DNA of 64,000 nucleotides, taken from Antitrichia curtipendula (taxonomy: Eukaryota; Streptophyta; Bryopsida; Hypnales; Leucodontaceae). The DNA lies in the NCBI GenBank assembly GCA_951230915.1, contig OX579634.1:48621570-48685569 (forward strand). Reading direction: 5' to 3'. The translations under genes were made by a program, and so were the position numbers. Within the stretch, counting starts at the first letter, position 1. Each line of letters begins with the position of its first letter. Shown one piece after another: positions 1 to 64,000 of the stretch. Below the pieces are notes generated by a model. That model was not told the origin of the DNA and made no database searches. It was given only the letters and a program-made list of their open reading frames with translations.

Positions 1-1011
1 TATTATAAATTAAACTTTGAAGTCCTCTATTTTACTCAATTTAAATTTTTTTTGGATATACAATAAAAATATTAGTTGTATATTTTTCACTACAAGATTA
101 CAACCATTGGGTTTGGCATTTTTCAGTTTCATAAATAAATTGTTAAAAATTTAGTATTTTGAATTATTCTCAATATTTTTACACTTATTATTTTTTCCTA
201 TATGTTGTACAATTCCAAATGATTTGAAATTTTCAAGTATGTAGCCAACTTGCCTTGGAGAAGGAATCCAAAAAAGCACCACCACTTTGGACATTTTCTC
301 ATACAAATGTGAGCTTGTGAAGTGCATCGAGGCAAATTTGTGTAGGACCAAAAAAAGATTTTCATCACTTGAAACATTAATATCTTGCAATCTACACAAT
401 AGAAGTTTCACAAAAAAATTCCACATCTTTTGAATCTAGTGTACTATAAGATTCTATGGTTACATGTGCCCCCAAATGATATTTTTCAAAAATTTGGTAC
501 TTGTACTAATAATGGTAGTTTTTGAGCATTATTAGTGATAACATAGTCAAAAATTGTAGAGATTAATCTATAAACAACGTTAAGTTGGCCGGTAAGTGAC
601 AAAGAATCTCTTCATGCACAAGTATTCGCCTTTCAAACTTTGTGGGATGAAAGGTAAGGTCTCATATAATACTTTGATTTCTTGTGAGTGCTTTTGTGGA
701 GAATGATTCAAAGTACTAAATAGTTAACAATTTATTTAATGGAATTGAAATACCACTTTGTATTAAAATTTGTATTCAAAAATACTGAATTTGAAGAGAT
801 GCGATTCCCTCTTTGATACAATTAAAAAGGAAAAATTTCATTGAAATCCAGTTTCAAAACGGATTTTCAAAGAACACATCTACTAAATTTTGAATTTAAC
901 ATCCCATAGTTACCACTCATGCACGCCTTGCAAATGGACGACTCCTGGAGTTCACCACCTTCCACCCCAGGTCACCATCGTGTACCGGCAGCATACACAT
1001 AAAAGTGCTGG
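1..1011. other. AT-rich DNA, no gene seen
   Basis: I see no supportable gene here. Short open frames lack introns, motifs or coding-like composition. The last 100 bases become GC-richer next to a small hairpin. Confidence 0.5.
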
Positions 1012-1089
1012 ACATGCTGGGTGGGTGGTTCTTTGCCCACCGGGTTCGAGCAATATGCAATAGTGTTTTTGCCCACCCACCCAGCATGT
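1012..1089. repeat. Small perfect hairpin
   Basis: A 17-bp perfect inverted repeat (1012-1028 against 1073-1089, core ATGCTGGGTGGGTGG) encloses a 44-bp loop. It could be a MITE remnant or a stem in a transcript. Nothing else identifies it. Confidence 0.7.
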
Positions 1090-1311
1090 AAGGAGGCCCT
1101 AAGAGGTCACGGACCCTTTAATTAAAGTCGCTCTTTGTGAGCAGTAACGGCACGAGGACCAGTCAAGCTCCCAGTTGTCTGAGTCCTCATGTACGTTTTA
1201 AATTTGTTCTTCATAGATTTTGGGAATCAGTGGAAGTTTGCATGGGTATTTACTGCATTTTGGGTCTTTCTTTCATTGGCATCTAGCTTTAAAACCTTTC
1301 CTACTTCTCTC

Positions 1312-1769
1312 ACTACACTAAAGATGATATTTAGTGTTGAGTGACATTTAGTGTTTTTACCCCCCTACTAGCTACAACACTAAATCTGAACTTGTCCACA
1401 ATTAGTGTTAGACTTGAATGTGCCGGCTGCAAACTTCAGAGCCTTGTAACTTTTGCAAAAATTCTTCAAATAAGGAAAATGAGATGTTTTTCGGCATCTA
1501 CAAAAAATTGTAGATGCCGAAAAACATCTCATTTTCCTTATTTGAAGAATTTTTGCAAAAGTTACAAGGCTTTGAAGTTTGCAGCCGCCTAGCCCTAATC
1601 GGTCCGATTCTGTCCGTGAACAGTGATATTCCGTCTGATATGACAACTCTGATTCACATTTAGTGTTTGAATTGACATTTAATGTTACTTACTTTCATAG
1701 GGTAATTGGCTTTTAGTGTATGCCTTCGTATTTAGTGTACAAGACACTAAATATCATCTTTAGTGTAGT
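1312..1769. mobile_element. CACTA-like non-autonomous foldback element
   Basis: A 26-bp perfect terminal inverted repeat (1312-1337 and 1744-1769) contains CTACACTAAAGATGATATTT. With one mismatch it extends by one base to give a CACTACACTAAAG terminus, as in plant CACTA elements. ATTTAGTGT is repeated just inside both ends, like subterminal repeats. The centre is a second hairpin with arms of about 77 bp (1425-1501 and 1510-1586). There is no coding capacity. I could not identify a 3-bp target duplication. Confidence 0.75.
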
Positions 1770-2247
1770 TGTTAAATACCTTAGTAATGACTGAAGCATT
1801 TGGTAATCTATCTCACCATAATTGTGCATTCAAGAGCTTTTATCCAAGCATGGGATATGGATACCCAGTGTTTGTCAAATCTGATTGTACACCTGCTAAC
1901 CATCAGTGTCTTTTACTAGCACCGTTAAGTTTTAAGAATAGTAATTAATAATAATATGAGATTATATTCTTAAAAAAGAAGCATCTAATACTTGGATATT
2001 GAGTCTTGAAAAAAGAAAAAAGAAAAAATGAAAAAAAGAAACGGTCACCTAGATGCAGTCACCCCTACCCGACTTGCTGTACTTAGGAAATTAAAATCCT
2101 AAATATTAGATACTAAACTAGTAATGAAGCTATTTCATTAATTAAAGTATATGAGCTGATTGTGTAGTGACTATGACACCCATATCCCCAAAGATTTTAT
2201 TTTCCAGTCATATAACAATTGGCTACTAAATTTGGAGAAAAAAAAAA

Positions 2248-2465
2248 GGCGGTCGCCCCTATCATACCCATGGTCGCCTCTACCGTACCCGCAATCGCCT
2301 CTACCCGCGGTCGCTTGGGAATGTGCCACGGGGCGGCCACATGGCCGGGCACTAGAAAAAAATATTGGAAAAAGTCAATGGGCAATTTGACTTTTTGGGA
2401 CATTGTGGAGCCTCTATTAGACGTCAGGGACGTCGCGTGTCGCGGTGTCAAGGAAGACAACCCTG
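2248..2465. mobile_element. Relic right end of a giant-hAT relative
   Basis: The segment ends with ACAACCCTG (2457-2465), the same terminus as the giant element at 50611. Before it come a GACGTC/GTCGCG-rich subterminal zone, a block around ATGTGCCACG...CCACATGG and four copies of the ACCCGCGGTCGCC-type motif pointing toward the end, in the same order as at 50180-50611. I found no matching CAGGGTTGT left end or second copy of the flank TTCATATG to the left, so the rest is lost or outside the window. Confidence 0.75.
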
Positions 2466-2473
2466 TTCATATG

Positions 2474-3839
2474 CAGATGTTTATATCTAAAGTGAAACTT
2501 TCTAAAAAAAATTCATTTTTTCTTGCAATTTGGAACCACATGAGGTAATTGGGTCAATTGATAACACCAATGCAAGCTAAGCTCATTGTAGACATAATTA
2601 TAATCGTGGTGTAAATTATTTCCAAAACTTCAATGTGTATTATTATGGTGATTTTGCCTACAATGGACTTGCTTTCATTAGTGTCTACAATGGGCTCAAT
2701 TATCCTAAAGCTTGTGCAACCAAACAATACTTGCAATATGGTGAAAATGAAAGTAACATTTAATAGGAAGAATTTTGAATGCCTTCATGAGTCCTTGGGC
2801 TCAAATGAAGTCTTTGATCAAAGTGTGTGGTTGTTGAATTGTTTAAAATGTTGCTACTAGCACTTGTAGGCAACAAAAGTTTTGAAGCTTTAAAAGACAA
2901 TTTTCCATTAACTTCATTGTGCAATATATCAATGAATAGATTTTGAAAATGAACTTGTAATCTTTCAAGATACACATCCTAGTTATGAAAAAATAAGAAC
3001 ACACAAGGATCTGAATTCAACTACTTAAGATTTATAAATGGCGGGAAGACTATGGAGCATATGATGGACATCTACAAAACACCAAAGATGAATGGGAGGC
3101 ATTAATGCTAATGTTTGAGTATAAAAATGCAAGCATGTAAGCCTGAAGCATATGTATAAGTAGATATCCTACAACTATCTTCTAATTTCTTTCCTTTTTT
3201 GAAAAACAATTTAAAGTATGGAAATACATGGTAGGCAAGCCTAGATAGTAATGACTAAGAAATTCTAAAATTGTTCATCCCTAGGGCCCAAGATACACAT
3301 AGACTTCACTTCTTAGTGCACTAAGGTAGGCACCTCCAAAATCGCCTTTTTTTTGCTACCACACCCAAGCTTCATCCCATAGTGTACTAAGATGGGCACT
3401 CTTCAAACTGCCACTTTTTGCTACTCTGTCTAGTTGCTATCATTAAATTTTTTAACTTTTCATGTTTTTCTTGTTGTGAACTAAAAAGAGGTTGCAACGC
3501 ACCAGAGAACACAACATTTAGATACCATATGCAAAAGTTAGGAAGGGTCAAAGCTTTTTTTGGTAGAGCCACTTCTCTAAAATCATTTCTTCAACAAACA
3601 TACATATAATAGACATATATATTGATTTTGGAATCGTACACAAAGTGATGGTGGTGGTTTTTGGGTTGGTGGCACATTTTTGGGTGCTCACCTTACCACC
3701 AGTGCTAGAACTTTGTTGAAGAAGGATAATGACCGAATTGGAAATTATCCTATTAGTATAATAAGTTCGTTCCAAGGGAGACGATCAAGTAGGGAATCTA
3801 CGCTAATGGGACTAATACCTAAAAATAAGTAATATAATC
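2474..3839. other. AT-rich DNA, no gene seen
   Basis: No supported gene. Around 3295-3430 a unit of roughly 70 bp (cues: TTAGTGCACTAAG / TAGTGTACTAAG, then TTTTTTGCTAC) occurs twice in direct orientation with divergence. Confidence 0.4.
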
Positions 3840-4960
3840 CCAAAATAGAAGACTATGACCCAATTTGGAAAATCAATAATCACTCAATCTACAACAACAT
3901 TGCATATATAATTCATTCACACATAGTTTGACTAACACCATCATACTCCACTCTCAAATAATTCCATACACACATGTGCACATTAAATCATTCATCAAAT
4001 CATACACAACAAAGACACCCAATTCAGCTTGAATATGTTTCTTATTTCCGAATTGGTGAATACATCACCGTTTAACATTTATCATAGTTTAATCTCACAA
4101 AAACTTATAATTTGTTATCTTCACTCTGAATAGTATTCCGGAAATTTCTACTCAATTACCATCACAACAACTAACTCTTCAACTTGTACTTCATAGATTT
4201 AACTTTCTACTCCAATTGGGAACTTCCACTACATCTCACCTATTCTCGTTATCACCCATTAACACCAATTCATTCTTCATAAATTTCACTCCTAATCAAA
4301 CACCCTCCTAGATTCCATCTCTCCAAAGTGAATCAATCACAAATTCCTTAGCCACACACATAACATCACACATCCAATTAGGGAATCAATAGCTCAATCA
4401 ACACACTCAAATTCCCATTCATAGCCACACAATCAAATTAAAATAAATTACGCAATACAACTTGGCTCGGACTTGCAGTAGACACTCTTCGACATTGGGT
4501 CCTTTCCAAATTGAGAGAGACAACCTAATAGAGACCCAATAGTGGTTACCAAACTGCTCAAACTTCAAACTTAACCGCAAAAGAAACTACCAAATTGGAA
4601 CCACAAAACATACCTTCCATTACACTCCAACTAGGACGCAAATACCCTTATCCTCCGACTTGGAATACTACTGCATCACTCCAACTTGGAAACTTACTCA
4701 ATCAGTACTTAACTTCCAACTCGGCTCACTCCAAGCACAATTTGACACGACAATAGTGTACTCCTATTTGGACTAGACATCTCAAAAATTAACTCCAAAA
4801 ATCACATTCCAAATTGATAAAAATATACACAAAAACACCAAATTGAAATACAAACACACCAATAAAATACAAATTACATACACAAACTTCAAAAATACCC
4901 ACATAAAGGTAAATAGTTAAGTCCAAACAGTCTATCTACAAACTTCAACTTCAAAAGCTT
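3840..4960. other. Strand-asymmetric, G-poor segment
   Basis: On the plus strand this stretch is very rich in A and C and poor in G, with repeated words such as AATTGG, CCAACTTGGA and CACCAATT. No open frame of interest is present. The skew could reflect an old element or transcription-coupled bias; I cannot decide. Confidence 0.4.
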
Positions 4961-5149
4961 GTTGACTTGAAACACATATCACTGCAAGTCTTTCTAGAAA
5001 GAAGTTTATAGAAATTGTTCCAACTTGCTTCAAATCAAAACGTCAGTTGTTTTCAACTTTTCAGAACTTTTCAACAAATTTAGGTTTGAATTTTTTTTAA
5101 ATTCACCTTAATCCCTGCCAGAGGTTTTCATCTTGCAATTTTGTTTCCA

Positions 5150-5540
5150 TGATGCCAATACAGAATTCTGAAGCTAATTAGAAATTGGAGTTCCAGAGCA
5201 AGAAATGTGGATGATTAGGGAACATGAAAAACTTATTCCGTGGAAGGACACGGTCCTCATATCCAAGATAGTTACCAAAATATTTTGATTATTGAACCAA
5301 TAGATGCATACTTTGTTTCCTTAGTTAATAGTGAAGTCATCCATTTGACCTTTCAGGTCAACACCATCCTTACAAGGTTAAATGCTTCCCTTTTTTGTAA
5401 TAGAATATACAACCCATTAAAGAAATAATTGACTTGTAGAAGATATGCAACCAATTGGATTAAATGCACAAATTTACCCCAAGGTCAGGTCTAAATTGAA
5501 ATGTTGAATTTTGAAGTCTAAAATTTTATTGCTACTATTT
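5150..5540. repeat. Diverged copy of a TGD2 intron segment
   Basis: CAGAATTCTGAAGCT at 5160, and further on ATGCAACCAAT, then TTTTGAAGTCTAAAATTTT near 5515, recur in the same order at 18260-18400 inside a TGD2 intron. Here the two halves are separated by about 200 extra bases. This is a dispersed repeat or an old segmental duplication. Confidence 0.55.
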
Positions 5541-7240
5541 TAAACTTATTATTTTTGCATTATTAATTAAAAATTTGAAGGTACAACAAATAGAATATGC
5601 TCTTTTAGATTTGGCAACTAGATTTAACATATTAAGTAATGACCCAAAAATGATTTAGAGTACCACCAAATTTTAGTCTTAAGATGACAATGCCATTTAC
5701 ATTACACTTTACTACAATTATTTTATACAAATTTGGGGTAGTCACTCACTTGCCAAAACTTAGGAAGACCATAATCAAATAAAAAATAAGTATATGTGTC
5801 ATTTTTCCATTCGATATAAACATTTAATACAAATTCACAAAGGTTACACTAGTCCTTTTTTTTCAAAACACTTCAAATATTTTAATGAAATAAAAATTGC
5901 CATAAGTTTTAAAAAAAGACAAAGGTGTTTAAAATTTTTACTACAAATACCAACATGAATAAGAACAAGAACCTCAATGCTCAAGAAAATCTCAATTGAA
6001 AACAATTCAAAAACCTACTTCAAGAAAATCTCAAAGTATACAACATCAAATCAACCATTACTTAGTATTTTTTGCATAAGTATAGTCTTATCAATTTCAA
6101 ATTCACCAAATAGACTCAATCAACAATTCATTCAATTACAATATCTTCACACAACAACATGACTCAACAAAACAAAAATAATGTCTAAAATTAGATAGAA
6201 GAGTAGGAAGCCAAAAAACATGTTCAATACAACGATACGGCATCCTACCTTACCCCAACACTCTCTACTCACGTTGATGTTGGTGTCATCCATCGGGAGA
6301 CTGTTATTATTAGAGTATTGCCACCGTGGTTGAATATACCCTCATGGGACTCTATACTATGAACATGGGAAGCAAAACAAACCCCTCTGAGATGCAAGGT
6401 GCGATTACCTAAGCACTGGGCATGCTAAGTTTTGTTGTTTTCCCTCAACTTCCTATGCACGGTGAAATTTTCACAAGGCTCGGACATTTCCACATTACTT
6501 TTCTTGTTTTGGGTCTTTAGAACTCTGTATATTGAGGTCATACAAGGAAAACATTTGTTCTTCCTGAAGCGCTCCTTCCCTCCATGGACAAGAGCTTGCT
6601 CATGACATCCCATTTTTTGTTTCGACTTTTTTAGGGTGAATTGTCAAATTGTGAAAATGTACCTTGAACTGTTGTAGTTTTTCACAAATGAATCCAGCTA
6701 TATGTTAATTGTGCTAGTTCTCTAATGTGCACAATTTTCGAATGTTTAGTTCATTGATCAAATGATACGTCTGTAAGGTAACTACACCTAAAATTGCACA
6801 AATCAACAATTCAACATGGTTTCCATTATTATATTGGAATTTTTTTTGTAGGATCTCATTGGTAGTAAAAAGGGGATTCTACATTGAATAAGGATATTAA
6901 GGAAACTCATACTAATTAATTGACATTACACACTATATAAATATCTATATTTATTGTACTTTGATAGTTATTGAAGTGTCTGGGGGTTGTACATCATGTT
7001 TCAAACATCTACATTTTTTCACAATAAGTTAAGTCCCTTTAATTTTTTGGTCCCTTTTAATACCCCTATTCAATGAAGATTCTCTTAGAATACATTTTTT
7101 GGACACCGTGTGGAATAAACTATGAATTTTCAAAGTGCTGAAAATAGGTGTTTTTAAAAGTGATCGTCGATTCTCATGAATAGTGGCAGTTCATTTCAGA
7201 CAAGAATCTGTAGTGTGCGATTTTAGGTGTAAGTTACCTT
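5541..7240. other. Non-genic DNA
   Basis: AT-rich with no recognisable gene. The short minus-strand frame at 6425-6613 matches no family I know. Composition rises in GC after 7200 toward the gene at 7991. Confidence 0.4.
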
Positions 7241-7990
7241 TTATACAAAAGAGTGAGCACGGGGATCGTGGAATCTCAAGTTCACCACTTCAGCTGAGCT
7301 GCTCCGCTCGTGGTGCACAGCATCGCTCCTGGAAGTGTGGTTGATCGGCAATTGCTCTTGTTGATGTCGCTGGCTCGCTGCAGATCGATTCGTAGAGCTA
7401 ATGAGTGCGGTAGGCAAGTCTTCCGTACTCCTGCGAATCAAACAAAATTCTGCGTAACCAGCCACCGTGAAATCGCCGCACTGACCAGCGGAAAGCTTGC
7501 AGATCGGGTCGGGATGGCGCGTCACGTTGGGGTCTGGGAGTCACCGTGCCTGCTTGGTGAACTGAGCACGCCAACGCCCCTTTGCCGTGGGGATTTGGCC
7601 GCCCCACGGTGGCGATGCTCTTATGAAATGGTCCAGCTATGAGAGTACCCAAATTTTTGGTTTTCTAGGGTTGGCTCAAAAGTCAAGCGCCCCATTGTAA
7701 CTCACCTTCCGAGCACCAGACCGTGTCTGTACCGCCGCAGACAAGCATGGCCATGGTGGGGATGGATGGTGTCGGAGGGCGTGGAGGGGGGAGTTGGTTT
7801 CCATCGCCGGCACATCAAATACGGCAGAACCCCAACTGTCACTTTCATTCTTCCCAATTCCATCGTCGCCATCATCCTCTCAGGTTTTCAATTCTATTTT
7901 CAGGTTGCAATTCCGTTCCCTGTTTGCAATTCTGTTCTCCTCCTCACCTTCACCCTCAAGGCAGGTCGCGGAACTCGGAAAAGTGCAGCC
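7241..7990 (+). promoter_or_regulatory. GC-rich 5' region of the 7991 gene
   Basis: A CpG-bearing stretch, unlike the AT-rich DNA before it, leads directly to the start of the spliced gene at 7991. Several open frames on both strands cross it but none has supporting motifs. It most likely holds the promoter and 5' untranslated leader. I could not identify a TATA box with confidence. Confidence 0.45.
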
Positions 7991-10014
7991 ATGGCCCCTC
8001 GGAATGGGGTACGTGCAGTTCCAGAGTGAGGTGGAGTTATTCGGGGTTTCGAGAGAGAGATTTTGTGGGTTAGTCGATGTTGAAGACGTGAGCGGCGGTC
8101 TGTTGTTGAATTGGAACACGTTTTTAGTGGTGAGTCTGTTTGGGGGAGTGGCGGTCTGTTGTCGGATTGGAACACGTTTGTAGTGGTGAGTGACCCTGTT
8201 TTGTTCTATGGTTTTTCTGCTTTAGGTGAAGAATCGGATGTTCCAGGACTTGAAGTCTTTGATTTCCAACAAGTCACATCAGCGCCATGGAAGGGCGCAT
8301 TTAGGCCGCTCCACTGCCGTGACAATGGCCTCCTCGGGTATGTCTTCGAATTGCCCGTCTTATGGCTAAGCAGATCTTGCGATTGGGACTGATTTGGAAC
8401 GGTGTTTGGTTGGCGTGGCTTGTGCGTTTTCTCATCCGCGTTTGCACTTCATTTGTTTGTGGATGTGTTGCAATGGCTGCAGGGGCGAACTCGTCGCCGT
8501 TGCGTGAAAAAAGATTCATCACAGGCACGGCTGCCGATGCCGCCACAGTGGTCTTCGCTGGTATGTCTTTGAATTTCTCGTCTTCTGGTTAAGCAGATCT
8601 TGCGATTGGGACCAATTTTGAATGGATTTCTTGTATGAGTGAGTTGTGAGTTTTCTGATCCGCGTTCTCACATAATTTGTTTGCGGATGTGTTGCGATGG
8701 CTGCAGGGTCGGACTCGTCGTCGTTGCCTGAAAGAAGCGTCACCACGGGCACGTCTGCCGATGTTCTGCGAACCGGGTCGTCCATGACGCCTGCCGAACG
8801 GGCAGTAGTGAAGTCTACAGGTGAGTTGTGAGCTGTTCTTGACCTAATTTCCTCTGCATTTGCGAATGCTTGTTTGATTTAGAGAGTTCAGAATAAGGTA
8901 GGGATCACCATTTTTAGTGTTTAGCATAGTTCTTATACTTGGACTGTTCATTTTGCTTTACTTAACAATTGAAGGGGGATTCCAACGCTCCGAAGAAATT
9001 TTTTTTTGGATTTTATATGGAAAAGTTACTTTAAGTGTATGTTATGGTGGTCTGTATATCTTAATCACTGTGTAACCATTATCTAAGGATTTAAGGTTAC
9101 GATTTTGGTGGCACTGGCGATTATGGGTGTCCCTGCGTTCACCCTTAAACGCTCCGACATCCAAAAATGGATTCAGACGGTGAAGGGTTAAACAGGGTTT
9201 CTGGCAACTTCAGTTTCAGTACTTTTAGAGCCAAAGATAGAAAATGACGGTGATTATGTTTTGTAGTACGAAAAGATACGCAACAAGGATCATAATTTCG
9301 TCTCACTCTTAATCATTTTTGTCAAAGAATGTTCTTTCACTTGGAATGTTTGGGCCTCTTCTTTCTGTTCATTAGGGTAGATTGCAGCAGCTAAATTCGA
9401 TTTCCCTTGTCTCTTGCAAATTCTGAGTTTGACTGGTTTAATGTTTTGTTGTAACAGGATTACTGTCTCAGTCAGTGGCTGCTGGAGTTGATCAGTCCTT
9501 GCATGCTGGGCCAGCTCTAACGCGGAGTAATCCCACAGCCTCTATCCTTGTTAAGGTATGTTTTTTTTTCTGCATCGTGCACAAAGAGACTCCTTTTGTG
9601 TTGTGGTCTTGATCTCCTTTGTTTGTTGAAGTAAGTATTACAGAATTTTCTTACTCTATGTTAGAGTATACTATTGGCATCATTTTAAGCATTAGAACTT
9701 TAAGCAGTATGTTGGAGTGTGCTTTCATTGAGTGATCAGTATAGTGCTGTGGAGAAATCACTTCGGGTACAAGTTTTTGTGACCCCTTCAGGATACTGCT
9801 TCCAGGGACCAATTGAGTAACACATTGTTAAAATGTTTGCTTTCAGGTGCCTTCTGCAGACTTTCTCAAGCACGAAGGAAGCAGGCTCTACAAGGATGAG
9901 AAGGGCGATTGGGTAGCGGATCTTGTGCCTGAAAACACTGCTGAGAGTGACGCCTCTTCTAGGACCCAGATGATGGGGGATAGAATTGATTGGCCTACTC
10001 CAACAATGGTGTGA
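7991..10014 (+). CDS. Six-exon gene for an unrecognised 195-aa protein
   Basis: I do not recognise the family. Six exons join in frame with GT-AG introns: 7991-8008, 8226-8337, 8483-8560, 8707-8820, 9458-9555 and 9847-10014, giving 196 codons ending in TGA. The start ATG has context GCCATGGC; the alternative start is the first internal Met in exon 2. The N-terminal 40 residues are basic and Ser/His-rich (KSLISNKSHQRHGRAHLGR), which could be an organelle presequence, and the middle is Ser/Thr-rich. The most conserved-looking part is the C-terminal exon (ADFLKHEGSRLYKDEKGDWV, then a Ser-rich tail ending MGDRIDWPTPTMV). The WV-D-(x)n-PEN pattern faintly recalls LEA_3 proteins, but not enough to claim it. 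Exons 3 and 4 are duplicates. All phases agree across the junctions, which argues for a real gene. Confidence 0.7.
8338..8820 (+). repeat. Tandem duplication of an intron plus exon
   Basis: Intron 2 + exon 3 (8338-8560) and intron 3 + exon 4 (8561-8820) are homologous. Both introns start GTATGTCTT, share AAGCAGATCTTGCGATTGGG, and end TTGYGATGGCTGCAG or a close form. Both exons encode a Ser-rich start, then L-R/P-E-(K)R-(x)4-TGT(A/S)AD. Both introns are phase 1, so the duplication keeps the frame. Confidence 0.8.
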
Positions 10015-10438
10015 TTGGGTTGCACATGCATTTCTCTTGTTGAAGCACGTTTGTAAGGGCAGGATATTTTGATTTTTATATTGAGAGGACATCCCGCAGT
10101 ATGTTTGTAAGAGTAGCAGTAATTGTGGGTTTGATTAGGTTCCTTTGCGGTATATATTAACAGTTCCTTGGCGATGTTTTTAGCTGCCATTGCACGGTTT
10201 TTGTAGACTAGGACTGACTCTGCTGTCACGGAAATCCAAGGAAATCAAGGAGATTGCGTTTTTTCCCTTGAGGCTAGTTATGTACTGTACTGTAAAACAC
10301 AAGCATTAGCTGTAAAGATTTGGGTTGAAGTTTTGGAAAGTGTGCAAATGTTGAAGTATGTGTAACTCAAAGTTGGTCCTCCAAACGGTTGATAGTTTGA
10401 GCGTTGTACGTGTTAGCATCTTTCAACTTCCATATCTC

Positions 10439-13400
10439 TTAACCCCTAAACGCCCCAGAGGACCAAAAGTGTCCTCATATAGTTTCAAGTCCATTTCAAA
10501 GCGCTGTAACTTTTGCATCCAATGTCCAAATTCAGTAAAACTTGTTGGGAAATTTGCACTCTCTTCTGGGTTTTGTGACTTCTAGTTTTTGTGATAAATT
10601 TTTTAGATCAATCCAACATGTACTGTTGTTTTGTAAGCCAATCAAAGTTCACAGGTTCAATTTGAGTTCACCAAACTGCACTTTGATGGCTGCAACTTCA
10701 GGGGGTTGTATCTCCTTCATCCAATGTTTGTTTTTAATAAAACGTGTTGGGTTATGTTACCCTTGAAGCCTAGTTATTGTTATAAGATTTCCATGCTTAT
10801 CCAAGTTGTTTTGAATGTTGGGGAGCAATTCAAAGTTCAAAATCCCGACATTTTTGGATTTCAATGAACTTTGGCAACTTGTTTCTTCTTCATATAGTGT
10901 CCATTTCCAATAAATGATTTTGGTAAGTTGTGCATACTTGTCTAGTTTGTGTGTCTGAAATATATTATCAAGCCAAGAAGTTATGAGTGACTGAGAAGCA
11001 TTTTAGTAGAAAAAGGTTCAGTTGCAAAAGTGTTTTTTGCAACTTTTCTTGCTATTTTTTGACATTTCAAAGCCATTTTGCAAACACAGTGAGTCAATTC
11101 AATGATATTTTCTTTCACTAATGTATTTGTATGTTGGTTTTGAATCACTTTATAGTTTAAAGTTTTTCATTTGAGTAGGTTTAGAAATCAAACTTCACCT
11201 CTAAATGTATTGCTAGGAAAATTCCAGCATCCTTTTTCTACACTTAAACATTCTAATCTTGCAATCTATGTGACCAAATGACTCCAAATTTGATCCACAT
11301 CATCTACAACACATCCACTAAGGTAGCTAACCTCTTTTCGACTGCCACTTATTTTCACTAGTTAGGATGCTTTGTTTCCAATTAGTTGTGGTTTAGGCCT
11401 TTAGAGTGACAATTCTTGTGGTTGGGTGATAGCTTATGCAGCAGCGACAATTATCACCTACATTGAAGCATGGTCGATTTTGTAATTGACCTATGTTGGA
11501 AATGTGGTGACCTATATAACAAGAATTGGTTGAAAGGAACCTTTATGAAAAAAATTCCTAATCAATTTGTTTTTGAGGAAAAAAAAAGAACAATTTATGG
11601 AACCCTCCTCAAATCTATTTTTCCAAGGGAGAATTTTTCCCCTCACCATTTGCATATTGAAAATATGGTAAATTGCTTAAATAATCTGAAAGAGGTTGGC
11701 TACCTTACAAGATTGTATGGTTGAGATTTCTATACCTTAGTGACATTTAGACCTATGGCACTTCAAAAGCAACGATGTTATTGAATCTCAAAAGGCCTTG
11801 GACTTTTAGGAGTTAATACATGACTGTAATGTTTAATTTGATTGAAGATTGGAGTATATTAGAGGGCAATTGGTTTATTAGAGTAGGAATAACTTCCTTG
11901 AATTTTCAATGGCACTCATTTCTTGAAGATGAGAGAAGAAATATAAGGTGAAACTTGACATCAATTGATTTCATCTTTATGTGTCTATATCTCTTGATGT
12001 GTAATTATTGATCAATTTGATTGAAGATTTGAGTTTATAGAGGAGCAATTATTTTATAAGGTTATAAACTTTTCAATAAATTTTCATATACACATGCTTT
12101 TGGGAAATGAAATTAAAAACACAAGGTAGAAAAACAAGGGATGATTTTACTATTAACTCTATTAACTCTAATACCTTGAGGATTTTTTCCTTGAACTTGA
12201 TTTTAACATTCAAAAGGATTCTTTTTGTTTTTGAGCAACAATAATAGAATGAAGCTTGGAAATCTTGAAAAAAATCTTGAAAATAGACATTCATTGAAGT
12301 TTGACACTGAAGATCTATGACAAGTTTCTAAATATAGTAATATGGACATTTTTATTATATTGAAACATTCTATACTTTAATATACTTCAATTTTTAGAAT
12401 TTCAATTTATTTAAGCATGTTTTGTATTTTATACAAATTTTTACATTTTCTCTTCAAAATTTCACAATGATTTGAAATTTTTACATACAAATTTGAAAAT
12501 TTTTAAGGTATATACTAGACATATGACTGCATTTCTAAAAAATAAAAAATAAAAATTTCACTTATAAATAGTCAATCCTACAAAATCCAATCTTCCTTCT
12601 TAAGTTGACCCATACTACGAAACAATAATTTATCTATTCCTACACCTGCTTGCCCTTCAATTAGCAAGTGGAATAAGCATAGAAATGGAGGGGTCTAAAT
12701 AATTTGGATTTTGCTCTACAACCTTCTACATTGAATGTTTGCATAAGAAATTGGTAGTGATGAAAATGTAAGGAAAACCAGATTTGATTCTTTTATACAA
12801 AATCTCTCTCAGAATTCTAAAGTAAGATGAGCTAAAACCAAACAATTACTTAAAATTATTATAAACATAGATAATAATAAAATAGTCATTGCAAAATTTT
12901 CAACCCTAGTACATTGAAATTAGGGCACATTTAGATATATCTTTCAATAATTGAATTTTGAGTTCATATAATTTTGCATACAATACCTAGACTTCAACTG
13001 AAGTCATTTACAATCTACTTATATATGACTAAAAGTCAAAATCTCATTAGCATTAAAGTGTTGCACAATAACAAAATTTGTTCAAAAATAGCTCATCCTA
13101 TCTTATACATCTTCCAAAAATCACACTTCCAAAAATCATACTATTTAAGAGTGAGGCAAATAGTATCCTCCACCTTAAGTTGATAAATTGTCACTGTGAC
13201 AATTTCATATCCATTTTACATTGTCATTGTAGAACCAAGCGCCAGTCTTTTTACGCATTTGTAGGTTCAAGATTCATTACAACACCTTGTAAATTTGTCA
13301 TACATAATTATATGAAAATTAATTCGTAAAACATTCTTTTTGAAAGTGATTATTCAATAGAATGTTGTCTTTGGTGGGATTTTGATGCAACTTTTGGGAA

Positions 13401-14987
13401 CCTATGTCGAAAGAGTAAAGAGCTTTGAGAGTTTGAGTGTATAAATGACGACCTTGTCTCAAACAAAAATCATAGTCAACCACATTGCACAACAAGAAAC
13501 AAGTACACCCACAAGTGATTCAAGTAAATATGGAGCGTCTAGCATAATGCTTTCCACAATGTTAGAATAATTAGACTGAAATGAGATTTAACATTTCTAT
13601 AGTTTTTTGAGGAGTATATTGTATTCTCTTCAATAGTGACTATTAGTAGAAAGTTTCATATCCTCACGACTCTAGTGGCTCTTCAGTTCATAGATACTTC
13701 AAAGGTATTTAACTCTATTGAACTTAAAATTGTTCCTAGGTGACTATTAGCATTGAATATTTGGCATGTGGTATTTGAGTTCCTAATGACTTTGGTTGAT
13801 GTGAAAATTTGTATGAGAATGTGAATTAGGAAGAATTGTTTTATTGACTTTGTGAATCAAACATAACACTTTAGATGTAATGTAGACGTGGATTAGGATG
13901 AAATTAATTTTAGTTGGTCTCTCAAAAGCATTACTAAAGCAATGGTTTGTAAAGTATAAAACATTGTAGACTAATTCTTATCACTATTCCCTAATTCCTA
14001 AATGCCCAAGGCACCAAATTCTGGTGTTGATAATACTTGAATCCTTCATTGCCTAATGTTTGAGTTCAAAAACAACATTGTTTTTGAAGTGTTATAGGTC
14101 TAATTGTCACTAAGTTATAGAGATCTCAATTGTATAATCTTGTAGTGTAAGTGTTGGAGATGACATTAATCAAATTTAGAGTCATTTGTCCATGTAGATT
14201 GCAAGATTATAATGCTTCAGTGTTGAATAAGGATGCTGAAAATTTCCTAGCAACACATTTGGAGGTGAAATTCGATTTCTAAACCTACTCAAATGAAAAA
14301 ACTTTAAACTATTAAATGATTCAAAACCAGTATACACACACATTGACTCATTGTATCTGCAAAATGGTTTTCAAATGTCAAAAAAATAGCAAGAAAAGTT
14401 GCAAAACACATCTAAGGTTGAACCTCCTTCTACCAAAAAATGCTTCTCAATCACTACTAACTTTTTGGATTGATATGAAATTTTAGACACACAAACTAGG
14501 CTAGTATGCACAACTTTTCAAAAAAAAAAAGATTGGAAACTAACACTATATGAAGAAGAAACAAGACACCAAAATTCACTGTAATCCAAAAATGTTGGGA
14601 TTTTGAATTTTGAATTGCTCCCAAGCATTCAAGACAACTTAGATTGGCATGAAAATTGTAAAGAAACAACTAGACTAAAAGAGAAACATAACCCAAAAAA
14701 TTTGATTGAAAACAAACATTGGATGAAGGAGATACAAGCCCTCAAAGTTGCAACCTTCAAATGCAATTTGATGAACTCAAATTAAACCTGTGAACTTTGA
14801 TTGGCTTCCAAGAAATCAGTACATCCTAGATTAATCTAAAATTTTACCATATAAACTAGAAGAGGGAACGCAAATTTTCCAACAAGTTTTTTGAATTTGG
14901 ACATCACATACAAAAGTTACAGTACTTTGAATTGGACTTAAAACTATGTGAGGACACTTTTAGTCTCCTTAGGCGATGAGGGGTTAA
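10439..14987. mobile_element. 4.5-kb TTAA-ended element with long inverted arms
   Basis: Termini are TTAACCCCTAAACGCC at the left and the inverse of TTAACCCCTCATCGCC at the right; CCAAAAGTGTCCTCA / TAAAAGTGTCCTCA follow. The inverted homology continues for about 850-880 bp on each side (to about 11320 and from about 14130) through matching blocks such as TTGATTGGCTT, GGATGAAGGAGATACAA and its inverse, and TTTGAATCA. The middle 2.8 kb is AT-rich and has no supported gene, so the copy is probably non-autonomous. TTAA at each outer edge is compatible with a TTAA target site, as for piggyBac-like elements, but the superfamily is not proven. Confidence 0.8.
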
Positions 14988-16128
14988 AGTTAAATAAAAC
15001 CTAACCAAGGTACTATTTTTAGTAGTTTATATTTTTAGTAGTTTATATTTCTATTTGAATTTTATCTTTAGCATCAAAAATTTGATTTGAAATTGAATGG
15101 TTATAATTTTTTTATTCAAGATTTTGTATAAGTGTGCTCATTGCAAATCTCGAATTTCTAGTGTTGAGGGCTTTTGGAAATGAGCCTCAAGTACACATTA
15201 GAAATTCATTTAAAAAAATTGCAGAGTAGATTTTGAGAAGCCATAAATTGATTGGGTTATGCATGTTATGTCCTTTAACCTCATCATTTGTCAAAAATTG
15301 CCAAAAATTATATTGACCTTCATAAAATTTTCAATTTTTTGACAATATCAACAATGATGGTTTACATTTTTTAAAATTTGTTGGATCAATTATATGCATC
15401 ATGAACTCTAGTCTTTGAATAAAATATTGAAATTAAAAACATACTATATAACTATGAAATATAAATTGAATGCATTGCCAATTCAACAAATGTTTCAAAT
15501 GCAAGGATATTAAGATGTAACAATGCTCCATATTGCAACCTATACTCTCTCTACAATGGCTAATGCTATCCCATGCTCTCAATTCCAAAAAAGATTCAAA
15601 TATTGTGAGAATCAACATCATTTGCATTTTTGTCAAACTGTTATTATTTTAAATTCTATAAATGTCAATTTTCTTCAACTTTTGTATATAACAATCTGAA
15701 ATGATGTATATTAGCATGCCAAGGCGCAAATTTTTTTTTCTTGAGTTCTAAAAAGAAATTGGAAAAAGATAAAGTAATTCTAAATCATGTTGAATAAAAC
15801 TAAATTTTTGACATGGCTAATTTTGAAACTTTTGAAATTGATTTATTTTCAACTTCCTTGTATCTACTTCTGGACTTTGTCCATCCATGCTTATGATATG
15901 GTTGTTTGAATGAAAACATTTCAACTTTGTACTTAGTTTCGTTAGTGATTGTAAATAATCAAATTCATATTTGATTAAATCCTTATTTTATGTCTTATAA
16001 TACAAGGATGAAAAGCATGCCTCCAAATCACAAAGCGTTATCATAACATGTGCCATAAACATGTTGAAAATTATTCTCTTTATCAATAATGTAAAAAATG
16101 CAATACAATACAATACCTATTGATATTG
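14988..16128. other. AT-rich DNA, no gene seen
   Basis: No supported gene or clear repeat boundary. Confidence 0.4.
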
Positions 16129-16932
16129 CACTACAAGATAAAAAGGTGTTTTAAGTGAGTTTTAAGTATAGTCCTAAACATAAGATTATAAGTAATGGCC
16201 TTTAACCCTAGAGCAGTTCAATGTCCAATTTTTGGATGACAAACAAATTGAAAACCACTTTTTTTTTCCATTACTACTTGAATGAAAGTCATCCTAATTT
16301 GTGAAGATACCTTACCAAATTGTTGTCCTATTTAATGGTTGGATTTGGTATTAATAGAGTACATATTATTCTAAAATTACAAATGTGGAAGTGTGTCAAG
16401 TGGTTGACCAAGCCAAAATTGCATTGACTCTAGTTCAAAATTAGATTTGCTAAAATGAGGTCATAAATTTAAAGAACAAAAATATTTTAAAAAATCACCT
16501 TATCAAGAGAACCTCTTTTCAAATCCATTCCAACAAATTTTACTCAAAAAATGACAATATTTTACTTGTAATTGAATTTCAAAGGAATTTTGAAGTTTCC
16601 CTTTCAAAATTTATAAAAAAATATTGGTGATAGCATTAGTGAATCTAACCATACAGATGGAATCTAAAATTCAAAGTCTATATCTTTCAAAGTTCATCAA
16701 TTCCAAAATATGCTTCCAAAGAGTACTTTATGATGATTTTTCTCAAATCGTCAATTTTGGAGAAGACTTTGGACATTCAGGAGTTAAGAAGATTTTCAGT
16801 AAAAATTAACTAAAAATACATGTATTTCTAGTAAATTTTTACTGAAAATCTCCTTAAAGGTTATTATTTATAATCTTATGTTTGAGGACTATATCTAAAA
16901 ACTCACTTAAAACTCTTCTTTGTCTAGTAATG
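16129..16932. mobile_element. CACTA-like element with a nested insertion
   Basis: The left end reads CACTACAAGATAAAAAGGTG and the right end, inverted, CATTACTAGACAAAGAAGAG. Matching arms of about 75 bp continue through TTTTAAGTGAGTTTT and CATAAGATTATAA. CACTACAAGA is the typical terminus of plant CACTA elements. A second unit at 16202-16787 with ends TTAACCCTAGAG / TTAACTCCTGAA is nested inside, followed by a small palindrome around AGATTTTCAGTAAAAATT. No coding capacity is seen, and the flanks do not show a clean 3-bp duplication. Confidence 0.75.
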
Positions 16933-17457
16933 TGGTTCTTCTTTGATATAGGAAAAAAATTGTCATATGTAAAAAATGCAATACAATATATATTGATATA
17001 GTTCTTTGATATAGAAGAAAGTTGTAATATACACTGTTTGAGTTCAATAAGAACAAAAATTATTATTTAGGATAAGTACATTCCTCTCATTTAAGGGTAT
17101 GGACACATGATAAATTTATGTATGTCTTTTCATAAACAAGAAATATTCAAAAATGAAAATATTAAGGACAGCCTCTCGACATGTAGTTGCTTGCTAAACA
17201 TTAAAGACCTCTTAGTTCCACTGAAATTACAGGTTCCTTTTCATTGCATTCTCTATTGTAAACGACGTTTATAATTCTTGTAAAGTTTATAGAAAGCCCG
17301 CTTTAGAGAACTTCACAGCAACCAAGAAACAGGAAAACAAGTTATACTTGAAGATAACCTAAATGATTTTACCAGAGTTGAAGTACTTACAAAAGACTTT
17401 CAAGACCCTCACCTAATTCAGGATTGCTAATAAGCTCATTAATGAAGTGGAAATAAA

Positions 17458-20400
17458 CTATTCGGTGACAAGCCGACTTAATGACTCGATCAGCTGCTTC
17501 AAATTGCTCCTGGTCTTTGCATCCCCAGTCACCCCACTTACATCCCTGCTAATGCTCTGCACATGCCAAATCAATGCATTTGTGATGGGGACGCAACTAA
17601 AGGCGTTGCCAAACTATACAGAGACGAGCAACACCACTTCCATCAAGCCTAATCTACAAATCATGAATAATTAATAAATAAAAACTCTTCCTTTTCTCTA
17701 TTTCATAGACTTCCGTGCAATGGAGCCCAAAGAAAGAACAACACTTGCTTCTTCATTGCCTTGTCATCTTCCATGTGATACTCAAGGTGCCTAAACCATG
17801 TCCAAATGAAAAACAGGGACTCCTCAACCTCAATTGCCATTCCTTTAGTGTGGTAAACAATTAGTAAACAATTCCGTGAATAGACCAATGACATGCTTCC
17901 ACTTCATTGCCTTTCCTCTAAAATTCCACTAGAATGGTTAGCCTGTAAGTTAACTTGTTGCTCATCAAAAGAGTGATTTAGAAAATCAATGAAGACTAAC
18001 GTTTAAAAAAGTAAACCAGCTGCAAAGAAGATGAAACAACACGAAGACTCACCTCTGCATGCTGTAAAGTTTTGGTTAACGTGGACACAGAGTCTCGCAG
18101 TAGCTCCATGTTTGCCGACGTCAGCACTACTTTGTTCAAATTACTGCAGAGATGGAGCTCAAAATTCAAAACCAGGATTGAAACGATTCAGGATTGAGCA
18201 ACTGATTTCAAACAACTGTGTTACAAATCGTAGCAATGCGTACCCATGATACCTATGCAGAATTCTGAAGCTGATTACAAATCAAAGTTTCAAGGAATGC
18301 AACCAATCAAATTCAAGTGCACAAACTTATCTTCAAGGTGAAGGTAAAATTCCAGTGCTGGATTTTGAAATCTAAAACTTTGGTTGTTACATATCTTTTA
18401 GCAAATTTAGAATCAACGGGAAAAAATATTCGAGCGTAGGACAAACATGGTGATGTTCAAGATCCTATAGTTGAACTTTGCAGAGTAGGTACCAAGAATA
18501 TTAGATTTTGCAGAGCAGTTAGAAAGATCAATTTTTGGCTGGAAGTTAAAAATGGCATTGCATTGCACTATGCAAAGCGGCTGGACAGTACTAACTTCTC
18601 AATCATATTTGATAACCATGTCGTTGATTGCCATTACCGAGTGCATAGGTACATCGCCAAAGGAAAGAGAGAAAAAGATCATGCACCAAATACCTAAAGT
18701 CGCGTCCTGCCTCTGCAGCAACCTGTGTCAAATTCTCGAAGTCCCTGCGGAGATTACCCTCTCGCACTTCTTTCAACAACGGTTCCATGTCACCGGCCAT
18801 GGACTGGACCTGCACAGCCCACCTCCATGATGTCATTTAACGTAGCAGATAACGAACCTGACCCCATCTCCTATATTGACCCCTGTTGCCCACAGCAACT
18901 AATAACAAGCTGGGTGAAAGCATGACTTGGCTAAATGTCTATGGCCACTCATATTTGATGGAAATGGAATTGTCTACTTCAATTATGGTCTGCAAACTCC
19001 CACTTCAAATGATTGAATAAGAAATTCTTACATAATGATAAAAATTTGGAGATTGGTTCTCGTATCCAAAGTGATCTCTCCACAGCTCAATACTGATCTC
19101 CCAACGAAAGCAGTCATAAATATGGTCTAAGATGCTTAAAAGTGACACAAATAGAATCCTCTTACCTATGATGAGGTTTTGAAGAATTTCCATTGAGAAG
19201 GACATAAGTGACGAAACATCCTAACATGACATACAACAGATATGAATTATGTACCTAAACATCTCTCGACAGTTCTTTAGATCTCCCCAAAATCACACTC
19301 GTACATATTGGTTTAACCCTTAAACGACGAGCCGGTCACCGTGGAAATCATCTGTTTGGGTACCGTGTGAATTGTTGGCTTAAAAAAATGAAAAAGAACT
19401 CATTGGAAGACAAACTATTGTAGAAGATCTTCCCTTTCCACATAAAATTTGGAGGATGAATAGTTGCACTTCCGTCCTACATGAAAAGATTCTTTGTAAT
19501 TCATCGGCCAGAAAACGTCCTCCGCGTCGTTTATGGGTTAAATGCTTAAAAGGACGCAAACCAAAATGCTCATGACAAACACAATGCTGATCGAATATGT
19601 TTGAATTCTACTCTTGCATTGCATTGCATACGAGAATTGTGTTTACCTTCAAGAGCAGGGGTCTGGCCTCTTGGACGGCGTCGCCGAGACGTGCGGCCAT
19701 GTCAGCAAAGCGCTCGACGCCAAGGGAATCAATTTGGCGAGCGAGTTTAGTACAAATCCCAACCAATTCATCCAAGCTCACGCCCTGCTTGCCCTTGATC
19801 CTCTCCCTGTACACTGAGTTTGTTAAAAGTGCACGTGACATTCAAAAAGTGCACATTCAGCATAAATTCTTATTAAGCACAAAAATTATATTACGAGAGG
19901 AGGTGAATAGCCATCTACCCATTCTAGCTTTAAATACCATGTTAGAAGCACAATGACGTGATAATACTTGGTTTCACAACCTTCAAATCAACAAGTTCAG
20001 CAAACTTTGTTGAATTGAAAGCTTGGGGAATAGAGTTTTCAGTCCAACAACGTTCCTTGGCTCATGGAGCTGAGAAATGTGAAACGCACTATTGAACTTC
20101 AAGGTTGTATGGCTGGAATGGAATAATAAGGCAGAAAAAGTGTCAATGACTTTGCACATTTGGTGTAATGTAAGGTCTCCATTCACCATACAGTAAGGGA
20201 GAGGTTCCATTCACCATACAGGTGAACTTGGAACATTACCCTAAAACAAAATAGAAACTTGCACCATCTAAAATTTTGCACATTGATTATGTGTTTAAGC
20301 TAAAATAACAATTGCAAAAGAAAATAGTCAATAGGTCAAGTATTTTCACAATTAGCACACAATTCAAAGCTCACCTGTATGGTCAATGGAGTCTCTAACG

Positions 20401-21927
20401 TACTATATGGTTAAAGGAGCCTCCGCCTTACCTGTCACATACAATCAGTCCCTCGGTGGGACACTCGGGATCCAAGGGCCCAACTGTGGGCTTGGGAATG
20501 GGCCATCGCGGCGTGACATCAATCAGTGTTTCACTAATGAGTCCACTTTGATTGACCTCCACCAACGCATTGCGAGGCACCACAATCCCAGCGTCCGAAA
20601 GCTCCGCCACCACGTCGATTTGTTGCAAACTCGGCCGCACCTGCACCAGGAATGATTGCACATAAAATGCCTTGCCCATCACATATAAAAAAGCCTCAAA
20701 TGCATAACACTCATGACCATCTTCCTCAGCACTATTCATAGAAATAAAACTCTCTAATCTTTTGAGCTCATGATAGACCTTGCAATGCCACACTCCCAAT
20801 TGCTTAGAATCTTTTTGGCTCCATATGCCAAGCCTCCTTAACCAGGTCTCTTTAGGGATTGAACTCTATTTCAATTTGATTCTACAGTGGTTAGACAATT
20901 CCCTAGAGTGGAGAAAGTTGCACATTCCCACCCTAACCAAAGTCTAGACCCTTTTTGAGCGGCGTCAACACCCTTGCGAAAAAGACGAAACGCCCCTACC
21001 TACATAACATTCTTACAAGACATTCTTGAGCAGTAGTGGTATAGCACCTTAAAAGAACACTACAAACTAAGAGTTTTGCACAGAAAAATCATACCAAGAT
21101 CCAGAAAATCCAGCAAAATTGAACAGAATTTGGCATAACAGCGATTCTTTCTCATGTCATGTCAATTCAGAGGGTGCTCAACAAGGACCCAAGGGTGCTC
21201 ATCCAGAATGTTAAGTAAGTCCCATGCATGCTCCCCACAAAGAATGCCAGGTATATGAGGCTTTTACTAGTTTCCATCTAAAATTGCACAAGAATGTTGC
21301 AAGTGAAGGCAAAAAAGAGGAACATGTTTTTTTTGGAATGTTATGAAGAATCACCGCTCAGGCCCTGACCTGCACGACCATGCCGACGTCGACGCCGCGG
21401 ATGCGCACGGGCGTACCGACGGTGATGCCCTGCGCTTGCTGAAACTCAAAAATCGCCTCGTACTTGCGCGTCTGCGCGCGGATCTGCTTCCCTTTCGCCC
21501 ACACCAGCGCGATGGCCAACACGACTATGCCGCTCATCACGAACAGCCCCACGCCGCCCTCCCACACGCTGCGCTTCCCGAATCCGAAGTCGCTCAACGG
21601 GCCCAGCACTTGTCGCCAGATAGCACCCGGAAGACTCAACAGACTCCTCTGCTGCTCCTTTGGAGACGACGAAGCCTGGTCGCTGCTGCTGCTATTGTTC
21701 GTCACTTTGGCCTTCATTGCGCCATTCGAGGAAGAGTACACAAGCTCATACACGAGCTTCCGCCTGTGCCGTAACCCCAATCCCGCTAATCCCGTAATCC
21801 CTTGGTGCACTTGAAACCCTAATCCACTGCAACACGCCATACGCGCTGCCAGAACGCCATAGCTGGAGTTCGCCATTGAGAGCGTGTGAGAGAGGTCGAT
21901 TCCTGGTACTACTCCTGACCTCGCCAT
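17458..21927 (-). CDS. TGD2: TGD2, MCE/MlaD substrate-binding subunit of the chloroplast lipid importer
   Basis: TGD2 works with the permease TGD1 and ATPase TGD3 in the ABC transporter that brings ER-derived phosphatidate-type lipids into the plastid. It sits in the inner envelope and binds lipid in the intermembrane space. Six exons on the minus strand splice with consistent phases: 21370-21927, 20432-20640, 19647-19806, 18694-18809, 18053-18143 and 17458-17556, giving 410 aa (Arabidopsis protein about 381). Visible are a Ser/basic N-terminal transit-peptide-like region, one membrane segment near residues 127-145 (GVGLFVMSGIVVLAIALVWA), the MCE domain (FQQAQGITVGTPVRIRGVDVG to LVEVNQSGLISETLIDVTPR), then the plant-typical GLIVCDR...GVSLDELVGI and the helical C-terminus ending LKQLIESLSRL. 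The ATG at 21927 is the first after an in-frame TAA. Introns hold a small TTAA-ended MITE and other repeats. The gene looks intact. Confidence 0.95.
19313..19541. mobile_element. 229-bp TTAA-ended MITE in a TGD2 intron
   Basis: The left end TTAACCCTTAAACGACG and the inverted right end TTAACCCATAAACGACG match at 16 of 17 positions. The unit sits in the TGD2 intron between the exons at 19647-19806 and 18694-18809 and has no coding capacity. It shares its outermost bases with the larger TTAA-ended elements in this window. Confidence 0.7.
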
Positions 21928-22171
21928 GGGGATGACTACAAATCCTAACCCAATTACCAATGCATCAATGCTCTCCGAATTCTCGCAGCTCAGGGAAAAT
22001 TAGTGACAAGACTAATCTCCGTCGGAGTTCGAATCCCTCACAGAAGCGTCGCTTGGCTCAAACATATCAAGTCATGGCATATCCCACCCAAATCATGCTG
22101 GCGAGCGGCACCCAGATGGCCATACCCTAAGAAAGATTTCCCAAACCGAAACGCTGCGTTCGAGACGATCC

Positions 22172-22694
22172 TTGAGTTGCGAAACGAAAAATCTTAAAAA
22201 AGTAAAAGCAGAGATTGATGTCGATGAAGTGTTGGAACACGAATTCAGGAGTATGAGATTGTGGAATTGGGAGCGTTTCAGTCAGGGATTTGGTTGCGGG
22301 AGTGGGGTACCGGAGGCTGACGATGATGATGATGCTCCATTGAGAATTGAAGCTGGTGGTGGTGAGGGACGAGCTTGCTCTCCAGCGATTGAACAAGCTT
22401 TGGAAAACGCAGTGCGGGACGTTTGACATGGAATTGGGCTGCAAATTTGCTACTTTGCAGTTGGCCTTGAGCAGCATCGGGGATAGACGGAGACGGAGGG
22501 TGACGTGGAATTTGTATGAGCTGGATGTTGATGTGGCCTGTCAGCAGGTTCTGCTGTTGGTTAAGGTAGAAATGCCTACAACCTTTCATTTAAACCCTAA
22601 CCGCCCGGATTTGGGAAAAATCATTATAAAGTACTATTTGGAAGAATATTTTGGAATTGATATACAAATGAAAGTTGTAGATTTTGAATTTTAG
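22172..22694 (+). other. Possible gene fragment divergent from TGD2
   Basis: Two overlapping plus-strand frames (22172-22426 and 22347-22694) cover a GC-richer stretch about 250 bp upstream of TGD2 on the other strand. Products include an acidic run (PEADDDDDAP) and, in the second frame, WNLYELDVDVACQQVLLLV followed by GTTAAGGTAGA, which might be a splice donor region. Coding-like composition stops near 22590, where ACCCTAACCGCCCGG resembles a TTAA-type element end. It could be a truncated gene or only TGD2 promoter DNA. I recognise no family. Confidence 0.25.
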
Positions 22695-24316
22695 ATTTCA
22701 TCTGTACGATTAGATTCACCAATGCTATCACCAATATTCTTTTATGAATTCTGAAAGGGAAGTTTTAAAATTCCTTCAAAAATCAATTACAAGCAAAATA
22801 TTATTATTTTTGGAATAAAACTTGTTGGAATATTATCATTTTTAGAATAAAACTTGTTGGAATGGAGGGTGATAAATATTTTAAAAATTAAGCTTCATCT
22901 ACCAATATTCATTAAGGAAGTTTCAAAAAAATCATGTAATATATCGATGGAAAAATGTTCTATATGAAGAGAGAAAGAAAGATAACTCCAATTAAAAATA
23001 TATAATTGTGTACATTATTAGTTTGTTCATACTGGTGGAAATTTGGGCTGTGCAGACTAGGAAAACAAATATAAAAAGACACACTAGTAGTCAAGTTTAT
23101 CATGTGGATATTTTTAAGGTTCATTTTCCTAGTGATTTAGGTCCAAGTTTGCACTAGTATCCCACAAATGATTCCAAGAAGATATTACAAGTAACAATTA
23201 GATTACACACCTTTATTAGGGGGGAGACATATTCTACAATAATTAATAAACTAAATACTTTGAATGGATTTGAATTATTAATTGTAAATTTTCAAAAATA
23301 ATTATATTATCTCTTAGATCAAGTACATAGAAGACAAAGTAGGGGGAACTTTTTTAATCTTTAAGGATTTTTGGCTATGAGAAATATATAAATATAAAAA
23401 TTTGATGTTTAAAAATGATAAAATATAAAGAATCATAGCAAGTTAATAACAATTGACTATAATAACCCAGCATAGATGGATAAATCATAGACCCATTTTA
23501 TGTAAAGAAGATACTTAATAGAAATAGAAAGGTAATAGTTGACAACATATGAAATAGTTATCTTTGTTATTTATGAGAGTGTTTTGTGAGGTTATAGTAA
23601 TGTAGTGAATTTTTTTTAATTTTTTAAACTAATTAAACAAAACAAATAAATGCAAACTAAGATGTAATTTTTTTTTCAATTACCAACAAAATTCAACAAA
23701 AAACTTAATTAATATAATACATCAAATCATGTTCAAAATGCTTAATTTTTATGTTAGTTTGGACGGGACTGTTTTACATATAATGTATATTTTATTCTTT
23801 CAGAACAAAAAAATTATTAGAGTGAAGTGATGTTAAAGAAATTTGAATGCTCTATATGTATAGGCTACTTTCAACACTTGTTGTCAAAATAGGCACTTTT
23901 AATTTTTTCAAGAAATTAAAAGTTTGAAAGTTGCACTTGTTTAGATAGATAGAATGAGCCTTGTAGAAAATGACTAGGCCTTGTCACATTGCATTGATTG
24001 GCTCTAATTTTTTTTTTAAATTAAAAAAAAGGTTGTAAATGAGTGTAAAATTTTACTCTATACATAAATTTGTCATATAAATCCAATATATTTTTATTTT
24101 ATATTTTTTAGGATTATTAAATAATTTATATATTTTATTACTATTATTTTAGTTTTGATTTTTTATGTAGATTTTTTTAATTATCTAAATTTTTAAATAA
24201 ATTTTTATGGATATTTATTTATAATTTTAAACATAATTTATAACAAAAATTCAAATATAAAATTCAAAATAAAATTATTCACCATCAACATATTATCTTG
24301 TTTGGTCAAACTATTG
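22695..24316. other. AT-rich DNA, no gene seen
   Basis: Very AT-rich with long A/T runs. At 22800-22870 the phrase GGAATAAAACTTGTTGGAAT is nearly repeated in tandem. No gene is supported. Confidence 0.4.
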
Positions 24317-24949
24317 TTAACCTCTAAAGGACCAAACATCGTTTTTTGGCAACATAGTGATTTTGGGCAGCTCACTATGAACAGACTTTTTATTTTATTT
24401 TTTGAAATTCACACAACATGTGCTCCAAGAGTAGCTTTAAGGTCCAAGAATTTTTATAACTTTTGACTATATGGTCAAAGAGTTATTGCATGATATGTGG
24501 TTTTTGTTACTTAGCGGGCAACCCAAGCATCTCAAAACCTTTCTTCAAAAATCAGTTTTAAAAAAAATAAAGATTTGAAATTGGTTCTAAAGATTTATTT
24601 ACATGTGAAAAACTTTGAATCATTCAATTCTGAGTAATGAAATGATTCAAAGTTTTTCACATGTAAATAAATCTTTAGAACCAATTTCAAATCTTTATTT
24701 TTAAAAGTGATTTTTGAAGAAGGTTTTTGAATTGCCTGGACTGCCCGCCGAGTAACGAGAACTACATATCATGCAATAACTTTTTGACCATCTAGTCAAA
24801 AGTTATAAAAATTCTTTGGGCCTTAAAGCTACTCTTTGGGCACATGTTGTGTGAAAATTTCAAAAAATAAAAATAAAAACTCCGTTTGTAGTAAGTTGCC
24901 CAAACTTGCTATATTGCCAAAAAATGATATTTGGTCCTTTAGGAGTTAA
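24317..24949. mobile_element. 633-bp TTAA-ended foldback
   Basis: Nearly the whole unit is one palindrome. TTAACCTCTAAAGGACCAAA at the left is answered by the inverse of TTAACTCCTAAAGGACCAAA at the right. The arms stay matched to a short centre near 24635 (CAATTCTGAGTAATG), with a best-preserved core around CTTTGAATCATT. No coding capacity. Transcription through it would give a hairpin of roughly 300 bp, a natural siRNA source. Confidence 0.85.
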
Positions 24950-26175
24950 ATGAGAATATTAAAATTTTAGATTTTAATGAAATATTTTTTTAGCAAACTA
25001 AAATTCCAAATTTGGACTTACCAAACACCATGCGTTAACCACTAAAGTTCTAGGATACATTTCAGGCAAAAATTGACAAAAACTAGCACTTTTAAATAAA
25101 GGAGAAAAAATTGGAAAAAAAAGAAGTGTGATTAGAGTCAACCATACAAAAATGTACTAGACTACCATAAGAATGTGTGGAATTTTTTAAATGATTTTTG
25201 ATTATACAAGTTTCAAGATAATATTGTTTAAAGTTAAAAGTAAAAATATTCTTTTGACCTTGCCTAAGAAAGTGAGAAAATATTAACTTCCTCTTAGACT
25301 GAGATTTATGCACTACATTTAGTTTTTTCTTACAATTGCATCCTCCATCATTTTAATTGCATGCTTGCAAAATTTCAAAAGTAAAAGATGAGGTATCCAA
25401 ACTCTTTGAAAAACTTTAGGCAGCATATCTTTGATCAAGACATCCAATTGGAAAAAAATTATATTTCTAGAAAGGGGGTCCATGTACAAGGTGTCCTTAT
25501 TTCAAATTTTCAAAAAAAGATCAATTCAAAATTGACTTTGTAGGAGCTTGCCCAAATTTTCAATTAATCATTCAACAACCACTTGGTCTTTTAAGCAACT
25601 TGATTTCAAAGTATTTTTTTAGAATTTTGTAAGAATTTCATGCTTTTCAAATTCTTAATAGTTTTAAAACTTTAAAAATTGTCGATACAAACACAAGTGT
25701 GAGACTTAAATTTACCTTGACAAAAAAATTTATTACCTAATTAGCAATTTTGTGACAGAAGTGATTGAATTCCATGTGTTTTGTATAGATAGAAAGTTTT
25801 GTTTTGTTTCTATATGAAAAATGCATGAAAATTGTGTAAATTAGACAGTCATATAATGAGTATGGCAATTGTTAAACATTCGATTTTCTTTCAAATGTAG
25901 ATTTGAATGATATTCTTTAGTATTAGTTTTTCATGGCCTTTCAAACTAGAGATAAGATCCCTATTGTTGCTCAAAAATGAAAATTTATGCCAAGTTTTGA
26001 ATTACAAGTTCCAAAATTTGCCAATATATTTAGAAAGTTATAAAAAATTGTTCATGTATAAAAGTTTGAATGTATAATATATGAAGATTTATTTGAAAAT
26101 TGATAAATAATATATGAAGATATATATGAAGATACACACAATATATCAAACGAGATATCAAATAAGGATAAATAC
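24950..26175. other. AT-rich DNA left of the giant element
   Basis: No gene is supported. A lone TTAACCACTAAAG at 25036 resembles a TTAA-type element end without a visible partner. Confidence 0.4.
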
Positions 26176-26183
26176 ATCTTCAC
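26176..26183. repeat. Left target-site duplication of the giant hAT
   Basis: ATCTTCAC directly precedes the CAGGGTTGT terminus and is repeated exactly after the right terminus. Confidence 0.9.
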
Positions 26184-26395
26184 CAGGGTTGTCTTGTCGG
26201 ACGGGTTTCCGGGTTTCGGTGACGTATTAGACGTGTCGCGTCGCGTGTCGTGTATGACATGTGTCGAATATAGGCGACAAATGCGTCGCAAAAAAATTTA
26301 GAGTTTGGAAGTTTTTTACCCCATGGTAAATGGATTTGTCCTACGTGTCTGGTTGTCCGCAGTGACGTGGAAAGACAGAACCATGTCAGCTTGGG

Positions 26396-26680
26396 CGAGT
26401 GCGGATCGGGGTAGGGCGACCGCGGGTCCAAGAACCAGGGCGACTACGGCTTCTATAAGTGGGGCCACTTCGGGTCTGTATAGGCGACTTCGGGTCCAAT
26501 GTCTATGGGCGACCGCGGGTGGAGGATGGGTTGGGCGACTTCGGGTTTCCAGTGTCTGGGCGACTGCGGGTACCCAGTGTGTGGGCGACTGCGGCTGCGT
26601 GTGTGGGGCGACTTCAGTTCCAAAGGCAACAGCGGTTGGGGGGGATTCAGGCGGCGACCGCGGGTGGCCTCAGCTGTAAT
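26396..26680. repeat. Left subterminal GGCGACC-motif array
   Basis: About eleven copies of GGCGACCGCGGGT and variants (GGCGACTTCGGGT, GGCGACTGCGGGT) with irregular spacing of roughly 15-40 bp. Read toward the left terminus, the motif appears as ACCCGCGGTCGCC. It resembles the subterminal repeats that hAT transposases bind in other elements; that role is inferred here. Confidence 0.8.
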
Positions 26681-27161
26681 TGAACATGACATCTATTAAA
26701 ATCTTCTTAAAACTACATGCTTAAAAAGCATTATATTGGCCGCTTATTCATAACGGCTTATACAATTTGCAATTTTGAATAATATACCTCATGAAATGTA
26801 GAATTCAATTCCTCTCATTTGAACGAATGCACAAAATCCAATACAAGTCCACAATAATTATTATAATTATATTAATAACTCATATATATATGGGTTAGGT
26901 CCGGGGTATACAAATGAAGTTGTAATTGCATTGCACTTCCAACTACTTTGTTATGGTCACCATTCCAATGCTTGTGAAAGTCTACACACTCCAAAAAAAT
27001 TCAAAGCTTCTTATATGTTTCTCAGCCTCACATACTTTAATATGAGGATGTACAAAAAAGTCACACATAAACTATTAATCTATTATAATCTTCATCTACA
27101 AATTTCCGATACAAAAAAACGTATGTTGAATCCTTACAATAGTACTATACTATCTCCACAT

Positions 27162-30100
27162 CTATTCACTAGGATCAAAGTCGTCATCATTTGACACTTC
27201 ATCGGCGTTGGGGTCTGTATCTTCATGCGACTCGTCCCTATTCTCGTTGTCGGTCGAGCTCTCGTTCTCATCTTCTTCTCTTGGCACTGGTACGTTTCGT
27301 ACCTCTCGTTCTACCTCTGAATTCAGATTCCGCACTTCAGTATCTACACCGGCAACGCCCTCTGTTTGCACCAGTCGTTTTGTGCGCCTCAACACGTCCG
27401 TGGTTCCATCAGTGTTGGGTGTACGGTGTCGCCCTCCTCCACTTGATTGACCGACATTTTGATTGGAACATTCCGCCCCCATGCTGAACCGTTGGACAAC
27501 TTGATTTGGACGTTTAGGATTTCTATGGACCACCTCGTGAACCCTCCTAATACGCTTCCTTCCTCCACTGTTGTGTCTACGCGTGCCCAATGATGATGCC
27601 CCTGGGGCTAACGTTGATGAAGGTTGAGTGGGTTGCGGAGCTGAGGCATGGACTTCCTCATCAATGGTCCGTGGTGGACCTCGATGCACCGGCGGCCTTG
27701 GCAGATGGGTTGGAATAGACCTTGTGACCGTAGCCACGCTCTGACTTGCTCCTCGATTTAAGGGTGCATTACGATTCAAATTCAGAATAGCTTGTAGAGG
27801 CACATCTGAATCGTACTCCACCGTTTCTGTTATTCGGGTGGTACGCGCATTCACTACTACAGGAATTGGGCACCCCTCACGTACAACCTCATCAATGTGT
27901 ACTGCCTCTTCTTCTCTTTCACTTTCCACAATAACTCATGCAGCGCTCCGGAGATTTATTGGCATGGTTGAAGACGGATGTGCTAGTACTGGAGATCTTG
28001 CAGGCTCTTCTGGTGCAGGCACTGGATTTTGTACGCCTTCGTTGTTGTCATCAAAAGTTCTTTCCCTCGGTAGCGGTGAATATGCGGTTGGAGCTTCATC
28101 CCATGCAAAGACGCGATTCCGTTCTAGTGTACGTAGGGGCTCCTGTACACCAGAATTGTTCTCATCATTACCATCTGTAAAAGTGTGGCCGTAACGTCGT
28201 CTTGGCGGGAGGTCAACAGCAGCAGGTATCATTCCAACCCAAGGATTTTCATGCAAGCGCTCTTCTTCCTCCATACGATTATCGGCAGCCCAACCAACTC
28301 TAGAAACCACGTCATCTTTGTCACCCGAAGACAATGCCTCCTTGTTCTCTTCCTCGATATCTCCATCCATTAGGTACTTATCGTAAAAAAGGGCAGGATT
28401 GTGTCCACGTTTCTCACGTTCGAGCTTGCTGTTGGCGTAAATATACACCAATGCCTCCGCCTTGGATGTGGCCAGGCGATTTCGCACTTTACTGTGTACA
28501 AACGAATACATGCTCCAATTCCTTTCGCATGAAGATGCTGAGCATGTCAAAGATAGAATTCTCTTTGCAATTTTCGGGAGAGCATTACCACCGACATGGT
28601 TCCACCACTGATGGGGCAGTAGTGTACCTTGAGTGATATCAGGAGCTTCCATCAAAGGGTCAAATGGACCTGTCTTTTCTTTGAATTCCACAAGCTCACT
28701 CATTGCCTCCATGGGTGACACTCCCAATGGCTCGCTGAGTTTTCGTATGACTCGATTCAAGGCAGATTTGGCCTCGCCATTGTTTTGAATGGTTGCTATA
28801 TCAAGCAAATATGGGTTCAATAGTGCACCTGCATAGTGCAAATCTGTGAGCATCAATTTCCAACGAGCGTCAAACTGCTTCTCGTACTTGTCTGCAATCG
28901 CGGGGTCTAGAAAAAAAGGCTCATTCCTCAACGAGTACACGTGCTCTTTCAAGCTCTGCATCACCATCAAAGCTTTGGGCATTGCCGGGATCTTCCCATC
29001 AAACACTCAAAGAGCAACGAGCACAGGCTGTACCATGTGCAGAAAATTCTCACATTTCACCCAGAACGCTTCTGAAAGAATGTTTTGTCTTGCACGCACG
29101 GCTCGTCCTTGAACTATGTATCCATTCTTCCGCTGAAACAAACTCATCTCAAAAGGCGCATACGTCTCATCCAAAATCACGTTGTGCAACGCCTGCTTGC
29201 AATCCACGAGACGATCTACCATGAGGAAGTTGCAAGCAAACCGCGTTAAGGCAGGGAGTCTCAACACCTTGTTCGGTGAATATTTCCGAAACAGAGCCAA
29301 AGTGAGCTGATATTTTTTTATGAACGTGCAAATTTTCCTACAGTCCTCCACCAATTCAGTCACCTTCTTTTCCTTTCCCCAGTCTTCCAAAAGTAAATCC
29401 AAAATGTGTGCTGCATACCCTTGTTTATACATGTGAGGGTACATTTCTTGCAACCTTGTCATGGCCCTTGTCATTACTGCGGCATTGTCCGTACATAGTT
29501 GAACAATGTTTAATGGTCCAACCTGGTCTATGTATTGTGCCATAATATCCGTGGTGTAGGCAATGTCCTTCCTCACCCCTGTGCTATCCACCGAGCCCAA
29601 AAAAACATCCCCAGCAGGACATACGAGCATCATATTCAACAAAGGACGAGTATTGGTATCAGACCATCCATCTGAACAAATAGTCGCTCCATACTGGTCA
29701 ATAGAGTTCCTCGTCCGCTGGGAGACCATGTTCTCTACAGCTGCCTTTTTCACATCTATCATTTTCGTGCGCACTGCATTGTATGATGGCGGTTGATACA
29801 CAAATCCAGCTATAGCGGTTTCCTTCACTGCATTTATAAACGCGGGATGTCGCACGACGTTAAAGGCTATGTTGGCTTCATAAAAAAAGGAAGCCCACAT
29901 TTTATCTAACTTCTGTCGAAGGGCCAATTGTAATGCTTCATCCATACTTCTTTGACGAGAAATGGAAGGCACATTCCTCCTTCTCTCCACTATCGCTGGA
30001 GTAGAATCTACTGAGTCTGGATTAGGAGTCGATGGTTCATTCGTACGACTAGGGTCCTTGGACCCTTCAAAATCCACCTCCACTTCAGGCCCAACAAGGG

Positions 30101-30437
30101 GCCCAACAACACCATCATCTGCATTGAGTGCAATCGGCGCATCGTACATTTCTTTGTAGCTCATGAATTTTGGAACAACCTCCATACAGTTCCTAAGTTT
30201 TTCCAATACGTTTGGAGGGATACGTTGATAGAGATCCTGTCTACGTGTGGCGCCAAATCCAAGGTGAGTCAATGCCCTCTTCCGTACAAATATTGTGCTC
30301 CACCCACAGAATCTGCATTTCTTTGGATACAAGGAGGCATCACCTTCAGTGCACATTATGAGCCAAGGGTCCCACTCCTTTGTGGCCCTACGTGTATCGT
30401 TAGCAGACGTTGTCCTCCCACCACCTCGGCCAGCCAT
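27162..30437 (-). pseudogene. BED/hAT transposase of the giant element, two in-frame stops
   Basis: One continuous frame of 1,092 codons from ATG 30437 is cut by TGA at 29007-29009 (codon 477) and TGA at 27936-27938 (codon 834). There is no frameshift. Visible parts in order: a BED-type zinc finger (Cys41, Cys44, His58; KKCRFCGWSTIFVRKRALTH), a hAT catalytic region (ICSDGWSDTNTRPLLNMMLV, then LCTDNAAVM, both with expected Asp residues), and the C-terminal dimerisation segment (ASSCERNWSMYSFVHSKVRN). A long acidic, low-complexity tail follows. The first stop falls in a stretch reading VAL*VFDGK and suits CGA changed to TGA. An alternative start upstream is only a TTG. This should be the source of mobility for the element, but this copy would give a truncated protein unless read through. 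Confidence 0.85.
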
Positions 30438-30664
30438 CTTGCAGATCCGCAATGGGTCTCACAGAAAAATTACTTTATCGAAAAAACCGGACCAATCAAA
30501 AGAAGTAATGACAAAGCCACCCGCCAAGAGTGGTCCTATGAACCTCTCAAAGCTAGGTTGTTGCCCTCCGAAGAACCTAAACGTCCGCATGAAGCCTCTT
30601 TAGAGGATTCAAGACAAGAGCTTTATCACCGGAGCAAGATGAGAGGCAATGGCTGCCCTTCAGG

Positions 30665-30850
30665 CTTTATAGTCCAAGAGGGGTTGTGGGTGAGGGCGAC
30701 CTTGGGTACAGAGGCGACCTCGGGTATAGGCTGAGGGGGCGACCGCGGGTCTAGTAGGACGACCGCGGGTCCCATGAAGGGCGACTTCGGGTGCCCGCCA
30801 GGCGACTGCACGTCCTTTTCTGGGGCGACCGCGACTCCAGTAGAATGCGA
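30665..30850 (-). promoter_or_regulatory. Promoter of the hAT transposase
   Basis: On the minus strand, an array of about seven GGCGACC-type motifs (30695-30840) is followed by a TATA-like ACTATAAAGCC (30665-30673), about 230 bp before the ATG. The leader contains TTGTCTTGAATCC then GGCTTCATGCGG, matching the leader of the 47359-49833 gene (TTGTCTTGTATCC...GGCTGCATGCGTG). Confidence 0.6.
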
Positions 30851-30869
30851 CCATGGTCCATGGGTAAGC

Positions 30870-31715
30870 ATGTGTGCAATTTTTTTTTTCTTTTTAGGGC
30901 CGCTTGTGGAGCTTTGTGGATATATAATTTTTATTTCAAATGGTGCCCGGGAGAAAAAGTTATGCCAAAAATAGAGTTTGGCGGGCAACACAAAAAAATC
31001 ACAAAAAGTCAAAATAGATTTCTTAAATATTTTTTCCAAAATCTATGTCTTTTTGTGTACATTTGAAGCTTTGATTCATTCTATTTGGACTAAAAATGAA
31101 AAAGTTATGGACAATCTTAGCTTTTCGGGCAATCTAAGCATCTTCTTGAAAAATTAACTTTTAGGATTCATTTTTTAATGGAATTTTTTTCAATTTTCAG
31201 AAAAAAAATGTTAGACAAGGTTGAATTTGCTTGCTAGAACAATCTCACCGTTCGGATTATGGTATTTCAATTTTGCCTTTGAGCTATTAACGATTTAGTT
31301 ATTCCTTCAATCTTGAACCTACTTCTATTTAACAATTTTTTAATGAGTGAAAATTTAGTGTTTTTTTCTTGAATTTTTTTTCCTAGATTCTCAACTGAAT
31401 TATTCAACATATAATCTTAGAAAATCAAAATCAGCAATACAAAAAATTTAAGTTAAATAGGTTCAAAGCCCATAAATCTAGTCAAGCAAGGTGCAAAAAA
31501 ACTTGTTTTCTTCACTTTGAATGCAAATATCTTGCAATCTATGTGGTCAAAGTTTCTGAAATTTCTTGCATACATTCTTATACTAGTCTAGTATAAGATC
31601 CTACGGTTAGATATGCAAAAAAAAACAATTTTTATAGTTTTTTGCTCTTTGCAATAGAAGTGGCAGTTTTAAGTGTGTTTTGATGGAAAAAAGACCTCAG
31701 GGCTTTAGGGGTTAA
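30870..31715. mobile_element. TTAA-type repeat copy next to the transposase array
   Basis: The segment matches 45402-46592 in inverted orientation (shared cues: GGTGCCCGGGAG, GATTCATTCTATTTGGAC, TCTAGTATAAGATCCTACGG) and ends at 31715 with GGGCTTTAGGGGTTAA, the family terminus. Its left boundary next to the motif array is not clear. No gene. Confidence 0.65.
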
Positions 31716-32545
31716 TCCACAAATCACCCTTAAAGTGATTTTTGGGCATTTCTTGTAGTTTTTTACTGCTGTGAATTTCATGAATTCAAATGGCATTTCT
31801 TGATCTTGAGTCTACCTAATGCTTGGCACACTTGTTACATACATTTTTTATTCCAATTGGAATATTTGAAATAATGCTAATTTTTACTATTTTATAGCAA
31901 TGTGAACTTTGGGCCTAAAAGTATGGTTTGTTATGTCTCCCATTTTAGCATGGCACGTCAACTTCGGTGTACATAATGATGTTATTAATCATAATATAAT
32001 TCTATGGTGAAAATGTAAGATATTTTGAGTATATTCTGTATGACATATGGAATTTCTTCATTATTTCCTAAAAAATGCATAGTAATTTCAAATTCTAAAA
32101 AGAAAGACACATGCTCCACGTGTAAGGGCAAAACAAAACATAACAACATCACTTATGAGTTGGAAGATTACAATGTTTGATCATAACCATGTTCAAATTT
32201 TAAACCAATTTGATATCTTTTAATTTTTTTTCCCGTGTTCTACTTGAAGAAGTGGCCTCTTTAAAGATGGTCGGTTTTAAATGGCATAACATGTTGAACT
32301 ACAATCAATTTATGTGTAATGAAATTGTAGTCCACAAATTTTGTAATTTAAATTCTGATGTGATTTTTCTCCAACCTCTAATGTACAAGAGCCCTATTTC
32401 CTAGAGCCTTATATCCAAGAGCCCTCAACAATAGAAAATCAAGATTTGAAATGGACAAATTTGCATTAAATCATGAATATCAAATACATAATCCGCGGGT
32501 ATATATACATGTTTACAAAAGCATATAGTCCTACAACAATTGCAA
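31716..32545. other. AT-rich spacer inside the giant element
   Basis: No gene is supported between the TTAA-type repeat and the 3' end of the next cargo gene. Confidence 0.4.
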
Positions 32546-34080
32546 CTAATCAAAATCATGCAATATCCTTCTTGTCCTTCTCTTCTCTTTTTTTTTTCTC
32601 TCGGATTCCAGCTCGACCATCACCTCGTTCTCTACCATCTTCAGATATGCGATGTTACGTTGCCCGAAGCTCTTAAAGTAACCTTGCCTCCAAGCTTTTC
32701 TCCACGATTTGGATAAATCAATGTGTTGGTTCAACTGATGCACGCTTCGTTGCAGTTCTCTTCCAACGAGAGACAAGTAGCTAACTTCTTCTTCAAGTCG
32801 GCTACTTCTGCTTGCGGTGTCCCATATAGCTTATCTACATCTTGGGCATCGAATTCGGAGACACGATCAAGAGGGGCCCGATCCCCGATTTCGGTCAGGT
32901 GAATTATCCTTGACCGTCCTTCCTCCACACTTCTCTTTGCAGTAATGTACCGATCTTCTTCCATCCTGCAATCTTCTATAATTTTGGAAAGCCGAGCCTT
33001 GGCTTCCTCACTGCCGCCAGCGCTAGGCCCTTCGTCTGGACCACCGGAAAATTCCCGGTAAAATGCCTCCAGGTCTGCTATCTCTCTAGCTTGCACGGCC
33101 AAACGGGTTTGCCCACTTTCAATTTTTGCTTGGAGGGTGGACACATATTCACCATCAAAAGTTTCCACAATCTTCTTTTTGTAATTTTGAAATGCTTCCT
33201 CTGTCCTTGCCAAATCTTTAAGAAGCTGATGAAGTTTCTCTTTGTAAAACTGTTTTTTGGCTTTCGTGGTATCTCGACGATAGGAACCTTCAACGTGTTC
33301 TTCCATTGCCGGTACTTCTTCCACCCAAGGCAATGCCAACAAAGGCGGCACCACCTCCTCCTCCTCTGTTTCGATCTCTCCATCCAGTCTATCAAGTGCT
33401 TCTATTTGGATGCATGCGAACACATGTTGCAATACTTCATCGTTTTCAGGATGATGAACCTGAAGTGGGGTAACATCCAATGGGATTACTTCCATTGCAT
33501 CCATAGGAGCGCCCGAGGTAAGTTCTTCATCCGAGCTTTCTTCGCTAGCTGAACTCGCATGAGTTGACCACACGTATTCTTCATCCGCCACCCCTGTTTG
33601 GATCAACTTCTTCTTTCCTAGCCCGTCCCATGGATTAGCGGAGGGACCCGCCCTCGGAATGTCTTTGGCTCTTGGAATGGTGATAAGCTTCGATGCCTTG
33701 ACGGTAGTCCAATCTACCGTTCGCGCCAAAACTAGCTCTGCATAGACCATTTGACAAATGAACAACGGGACCTCGCTCCTGACCACTGTTCGTGTGTTGT
33801 ACAAATGTCGATGCACTTCAATACAACGTTGCACAAATGTGACATCCTTGCAGTAATGTAGATTTGCAGCATTCATCTTTAGATGCAATTTGTGTCGATG
33901 AAAAGGGAATAGCTTGTCAATATGGCACCACTCCACAAACTTCTTGCAAATCACCATCGTTCAATCTCCGTTGATTCGATCCCAACCTTGAAATGCCACA
34001 GCCCCTGGATTAAGAAGGATGCGACGGTTTCTATGTTGGCTATCTCCTTTCTTCTTAATCTTTTTCGTGTTAGCGTCCAT
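32546..34080 (-). pseudogene. WCHI-family cargo protein A, stop and frameshift
   Basis: Unknown family with two paralogues in this element. ATG at 34080 (MDANTKK) starts a frame with TGA at 33961-33963 (codon 40) inside the conserved block; paralogues have Trp at about this position, so TGG to TGA or CGA to TGA are both possible. The frame continues with EWCHIDKLF, the RH-(x)2-H and YC/RC positions, and VDWTTVK. After that come an acidic linker and a long charged helical region (likely coiled coil). Near 32735-32776 the frame shifts: LATCLSL continues better as VGRELQRSVHQLNQHIDLSK in the next frame, which aligns with the end of the 42604 protein and stops at 32546. No catalytic motif. It lies downstream of its own motif array and TATA-like box. 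Confidence 0.75.
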
Positions 34081-34149
34081 CGTGGATGATTTCAACCTTG
34101 GGAACTCCACCAAAAAAAGGATAGTTCGGTGACGCAAATTTGGTAGCAA

Positions 34150-34715
34150 TTACAAGCCCCCAAATCCCAGAACACGAGCACGCATTCAGCCGCTCTGAGA
34201 CGGATGAAAGACAGTGCGCAGCGCTGGAATCGAAAGTGACGAGAATGGGAGGGGGCGACCTCTTATGTACCCGAAGTCGCCCTGGGCGAGTACGAATCCG
34301 GGCGCGTACGCAAGACAGGGCGACCGCGGGTTCAGGGCGACCGCGGATTCAGGAGGGAAGAAATTCAAGTTTTGAATTTCATGAACTTCAAGGCCTGGGC
34401 GACCGCGGGTGAGACGACTGCGGGTCCGGGAGGGAGGGAAAATTCAAGTTTCAAATTCACAGAATCCAAGTTAGGGGCGACCTCAGGTAGGGCGACCTCG
34501 GGTCCAGGAAGGAGGGAAATTCAAGTTTCAAATTCCCAGAATCCAAGGTGGGGGCGACCGCGGGTGGGGCGACTTCTTGTCCAAGAAGGAGGGAAATTCA
34601 AGTTTGAAATTCATGGAATCCAAGGCAGGGGCGACCGCGGGTGGGGCGACCTCTTGTCTAGAAAGGAGGGAAATTCAAGCTTGAAATTCATGGAATCCAA
34701 GGCATGGTGACCACG
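34150..34715 (-). promoter_or_regulatory. Promoter and motif array of WCHI gene A
   Basis: Read on the minus strand, an array of GGCGACC-type motifs, itself built of four tandem units of roughly 85 bp (34390-34710, cue GAATCCAAGGC), leads to TACATAAGAGGTCGCCC (TATA-like core 34262-34269). A leader with GCGCACTGTCTTTCATCCG and GCGGCTGAATGCGTGCTCG follows, then the ATG 189 bp on. The same leader occurs before the 39671 and 42604 genes. Confidence 0.75.
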
Positions 34716-34722
34716 GGTAGAG

Positions 34723-36359
34723 AGATCAAAATCTTTCACTTCCTAAATCTGATTTTGAATGCTCATGGTACACTTTGAAATGAATTTTGAGGAAAACATG
34801 TCAACTACCACAATTAAAAATTTAGTAAGGTTCTACAAGACCACTAAGATTTTTCATCACCAAAATGTGGAAGATAGGCCATGTGGGGTCTAATGGATGG
34901 AGGTTTAGTAACTCCATTCCTCATTTTATTACTTTCTCCTCTACCATTCATTTTAGTCATGTACCATTTACTTCATTTTATTCAAAATTACATATAAAGG
35001 GAAAGGCCGTTGAATTGGAAAAAATTCACAATGAAAAATAAAATATGGATGTCACTTCTATATATTTAGGTGACTTCTTCATAAAGAAGCAAAATAAGTG
35101 GGATTACATAACTCTAGGCATGGCATACAAAATTAATAAACTTGGTATTAGGGTCTAGGGTCTAGGGTCTAGGGTCTAGGGTTTGAGAAGACCTTTTACA
35201 TTGCATCAAATTATAATTCACTATTGACATTGTATTACTTCGCTATTCACTTGTACATGCCTTAGGCCTTTTCAGATCTTCTTTGAATTTGCTCTAAATT
35301 TATTCTAAACCAATGTTTGAAAACATTTTTATCAAATTTAGTTAACTCATGGCCATACAAATCCCAAATTGCACATATAAGAGATCACGTAAAAAAAGGA
35401 AATACAACAATATCACTTATGGGTTGAAGGATTATAAAGTTTGATGAAGAGATTGTCACTTTTCACCTACATGAAATTGATTTGAAGCCTTCTAAACTTG
35501 GTATCACATTTCAAAACTACAATCTTAATCATCCCAAATATATGAGTTTAAAGGGCATAACATGCATAACCCCAATCAATTAGTGTCTTCTTAAAATAAT
35601 TTCTCTTCATTTATTTCCAAATACGTTCTAATGTGGTATTTTCTTCAAATATTTTTGTCTTTAAGGCTCACTTTCAAGGGTTTCTCTTTTAGTTCAAAAA
35701 AGAAATGGGAAACCATAGCTTTAAAAAATTAAAAAAAAAAAAAAGCATTTACAAGAGCCCTAACCATAGGAAGATAAAAATTTGTTATAGAGCCCCTGTC
35801 ACAAAACATGAATATGAAGATCAAAATCTTTCACTTCCTAAATCTGATTTTGAATGCTCATGGTACACTTTGAAATGAATTTTGAGAAAAACATGTCAAC
35901 TACCACAATTAAAAATTTAGTAAGGTTCTACAAGACCACTAAGATTTTTCATCACCAAAATGTGGAAGATAGGCCATGTGGGGTCTAATGGATGGAGGTT
36001 TAATAAATCCATTCCCCATTTTATTACTTACTCCTCCACCATTCATGTTAGTCATGTACCATTTACTTCATTTTATTCAAAATTACATATAAAGGGAAAG
36101 GCCGTTGAATTGGAAAAAATTCACAATGAAAAATAAAATATGGATGTCACTTCTATATATTTAGGTGACTTCTTCATAAAGAAGCAAAAGAAGTGGGATT
36201 ACATAACTCTAGGCATGGCATACAAAATTAATAAACTTGGTATTAGGGTCTAGGGTCTAGGGTCTAGGGTTTGAGAAGACCTTTTACATTGCATCAAATT
36301 ATAATTCACTATTGACATTGTATTACTTTGCTATTCACTTGTACATGCCTTAGGCCTTT
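34723..36359. repeat. Direct duplication, about 545 bp twice
   Basis: 34723-35271 and 35818-36359 are near-identical direct copies (start AGATCAAAATCTTTCACTTC, end CCTTAGGCCTTT) separated by about 546 bp. Each contains a short telomere-like tract, TTAGGG(TCTAGGG)3-4 (near 35148-35183 and 36243-36272). The copies do not begin TG or end CA, so LTRs are unlikely. No gene. Confidence 0.85.
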
Positions 36360-36392
36360 CAATTAAGTGTTTAATGGACAATTGTCCTTTAG

Positions 36393-36600
36393 GGATTTAT
36401 GCTATCATTTTGGAATGCAATTTCAACAAATCGACTTGTCAAAGGATTTATGCTATCATTTTGGAATGCAATTTCAACAAATCGACTTGTCAAATGATTT
36501 ATGCTATCATTTTGGAATGCAATTTCAACAAATCGACTTGTCAAAGGATTTATGCTATCATTTTGGAATGCAATTTCAACAAATCGACTTGTCAAAGGAT
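36393..36600. repeat. 51-bp tandem repeat, four copies
   Basis: Four copies of a 51-bp unit (cue TTTATGCTATCATTTTGGAA) start at 36393, 36444, 36495 and 36546. The unit length is a multiple of three, so it gives an open repetitive frame, but there is no sign that it is translated. Confidence 0.95.
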
Positions 36601-36705
36601 TTAATTTTGTTGTTACAATTATTTTACAATTGGATTATTGTATTTTGATTTCATCTTTGAGCTATTATGATTTATATTTAATCTTGAGTCATTATTTTGT
36701 CTTGG

Positions 36706-37880
36706 TCTCAAAATTGGTCGAATGTTGTGTTGAAGGAGCGATTTCGGGTCTAGGCGACCGCAGGTAGAGGGCGACCTCGAGTGCATGTGGGTTTACTTCA
36801 TGTCTCAAAATTGGTCGAATGTTGTGTTGAAGGAGCGATTTCGGGTCTAGGCGACCGCAGATAGAGGGCGACCTCGGGTGCATGTGGGTTTACTTCATGT
36901 CTCAAAATTGGTCGAATGTTGTGTTGAAGGAGCGATTTCGGGTCTAGGCGACCGCAGGTAGAGGGCGACCTCGAGTGCATGTGGGTTTACTTCATGTCTC
37001 AAAATTGGTCGAATGTTGTGTTGAAGGAGCGATTTCGGGTCTAGGCGACCGCAGGTAGAGGGCGACCTCGAGTGCATGTGGGTTTACTTCATGTCTCAAA
37101 ATTGGTCGAATGTTGTGTTGAAGGAGCGATTTCGGGTCTAGGCGACCGCAGGTAGAGGGCGACCTCTTGTCCTGGGCGACCTCGGGTGCGTGTGGGTTTA
37201 CTTCATGTCTCAAAATTGGTCGAATGTTGTGTTGAAGGAGCGATTTCGGGTCTAGGCGACTGTAGGTAGAGGGCGACCTCTTGTCCTGGGCGACCTCGGG
37301 TGCGTGTGGGTTTACTTCATGTCTCAAAATTGGTTGAATGTTGTGTTGAAGGAGCGATTTCGGGTCTAGGCGACCGCAGGTAGAGGGCGACCTCTTGTCC
37401 TGGGCGACCTCGGGTGGGTGTGGGTTTACTTCATGTCTCAAAATTGGTCGAATGTTGTGTTGAAGGAGCGATTTTGGGTCTAGGCGACCGCAGGTACAGG
37501 GCGACCTCTTGTCCTGGGTGACCTTGGGTGGGTGTGGGTTTACTTCATGTCTCAAAATTGGTCGAATGTTGTGTTGAAGGAGCGATTTTGGGTCTAGGCG
37601 ACCGCAGATAGAGGGCGACCTCTTGCCTTGGGCAACCTCTTGTCTTAGAAGAGCTCGGGTGGGTGTGGGAGCCATTGAATGAATGGAGGAGACTTCAGGT
37701 TTTTGGTGACCTCGGGTGGGGATAGACCGTTTCTTCCTTCCCAAATGGGGGATCATTGGAGAACGCGGATCATTGCAGAACTTGAGTAGGGAGAGTCCCT
37801 TTCTGCCCAAATGAAGGAATGTAGGAGACTTCGGGTTTGGGGCGCCCGCGGGATTGGGGCGACCTCGTCTTGGTTGACCG
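36706..37880. repeat. Amplified 97/114-bp satellite carrying the GGCGACC motif
   Basis: Units start with TCTCAAAATTGGTCGAATGT at 36706, 36803, 36900, 36997 and 37094 (97 bp), then lengthen to about 114 bp from 37094 through an added GGCGACCTCTTGTCCT segment. About nine units run to 37670, followed by looser motif copies to 37880. Each unit holds AGCGATTTCGGGT, GGCGACCGCAGGT and GGCGACCTCGAGT. The motif orientation is that of a minus-strand promoter, but no gene lies to its left. The 345-codon minus-strand frame through it is only a translation of the repeat. Confidence 0.9.
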
Positions 37881-38680
37881 CGGGTAGGGAACGGAAGTTC
37901 AATTTTGAAGAGATGATTAGGAATTAGTAAAGAGATTTTCTGAATATGTGACACATGGAAGAAATGCACAATCAAATACAGTAATCCTATAAACAACCTC
38001 GTTGAGCCATACAAAGAATTTTGTAGCAAGGTGGATCATAATTGGTATTTTTTAGTAAGCCTAAATAAAATTGCATTTTTCCTAATTGGTGTGTAACATA
38101 CTAAATTTGTGTTTTCAACAATAAAATTGCCTTTTCTATAAAATTTTTATTTTATACTCATGGATTTATATTTATAATTCAATAAAGTCATTGTTGTTGA
38201 AATATTTTAATTTGGTTGTGGACATATGTAGGAATCATTTGATTTATATCTTCCCCTCAATGAGTACTTCTTGCTGTTCTTGGAAAGTTTTACAATTCTT
38301 CATGCAAAGATTTCTATATTGGGGGGGTAGGGGCGATGTCAAAGTTTGTAAAATAGGTATTTCTTTATCATGCTAAGATTGTTATACTTGGCCCTCATAA
38401 GGTAAATAATTTTATAAATTTCAACAAGACAATACAATTATGGATTTATGTTGGCAAAATCTAGTTAATCAACATAGAGATATGTATTTCACAAAGTTTA
38501 GTCATATGGCTCCTCACATTGCACCCTTTGTATGTCATATAATTGTTACTGTGGGGAGTCATTTTTTAATATGGAAGATGTGCGTATGCATATTCCGTAC
38601 ATATGTTTGAAATCGAATTAAAATATTGCAATGACAATATTTTTTGATACAATTTTATGTAAGTCTATGGGATTTGAATT
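37881..38680. other. AT-rich spacer inside the giant element
   Basis: No gene supported. Confidence 0.4.
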
Positions 38681-39290
38681 TAATCCGGAGGATCGAAGGC
38701 CATTTTTTCCTCAAGAAGCATGAAGAATGCCATTTTTTAGCCATGAATTGTAAACTTTAGAAATTTCTGGCATTTTTGGCTGTAGACTATTGTAATAGAC
38801 TAGTATAATAATGTGTAGAAGAAATTTCAAAACCCTTTACCACGTAGATTGGAAGATACTTGAATTTGAAGTGAAGAAATCATTTGTTTGGGGATCTTCA
38901 TTAACTACATTTGTTTGAATCTTCTTAATTTAGTATTTTGCCACCACCAATTTTTGTTTCTAAATTTTTTATAATGAAGTCGTGGATTGAGAATTTAGGA
39001 ACTAAAATTCAACTTAAAAACATTTGGTTTTCACTTTTCGAAAGTAATTGTTACATACAAGTAGGGTCAAGATGGAAGGCAAAACTAAAATTTGAAGAGT
39101 TCTAAGATGGAAATGGAAAACAATAATCGCAAGATTGTTCTAGCAAGATTCATGAACTATGTCTATATATTTTTTAGTATAAATTGTGATCTTTGCATTC
39201 AAACATGAATTTAATTAGTTTCTTTTTCAAGAATGGTGGAAGTTCACCAAAATAGGAAGATTGTCCATAACTTCTTAAGTACTAATTCAA
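38681..39290. mobile_element. TTAA-type repeat copy before the kinase-like gene
   Basis: It begins TTAATCCGGAGGATCGAAGG and runs parallel to 45402-46300 (shared cues: ACTAGTATAATAATGTGTAG, AGATTGTTCTAGCAAG, AGATTGTCCATAACTT). It abuts the motif array of the kinase-like gene. Diverged, non-coding. Confidence 0.55.
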
Positions 39291-39309
39291 AACAACGAGA
39301 CGGGGAGAA

Positions 39310-39600
39310 AACCCGCGGTCGCCCAAGACCCGCGGTCGGCCAGGTTCCGCGGTCGCCTGAACCCACGGTCGCCCAAGTTCGCGGTCGCCTTGGTTCCGCG
39401 GTCGCCCAAGTTCCGTGGTCGCCCTTTCCTGGAACCTGCGGTCGCCCTTTCCTGGAACCCGCAGTCGCCCCAGGGCGACTGCGAGTACTTAAGAAGTCGC
39501 CCCAACCCGCATTCTCCACTTCCGGCCTTGCGCACTGCCTTTCATCCGCCTCGAAGTGGCTGAATGCGTGCTCCTGGGCCAGGGGGTGTGAGTTGGTACG
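39310..39600 (+). promoter_or_regulatory. Promoter and motif array of the kinase-like gene
   Basis: About nine motifs of the type ACCCGCGGTCGCC lie at 39312-39480. They are followed by TACTTAAGAAGTCGCCCC (TATA-like 39486-39493), ATTCTCCACT, GCGCACTGCCTTTCATCCG and GTGGCTGAATGCGTGCTC. The ATG lies 185 bp after the TATA-like core. The leader is close to that of 42604. Confidence 0.75.
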
Positions 39601-39670
39601 GGGGGGGGAGTTTTTGCTTCTTTCAACTACGAACTTGAAGAAAGCAACGTGAGTATTTTTTCCGACCACA

Positions 39671-41254
39671 ATGGCTAATCCACAGAAAAGCAGCAGCTCA
39701 ACACGGAAATCTATTTTTGATTTAGATGATGCGGCATTGTTTGCTCTGCAGATACTTGTTAGTGAGGCAACAGGGAGTGAAGGGCAAACGAAGAGGAAGA
39801 AGAAAATCATAACGGCACATGACAAGGATTCAACCTATCCTCCTTCCAATTATGCAAACTATACATTTGAGGGTTGCCTGTCCTGGTATGCGGGAAAAAC
39901 TACACAGTTCTTGGAGGCCAATTACCTAAGGGACCCATCCCATGGCATCTTCAAATTGACTGCTGATTTGGAGGCAAGAATTTTAAGCAAGTGCAGAGCA
40001 TCGCAAGATTTTGGAGACGTGGAGGAGACGTACTTTTCCCAATACGAATTGTGGATTGAGAACACTGTAAAGACATGCATATTCAACACCAAGGAAATAA
40101 TGCTACAGATGCGACCGGAAGTGCTGGGATTTGCAGGAGATGATGAAGCCAAGGAATTCCGTGAAAAGATGGCGTGGTGGCATGAAGTTGTGAAGAAACT
40201 TTCGAAGAATCATGTGAGGGGTATGAAGTGGAAAACGGACGCATTGAAGGCGGGTTTTGCACGAGAGGCTGGCTCCACTATCACATGGATCTCTCCTCAG
40301 GCAAAAGTAATTGCCCTCACTGGATTTGACCGTCAAGGTGGGTATGGAATGGTGCGCAAGGTGCGCATTGAAGGGATGCAAACAATCCCGCCATACGTTG
40401 CTTTTGCTGGGAAAGTGCCAAAGTCAAAGAACATGCGTGAAGCAAGGGAGCAACGATCCATAGAGGCCTTGGCATGCCCCGTAAACCATCCTGGCATTAT
40501 TAAGTTTTTTGGTATTCACGCCAAAACTATGGAAGCGTACACACTGTGGTGGAATGGCGGTACATGGCTTGAAATGCGAAGATTGGATGAGAAGGTGTCA
40601 CAGAGCGTTGATTGGCATGAAATGAAGCGGGTGTGGAAACTTACAGAGGACAATCAAAAACATCTTAGCTTGTTCCGAAGGCACAAGGCGAAGTTGGCGT
40701 GGGCTTTAGTGTATGTGACACATCTCATGCACGAGTCTTTGGTGCTACACAATGACCTAAACCCTCAAAACATACTGCTGCATTTCCCCGATTATTCGGA
40801 TGAAGTAATCAACATCGGGATTTGTGATTTCGGAATTTCAAGTCGTTTTGATGAAGGAGCTCCTTCACATTATGGATATGATTCTGAGGAGAAGAAGCAG
40901 CAATCCTTATGAAGCCGTTGGTGGGTGGCTTCGGAGTTGTTTTATACGTTTGGTCCACGAAATTCCAGTACGAGTCTAGAGATTATGCAATCACAATATA
41001 AATATACAGTGCAATCAGACTCGTATTCTATTGGAAAGTTGACCGAATGGATGAATCTTCTTAATATGGTCGAATACGATACGGACTTATTCAAGAGGCG
41101 CGAGGGATCCATGTACTTTGCCATCAAGTTGGGTGAACTCACTAACCCTGATCCAAAGAAGAGACCGACATGTACTGAGGTTACAAAGTTGCTCATGGAT
41201 AAACCGTGGTACATGAAGCCCCCGGAAGTAGTTTTCCGTTACTCAATTTTGTAG
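39671..41254 (+). pseudogene. Protein-kinase-like cargo gene with one in-frame stop
   Basis: A 528-codon frame starts at ATG 39671 (MANPQKSSSS) and is broken only by TGA at 40910-40912 (codon 414), where CGA would keep the frame. The first 210 residues are unrecognised. A eukaryotic protein-kinase fold follows: Gly-rich loop GGYGMVRKV, a candidate ATP-binding Lys in VAFAGKV, catalytic loop HNDLNPQNILL (HRD changed to HND, Asp and Asn kept), CDFGIS for Mg binding, SEL in place of APE after the stop, the DxxSxG-like SDSYSIG, and KKRPT near the end. All key catalytic residues are present, so the ancestor was probably active. Ser/Thr or Tyr specificity is not clear. It lies between two TTAA-type repeats within the giant element. 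Kinases are not normal hAT genes, so this looks like captured cargo. Confidence 0.75.
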
Positions 41255-41620
41255 TAGGACTATAGGAACTGATGTTATCAAGTCGGCTTCAAATTGTTGG
41301 CCACATTGTGCGCCTTTCATTTTGTAATAGCAATGTCAATATACAAAAAGTTTTTATACCATGCGTAATGTCTTCCAAAAAAACAAGTATGTTGAATGCA
41401 GACCACCCCGTTCCGTTACTTCCATATATTAAATGTTGAATTTGAATTTTGGTGTTCAAACTTCATAGAATTGTTGGTTCAGATGTACTTGGCCACGTTT
41501 GCTTCCAAACTATTGTGCCATAGAGTTTAGGAAACAAAAACTAAATTTGAGGCTCAAAAGATTTTCATCCAAAAGATGCCTTCTCGTAATGTCTTTTATA
41601 AATAATCGGACTTTATCCTA

Positions 41621-42208
41621 TGACCCCTAAAGTTTCGGAAGTCCCCTTGGGGGACTCTTGAAAGTTTGGGCAAGCTTCTATGAGCTCAATTTTTGGTGAA
41701 ACTTTTTGAAATTGTCTCATAAGATAGAGCAACTTATTATCTCTATGGAAATATAATTTTTACTTCAATCGGTGCCCGGGAGCAAAAGTTATGCTATAAT
41801 AACCTTAAATCGGGCAAGACCGAGTAGCCCACAAAAATCTACAAAAAGTTGAAATCATTTTTTTTTTTTCTTATGCATTATATGTTTGTCTAAATGGGAA
41901 TCTTTGATTCATTCCATTTAGATTATTGATGTGAAAGTTCTGGAGATTCTTTTTTTTTCCAGACAATGAAAGCATTTTCTTGAAAAAAAAAATTTCTTTG
42001 ACCTTGAATGCTAATAACCTTCAAATCTTCAATCCGTAAGGTCAAAAATCACAAAATTTTTACCACATGATGTGAAATAAGTGTAGTAGAAGATCCTACG
42101 TTTGGATTCTAAAAAGATATATTTGTCCTACTTCCTTAAGTGAATGCAATAGAAATGGCAGTTTCGAGCAAATTTTGATGGAAAAAAGTTGTTGAGACTT
42201 TAAGTTAA
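41621..42208. mobile_element. TTAA-type repeat copy between kinase and WCHI gene B
   Basis: The left end ACCCCTAAAGTTTCGG and right end GAGACTTTAAGTTAA frame a unit with the same internal cues as the other copies (GGTGCCCGGGAGCAAAAGTT, GATTCATTCCATTTAGAT, GTAGAAGATCCTACG). Non-coding. The motif array of the next gene begins immediately after it. Confidence 0.6.
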
Positions 42209-42224
42209 ACAAGGGGCCACTGCG

Positions 42225-42545
42225 GTCGCCCTGGACACGAGGTCGTCTGGACACGCGGTTGCCTGGACACGCAGTCGCCTGGACACGCGGTCGCCCTAGA
42301 CACGAGGTCGCCTGGACACGCGGTTGCCCTGGACACTCGGTCGCCCTGGATACGCGGTCGCCTGGTACCCACAGTCGCCCTCACCTGCCTTCGGACCCGC
42401 AGTCGCCCTCCGTACGCGCCCCAGGCAACATCGGGTATATAAGAGGTCGCCCATCACCCGCGTTCTCCACTCCTGGCTTTGCGCATTGTCTCTCATCCGC
42501 CTTGAAGTGGCTGAGTGCTTGCTCGTGAGCTAGGGGTCAGAGTTT
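42225..42545 (+). promoter_or_regulatory. Promoter and motif array of WCHI gene B
   Basis: About twelve CGCGGTCGCC-type motifs, here often preceded by CTGGACA, lie at 42225-42420. Then come TATATAAGAGGTCGCCC (TATA-like 42436-42443), GTTCTCCACTCCTGGC, GCGCATTGTCTCTCATCCG and GTGGCTGAGTGCTTGCTCG. The ATG used is 168 bp after the TATA-like core. Confidence 0.75.
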
Positions 42546-42603
42546 TGGAGGGCGTATTTTGATCATTTTGGCATCAGGGGAAGGAATATTCCTGTGTATT
42601 GCA

Positions 42604-44049
42604 ATGGAAGAGGAAGCCCAACCTTCGCCACCTGCTGTACCGAGATCAGAAGCTGGGAAAGAGTCCAAGGCGCTTCGAGGCAAGGATCGAAAAAAGAAAG
42701 GAAAAATCCACAAGAAGCACAAGGCCATCTTGATCCATCCGAAGATTAAGGCTTTCAAGGGTTGGAGAGATGAACCCACGCCTTGGACTTATAAGACGGT
42801 TCAGAAATATGTGGATTGGTGCCACATCGACAAGTTATTTCCGTTGTATCGTCACAAGTTCCACTTGAAGTCGAACAAGGTAAATCTTGCATATTGCAAG
42901 AACAGAGCCTTCCAAGAAAGATGCTGCGAGGTGTGGAAGGAACTCTATAAAGGCCTACAAACGTATCGAAACGACAATTTTTCTTTCTTTCTTGCAAGAA
43001 TGGTGTATGTTGAAGTTGTATTGAAGAAAGAGGTGGATTGGTCAAGCATTAAGGATCTTCCGATCGGGACCCATCCAGGAGAATCAAGTATTCCTTGGGC
43101 AGATGTAGCGCCGGATGTGAAGGAATCGGTGACATCGGCAAAGCCTGGGAAGTTTTTCATTTCTGATGAAAATGTAGTGTGGTCGGCGACTTCTAGCGAA
43201 GATGAACACACCCATGAATACGATGGATATTCTTTCCACAGTGACGATGACGACCTTCTCATGGAAGTCATGAACAAGGCTTTGGGTTTGGAAATGGATA
43301 GGAAGGGAAAAATGAAGGTTGACGAGCCCATCACAGAATCCCACGTTGATGTGCAAGGCATGGAAGATGCAGGGCCTATGGAAGTGGAACATGTTGTTCT
43401 AGAGCGGAACCGCAGCGTTGATGGAAGCGATTCGGAAGACGACATAGAGTTGTTGAGTGTCAAGGCGGCAAGTGTAAGATCTGCTTTGCGTGAGAAGATG
43501 AACGAACTCCGTCAATTAAATGAGAATGAACTCTCAGTACAAGTGGGTCCCGTTGTCGTAGATGATTTGAAGAAGCAGTTGGAGGGAGTAACGAAAAGCA
43601 TCCAAGAAAACGACAAGTACTTGAAGGATTTGAAAAAAAATCGCGATTTTTATTTCAGGCAGCGTGAAAGTGGAAGGGTGCACTATATGGACGAGTATGT
43701 GGTATGGCAATCAAAGCGCGATCTCCTAGAACGTGAACGTTGGATTTACGAGAATGAAAGGCGAGACCTCGATGTAGCAATAAAGAAAAAAGAAAAAGAA
43801 TATTGCATCGCCGCTGTTGAACATGAGCCAAGTACCAGTGCTGAAGAAGTGGCAAGGCTTCGTTCATTGGTGAAGCTACACTCCATGAATGCAATGGCGG
43901 TACAAGAATCGCTACGCCATTTGGAATCTGAATTTCGTTTTCACAAAGAATGGCGGAAGTTTCAGATGAGTACCATAGGAAAAATAGAGGCAGAGGTGGA
44001 CACAATGGGGCCGGGTCCCATTGAAAGCGACTTTGTTTTTAGCACTTAG
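42604..44049 (+). CDS. WCHI-family cargo protein B, intact
   Basis: This is the only fully open member: 481 aa from ATG 42604 (MEEEAQPSPP); a Met 45 bp upstream is in frame but less likely. Residues 28-42 are very basic (GKDRKKKGKIHKKHK), a possible nuclear signal. The block shared with proteins A and C covers about residues 30-150: FKGW-(x)4-P-PWT, then DWCHIDKLFPLYRHKFHLK (71-89), N-(x)2-NLAYCKN, F-(x)2-RC, and a hydrophobic stretch ending VDWSSIK. Conserved Cys73, His84, Cys98 and Cys107 could bind a metal. An acidic middle follows, and residues from about 300 on are long charged helices typical of coiled coil. I know no family with this signature. The open frame among decayed neighbours suggests younger age or selection. 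Confidence 0.8.
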   Translation: MEEEAQPSPPAVPRSEAGKESKALRGKDRKKKGKIHKKHKAILIHPKIKAFKGWRDEPTPWTYKTVQKYVDWCHIDKLFPLYRHKFHLKSNKVNLAYCKNRAFQERCCEVWKELYKGLQTYRNDNFSFFLARMVYVEVVLKKEVDWSSIKDLPIGTHPGESSIPWADVAPDVKESVTSAKPGKFFISDENVVWSATSSEDEHTHEYDGYSFHSDDDDLLMEVMNKALGLEMDRKGKMKVDEPITESHVDVQGMEDAGPMEVEHVVLERNRSVDGSDSEDDIELLSVKAASVRSALREKMNELRQLNENELSVQVGPVVVDDLKKQLEGVTKSIQENDKYLKDLKKNRDFYFRQRESGRVHYMDEYVVWQSKRDLLERERWIYENERRDLDVAIKKKEKEYCIAAVEHEPSTSAEEVARLRSLVKLHSMNAMAVQESLRHLESEFRFHKEWRKFQMSTIGKIEAEVDTMGPGPIESDFVFST

Positions 44050-45401
44050 TGGTACATATAGGAGCAGAGTGGAAATTTTACATTTTGCCCACCCTTGTTT
44101 GGGATGTTAGACTATCAGTTACCTTGAGTAAATAAATAAATATAATATTTTCTCATTCAAAAGTGTTTATATTTCTTTTTTATGGCGTGTGTATGAAAAC
44201 TTCTTAATTGGCATGTTGCCCCATATGGGGGTGAAGACATTTTATGAGAAGTGTAGAGCTCTAAATTTCAAAGGATCTATGAAACTTGAGTTGTAATGTT
44301 TGTGTTAAAAAAGAATTTTGATAACAAAATGAAGATAACTTTTATAGATATGAATTGTAATCCTTGAAGGACTATGGAGTTTAGTTTGGTATTTCTGATA
44401 ATTCTTTCATGCTCTATTGATACAATAATTTGAAATTTTGGCATGAATATTATAGGAATGATGGCACCGCACCCCCCATAATGTAGTTGTGAAAGCTTGT
44501 TTCATGTCTCCAAAAATATTGTAGACGTTAGAGCAGATTTTCAAAGATTTGCTGTGAAATTGGAGAGCGAATAAAAAAATTACCAAAAAAAATTAATTAT
44601 TTTTTTTAGATTGTTTACATTCATGGCTTGGTAGTTGGTACGGATTACCAAAAACTTGAACTGCGGAATTCCAAATGACACCGATGAAAGTTAAAATAAG
44701 GAGTTTTATTTTGCGGACCTTGAAGGAAGGAAAAGCTTATGAATTGGTCTAACTTGTCTTTTGCTCTTTTATTTGAAAATTTCCAAATTAAAAAATAAAG
44801 AATGATAACCCATAAAAGAACGTTTAGTCTCTTGATGGATAAAAAGGATTCTGTGCAAAACTCCAAATACATGTGCCTTTAATTTTGTAAATATATCTTG
44901 GAACTTTCTTGAAAAATATCTGAACATATCATCTTCTTAGAAATATATATTTTTAATTTGAATAAGTCCTAAAGAAGTAAGACTTATGCCAAAGAGTTTA
45001 AAAACCAATGAGATTAGACACTAATAGAGTATAGATATAATTGACCTAAATTTTCTTTCTTGTTTCAAATAGATTTTCTCATACATTATATTCTTTGCTA
45101 CATGAAAAGTTTTGATTAATTCTATTTTGATATTAAATGATGTGAAAGATATGGAGGATCTTGGTTTTTGGACAATCATTTTTTGGCTTGCTACCTTAGG
45201 AATTAGTGAGTTTTAATTCTATCTTGCTAATATAAGTATTAAAAAAAATTTCAAGCTCGTATGGACTTCAACTTAAAAATAATTTTGAGCATTAAAAAAA
45301 AATTGCACAAATTAATTTCATTTTCCTACACGTTGCTCTAAGTTCAGTTCTTTATTATTTGGATTCAAACCTTATAACTTAATATTGCTAGAAAACTTAA
45401 G
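44050..45401. other. AT-rich 3' region inside the giant element
   Basis: No gene is supported downstream of WCHI gene B. Confidence 0.4.
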
Positions 45402-46850
45402 TTAACCGCTGAAGTCCGAAGGCCTTATTTTCAAAAGTATCACTTCTATTGCAAGGTGGCGAAGGTGTTGACAACTTTAATTTTTTGTTCCGGCATATCT
45501 AAGTAATCATACCGTAGGATCTTTTACTAGACTAGTATATAAATGTGTAGAAGAAATTGAAAAATATTTTACCATGTTCATTGTAAGATATTTACATTTA
45601 AAGTGAAGTAAGCGATTTTTTTTATACCTTGCTTGAATATATATTTTGGCTTTGAATCATCTTAACCCCTAAAGTCCCAAAGCTATTTTCTGGCCCTAAA
45701 CCACTGAAAACCGTCATTTCTGCTGCGTTCATCCAAGAAACCAAAAAAAAAATTAAAAAAAAAATTAAACCGTAGGATCTTGTACTTCATTTGTCTAAGA
45801 TCATGTGATAAAAATTTCATCAAATTTGACCGTACGGATTGGAAGACATCAGCATTTTGTAGTTGGAAAGTAGTGTTTTTGAATGCTTTTTTTCCAATTT
45901 CAGCTGACTTTGGTCGCCATTTGGAACAAAAATTTACTCTATGGACTCCAAGTTTAAAATTTTTGTATTGAAGAATTGTGTTGAGAACTTATGAAAAAAA
46001 TTTCAAAAAATAAACACTCGATTTTCATTCTTTAAAAAATTGTTAAGTAGATGTAGGTCCAAGATTGAATAAAAAACTAAATCATTAATAGCTCCAAGGT
46101 TGTATTGAAACACAATAATTCCAACGGTGAGATTGTTCTAGCAAGAAAGAACAACCTTATCTAATGTTTTTTTTTTCAAAATTCTAAAAATTGCATTCAA
46201 AAATGAATCCTAAAAGTTATTTTTCCAAGAAAATGCTTAGATTGTCCAAAAAACAGGATTGTCCATAACTAATTCAATACTTGTCCAAATAGAATGAATC
46301 AAAGCTTCACACGTATATAGAAATTTAATATTTTAGGGAAAAAAAAAATTAAATTTTTTTTTGACTTCCTGTGATTTTTTTGGTGCTGCCCGACGAGTTT
46401 GGTTTGGGGCTTTTTGTGGTATAATTTTTGCTCCCGGGCACCAATTGAAATAAAAATTATATTCCCACGAAGATAATCAATTTTTCTTTCTTCAAAAAAA
46501 GTTTAAAAAAATCAGAACAAAAATTCAGCCTGTACGTTCCTGCCCGAAATCCCATTTGGCCCCCAAGGGGACAATGGGACTTTAGGGAGTAACTTAGAAT
46601 TTGGGCAATACTGATTTTGAATCTACTATTTTTTTATGTTGAAGAATTGAATTCAGAGTTTAGTAAATTAAAAAAAAAAAAAAACTTCATTTTCACTTGT
46701 TAAGAAGCTGTTAAGAAGAAGGAAGTTCAAGATTGAAGGAAGAACTAATGTGTTAAAAGCTCTAAGATGGAATTGAAATATAATAATTTCATTGGTGAGA
46801 TTGTTCTAGCAAGAGATCTGTGGTTCAATTTTTTTATATGTATTGTGAAC
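45402..46850. mobile_element. Nested TTAA-type elements
   Basis: An outer copy starts at 45402 (TTAACCGCTGAAGTCCGAAG) and appears to resume after 46600 (AGATTGTTCTAGCAAG near 46797). An inner copy at 45662-46592 begins TTAACCCCTAAAGTCCCA and ends TGGGACTTTAGGGAGTAA, matching inverted ends. Both share ACCGTAGGATCTT and GTTCTAGCAAG. Non-coding. Confidence 0.6.
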
Positions 46851-47358
46851 CCGTTTTCCTACTTATTCATTGAATTGCAGAAGTTACAAGACGTACGTTT
46901 TTTTTTCTATAAATGTTGGACGAATTTACTTCACCATCAATACAAGGTAGAGAAGTGTACAATTTCAATTTTAGGCACATTGAACTGGCAATTGGCTAGA
47001 ATGATGAATCACAAATTTTTGAACAATGTACTTGAATAAGTGAAGCAGAAAATAGTTTGGGTTGCATCGGTTTAGAATTAAATATTGATGATGATTTCCA
47101 AATTTTGTATGGATGGCCTCATTTTTAAACAAGAAAGGCAAGGTAGTATATATTGAAAACCAAAGCAATATAAAATTGCAGTACATAAGTATAAATTATA
47201 AAACGAAGCCACAGAAGTGGAATCGAAGAAGAAAAACAAAACTACTAAACACTGCTCGCCATTGCTAGTGTAGATATAGTATGACCATATGCTAGGGGCC
47301 TTACAACACGTATACTATTATGCAAAAAGATGTTCACGTAAACAAAGAACAAAAATGT
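46851..47358. other. Spacer downstream of WCHI gene C
   Basis: No gene supported; it lies past the 3' end of the minus-strand gene. Confidence 0.4.
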
Positions 47359-49833
47359 TTAGATGATAACATCTGTGTCGTTTTGAGAACCACTTCCTTC
47401 GCCACGTTCGTAGGTGGATGACTCCCCAACATCAAGCTTACGCTTGGCACAAGTTCGTGAAGCTGGTCCGTTCGCCTTCAAAATGGAATCCAGGACTTTG
47501 GAATTCTTTAGAGCTTCAAGGGTCTTTGTGGTCTTTGGAGAGTGTTCTTCCAACAGATAGTCGAGGGCTTGAGTTTGGTAATAAGGCCCGTATACAGAGT
47601 CTAAGTAAGACATGCTGTCCAATTCATCTATGGAGGCCGTTGCATCTTGATTGGCCACCCTCAGTCCTTGAAAATTCCAACGGTTTCCTTGTGGATGAGG
47701 ACCCCAATTGAAGGTTCCGGAGGTCTTATTGAAATATCCACCAAGGCACTGGTAGAAGAATGCCCTCCTCCCTTTGCCTTGTGGCCCTTTTCCCATCAAC
47801 TTGACTCCAACTCTGGCAATTTCTTCCGGATCTGTTTCCCAATTCAATTGGGAACTAGCAACTCCCTTTTCCAAATCATGGTTTCCTTGTCTTCAGCTCC
47901 AGAGCAAGTCTCGTCCCCACATTCTGGTGTCTTTTGTGGTATCACTGCTGTGTTCCCAAGAAGGAGGCATGTAAGTCGTCAAGTTGAACATGGTGTACAA
48001 ACGATCATGGAATGGTGCTGAACACAAAATGCAACGACGTTTAATCAAACAATGCGTGATGAGACATTGAGGATGGTACACATGTGTACATGATCCAAGT
48101 GCCTAGCCACCTTCGGGACCAAATTGCTCTAGACATATGGGACATTTGGTGTGGTCCAAAACAAAGGGTGCAGGATGTGGCCACAGTAGCTTTTTTTCCT
48201 CCACTTCGATATGGCTGGACATTTGTTTTTTGTGGTCCCAACCATTTTCTGTCCAATCAGTGTCGGTCTTTTCTGCCAAGTCCATGTTAGTGGGGAACAT
48301 GTCCTCCATCAATGCCCATGACGTGAGACCGCACTCTCGTTTAGGCTCTTGTGCAACGAAGTTTCTTGAAATTTTCTCCAATTCCTTTGCAACTTGTTGT
48401 GCTCTGTCCACTGAGAGGATACACGCGACCTTCCAATGATAGTATGTGACCCCCAACTGTGACAACCGATCTCGAAGCATTCTATTTTCTTTTTCGAGGT
48501 CCAATCTCGACTGCGACTGTACAGAATGAGGAATCACAGGAAACGAGAGTGAATCTTGGGTCTCCTGGAGATCATTTGTGGTAGTATCTTCCAGAATTGC
48601 CGTAAGAAGCGCATTTGGAGTCATTGAAGAATGCTTGGCACGCTTGGCAACAGGAGAATGGTGAAGCAAATCATCGGTGAAGTCGCCTACAACCTTGTCC
48701 AAATGATGTGAATCCGGCTCAAGAAAGGCGTCATCCATGTCCGACAAAGTAAAAGTGTCTTGTACTTTGTCTCTGAGGCGTTGCAGTTCTATAGATTGTT
48801 GAGAGAGGAGACAATTTTTGTGTGCACACTGAGATTGCAACTTCCTGACATTGCTTTGCAGCAAAGCAATGTTAATGTCCTTGGTCTTTAGGAGGTCAAG
48901 AGCCTTAGCTAGACTCATAGCGTTGTCAGTTCAAGTCACTCTAGATTGAGGGATGGAAGCACGAACAACTGCTCCCATGGGCATGTCATCGCTTGGACCA
49001 AATTTGAAGACATTGTTGGCATCTTGTGCTGGCAACGGTGGATGCGGACCTGCTACTAAAGTTGATCCTGGCCCAATTTGCGTGGTTGAACGTCGCACCT
49101 TCGGGAGGTTTTTCACTCTTTGACCTTGTGACGCTGAACGATCCTTATCATTTTCAATCTGAACTTCGGCGGGGCCCACAGTGTCTTCTTTGTCTTGTCC
49201 TATCTTTGGCTTCTGCGTACCGTCAGAATCAGGATCTTCGTTGGAATCATCACTGTGAACTTCAGTAGCTATTCTGTTTCTAGGAGCACTTCGAGTAGGC
49301 CCAAGTCCCCCGTCTGGAAAAGCCATAACACCTTTTGGTATTGATCCGCTTGTTGGACGTGCCACGTATGTAGTTTCCTTGACTGTGCTCCAATCGACCT
49401 TCTTTTGTAGGGCCACCTCAGCATATGCTCCTCTAGCGATGAAGAGAGGTACTTCATTCCTGTCTATGTTGGGAGTTTTATAAATAGCCTGCCACAATTC
49501 TATACACCTTTGAGTGAAGTCTGCATTTTCACAATGCTTCAGATTTGCCTTGTTAGTGTGACGGTTGTGATAATGGCGCCACGCCGTAAACATCTTGCTG
49601 ATGTGACACCATTCGATGTAGTCTTCGCAGGTCTGCATTGTCCATGGCTGTGGCTCCTCGTTCCACCCTTTAAAAGCAATGTGATTTTCACTATTCAATA
49701 CATGTAACCGCTTCTTATGAATGGTGCCCTTGCGCTTCCGAGTCCTGTCTTTGGCAGCCTTGCTCAGGCAACCAGGAGTGCGCGTTGTCTGAGGAAGAGG
49801 AAGTGACCCCTCAATGTTGCCTCCGGTAGCCAT
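47359..49833 (-). pseudogene. WCHI-RING fusion cargo protein C, three in-frame stops
   Basis: One 825-codon frame from ATG 49833 (MATGGNIEGS) carries TGA 48931-48933 (codon 301), TAG 48103-48105 (codon 577) and TGA 47893-47895 (codon 647), with no frameshift. The N-terminus has the shared WCHI block (KGTIHKK, FKGWNEEPQPWT, EWCHISKMF at 74-82, HCEN, QRC, VDWSTVK). The centre is helical and charged. A RING-H2 finger spans the second stop: Cys564, Cys567, Cys582, His584, His587, Cys590, Cys601, Cys604 (C3H2C3). RING-H2 proteins are usually E3 ubiquitin ligases; here that is inference. The last 170 residues are unrecognised. The two TGA codons sit where CGA, and the TAG where CAG, would be restored by one C. 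Its promoter faces it from the right end of the element. Confidence 0.78.
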
Positions 49834-49984
49834 GGAATCTCTGTACGTCGAGAACTTGCGATAACACAAGCTGGGATGAATGAAAAGTAAGAAGTAAACA
49901 TTCAACACAGGGATCACGCATGCAGCCAATAAAGGATACAAGACAAAGAGCCAAAGTGGAGAATGAAGGTGAAGAAGACCGTAC

Positions 49985-50190
49985 GGGCGCATGGATATAT
50001 AGGTGGGCGAGCACGGGTATGCTTCTTTGAGCATGTGTTCTGGGCGACTTCGGGTCCAACTTAGGAGACCGCGGGTCCAGGAGGGGGCGACTTCGGGTCC
50101 AATATGGGCGACCGCGGGTCCAGGAGGGGCGACTTCAGGTCGAATAGGGCGACTTCGGGTCCAAGAGGAGGCAACCGCGGGTCCGAGCGT
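49985..50190 (-). promoter_or_regulatory. Promoter and motif array of WCHI-RING gene C
   Basis: About six GGCGACC-type motifs at 50040-50190 face the gene. On the minus strand a TATA-like CTATATATC (49994-50002) follows, then CATTCTCCACTTTGGCTC, TTGTCTTGTATCC and GGCTGCATGCGTG, a diverged version of the leader before 39671 and 42604. The ATG is about 169 bp on. Confidence 0.7.
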
Positions 50191-50410
50191 TCGCCTCAAC
50201 CGCGGTCTCCCTTACCCGCATTCTCCCATACTTTTGTTCTCCTACCCGAGGTCGCCTCCATGTGTGTTCTCCTACCCGCGGTCGCCCTTACACGAAGTCG
50301 CCCTACTTGAGGTCGCCCTACCTGAGGTCGCCCTAACACGAAGTCGCCCTACCTAAGGTCGCCCTAACACGAAGTCGCCCCTACCCGCGGTCGCTGTGTA
50401 CCCGAAGTCG
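50190..50410. repeat. Right subterminal motif array
   Basis: About twelve ACCCGCGGTCGCC-type motifs (variants ACACGAAGTCGCC, ACCTGAGGTCGCC) point toward the right terminus. Motif direction flips at about 50190, where this array meets the back of the gene C array. Confidence 0.8.
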
Positions 50411-50611
50411 CCCGTCCACGTCACACCCGCATGCGCCCCTAAAATGTGCCACGTGGACGCCACATGGCATCCACGTAGCTTAGGTAAAAAGGGGGTAATT
50501 TTTTGAAAAGTCAAAGGTAAATTTGACTTTATGTGACGTCGCGGAGGGTCTCCTGGATGTCGCGTGACGTCTGTCTGTCGCCAGGTCGCCAGGTCGCGCA
50601 GAACAACCCTG

Positions 50612-50619
50612 ATCTTCAC
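50612..50619. repeat. Right target-site duplication of the giant hAT
   Basis: ATCTTCAC directly follows ACAACCCTG and is identical to the 8-mer at 26176-26183. Confidence 0.9.
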
Positions 50620-52385
50620 ATTGGATTAAAGGATTGACCAAAATGAAATGAGCTGGATTTGTAATAGCAAATCATAGGATACACAAAAGTGTTGATAAAC
50701 CATTTTCTTTTGAAATCCAACTATACAAACTTGTAGCAGACTACTGTGAGAATGGCTTCAAAAACTTTGATCGTGTGGATTTTAAGATTATAACATTTGA
50801 GGTTCAAAGAAAAAAATTCCAACCATATCTAATATCGGTCACAAACTTTAACACCTTTGAGGGTGAGATATTTGTACTATATATACTTTTTTACAATTAC
50901 ATCCTACATTTTATTAGTTATATACCTACCAAATTTCAGAAGGAGAAGATAATTTTTGCACTTGCATGTTGACTAAAGGTGCCTCTTTCTTCAAAAAAAT
51001 TTGGAAAACATAGTTTTTTATTTGGAAAATTGCTTAAAAATATATATATTCTTGACAAGGCAATTTATGTCTATACCTAGTATTAAAAAAAATTTAAAAT
51101 CTATTGAAAAAGGGACTTTGTAGATACTTGAATTTCTAATTGGTCTTTCAATAGCCACAACGACGCTAGAGTGTGAGCGAGGAGCGACGAGCGTTGAGCA
51201 TTGAGCAACGAGCGTTTAGACTTGAGCGCTCACAAAGATTTTTTTTACTAAAAATAGGCATGTCAAAGTAATTAATAATAATGTCAGATCCCAAAATAGT
51301 AATGTCAGAATTATTAAAATAGAATTTATTGAAAATAGAATTTCTAGAAAGTCGTTTTAGAACTTAGTTAAATTTATTTAGAGGAGTCAATTTAGTATTT
51401 AAATGTTGCATATAGGGCAATAACAATGGTATAGCCTCTCTTGTAACAAAAATGTGCTACCATAAATATGATATACTAATGAATTTCATCCATGTCATCC
51501 ATCCATCATCCATCCATCATCCATGTATAGAAGGCCTTATTTGCACATTGCAGTATATGTCCTATGGTTCTCTACATCCATTGTTTTATCTTGTAAGTGG
51601 AATGCACAAACCATGCTAACAAATGTATGCTTATTAAAAATTAGACACTTCATTCATTATATTGTCATTTCAACTAAAATTATATATTTGTCATTTTGAT
51701 TAATGAATAGAAAAAATGAAAATTTATTCTATGGCTGGATAATATAGAATTTCAAATTATTTGGAATAATAGCCAAGATTTTGGCAAGTGTTTTAGGGTC
51801 TTCCAAAAATGATTTAGGGTCCCTAGAAGCCTTAGGACAACTTTCAAGTAATTATAGGAAAATAATCTATAAAAATTTTCCGTAAACTTTAGTTGAATTA
51901 GTCCAAATTTTTTCTAATTTCTATAATGGAGATTGCAAATATGTGAGTAATGTAACCTACAAATGAAAATCTAGTAGAAGAAAAGTTTAATTGTAATTAC
52001 CCAAAAAAATGGAAAAAATTAGTTCAAATTTCATGGACATCTCGTACAAAATGGAAAGAATTTTTGTTATTATTTGAAAATGCTAATTTTCTAATATTAG
52101 AAAAATTTTGTACTTTTTCTAGAAAAATTTGTTTATTCTTCTAAAGCTAATTTAGGGCTCCTCAAAATTGAAGAGCATATTTAAGGTAACTTTTTAGAAA
52201 TCAAACATCTAATTGTACAATTTTGTTTGGCTAAATTTGGCCTTTTCATATGTATTTTTTTGATGTTTACAATTTTACAAATGATTTCAGGTGTCTATGG
52301 GGTGACAAATACTACTGCCTCTTTAAACTAACAAGTTTGCTAAGGTATCCGTCACCTACTCCAATCAACCATTATTTAACAACCT
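50620..52385. other. AT-rich DNA with two short repeat oddities
   Basis: No gene is supported. At 51173-51233 a GAGCG-rich stretch is bounded by GTGAGCG and its inverse CGCTCAC. At about 51488-51528 there is a CATC/CATCCATC microsatellite. Confidence 0.5.
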
Positions 52386-55300
52386 CTAAATATCAAAGCT
52401 TAAACTTGCTGCATGGATATACTTGTCGTCCTCGAAATTTGCCTTGCAAATAAACCTGAAGATATAGTATAGGTGCTTGCAGTTCACCCATGATTTTCTC
52501 CTACCTAATGCAGCTGTACTCATGGTGATGAAGTCTTCACAAGTACAAGAAGGGAAGTCCAAAATTGTAATCCGGTAGGTTTTCTGATGAGGAAAGATAC
52601 CAGACATTAGAGTTATCACTCTACCATATCCAGGGTATGGAATAACTGTGACAAATTCAACGACTGCTTTCACGTTCTTTGCGGGCTCCCATTTGTTGCG
52701 GTGGTCAACTATGGGTGCATTAGGGTTACGTCTAATGGTCCTCCCCAATCGCTTTGTGGGGTGCACATCACTACCAGATGGTTAAATGTCACTATCAGAT
52801 GGCTTTGGATCAAGTGTAGACACCTCTCTCACCGTATGTTCTTCATTGAAGAGATGGAAGGTTGGTGCTCCTACCTCTTCCGTTTGCAATTGAAAGTCTG
52901 CTTCTTCCAAAGCAAGGATCTCTGATTTTGTGAGATGTGTCCCACGTGCTATAGGCCACACTTTTGGAAGAGGGGGCCAATCATGGACCCACTTCACCTT
53001 AGAGCCGCCCGCACAACGCATAAGGTCATTTGCGCAAAACCAGAAGTCAAAGTTGATGATGGCTTTGGTGGCATATTCCGTCATGCGGCCGTTGTAGGTC
53101 GGTGCTGCAGTCCCACTCTTTTTAGACTTGTTTATCTTAGCCCCGCATTTCTTCTTCTTTCCTTCTTGAACTCCGTGACAAGTCTTCCCTTCCTTCTTAC
53201 ACCTTGCTATGTGCCACAAAGAAGAATTGCAGTCTGTTTCATGCACTTTTGTAGCGTGAGGACGTACCATGCTTGGTTCACCTGTCTCCATCAATGTTGG
53301 CATTGATGTGCCTGCTTCTGTGCGAGCTCTAATTGACCGAGTTTGTATTCTAGGTTGAGAAAAATTGACTGTGTCATGGCGGTGAGAGTCACCATCTGAA
53401 CCAGGTGGCAAATATAGTTTGCGCTTGGTTGAGCCAAATACCTCCTCGCCTTCTAAGTGAGGAACCCGTGTAGTAAATATGTGAGCGTCTGAAAGTTTAG
53501 CAATGGCCTCGGCAAACTTTGTTGGATCTTTTGTTCGTTGTGCAGCTTGTAGACGAAGTTCGTCCAAATGGGGACCTGTACCAGATGTATAGCCTTGGAG
53601 AAATGCCCAGTAATTTGTTGATTGCATCATGGCCCACATCATGTCATCCGTGGTGGCGACATATAGGCAGGTTCCCTCTTCCCTGACATTTGAAGTCACT
53701 TGTTGTGAACTGTCTCTGCCAAGTTGCAAGAAGGCATCTCACCTAGTTCATCCAAATTCAAGTTCTGCACCAACAAAGACAATTTTGAGAGACAATAAAT
53801 CAATTGTATACTCATTGAGGTGCCAGAAATAGGAGACTCATTTTAGAGAGGGCATACAAAGATCTCAAAGATACTCTTGTGGATGACTACTAGATAGGGT
53901 TCCTTGATTCAGAGATGCTTCTTCTAGTATATATCTGAGTTCCATATGTTCACTTCAAATTTATGCAAATTATTTAGTTGTATATAAAAAAGAAACAAAT
54001 GAACCATTACAATCATAGAAAATTTGGTTGAACAAAATAGTTTAGCAGTGGAGAAGGGTCTTTTGGTTTGAAAGAGAAATTTGACGTACCAATTCCAAAA
54101 ATCCGCCCCACTGTCGGTATCAAAAGTGCCAAAAACCAAACCAATCGTCAAGTTCTTGAAGAGCTTCTTCTGATGCAGTCCTTGAAGAAAGCCACCAACC
54201 CTTGATTCCAAGGTATCTCTCTTCAGCTTCCGCCATTGACTTTGCATCCTTATATTGTTTGCAAAGCCTCTTGTGAGTTTCTTGGAACTCCGATCGAATG
54301 AGCTTCTCTGTATGTCTATTCAACGATGTTGTCCAATGAAGTAGACAAGAGCGCTCTTGATCTTGCATTGGCTCTTGCTTGTTTCCACTTCCATATACTA
54401 CACGCACAACATGCCAGTTCGCCATTGCGTTGTCAGCCATGAAACCTTTGAAATTTGGAGAAGAAATCCCGTGGCGTGCCATGACGGAGTTAAGGGATCT
54501 CCACATTTGCTCCTATGATTGAGCATCCTCGCTCATCATGTCGTAGATGCAAATAGTTTGAACTCGACAGAACTCACGGTCGTAGACATGGGCAGCCATT
54601 GACGTCCATCCCTTCACCCTCTTCAAATGATCGAACATGCACCAAGAGTTTTGCAAGTCTCCACTAGGTTGCATTCGCTTCACCAAATCCACCCCACTTC
54701 CTGGACCTTCCTTAGACATCTTGAAAAGGTAAACTTTCTCCTTTCCTTGGCCTGGAAATACGCTGTCTTGAATGAAGGAATATGGACTCCTCATTTTTAA
54801 TGAGATAATGTTGTCAATGGGTCCACCACTAGTACTGTGACGGAAATTTGAGATGGTGTTTTGAATACTTGGTGAACTTAGTATTCTAAACTTCTCCATG
54901 ACAGCTTCAAGGGCTTCTCCACGAAGAGGCTTTGGGTCATTCTGCAGTCCTTCCTCTCCAAACAATTCAGATGCAAGAAATTCCTTGCTAGCAGCAAGAG
55001 TAATGGCCGAATTTGTCGCAGCTGGTGTCTTAGAAACCTCTTGACCAATCAAAGTTGTGGTCCGATCAACAGAATCACGACAGATGCCCTTACCTACGGG
55101 ATGATTGTGAATACCAACATGGATACAAGCTCTTGAAAAACCACTAGAGTTTAAGATTCTATACATGCGACAAGGGCATGGAGCTTTGCAAGAAGGAATT
55201 TTTAACAAAAAATCCGGCATACGAGATTGGACTTTGCTGGAGACTGCTCTCCCACAACAAAGACGACAGGTGATGACCCCTCCCATTCAGTTTCATTTTT

Positions 55301-56218
55301 GCTACCGCTCCGCCGTAGTCTAGGGCATGCTTTGTTTTCACAAATTAAATGACCCACACACAATGAGTAGCGGAACTTTAGGCCGAAGTCATTAGCAATG
55401 TTTGTGGTGTGTGTGTATGTCCAATTGTGGCCATCAAATTTACGGTCCATACCCTCTAGCTGTCGACCTACAGAAGATGAGGAAGTTGAAGTTGGTTGAC
55501 TTCTAGAAGGGGATGCCAAAAAGGGAAGAGGAGGTAACTCAAACAACACATCCCCATTAAATGATTGAGGAAGATGTTGGACAGACTCACAACGAAGTGC
55601 ATTGAGGTTTATGAACTTTAATTCATTTCGTGCACGTGGACAACTCTGCATATCTCTAAGGCACTCCAAGACACTCACAAATTTAGATGCCTTGTGATGA
55701 ATTGAAGGACATGACGTGCTATCATGGTCATGGTGGTCCATATCCAAAACAGTATCTTCATACTTCTCCGGTATGGGAGATAGCTTGTGACTTGCATCAA
55801 TGACAACAACAACATCATCATCATCGGAGGACTCTGTAAGATCAATAAGACTATGAACCGGAGACTCTAGCTTCACATGAGTTCCCCAAGACATCTGGAC
55901 AGTAGAGGTTACAGACCCAGGTGTGAGAATTTCAGTTGATACTAACCTAGTGACCCTTGGATTACCAAAAGCATGGTACTTGCCTGGGAGAAGCCTCCAA
56001 CCGTCTCCTGAGTCACTTTTCATCTTCAGTAGCATAACGGTAGATATGACTTGAACTCCCTCAGAATCAAATAGCTCCTCTTCCACCCATAGAGAAGACA
56101 ACTCGAGGTTGAACCTCACACTGAGAATCAACTCGGATATCCATGCCATACCATTATCACTGCAAGGAAATGAAATAGGAATGCTAGACCCGTCGCCGCG
56201 AACAAGTGCCATAGCCAT
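52386..56218 (-). pseudogene. Decayed MULE-type transposase with SWIM motif
   Basis: Fragments on the minus strand line up as one transposase. The N-terminal part from ATG 56218 (MAMALVRGDG) to about 55202 includes an acidic region (SLIDLTESSDDDD). A frameshift near 55202-55286 is followed by CKAPCPCRMYRI and GIHNHPVGKG, the His-rich signature seen in MULE/FAR1-type proteins. A TAG at 54513-54515 interrupts SEDAQS*EQMW in the same frame, just before the core FKGFMADNAMANW and ERSCLLHWTTSLNRH. After 54120 the frame is lost across about 350 bp (intron or damage). 52782-53729 continues, and 52386-52766 ends with a SWIM zinc motif (CTC ... CKH). It lies outside the giant hAT. I found no terminal repeats. 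Confidence 0.6.
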
Positions 56219-56862
56219 ACTCAAATGTGCATACAGTCTACAAACTTTTGCTAGAACTTCTACTCAAAATTGTTGCCTGCATGGGAGAATTTTAGAGGTC
56301 ATTGTTGGTAGTAGGTAAATGACTATTAGATATTGTATATGGATTTCAATTGTTGTATATTGGGTTCTAGAGATTTGAAATTTGAAATTTGAATTCGGAG
56401 GCTTAGATTTAAAGATTTTTTGGACGGCCAACAATAGATTTTTGATATATCAGTTAGCATTATACAATCCTTGGAATTATTAATAATAGATAGCGCCACA
56501 TGTAGAGATGAATGCACATCAAAAATCACCAAAAAGAAGCCTCTTTGAGTGTAGAAGTAATATCTAAAAACGTAGGAGTGATTATGAGGTAGTTGAGCAA
56601 AGAAGGGATGTTTTTAGTGCCTATTTTTGTCTTCATAACATGACGTTTCTCTATACCGAGGAGTTGTAATTGAATGGATGAGAATACATTCATCACGCTC
56701 TAATATTGCTATATATTGGAGAGATGCAGGAGTTGCCAACAAAGAAGTAGAATTAGTTTTCATGCAGTGTTTTCATTTGGAGGGATGCCAGAGGGTTCTT
56801 GTAGGAAGAGACGGAAGGTTGGTTTCCTATTTTCTAGTAAGAAGTAGTTAGAGAAATCAAAG

Positions 56863-57093
56863 ATGGCTAAACGCTTCCATAGGGGCAAGGGCGTAGAGAT
56901 TATTAGCACTATTTGGACGCTGTCTTATGAGGATCATGGAGTTGAAGCTGGGCATTTTGAATCTGGGGACAGTTTGACTGAAAGTATTGATGGAACAAAT
57001 ATCACCAAGCTTGATAGTGTGGATGAGAGTGAAATGGACGTACACCAATCAAACCCAACAAAGAATGACATTTCGCTAACAAGAGCAGAGTTG
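56863..57093 (+). CDS. Possible upstream coding exon
   Basis: An open frame from ATG 56863 (MAKRFHRGKG) of 77 codons is acidic in its second half (ESIDGTN, DSVDESEMDV) and ends exactly at a strong donor, TTG|GTAAGT. It is phase 0. A second open stretch at about 58073-58164 (ERDSIVEGVSKCVNAVEAL) also ends at a good donor (GAG|GTGAGC) in phase 0. Both could splice to the acceptor at 60116 and extend the gene at 60096 N-terminally. The acceptor for the 58-kb exon is weak, so I keep this separate. Confidence 0.35.
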
Positions 57094-57123
57094 GTAAGTT
57101 CATCTATTTATGTCTACAAGTAG

Positions 57124-58200
57124 AGTCAGGGACTAAAAACTTATACCAAAGTAAATGCCTTTCTACTCATGTACGCACTATTTTTTTGCATTATAGCGCA
57201 ACAAGTATTGTTATTCTACGTCCTTGTGATTAGATATGTTTGTATGTGTAGCTCTTCAGAGATAAGAAGTCCTGTATAGTAAATATTTATGTTATTGATG
57301 AAGAGAAGATAACAGTAGACAGATACGTGAAGCATCGTATGAAATCATTCTAATTCCATGTGTGTAATAAGAATGTACAAGGGAGAATTATAATTGTAAT
57401 CGTTAAATAGTGCCCATTGACAGTAGCTCATGAGATAAGAATGCTAGGATAATTTAGGAAGTGTAGAAGAAGGGACTGAAAGAGCATTAGAATATGAAGA
57501 GTTGAAATTCCATATACATATTTGTTTTTTCTTAATGGTGCATTTGACACCAAAGCTCATGTCTTGTATTTCGAGAAGACAATTCCAATGATATGTAGCA
57601 CGTAAAAAATGGCGCCTTTTTGAAAGTTTTACGGCCTAAAAATGAATTCAGCATATTAGAATCTGGTCTGAAATCTTCAGAATCGGAAGATTTTTCGGCC
57701 AAATCTTGCCCGCGTGAATTTTCAGGGAACTTTGAGGATTTTTAGAAATCGCTAGTGAGTCCAAAAATTTTGAAAAAAATTGAGGTGAGTTGTGAGGTTA
57801 TAATCTATGAGAAAAAAAATTCTTGATCTCAAATCTTCAAAATGACAAAGTTATTCATAAGATTCCCTTGCCCTACATCCACCAATTTCCTACTTGTTTT
57901 TTTTTTTTTTGTTTTTTTTAAGTCCAAATGACAACTTCAACTAGGATTTAGGGCCGCTTTATTCTACCAAGCTCTTTCTTGTTTGGGTTTCAAGTTTTGT
58001 CAAGCTTGCGGTTTAGGTCGCATTGTTTGTGGTTGTTGCAATTATGAATTTGAGGAGTGCATTGTGAAAGGGTGGAGAGGAGCGCGATAGCATCGTGGAG
58101 GGTGTCTCCAAATGTGTCAATGCTGTCGAAGCTCTGGAGATTCAAGCCATCGAAACTACGGAAGAGGTGAGCCGATTTCAAGTTCTATGATTGCTCACTT
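57124..58200 (+). other. Region between the possible upstream exons
   Basis: Mostly AT-rich. It contains an open stretch at 58073-58164 ending at a GTGAGC donor that may be exon or untranslated leader of the downstream gene. Nothing else is supported. Confidence 0.35.
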
Positions 58201-58214
58201 GGGCTGTACCTCAT

Positions 58215-59990
58215 CGCCTCATTGACAAGGCGTCCATTTTGGGGGTTCCGCTATTTCTTTGGAAAGGTCTCCGTTTCCCCTTTATATTTTCAATTCTTTT
58301 TTTCAACTGCTGGGATTGCTAGTTTAAGCTCATAATTATCACCTCGCTAACGAGGCCTCTATTTAGGTCTTCCTGTGTTTTATTGCAAAGGTCTCTATTT
58401 CTCGTGCATGTCTTAAAAATTCAATTCAATTGACTGTTGGGATTGTCGATTTCAGCTCATAACTATCATCTTGTTAACGAGGCCTCTATTTAGAGGCTTC
58501 ACATTTCATTCAAAAGGTTTCTAATTCCCATGTATGTTTCCAAATTTTGCTTCTCAATTGTTGGGATTGTTGGTTTAGGCTTCATAATTACCACCTTGTT
58601 AATGAGGCCTCCATTTAGAGGCTTCCAAATTTCATTCAAAAGGTTTTTTAATCCCGTATACGCTTTCTAATTTTCCTTCTCAATTGCTACGATTGCTGGT
58701 TTAGGGTTCTCAATTACCACCTCGTTTACGAGGCCTCCATTTAGAGGCTTCCAGATTTCATTCAAAAGATTTCTAATTCCCACATATGTTTTCAATTTTG
58801 GTTTGGGGATTGATGTCTCAAGCTCATAGTCCTCACCTTGTTGACGAGGCGTTAGTTCTACTGTCTTCTACTTCTCATTTCAAATGTTTCACGGTTTAGG
58901 TTAAAGATCTTCAAATTCTCTATCCTATTTCCCGTATTCATGTTTAGGCTTCTAAAATTTCTAATCATCACCTCGTTCACGAGGTATCAATTTCAAGATA
59001 CTACATGTCACTTACAATGTCACGGTTTAAATAGATATTTATCAAAATCTGGACAAATTGATCTTTTTTCGACCAATTAGACTCTAAATTCTTATCGGCT
59101 GCCAGCCGATACTTCTCCTCGTAGAATATTTCAAATGGCCATAACTTACTCATCTACTATCCAAATGAAGCATATGAGGTGTTTTTTGACATCTACATAA
59201 AATTTAGATGTCAAAAAACACCTCATATGCTCCATTTTAACAGTAGATGAGTGAGTTATGCTCTTCAGTAGCTTGCTGATAAGACACTTTGGCAGCTTTT
59301 CAATTGCTGGGATTGTTGGTTTAGGGTTTTCAATTACCACCTTGTTAACGAGGCCTCCATTTAGAGGCTTCCAGATTTCATTCCAAATACTTCTAATTCC
59401 CACGTATGTTTTCAATTTTGGTTTGGAGATTGGTGTCTCAAGCTCATAATCCTCACCTCGTTGACGAGGCGTTAGTTCTAGTGTCTTCCACTACTTTTGG
59501 ACTATTCAATGAATTCTAGACAAAACATTTACAGATCTCCAAATAATAACATTGTGAGATCTCACGATGTTTGTATAGATTTCTTGATGTTAGTACTGAT
59601 CTCCTAATGTTTTGTATTGATCTCCTAATATTTTGCCTAGATCTTCCAATGTTTTGCATTATCTCTTATTGACTAATTTTTTTTTATTGCATTACGATTG
59701 CTGGTTTAGGGTTCTCAATTACCACCTCGTTAACGAGGCCTCCATTTAGAGGCTTCCAGATTTCATTCAAAAAATTTCTGATTCCCACATATGTTTTCAA
59801 TTTTGGTTTGGGGATTGATGTTTCAAGCTCATAATCCTCACCTCGTTGACGAGGCATTAGTTCTAGTGTCTTCCACTTCTCATTTCAAATGTTTCACGGT
59901 TTAGGTTAAAGGTCTTCAAATTCTCTATCCTATTTCCCGTATTCATATTTAGGCTTCTAAAACTTCTAATCATCACCTCGTTCACGAGGT
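58215..59990. repeat. Regular array of a CCTCGTTNACGAGG palindrome
   Basis: Twelve copies of a 14-16-bp palindrome (best forms CCTCGTTAACGAGG and ACCTCGTTCACGAGGT) start at 58217 (weak), 58341, 58468, 58593, 58719, 58835, 58970, 59339, 59455, 59724, 59840 and 59975. Neighbour distances are 116-135 bp except where a MITE (59141-59260) and other DNA intervene. The unit between copies is also repeated, with cues TTTAGAGGCTTCCAGATTTC and TTTTGGTTTGGGGATTG. The array ends about 100 bp before the start of the ParB-like gene and may lie in its promoter or first intron. Confidence 0.85.
59141..59260. mobile_element. Small hairpin MITE inside the palindrome array
   Basis: Inverted arms ATAACTTACTCATCTACT... 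and GCATATGAGGTGTTTTTTGA face each other across a short loop near 59200. The innermost arm TGAGGTGTTTTTTGACATCT is identical to the foldback at 63780-63905. It splits the otherwise regular palindrome array. Confidence 0.75.
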
Positions 59991-60095
59991 ATCAATTTCA
60001 AGATACTACATGTCACTTACAATGTCACGGTTTAGGCAAAAACTGCATTTGAAATCAACTGTCACTTTCTTATTGAACTAAATCAATGTAATGGT

Positions 60096-63000
60096 ATGTT
60101 GGGGTTTGGACAACAGACCTTTATGGATGTTGATGGAGGCCTCACACAAATGGAGCATTTCGAGCTCATTGTCAATGATGATTCTGACCCTCTCATTACC
60201 ATTCCTCAGGTTAGATACATTTTCAATTTTTCTTGCATTCATATATTACATTCATTGTTCCTGCATCATAATTGTGATTCAATTTGCTTCTGCTTTCAAT
60301 GACTTTTTTGTATTAACTGTAATGTCTTTTCAATGTATTATTCATTGTAGACTCACGACACTGTGCCAAGTCAAAATGCTCATCCAACTTTTGAAGGCCG
60401 AATGGCAGAGGAGGTGGAACATGATGTCAGAAATGGTCAAAAGCTTGATTCAAACGCGGTCATCAACAATATGTTATTCAACTCTGGTGGGGCTGGCTTC
60501 CGATTCGATATTCCTTTATGCATGATGATTGGGCTTTCATTGGTGCGTCCTCTCCTTCAGAGTCAGGTGAAACGATTGGAGGCGGAGTTTGTTCATGGAT
60601 ATCGACAAGGTGATCGTGTACTTTACGTGTCCACAACGAATGACAAAGGACTTTGTAAGTTAGTGACCCCAGAGATTGTGGAGACATGGGATGAACATTG
60701 GATACAAGAAAATGAGCAGTTTGAGGATTGGTTGAAGTCTCAGCCTACCATTTTACACTTGTTAAACCATATGTTTTTTGTATGGGATGGCAATCACAGA
60801 TTAGCGGCTTGGTATGCTTACATCCATAGGATGCATCGTCATGATCGTCAGTGGCATTTGCCTATTGACTGTATGCTTCTGGTGTCAAAAGGTCGCACAT
60901 GCATTCTTTTAGAGGCCATGAACGACATCAACTGGTAAGTTTTCTATTTATTGTAAAAATACTTTTTTTTACTTCATTTTTTGCTTGCAATGTATTCAAT
61001 CTAATATTATTCTATGCTTTCAAATTCAGTTATTAATTTCCATTGGTATTTACAGGTCTACAGAACATTCCCATGTCAAGAGCAACTTAATTCAACAATT
61101 GCACAGGATGAGTACCTATGGCAACTTGAAATTGGAGGAGTTCAAGGATCTTTTAAGCGATGAGGATTACAAGAAATGCAAGAACAGAAAGCTACCAGGT
61201 GCTTGGTATCCATTGACATCAAACGTCTTCATACAATTCCTTCATCGGGTGAGTGTCTTCTGTTTGCAAAACTTTTTCATTGTGGTAATTTGTAAAATTT
61301 ATTTTATATTGATTATAAATTTCTATATTTTATGTGCAGCAAGAGATTGCGATTGTTTCAGACACGGCAGTGCGAATGTATTATGAAAAAACCAAGCTGC
61401 AAGATCGAACTCCAAAGGGTGTTCATGATGCCATGACCCAAGCTGCTACTGCAGCTATCAAAGGATTTCGAACTGAGTTTGATAAACAATCGGCCATTGC
61501 AAATCCCAAAAACGGCGTTGGATTTTTAGAAGAGGTATACAATTCTACCTACTTGCAATGACTTTTATGATAATTTCTTGTATTGATTTTGATTATAATT
61601 TTGTCTTTCAAAATTTCAGATTAATTTGCATTACAGTGCCAACGAGAAGCCTGAAATGTCATTGGAGAAACTTCAGAGGATATCTACTTGTATAGTTCAA
61701 CCAAACCACAAGGTTCGTTGGCTTCGATGGTGGAACTCCAGCGAGACTTCTAGAGAAGGCTTCAGATTTCCTGCCCATGGTTTCAATACGTTGACTTTAG
61801 AGACTTGGCTCTCTAGGGCTACGTTGTGGGCTGAGGTATACTATCAAATTTGTCTTAAGTTTCATCTACATCTTCCATACTTGCATTTAAAAAAAATTTA
61901 AGTCTTTCAATTTTTGTCCCATGGTTCTATAATATACTTTGCATTAATTCAAAATGTCTTCATACTTATATTTCTTCAATTTTTTGTAGTTAGAAGAAGC
62001 AACCAAAGCAGAATTCAATAGCATCATCAAGTCTGAAAACATTGTGGTTCAATGGATTGCCAACGACAAATTGGACATGATTGGAGATTATGTAGAGACA
62101 TGGCGCATTGTATTGTGGGATCATGCATTTTGGTGGTTCTTTAAGAAAGACTCTTCGTATTCAAGGTCTACTCCTTTCAAAGAACAAGAGGGTACCAATG
62201 CTGCATTAAAGCGGATTCTATATAGGTATAACCTTTACTTCAGTTACATTTATTTGTATAAATGTCGTTTGCTTAACAATTCCATAGAATAACCACATTT
62301 GCATCTTTCTCATTGCAATAATCACATTTATTCTATGATTGCAGATATTTCAAGCGAGAGTTGGTTCAAAAAGGTGGGATTGAGAGGAAATCCATGCCCA
62401 AGCTTTTTAGGGGTTGGCTTGACACGTCTTTGAAGGGTTGTATGTTCACTTTGACTCAACAACGGGGGTTCTCTATCCAAGAACTCCAAGCTTGTCTTTG
62501 GTATCTAGAGTGTGCAAGGACTTTTGCCCCGGCACTTGAAGAACCTGAGAAAGAGGCTGCTAAAGCCCATCCCAAAACAACCACACAGATGGAGTCTCTA
62601 GATGTCGAGGATGAGCCTGAGGAGGTTGTTCCCCTTGCACCAGTGAAGAAGGGTCGCAAGCCAAGAGAGAAGAAGACTGTGAAAGAGACTACCATGAATG
62701 ACGACACCCCCTCTTCATCAGTGCCTGCATCTATTTTGGCGCCTCCTCCTTCTATTGTGCCTTCCATTGCTCTTGAAGTGATTGATACAGCTCGCTCCCA
62801 TTGCCCTCCGACTCTTACATCTACTACAGCAGATGTCTTTGCTTCATCTGAGTACAATGCTAGGTTGGCAGTTCAACCTGATAGACATGGTATTGAGTCT
62901 CAAGCTCTAATTCTACCCTCGTCAGTTTCTGCAATGCTTAGCGTCAAAGAGAAGACAGGGAAAAATGCATTAGCATGGGATCAAATGCTTGATTTTGCAA

Positions 63001-63706
63001 AAAAGGTAACATCTATGCTCTCTAACCTTATTGTAATTCTCTTATTTTATTTTGACTTTTAATTGTAAGCATGCAATTCTTTCATACATATAATAGTGTG
63101 CATTTTTGAATGTCAAGGTTGGGAGAGAGCGGATTCTTAGAGGCAACGTGAACCCTGGTTCATGTTTTGATTTGATTGTTGCTGATATCCCGGATGGGCT
63201 ACCGGTCCCAAACGTCTCAGTTCCACCTTCTTATGTTCCTACTTGGAACATGTTGAATCAAGAGGAGGTTATTGAACCCATCTTTGAGTTTGCATCGGAG
63301 TATGTTCATGATGATGGAGCAATTTTATTGTTCCACCCAGAGAACGGGAAGGTAAGGGAATTTACACTTGAGCGTGCCGATACGTATGGCTTTCGGCTAC
63401 TTGACTCTTGGATGGGTGTCAATGAGCTAAAGCTTTCTAGCTGCAAGAAATCCAAACGTTGGGTAAGTTCCATTGAAAGTTACCTCATTTATAATTTGTG
63501 ATGCTTCAATCCATTTCTAGCAACATTGTATTTGTCAAGTATTAATTGTCATACTTGTTTGTCCCTTGCAGTCGCAGCGCTTTCGAATCCTTCTTTTTGT
63601 GCGAAGCAAATGGGAGGAAACATCAATGGTGTCTAAGTTCTCTATCTATATGAACCAACAACTTAGCAATGAACACGATATTTGTTATTTTGGGAGAATT
63701 CCATGA
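60096..63706 (+). CDS. ParB-like plus methyltransferase-like fusion protein
   Basis: Nine exons splice with perfect phase agreement: 60096-60209, 60351-60934, 61056-61248, 61340-61534, 61620-61835, 61990-62225, 62345-63005, 63118-63462, 63572-63706; 892 aa. Start 60096 is tentative; 60123 (MDVDGG) or upstream exons are possible. Residues about 103-192 look like a ParB/sulfiredoxin-type domain: LVRPLLQSQVKRLEAEF, then RVLYVSTTND, then VWDGNHRLAAW (182-192), matching the DGxHRLAA loop. Residues about 560-620 form a charged linker with an AT-hook-like GRKPR. The C-terminal 160 residues resemble a Rossmann methyltransferase: FDLIVADIPDG at the motif IV position, DDGAILLFHPENG, and a strand FRILLFVRSKW. 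The canonical DPPY/NPPY is replaced by DIPD, so activity and substrate are uncertain. In bacteria and phages ParB-like domains are fused to DNA methyltransferases; a plant version is unusual. All introns are about 70-155 bp. Confidence 0.75.
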
Positions 63707-64000
63707 TTTTGGGAGTATGCTGTTCAGCGCGGTTCGCGCTGATCTGCACAACAGATTGAAAAACTGGAATTTTTGAATGGTCATAACTTACTCAAATCTT
63801 ATCCAAACTGGGCATATGAGGTGTTTTTTGACATCTAAGGAATCTGTAGATGTCAAAAAACACCTCACATGCTCATTTTGGACAAAATTTGAGTAAGTTA
63901 TGCCCATTCAAAAATTCCAGTTTCCCAATTTGTGATTCAGATCAGCGCAAACCGACCTAAATTGGGAGATAGGAAAGCTCCCAAAATAACGAATATTGTG
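63674..64000. mobile_element. Foldback element covering the end of the ParB-like gene
   Basis: The left arm from 63674 (CACGATATTTGTTATTTTGG) is the inverse of the sequence at the window end (CACAATATTCGTTATTTTGG when inverted). Matching continues through CGCGCTGATCT / GCGCTGATCT, AACTGGAATTTTTGAATG and TGAGGTGTTTTTTGACATCT to a centre near 63840. The element may extend beyond the window. Its left arm overlaps the final codons of the ParB-like gene. Confidence 0.85.

Follow-up and report, generated by a model that had tools for sequence, protein, structure and literature searches.

The hAT elements, which belong to the best-studied transposons and are taken as small, have repeated subterminal motifs. 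Such motifs are described for one hAT in the abstract on Kat1, and PMC3942097 gives a length of 2.5-5 kb, in agreement with an earlier note on this DNA that had called hAT elements normally a few kb long, and terminal inverted repeats of 10-25 bp. Length is a usual trait of hAT elements and not a criterion of membership. An additional gene has been described for the hAT7 elements of rust fungi, which carry a TET/JBP dioxygenase gene that, according to PMC12730594, has been suggested to help them escape silencing. Large mobile blocks have been described elsewhere: fungal Starship elements are giant multi-gene mobile blocks centred on a tyrosine recombinase, Polintons/Mavericks of 15-25 kb and up to 40 kb encode PolB and a retroviral-like integrase (PMC6431247), and Teratorn is a giant 180-kb element using the transposase of a DNA transposon (PMC10175614). 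The 2019 review PMC6431247 also states that transposition efficiency falls above about 6 kb of cargo. No giant hAT was found among the titles and opening lines of abstracts covered by our literature search, which had subscription papers, preprints and Repbase outside its scope.

The locus considered here lies in a stretch of 64,000 nt, the window, within which all coordinates are numbered. It is an element of 24.4 kb (26184-50611) with 9-bp ends between identical 8-bp sequences:

26176..26183, no strand: left target-site duplication ATCTTCAC, by direct reading, identical to the right copy
26184..26192, plus strand: left terminal inverted repeat CAGGGTTGT, by direct reading
50603..50611, minus strand: right terminal inverted repeat ACAACCCTG, by direct reading
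50612..50619, no strand: right target-site duplication ATCTTCAC, by direct reading

Both the matching inverted termini and the identical flanking duplications (8/8 on both sides) are as the earlier note had claimed. Short terminal inverted repeats are a hAT trait, and with 9 bp those of this element are slightly shorter than the published ones. The 9-mer by itself is not unusual in the window, with 12 sites at up to one mismatch and 13.4 expected. Among the 303 combinations of CAGGG...CCCTG in the window, the pair 26184/50611 is the only one with an exact 8-bp duplication, and about 0.005 such pairs (303/65,536) would be expected with random flanks. A chance pairing of ends is rejected in view of the duplications found at end pairs. 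The window also contains a second right end, at 2457-2465, that belongs to a related element.

Five predicted genes lie between the ends:

27165..30437, minus strand: frame of the hAT transposase with DUF659 and Dimer_Tnp_hAT (Pfam), TGA at 29007-29009 and 27936-27938
32734..34080, minus strand: WCHI-1 frame, a WCHI domain with a variable tail, TGA at 33961-33963
39671..41251, plus strand: kinase frame with an N-terminal extension, 527 codons, TGA at 40910-40912
42604..44046, plus strand: WCHI-2 gene, an open frame of 481 codons with the WCHI domain followed by long predicted helices
47362..49833, minus strand: WCHI-RING (WCHI-3) frame, 824 codons from the likely start, with three in-frame stops (TGA 48931-48933, TAG 48103-48105, TGA 47893-47895)

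The copy in the window is decayed, with seven in-frame stops that leave WCHI-2 as its only uninterrupted gene. As two of these stops interrupt the transposase, self-mobilisation of this copy is unlikely, and since the uninterrupted transposase frame that marks autonomy is absent from it, a recent movement would have needed a transposase from another copy. The earlier note's hAT transposase is confirmed by Pfam matches to PF04937 (DUF659; 115.3 bits, cut-off 34.7, E 2.5e-33) and to PF05699 (Dimer_Tnp_hAT, the dimerisation region; 32.3 bits, cut-off 21.4, E 8.8e-8), and the frame contains CSDGWSD, CTDNAA and SSCERNW, which we take to resemble the D-D-E catalytic motifs. Two of the 90 transposase matches in the genome are stop-free in the matched part, with an open frame of 1098 or 1107. 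The kinase of the window is recognised as Pkinase (E 1.6e-8); other copies have the kinase frame without interruption, and one of these uninterrupted kinases reaches 47.7 bits (cut-off 31.7). Four residues, K248, D362, N367 and D386, do not vary between the kinase and the 15 of its 36 relatives that were compared with it; the catalytic lysine and aspartates of kinases are presumably among them. The WCHI domain, a motif name without a Pfam family, is common to WCHI-1, WCHI-2 and WCHI-RING (ten of the 11 WCHI-2 relatives were used in the comparison), and a model of it (mean pLDDT 66.8) gave no convincing match among solved structures. The RING-like finger of WCHI-RING is slightly under the Pfam cut-offs, with 25.6 bits for zf-RING_11 (cut-off 27) and 24.7 bits for zf-RING_2 (27.3) in the uninterrupted WCHI-RING of another copy. 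In copy c4, WCHI-1 has a longer frame of 530 codons, and WCHI-RING has a stop-to-stop frame of 950 codons without stops.

The genome-wide search for end pairs with duplications that the earlier note had proposed gave at least 20 same-strand pairs of left and right ends, 23-78 kb apart, in the 400-Mb genome, which is likely that of a plant, and these tallies are lower bounds as the best 40 of 340 left-end and the best 40 of 372 right-end candidates were scored. In all 40 scored left ends the match starts with the first or second base of the element's left end, and 37 of the 40 scored right ends reach the last base of its right end. Exact 8/8 duplications, with a different 8-mer at each place, were found at 14 of the 20 pairs, two of them resting on the reading of damaged repeats: the C3 5.22-Mb pair, 3/8 as scored, has 8/8 if its right terminal repeat lost 2 bp, and the C2 33.23-Mb pair has 8/8 if the outermost base of each repeat changed. 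At two further pairs the duplication is 7/8, two neighbouring pairs have their duplications swapped between them, which is the pattern that an inversion between them would leave, and two pairs have unmatched flanks (C9 at 6.34 Mb and C6 at 0.886 Mb), as does copy c6, which is outside the 20 pairs. Ten large contigs carry copies of the family. The 14 that have an exact duplication span 22.7-78.4 kb, outside the typical hAT range; at the C4 4.33-Mb pair, the distance from the right end to WCHI-2 is 26.9 kb and not the usual 8 kb. The earlier note would have been contradicted by copies of the giant element that stop at a CAGGGTTGT site in its interior, and none occurs in the six copies that were fetched; their internal pairs are two short elements of 344 bp and 446 bp with duplications of their own (one pair 7/8), for each of which the window has an unoccupied single site. 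Copy c3 appears to be inserted in a different hAT-like gene, to judge from its flanks.

The order of the genes recurs as well. A kinase gene lies just upstream of WCHI-2 on the same strand at 62 of 85 WCHI-2 places, at 45 of which (counted over the same 85) kinase and transposase are both present, WCHI-RING lies beside WCHI-2 in opposite orientation in 37 of 51 WCHI-RING matches, and at 28 of 40 left ends WCHI-2 follows downstream within 120 kb. In these counts, one row each was dropped as the second piece of one gene for WCHI-2 (of 86), the kinase (of 83) and the transposase (of 90), and one as a second piece for the left ends (of 41), while all 51 rows were counted for WCHI-RING, three of them second pieces. 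Because the ends recur, have their own duplications and enclose a conserved gene order, the giant hAT family can be regarded as real and multi-copy, and it is very probable that the window element is one 24.4-kb copy of this five-gene family, likely spread as a whole by the family's transposase. The recurring pairs and the conserved order also support the earlier note's view that the kinase, WCHI and WCHI-RING genes move alongside the transposase. Its term "cargo" is perhaps ill chosen, as these genes could contribute to the working of the element itself.

A strict motif, GGCGAC[CT][GT]C[GA]G, is present in 47 copies in the element and in none in the remaining 39.6 kb of the window (chance expectation: a mean of 0.02 in 100 Markov simulations), and it forms arrays close to each end and on the 5' side of every one of the five genes:

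26415..26665, plus strand: left subterminal motif array, 8 copies (motif scan; TRF)
30713..30792, plus strand: motif array 5' of the transposase gene, 3 copies (motif scan)
34271..34642, plus strand: motif array 5' of WCHI-1, 8 copies, 7 of them in one orientation (motif scan; TRF)
36705..37646, no strand: 97/114-bp minisatellite that includes the strict motif, 12 copies (motif scan; TRF)
39313..39471, minus strand: motif array 5' of the kinase gene, 5 copies (motif scan; TRF)
42220..42409, minus strand: motif array 5' of WCHI-2, 2 strict matches (motif scan; TRF array 42222-42381)
50043..50414, no strand: right subterminal array, which is also the 5' region of WCHI-RING (motif scan; TRF)

The right subterminal array consists of 5 motifs in the orientation of WCHI-RING, followed by 4 in the opposite orientation towards the tip, and in copies c1 and c2 the minisatellite is more than 9.6 kb long. 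The distribution of the motif suggests that one protein may bind both the ends and the promoters.

It has to be considered whether a giant hAT took up the kinase, WCHI and RING genes from the host and carries them as passengers without any role in transposition, which we regard as rather unlikely. Stops are found in the kinase, WCHI and WCHI-RING genes of many copies, and the N/S of private variants is about neutral in three gene sets (1.00 for WCHI-2 in the best-scoring 30 of 86 matches, 1.01 for the kinase, 1.04 for WCHI-RING), both as expected of passengers, but the private variants are constrained in other sets (WCHI-2 has 0.64 in a set of 7 copies, the transposase 0.78, and WCHI-1 0.60 in 4, counted in the window frame that diverges from copy c4 near the frame end). 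Shared variants are mildly constrained too, with 0.64 for WCHI-2 (30 copies), 0.72 for the kinase (7) and 0.69 for WCHI-RING (7), at a pooled one-sided p of 0.016, uncorrected, and with few shared sites in the transposase (3) and WCHI-1 (1). The signal is mixed, and the constraint on shared variants is a weak sign, read from sequence, that the genes matter. The motif array 5' of all five genes also speaks against mere passengers, as do the relatives of the genes: WCHI-2 has 11 at 42-50% identity, six of which cover 99-100% of it, the kinase has 36, and for the WCHI-2 relative P0003 and the kinase relative P0015 the longest contig has 6460 bases in both cases, so that the two are perhaps on one contig.

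The remaining explanations concern the block as a whole. Copies could have spread mainly by segmental duplication rather than by transposition, and the neighbours c1 and c2 are indeed 99.7% identical over 16.3 kb, with equal-scoring match pairs on contigs 2, 3 and 5. The six fetched copies, mostly 95-99% identical to the window element in the parts fetched (three of the six in the right half only), nevertheless all lose their similarity no more than 3 bases away from the right end, and the two copies that reach the left end intact lose it there; with these abrupt ends and 14 different 8-bp duplications, segmental duplication alone is rejected as highly improbable. Two separate short hATs could also have flanked a genomic stretch and mobilised it as a composite on one or a few occasions, given that the 344- and 446-bp elements with the same 9-bp ends insert in the host genome and that no copy of the three genes searched for lies within 60 kb of 6 of the 40 left ends. 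This reading is extremely improbable and is rejected, being disfavoured by the recurrence of the arrangement at many sites, by the distinct exact duplication at each of 14, and by the inner side of the scored ends, which is specific for left or right. In size and in having several genes, the block resembles endogenous viruses and Polinton/Maverick- or Starship-like elements in general, one of which might have borrowed hAT-like ends. Among the ten larger frames of the element that were scanned with Pfam, however, none matched a polymerase, an integrase, a capsid protein or a tyrosine recombinase, so that neither the PolB and retroviral-type integrase of Polintons/Mavericks nor the captain gene of Starships was recognised there; a second scan, of four proteins, gave the same outcome, and no WCHI-2 relative was confirmed among IMG/VR contigs. 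The ends, the length of the duplication and the transposase each agree with a hAT, and such an origin is rejected, its probability being close to nil.

For the giant hAT family, it is likely that the block between both ends was moved whole by cut-and-paste through the family's transposase. The transposase or a WCHI protein might bind the strict motif and thereby both bring the ends together and regulate all five genes. Less firmly, the kinase and WCHI-RING might act on host or element proteins so that silencing is eased or transposition controlled, and the WCHI proteins might be accessory DNA- or protein-binding subunits. We tentatively propose, as a possibility short of being probable, that a giant plant element runs on a hAT engine as a mobile regulon, in dozens of copies of about ten times the usual size, with end arrays recognised by the transposase doubling as promoters of all five genes, and with the kinase, WCHI and RING proteins as a conserved toolkit for disarming host silencing or regulating copying. 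If a multi-copy family of 23-78-kb five-gene hATs is true, the hAT engine can carry blocks of the size of small viruses, and there would be a natural system for asking how cut-and-paste transposition deals with long elements, whether a kinase and a RING protein that counter silencing can be encoded by a DNA transposon itself, and whether giant hATs could carry genes between plants.

Teratorn contains a herpesvirus genome, whereas nothing viral was recognised here. Polintons/Mavericks are alike in size and gene number. Starships are alike in being giant mobile blocks with several genes beyond the mobility gene, but they depend on a tyrosine recombinase, and the family described here has a predicted hAT transposase and a gene set that is much alike between the copies examined. 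The hAT7 elements share the presence of a non-transposase gene in a hAT element, and differ in that their duplications are of 7 bp and not 8 bp, and in that they have a dioxygenase in place of the kinase, WCHI and RING-like genes. With the hAT superfamily in general, the family shares the 8-bp duplications, the short terminal inverted repeats, the transposase domains, short relatives with the same ends and repeated subterminal motifs, but its members measure 23-78 kb instead of 2.5-5 kb, have five genes and a minisatellite, and carry the motif of their ends before every gene.

Direct reading of the bases places the start of CAGGGTTGT at 26184 and the last base of ACAACCCTG at 50611, exactly where the earlier note had put the ends of the element, and the identical flanking duplications it had described are there as well, ATCTTCAC lying directly outside both ends. 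Among 303 combinations of CAGGG and CCCTG in the 64-kb window, this pair is the only one with an exact 8-bp duplication. Also the gene content had been recognised correctly, as five predicted genes, each of about one long frame and including that of a hAT transposase, lie between the ends:

27165 to 30437, minus strand: hAT transposase (DUF659 and Dimer_Tnp_hAT)
32734 to 34080, minus strand: WCHI-1, predicted frame with WCHI domain
39671 to 41251, plus strand: protein kinase with N-terminal extension, predicted frame
42604 to 44046, plus strand: WCHI-2, predicted frame with WCHI domain
47362 to 49833, minus strand: WCHI-RING, predicted frame with WCHI domain

All three WCHI proteins share the WCHI domain with ten relatives from other sources, and a comparison of its predicted model, which is of modest confidence, with solved structures identified no fold relative. 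A short way to the left of the element there is an AT-rich palindrome with nested inverted arms, some 630 bp long (24317 to 24949), and also outside the element lies an MlaD-domain frame (21358 to 21999, minus strand, E 3.8e-8) that is possibly a host chloroplast lipid-transfer gene. A second right end, belonging to a related element, is found at 2251 to 2465, where GTCGCC repeats are followed by ACAACCCTG and then TTCATATG, and no left-end partner for it was found within the 64-kb window.

The giant copies have probably inserted as a unit. In the one genome searched, that in which the window lies (400 Mb, 303 contigs), 20 same-strand pairs of left and right ends were found, and the bases at both ends were read for all of them. 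The 8-bp duplications that the earlier note had proposed to look for across the assembly are exact in 14 of the 20 pairs, with a different 8-mer each, two of these 14 resting on the interpretation of a damaged terminal repeat. The 14 copies measure 22.7–24.9 kb (seven), 40.4–47.7 kb (six) and 78.4 kb (one), and in one of them, at 4.33 Mb on contig 4, the right end is 26.9 kb away from WCHI-2 instead of the usual 8 kb, which is why a further insertion inside that copy is likely. The remaining six pairs comprise two with seven of eight duplicated positions, two unmatched, and two with exchanged duplications; copy c6, one of the other giant copies fetched from this genome, has unmatched flanks. 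The exchange concerns two copies on contig 3 (20510815–20564259 and 20593220–20632741) that are 29 kb apart in opposite orientation and 99.7% identical over 16.3 kb (satellite excluded), with TTTGCAAC flanking one copy on its right and the other on its left, while the remaining two ends have GCTACAGA and GCTGCAGA. An inversion by recombination between the two inverted copies would explain this arrangement.

The genome contains at least 86 matches to WCHI-2, which occur on contigs 1 to 10, and at least 83 to the kinase, 90 to the transposase and 51 to WCHI-RING. All 40 scored left ends (the best 40 of 340) begin at the first or second base of the left end seen in the window, and 37 of 40 scored right ends (the best 40 of 372) reach the last base. 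The gene order of the family is conserved: 28 of the 40 left ends are followed downstream, at no more than 120 kb and mostly at 14.7–36.3 kb, by WCHI-2 on the same strand, the kinase lies 2.3–6.3 kb upstream of WCHI-2 at 62 of 85 places, 45 of the 85 having both the kinase and the transposase, and 37 of the 51 WCHI-RING matches have WCHI-2 adjoining on the opposite strand. WCHI-1 is present in the window and in all three fetched copies long enough to reach its position, and at six of the 40 left ends no match to any of the three genes searched for lies within 60 kb. The most divergent gene copies, with about 80–94% identity versus mostly 93–98% on other contigs, are found on contig 5, which is perhaps a poorly recombining chromosome, and two transposase matches of only 64% identity (contig 9, 449724–451133; contig 7, 26345431–26346840) perhaps represent a second subfamily.

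The window copy itself is decayed, with two in-frame stops in the transposase, three in WCHI-RING and one each in the kinase and WCHI-1; its WCHI-2 is an open frame. In the 30 best-scoring WCHI-2 copies of the 86 matches, C-to-T or G-to-A changes make up 120 of the 157 private differences, which would fit the decay of methylated DNA. Elsewhere in the genome, the kinase is full length without a stop in 24 of 83 matches (counted by eye), a stop-free WCHI-RING frame of 950 codons is present in copy c4, and for two of the 90 transposase matches, with listed open frames of 1098 or 1107 codons, the matched part is free of stops.

In the predicted kinase the residues that an active enzyme should have are in place: K248, D362, N367 and D386 are invariant in it and in 15 of its 36 relatives. 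For WCHI-2 there are 11 relatives at 42–50% identity; for one of them (P0003), as for a kinase relative (P0015), the longest contig is given as 6460 bases, so that a single contig of another species possibly holds both genes. Among variants shared between copies, which mostly predate insertion, amino-acid changes are fewer than expected (WCHI-2 0.64 in 30 copies; kinase 0.72 and WCHI-RING 0.69 in seven each; pooled one-sided p 0.016, uncorrected), and the private variants of the same sets give 1.00, 1.01 and 1.04. As private ratios are also low in some sets (WCHI-2 in seven copies 0.64, with 0.63 at five shared sites; transposase 0.78 and WCHI-1 0.60 in four copies), this contrast is not clean, and the ratios taken together hint only weakly at constraint and do not prove it. 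The genes other than the transposase may act in silencing or in regulating transposition.

The element holds 47 copies of the motif GGCGAC[CT][GT]C[GA]G and the window's other 39.6 kb none, whereas first-order Markov simulations of the element (100 runs) give a mean of 0.02; looser GTCGC repeats lie near the second related end, at 2.0–2.5 kb. Clusters of the strict motif lie near the left end and at the right end, and also 5' of all five genes, the right-end cluster doubling as that of WCHI-RING, as well as within a 97/114-bp minisatellite (36705 to 37646). The motifs beside a gene have a uniform orientation relative to it, the exceptions being a single copy 5' of WCHI-1 and, in the right-end cluster, the four towards the tip. 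The simplest reading would be that one element-encoded DNA-binding protein, most likely the transposase, recognises both the ends and the promoters. In copies c1 and c2 the minisatellite, which bears the end motif, is expanded to more than 9.6 kb, and some of the additional length of these two copies is due to this; copy c4 is longer through other sequence, on its left.

Short elements with CAGGGTTGT/ACAACCCTG ends are inserted in giant copies, one of 344 bp within the transposase gene of c4 (own duplication seven of eight) and one of 446 bp between genes of c6 (eight of eight), and for both the window has the single unoccupied site, that is, the site of the short element and not of the giant copy. 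Judged by eye, the two are unlike the giant element in their interiors. The flanks of copy c3 resemble, also by eye, another hAT transposase gene, and giant copies may therefore nest in other hATs.

By its ends, duplication length and transposase domains the element of the window is a hAT. No giant hAT was found in the open-access literature searched, and the word hAT has a count of 0 in the available text of a 2019 review of giant transposons (PMC6431247). The length of the family is far outside the 2.5–5 kb given for the hAT superfamily in the accessible part of a published account (PMC3942097). Like the giant family, hAT elements of rust fungi, as far as described in the available part of the report, carry a gene besides the transposase, there a single one for a TET/JBP dioxygenase, but their duplications are of 7 bp and not of 8 bp as here (PMC12730594).
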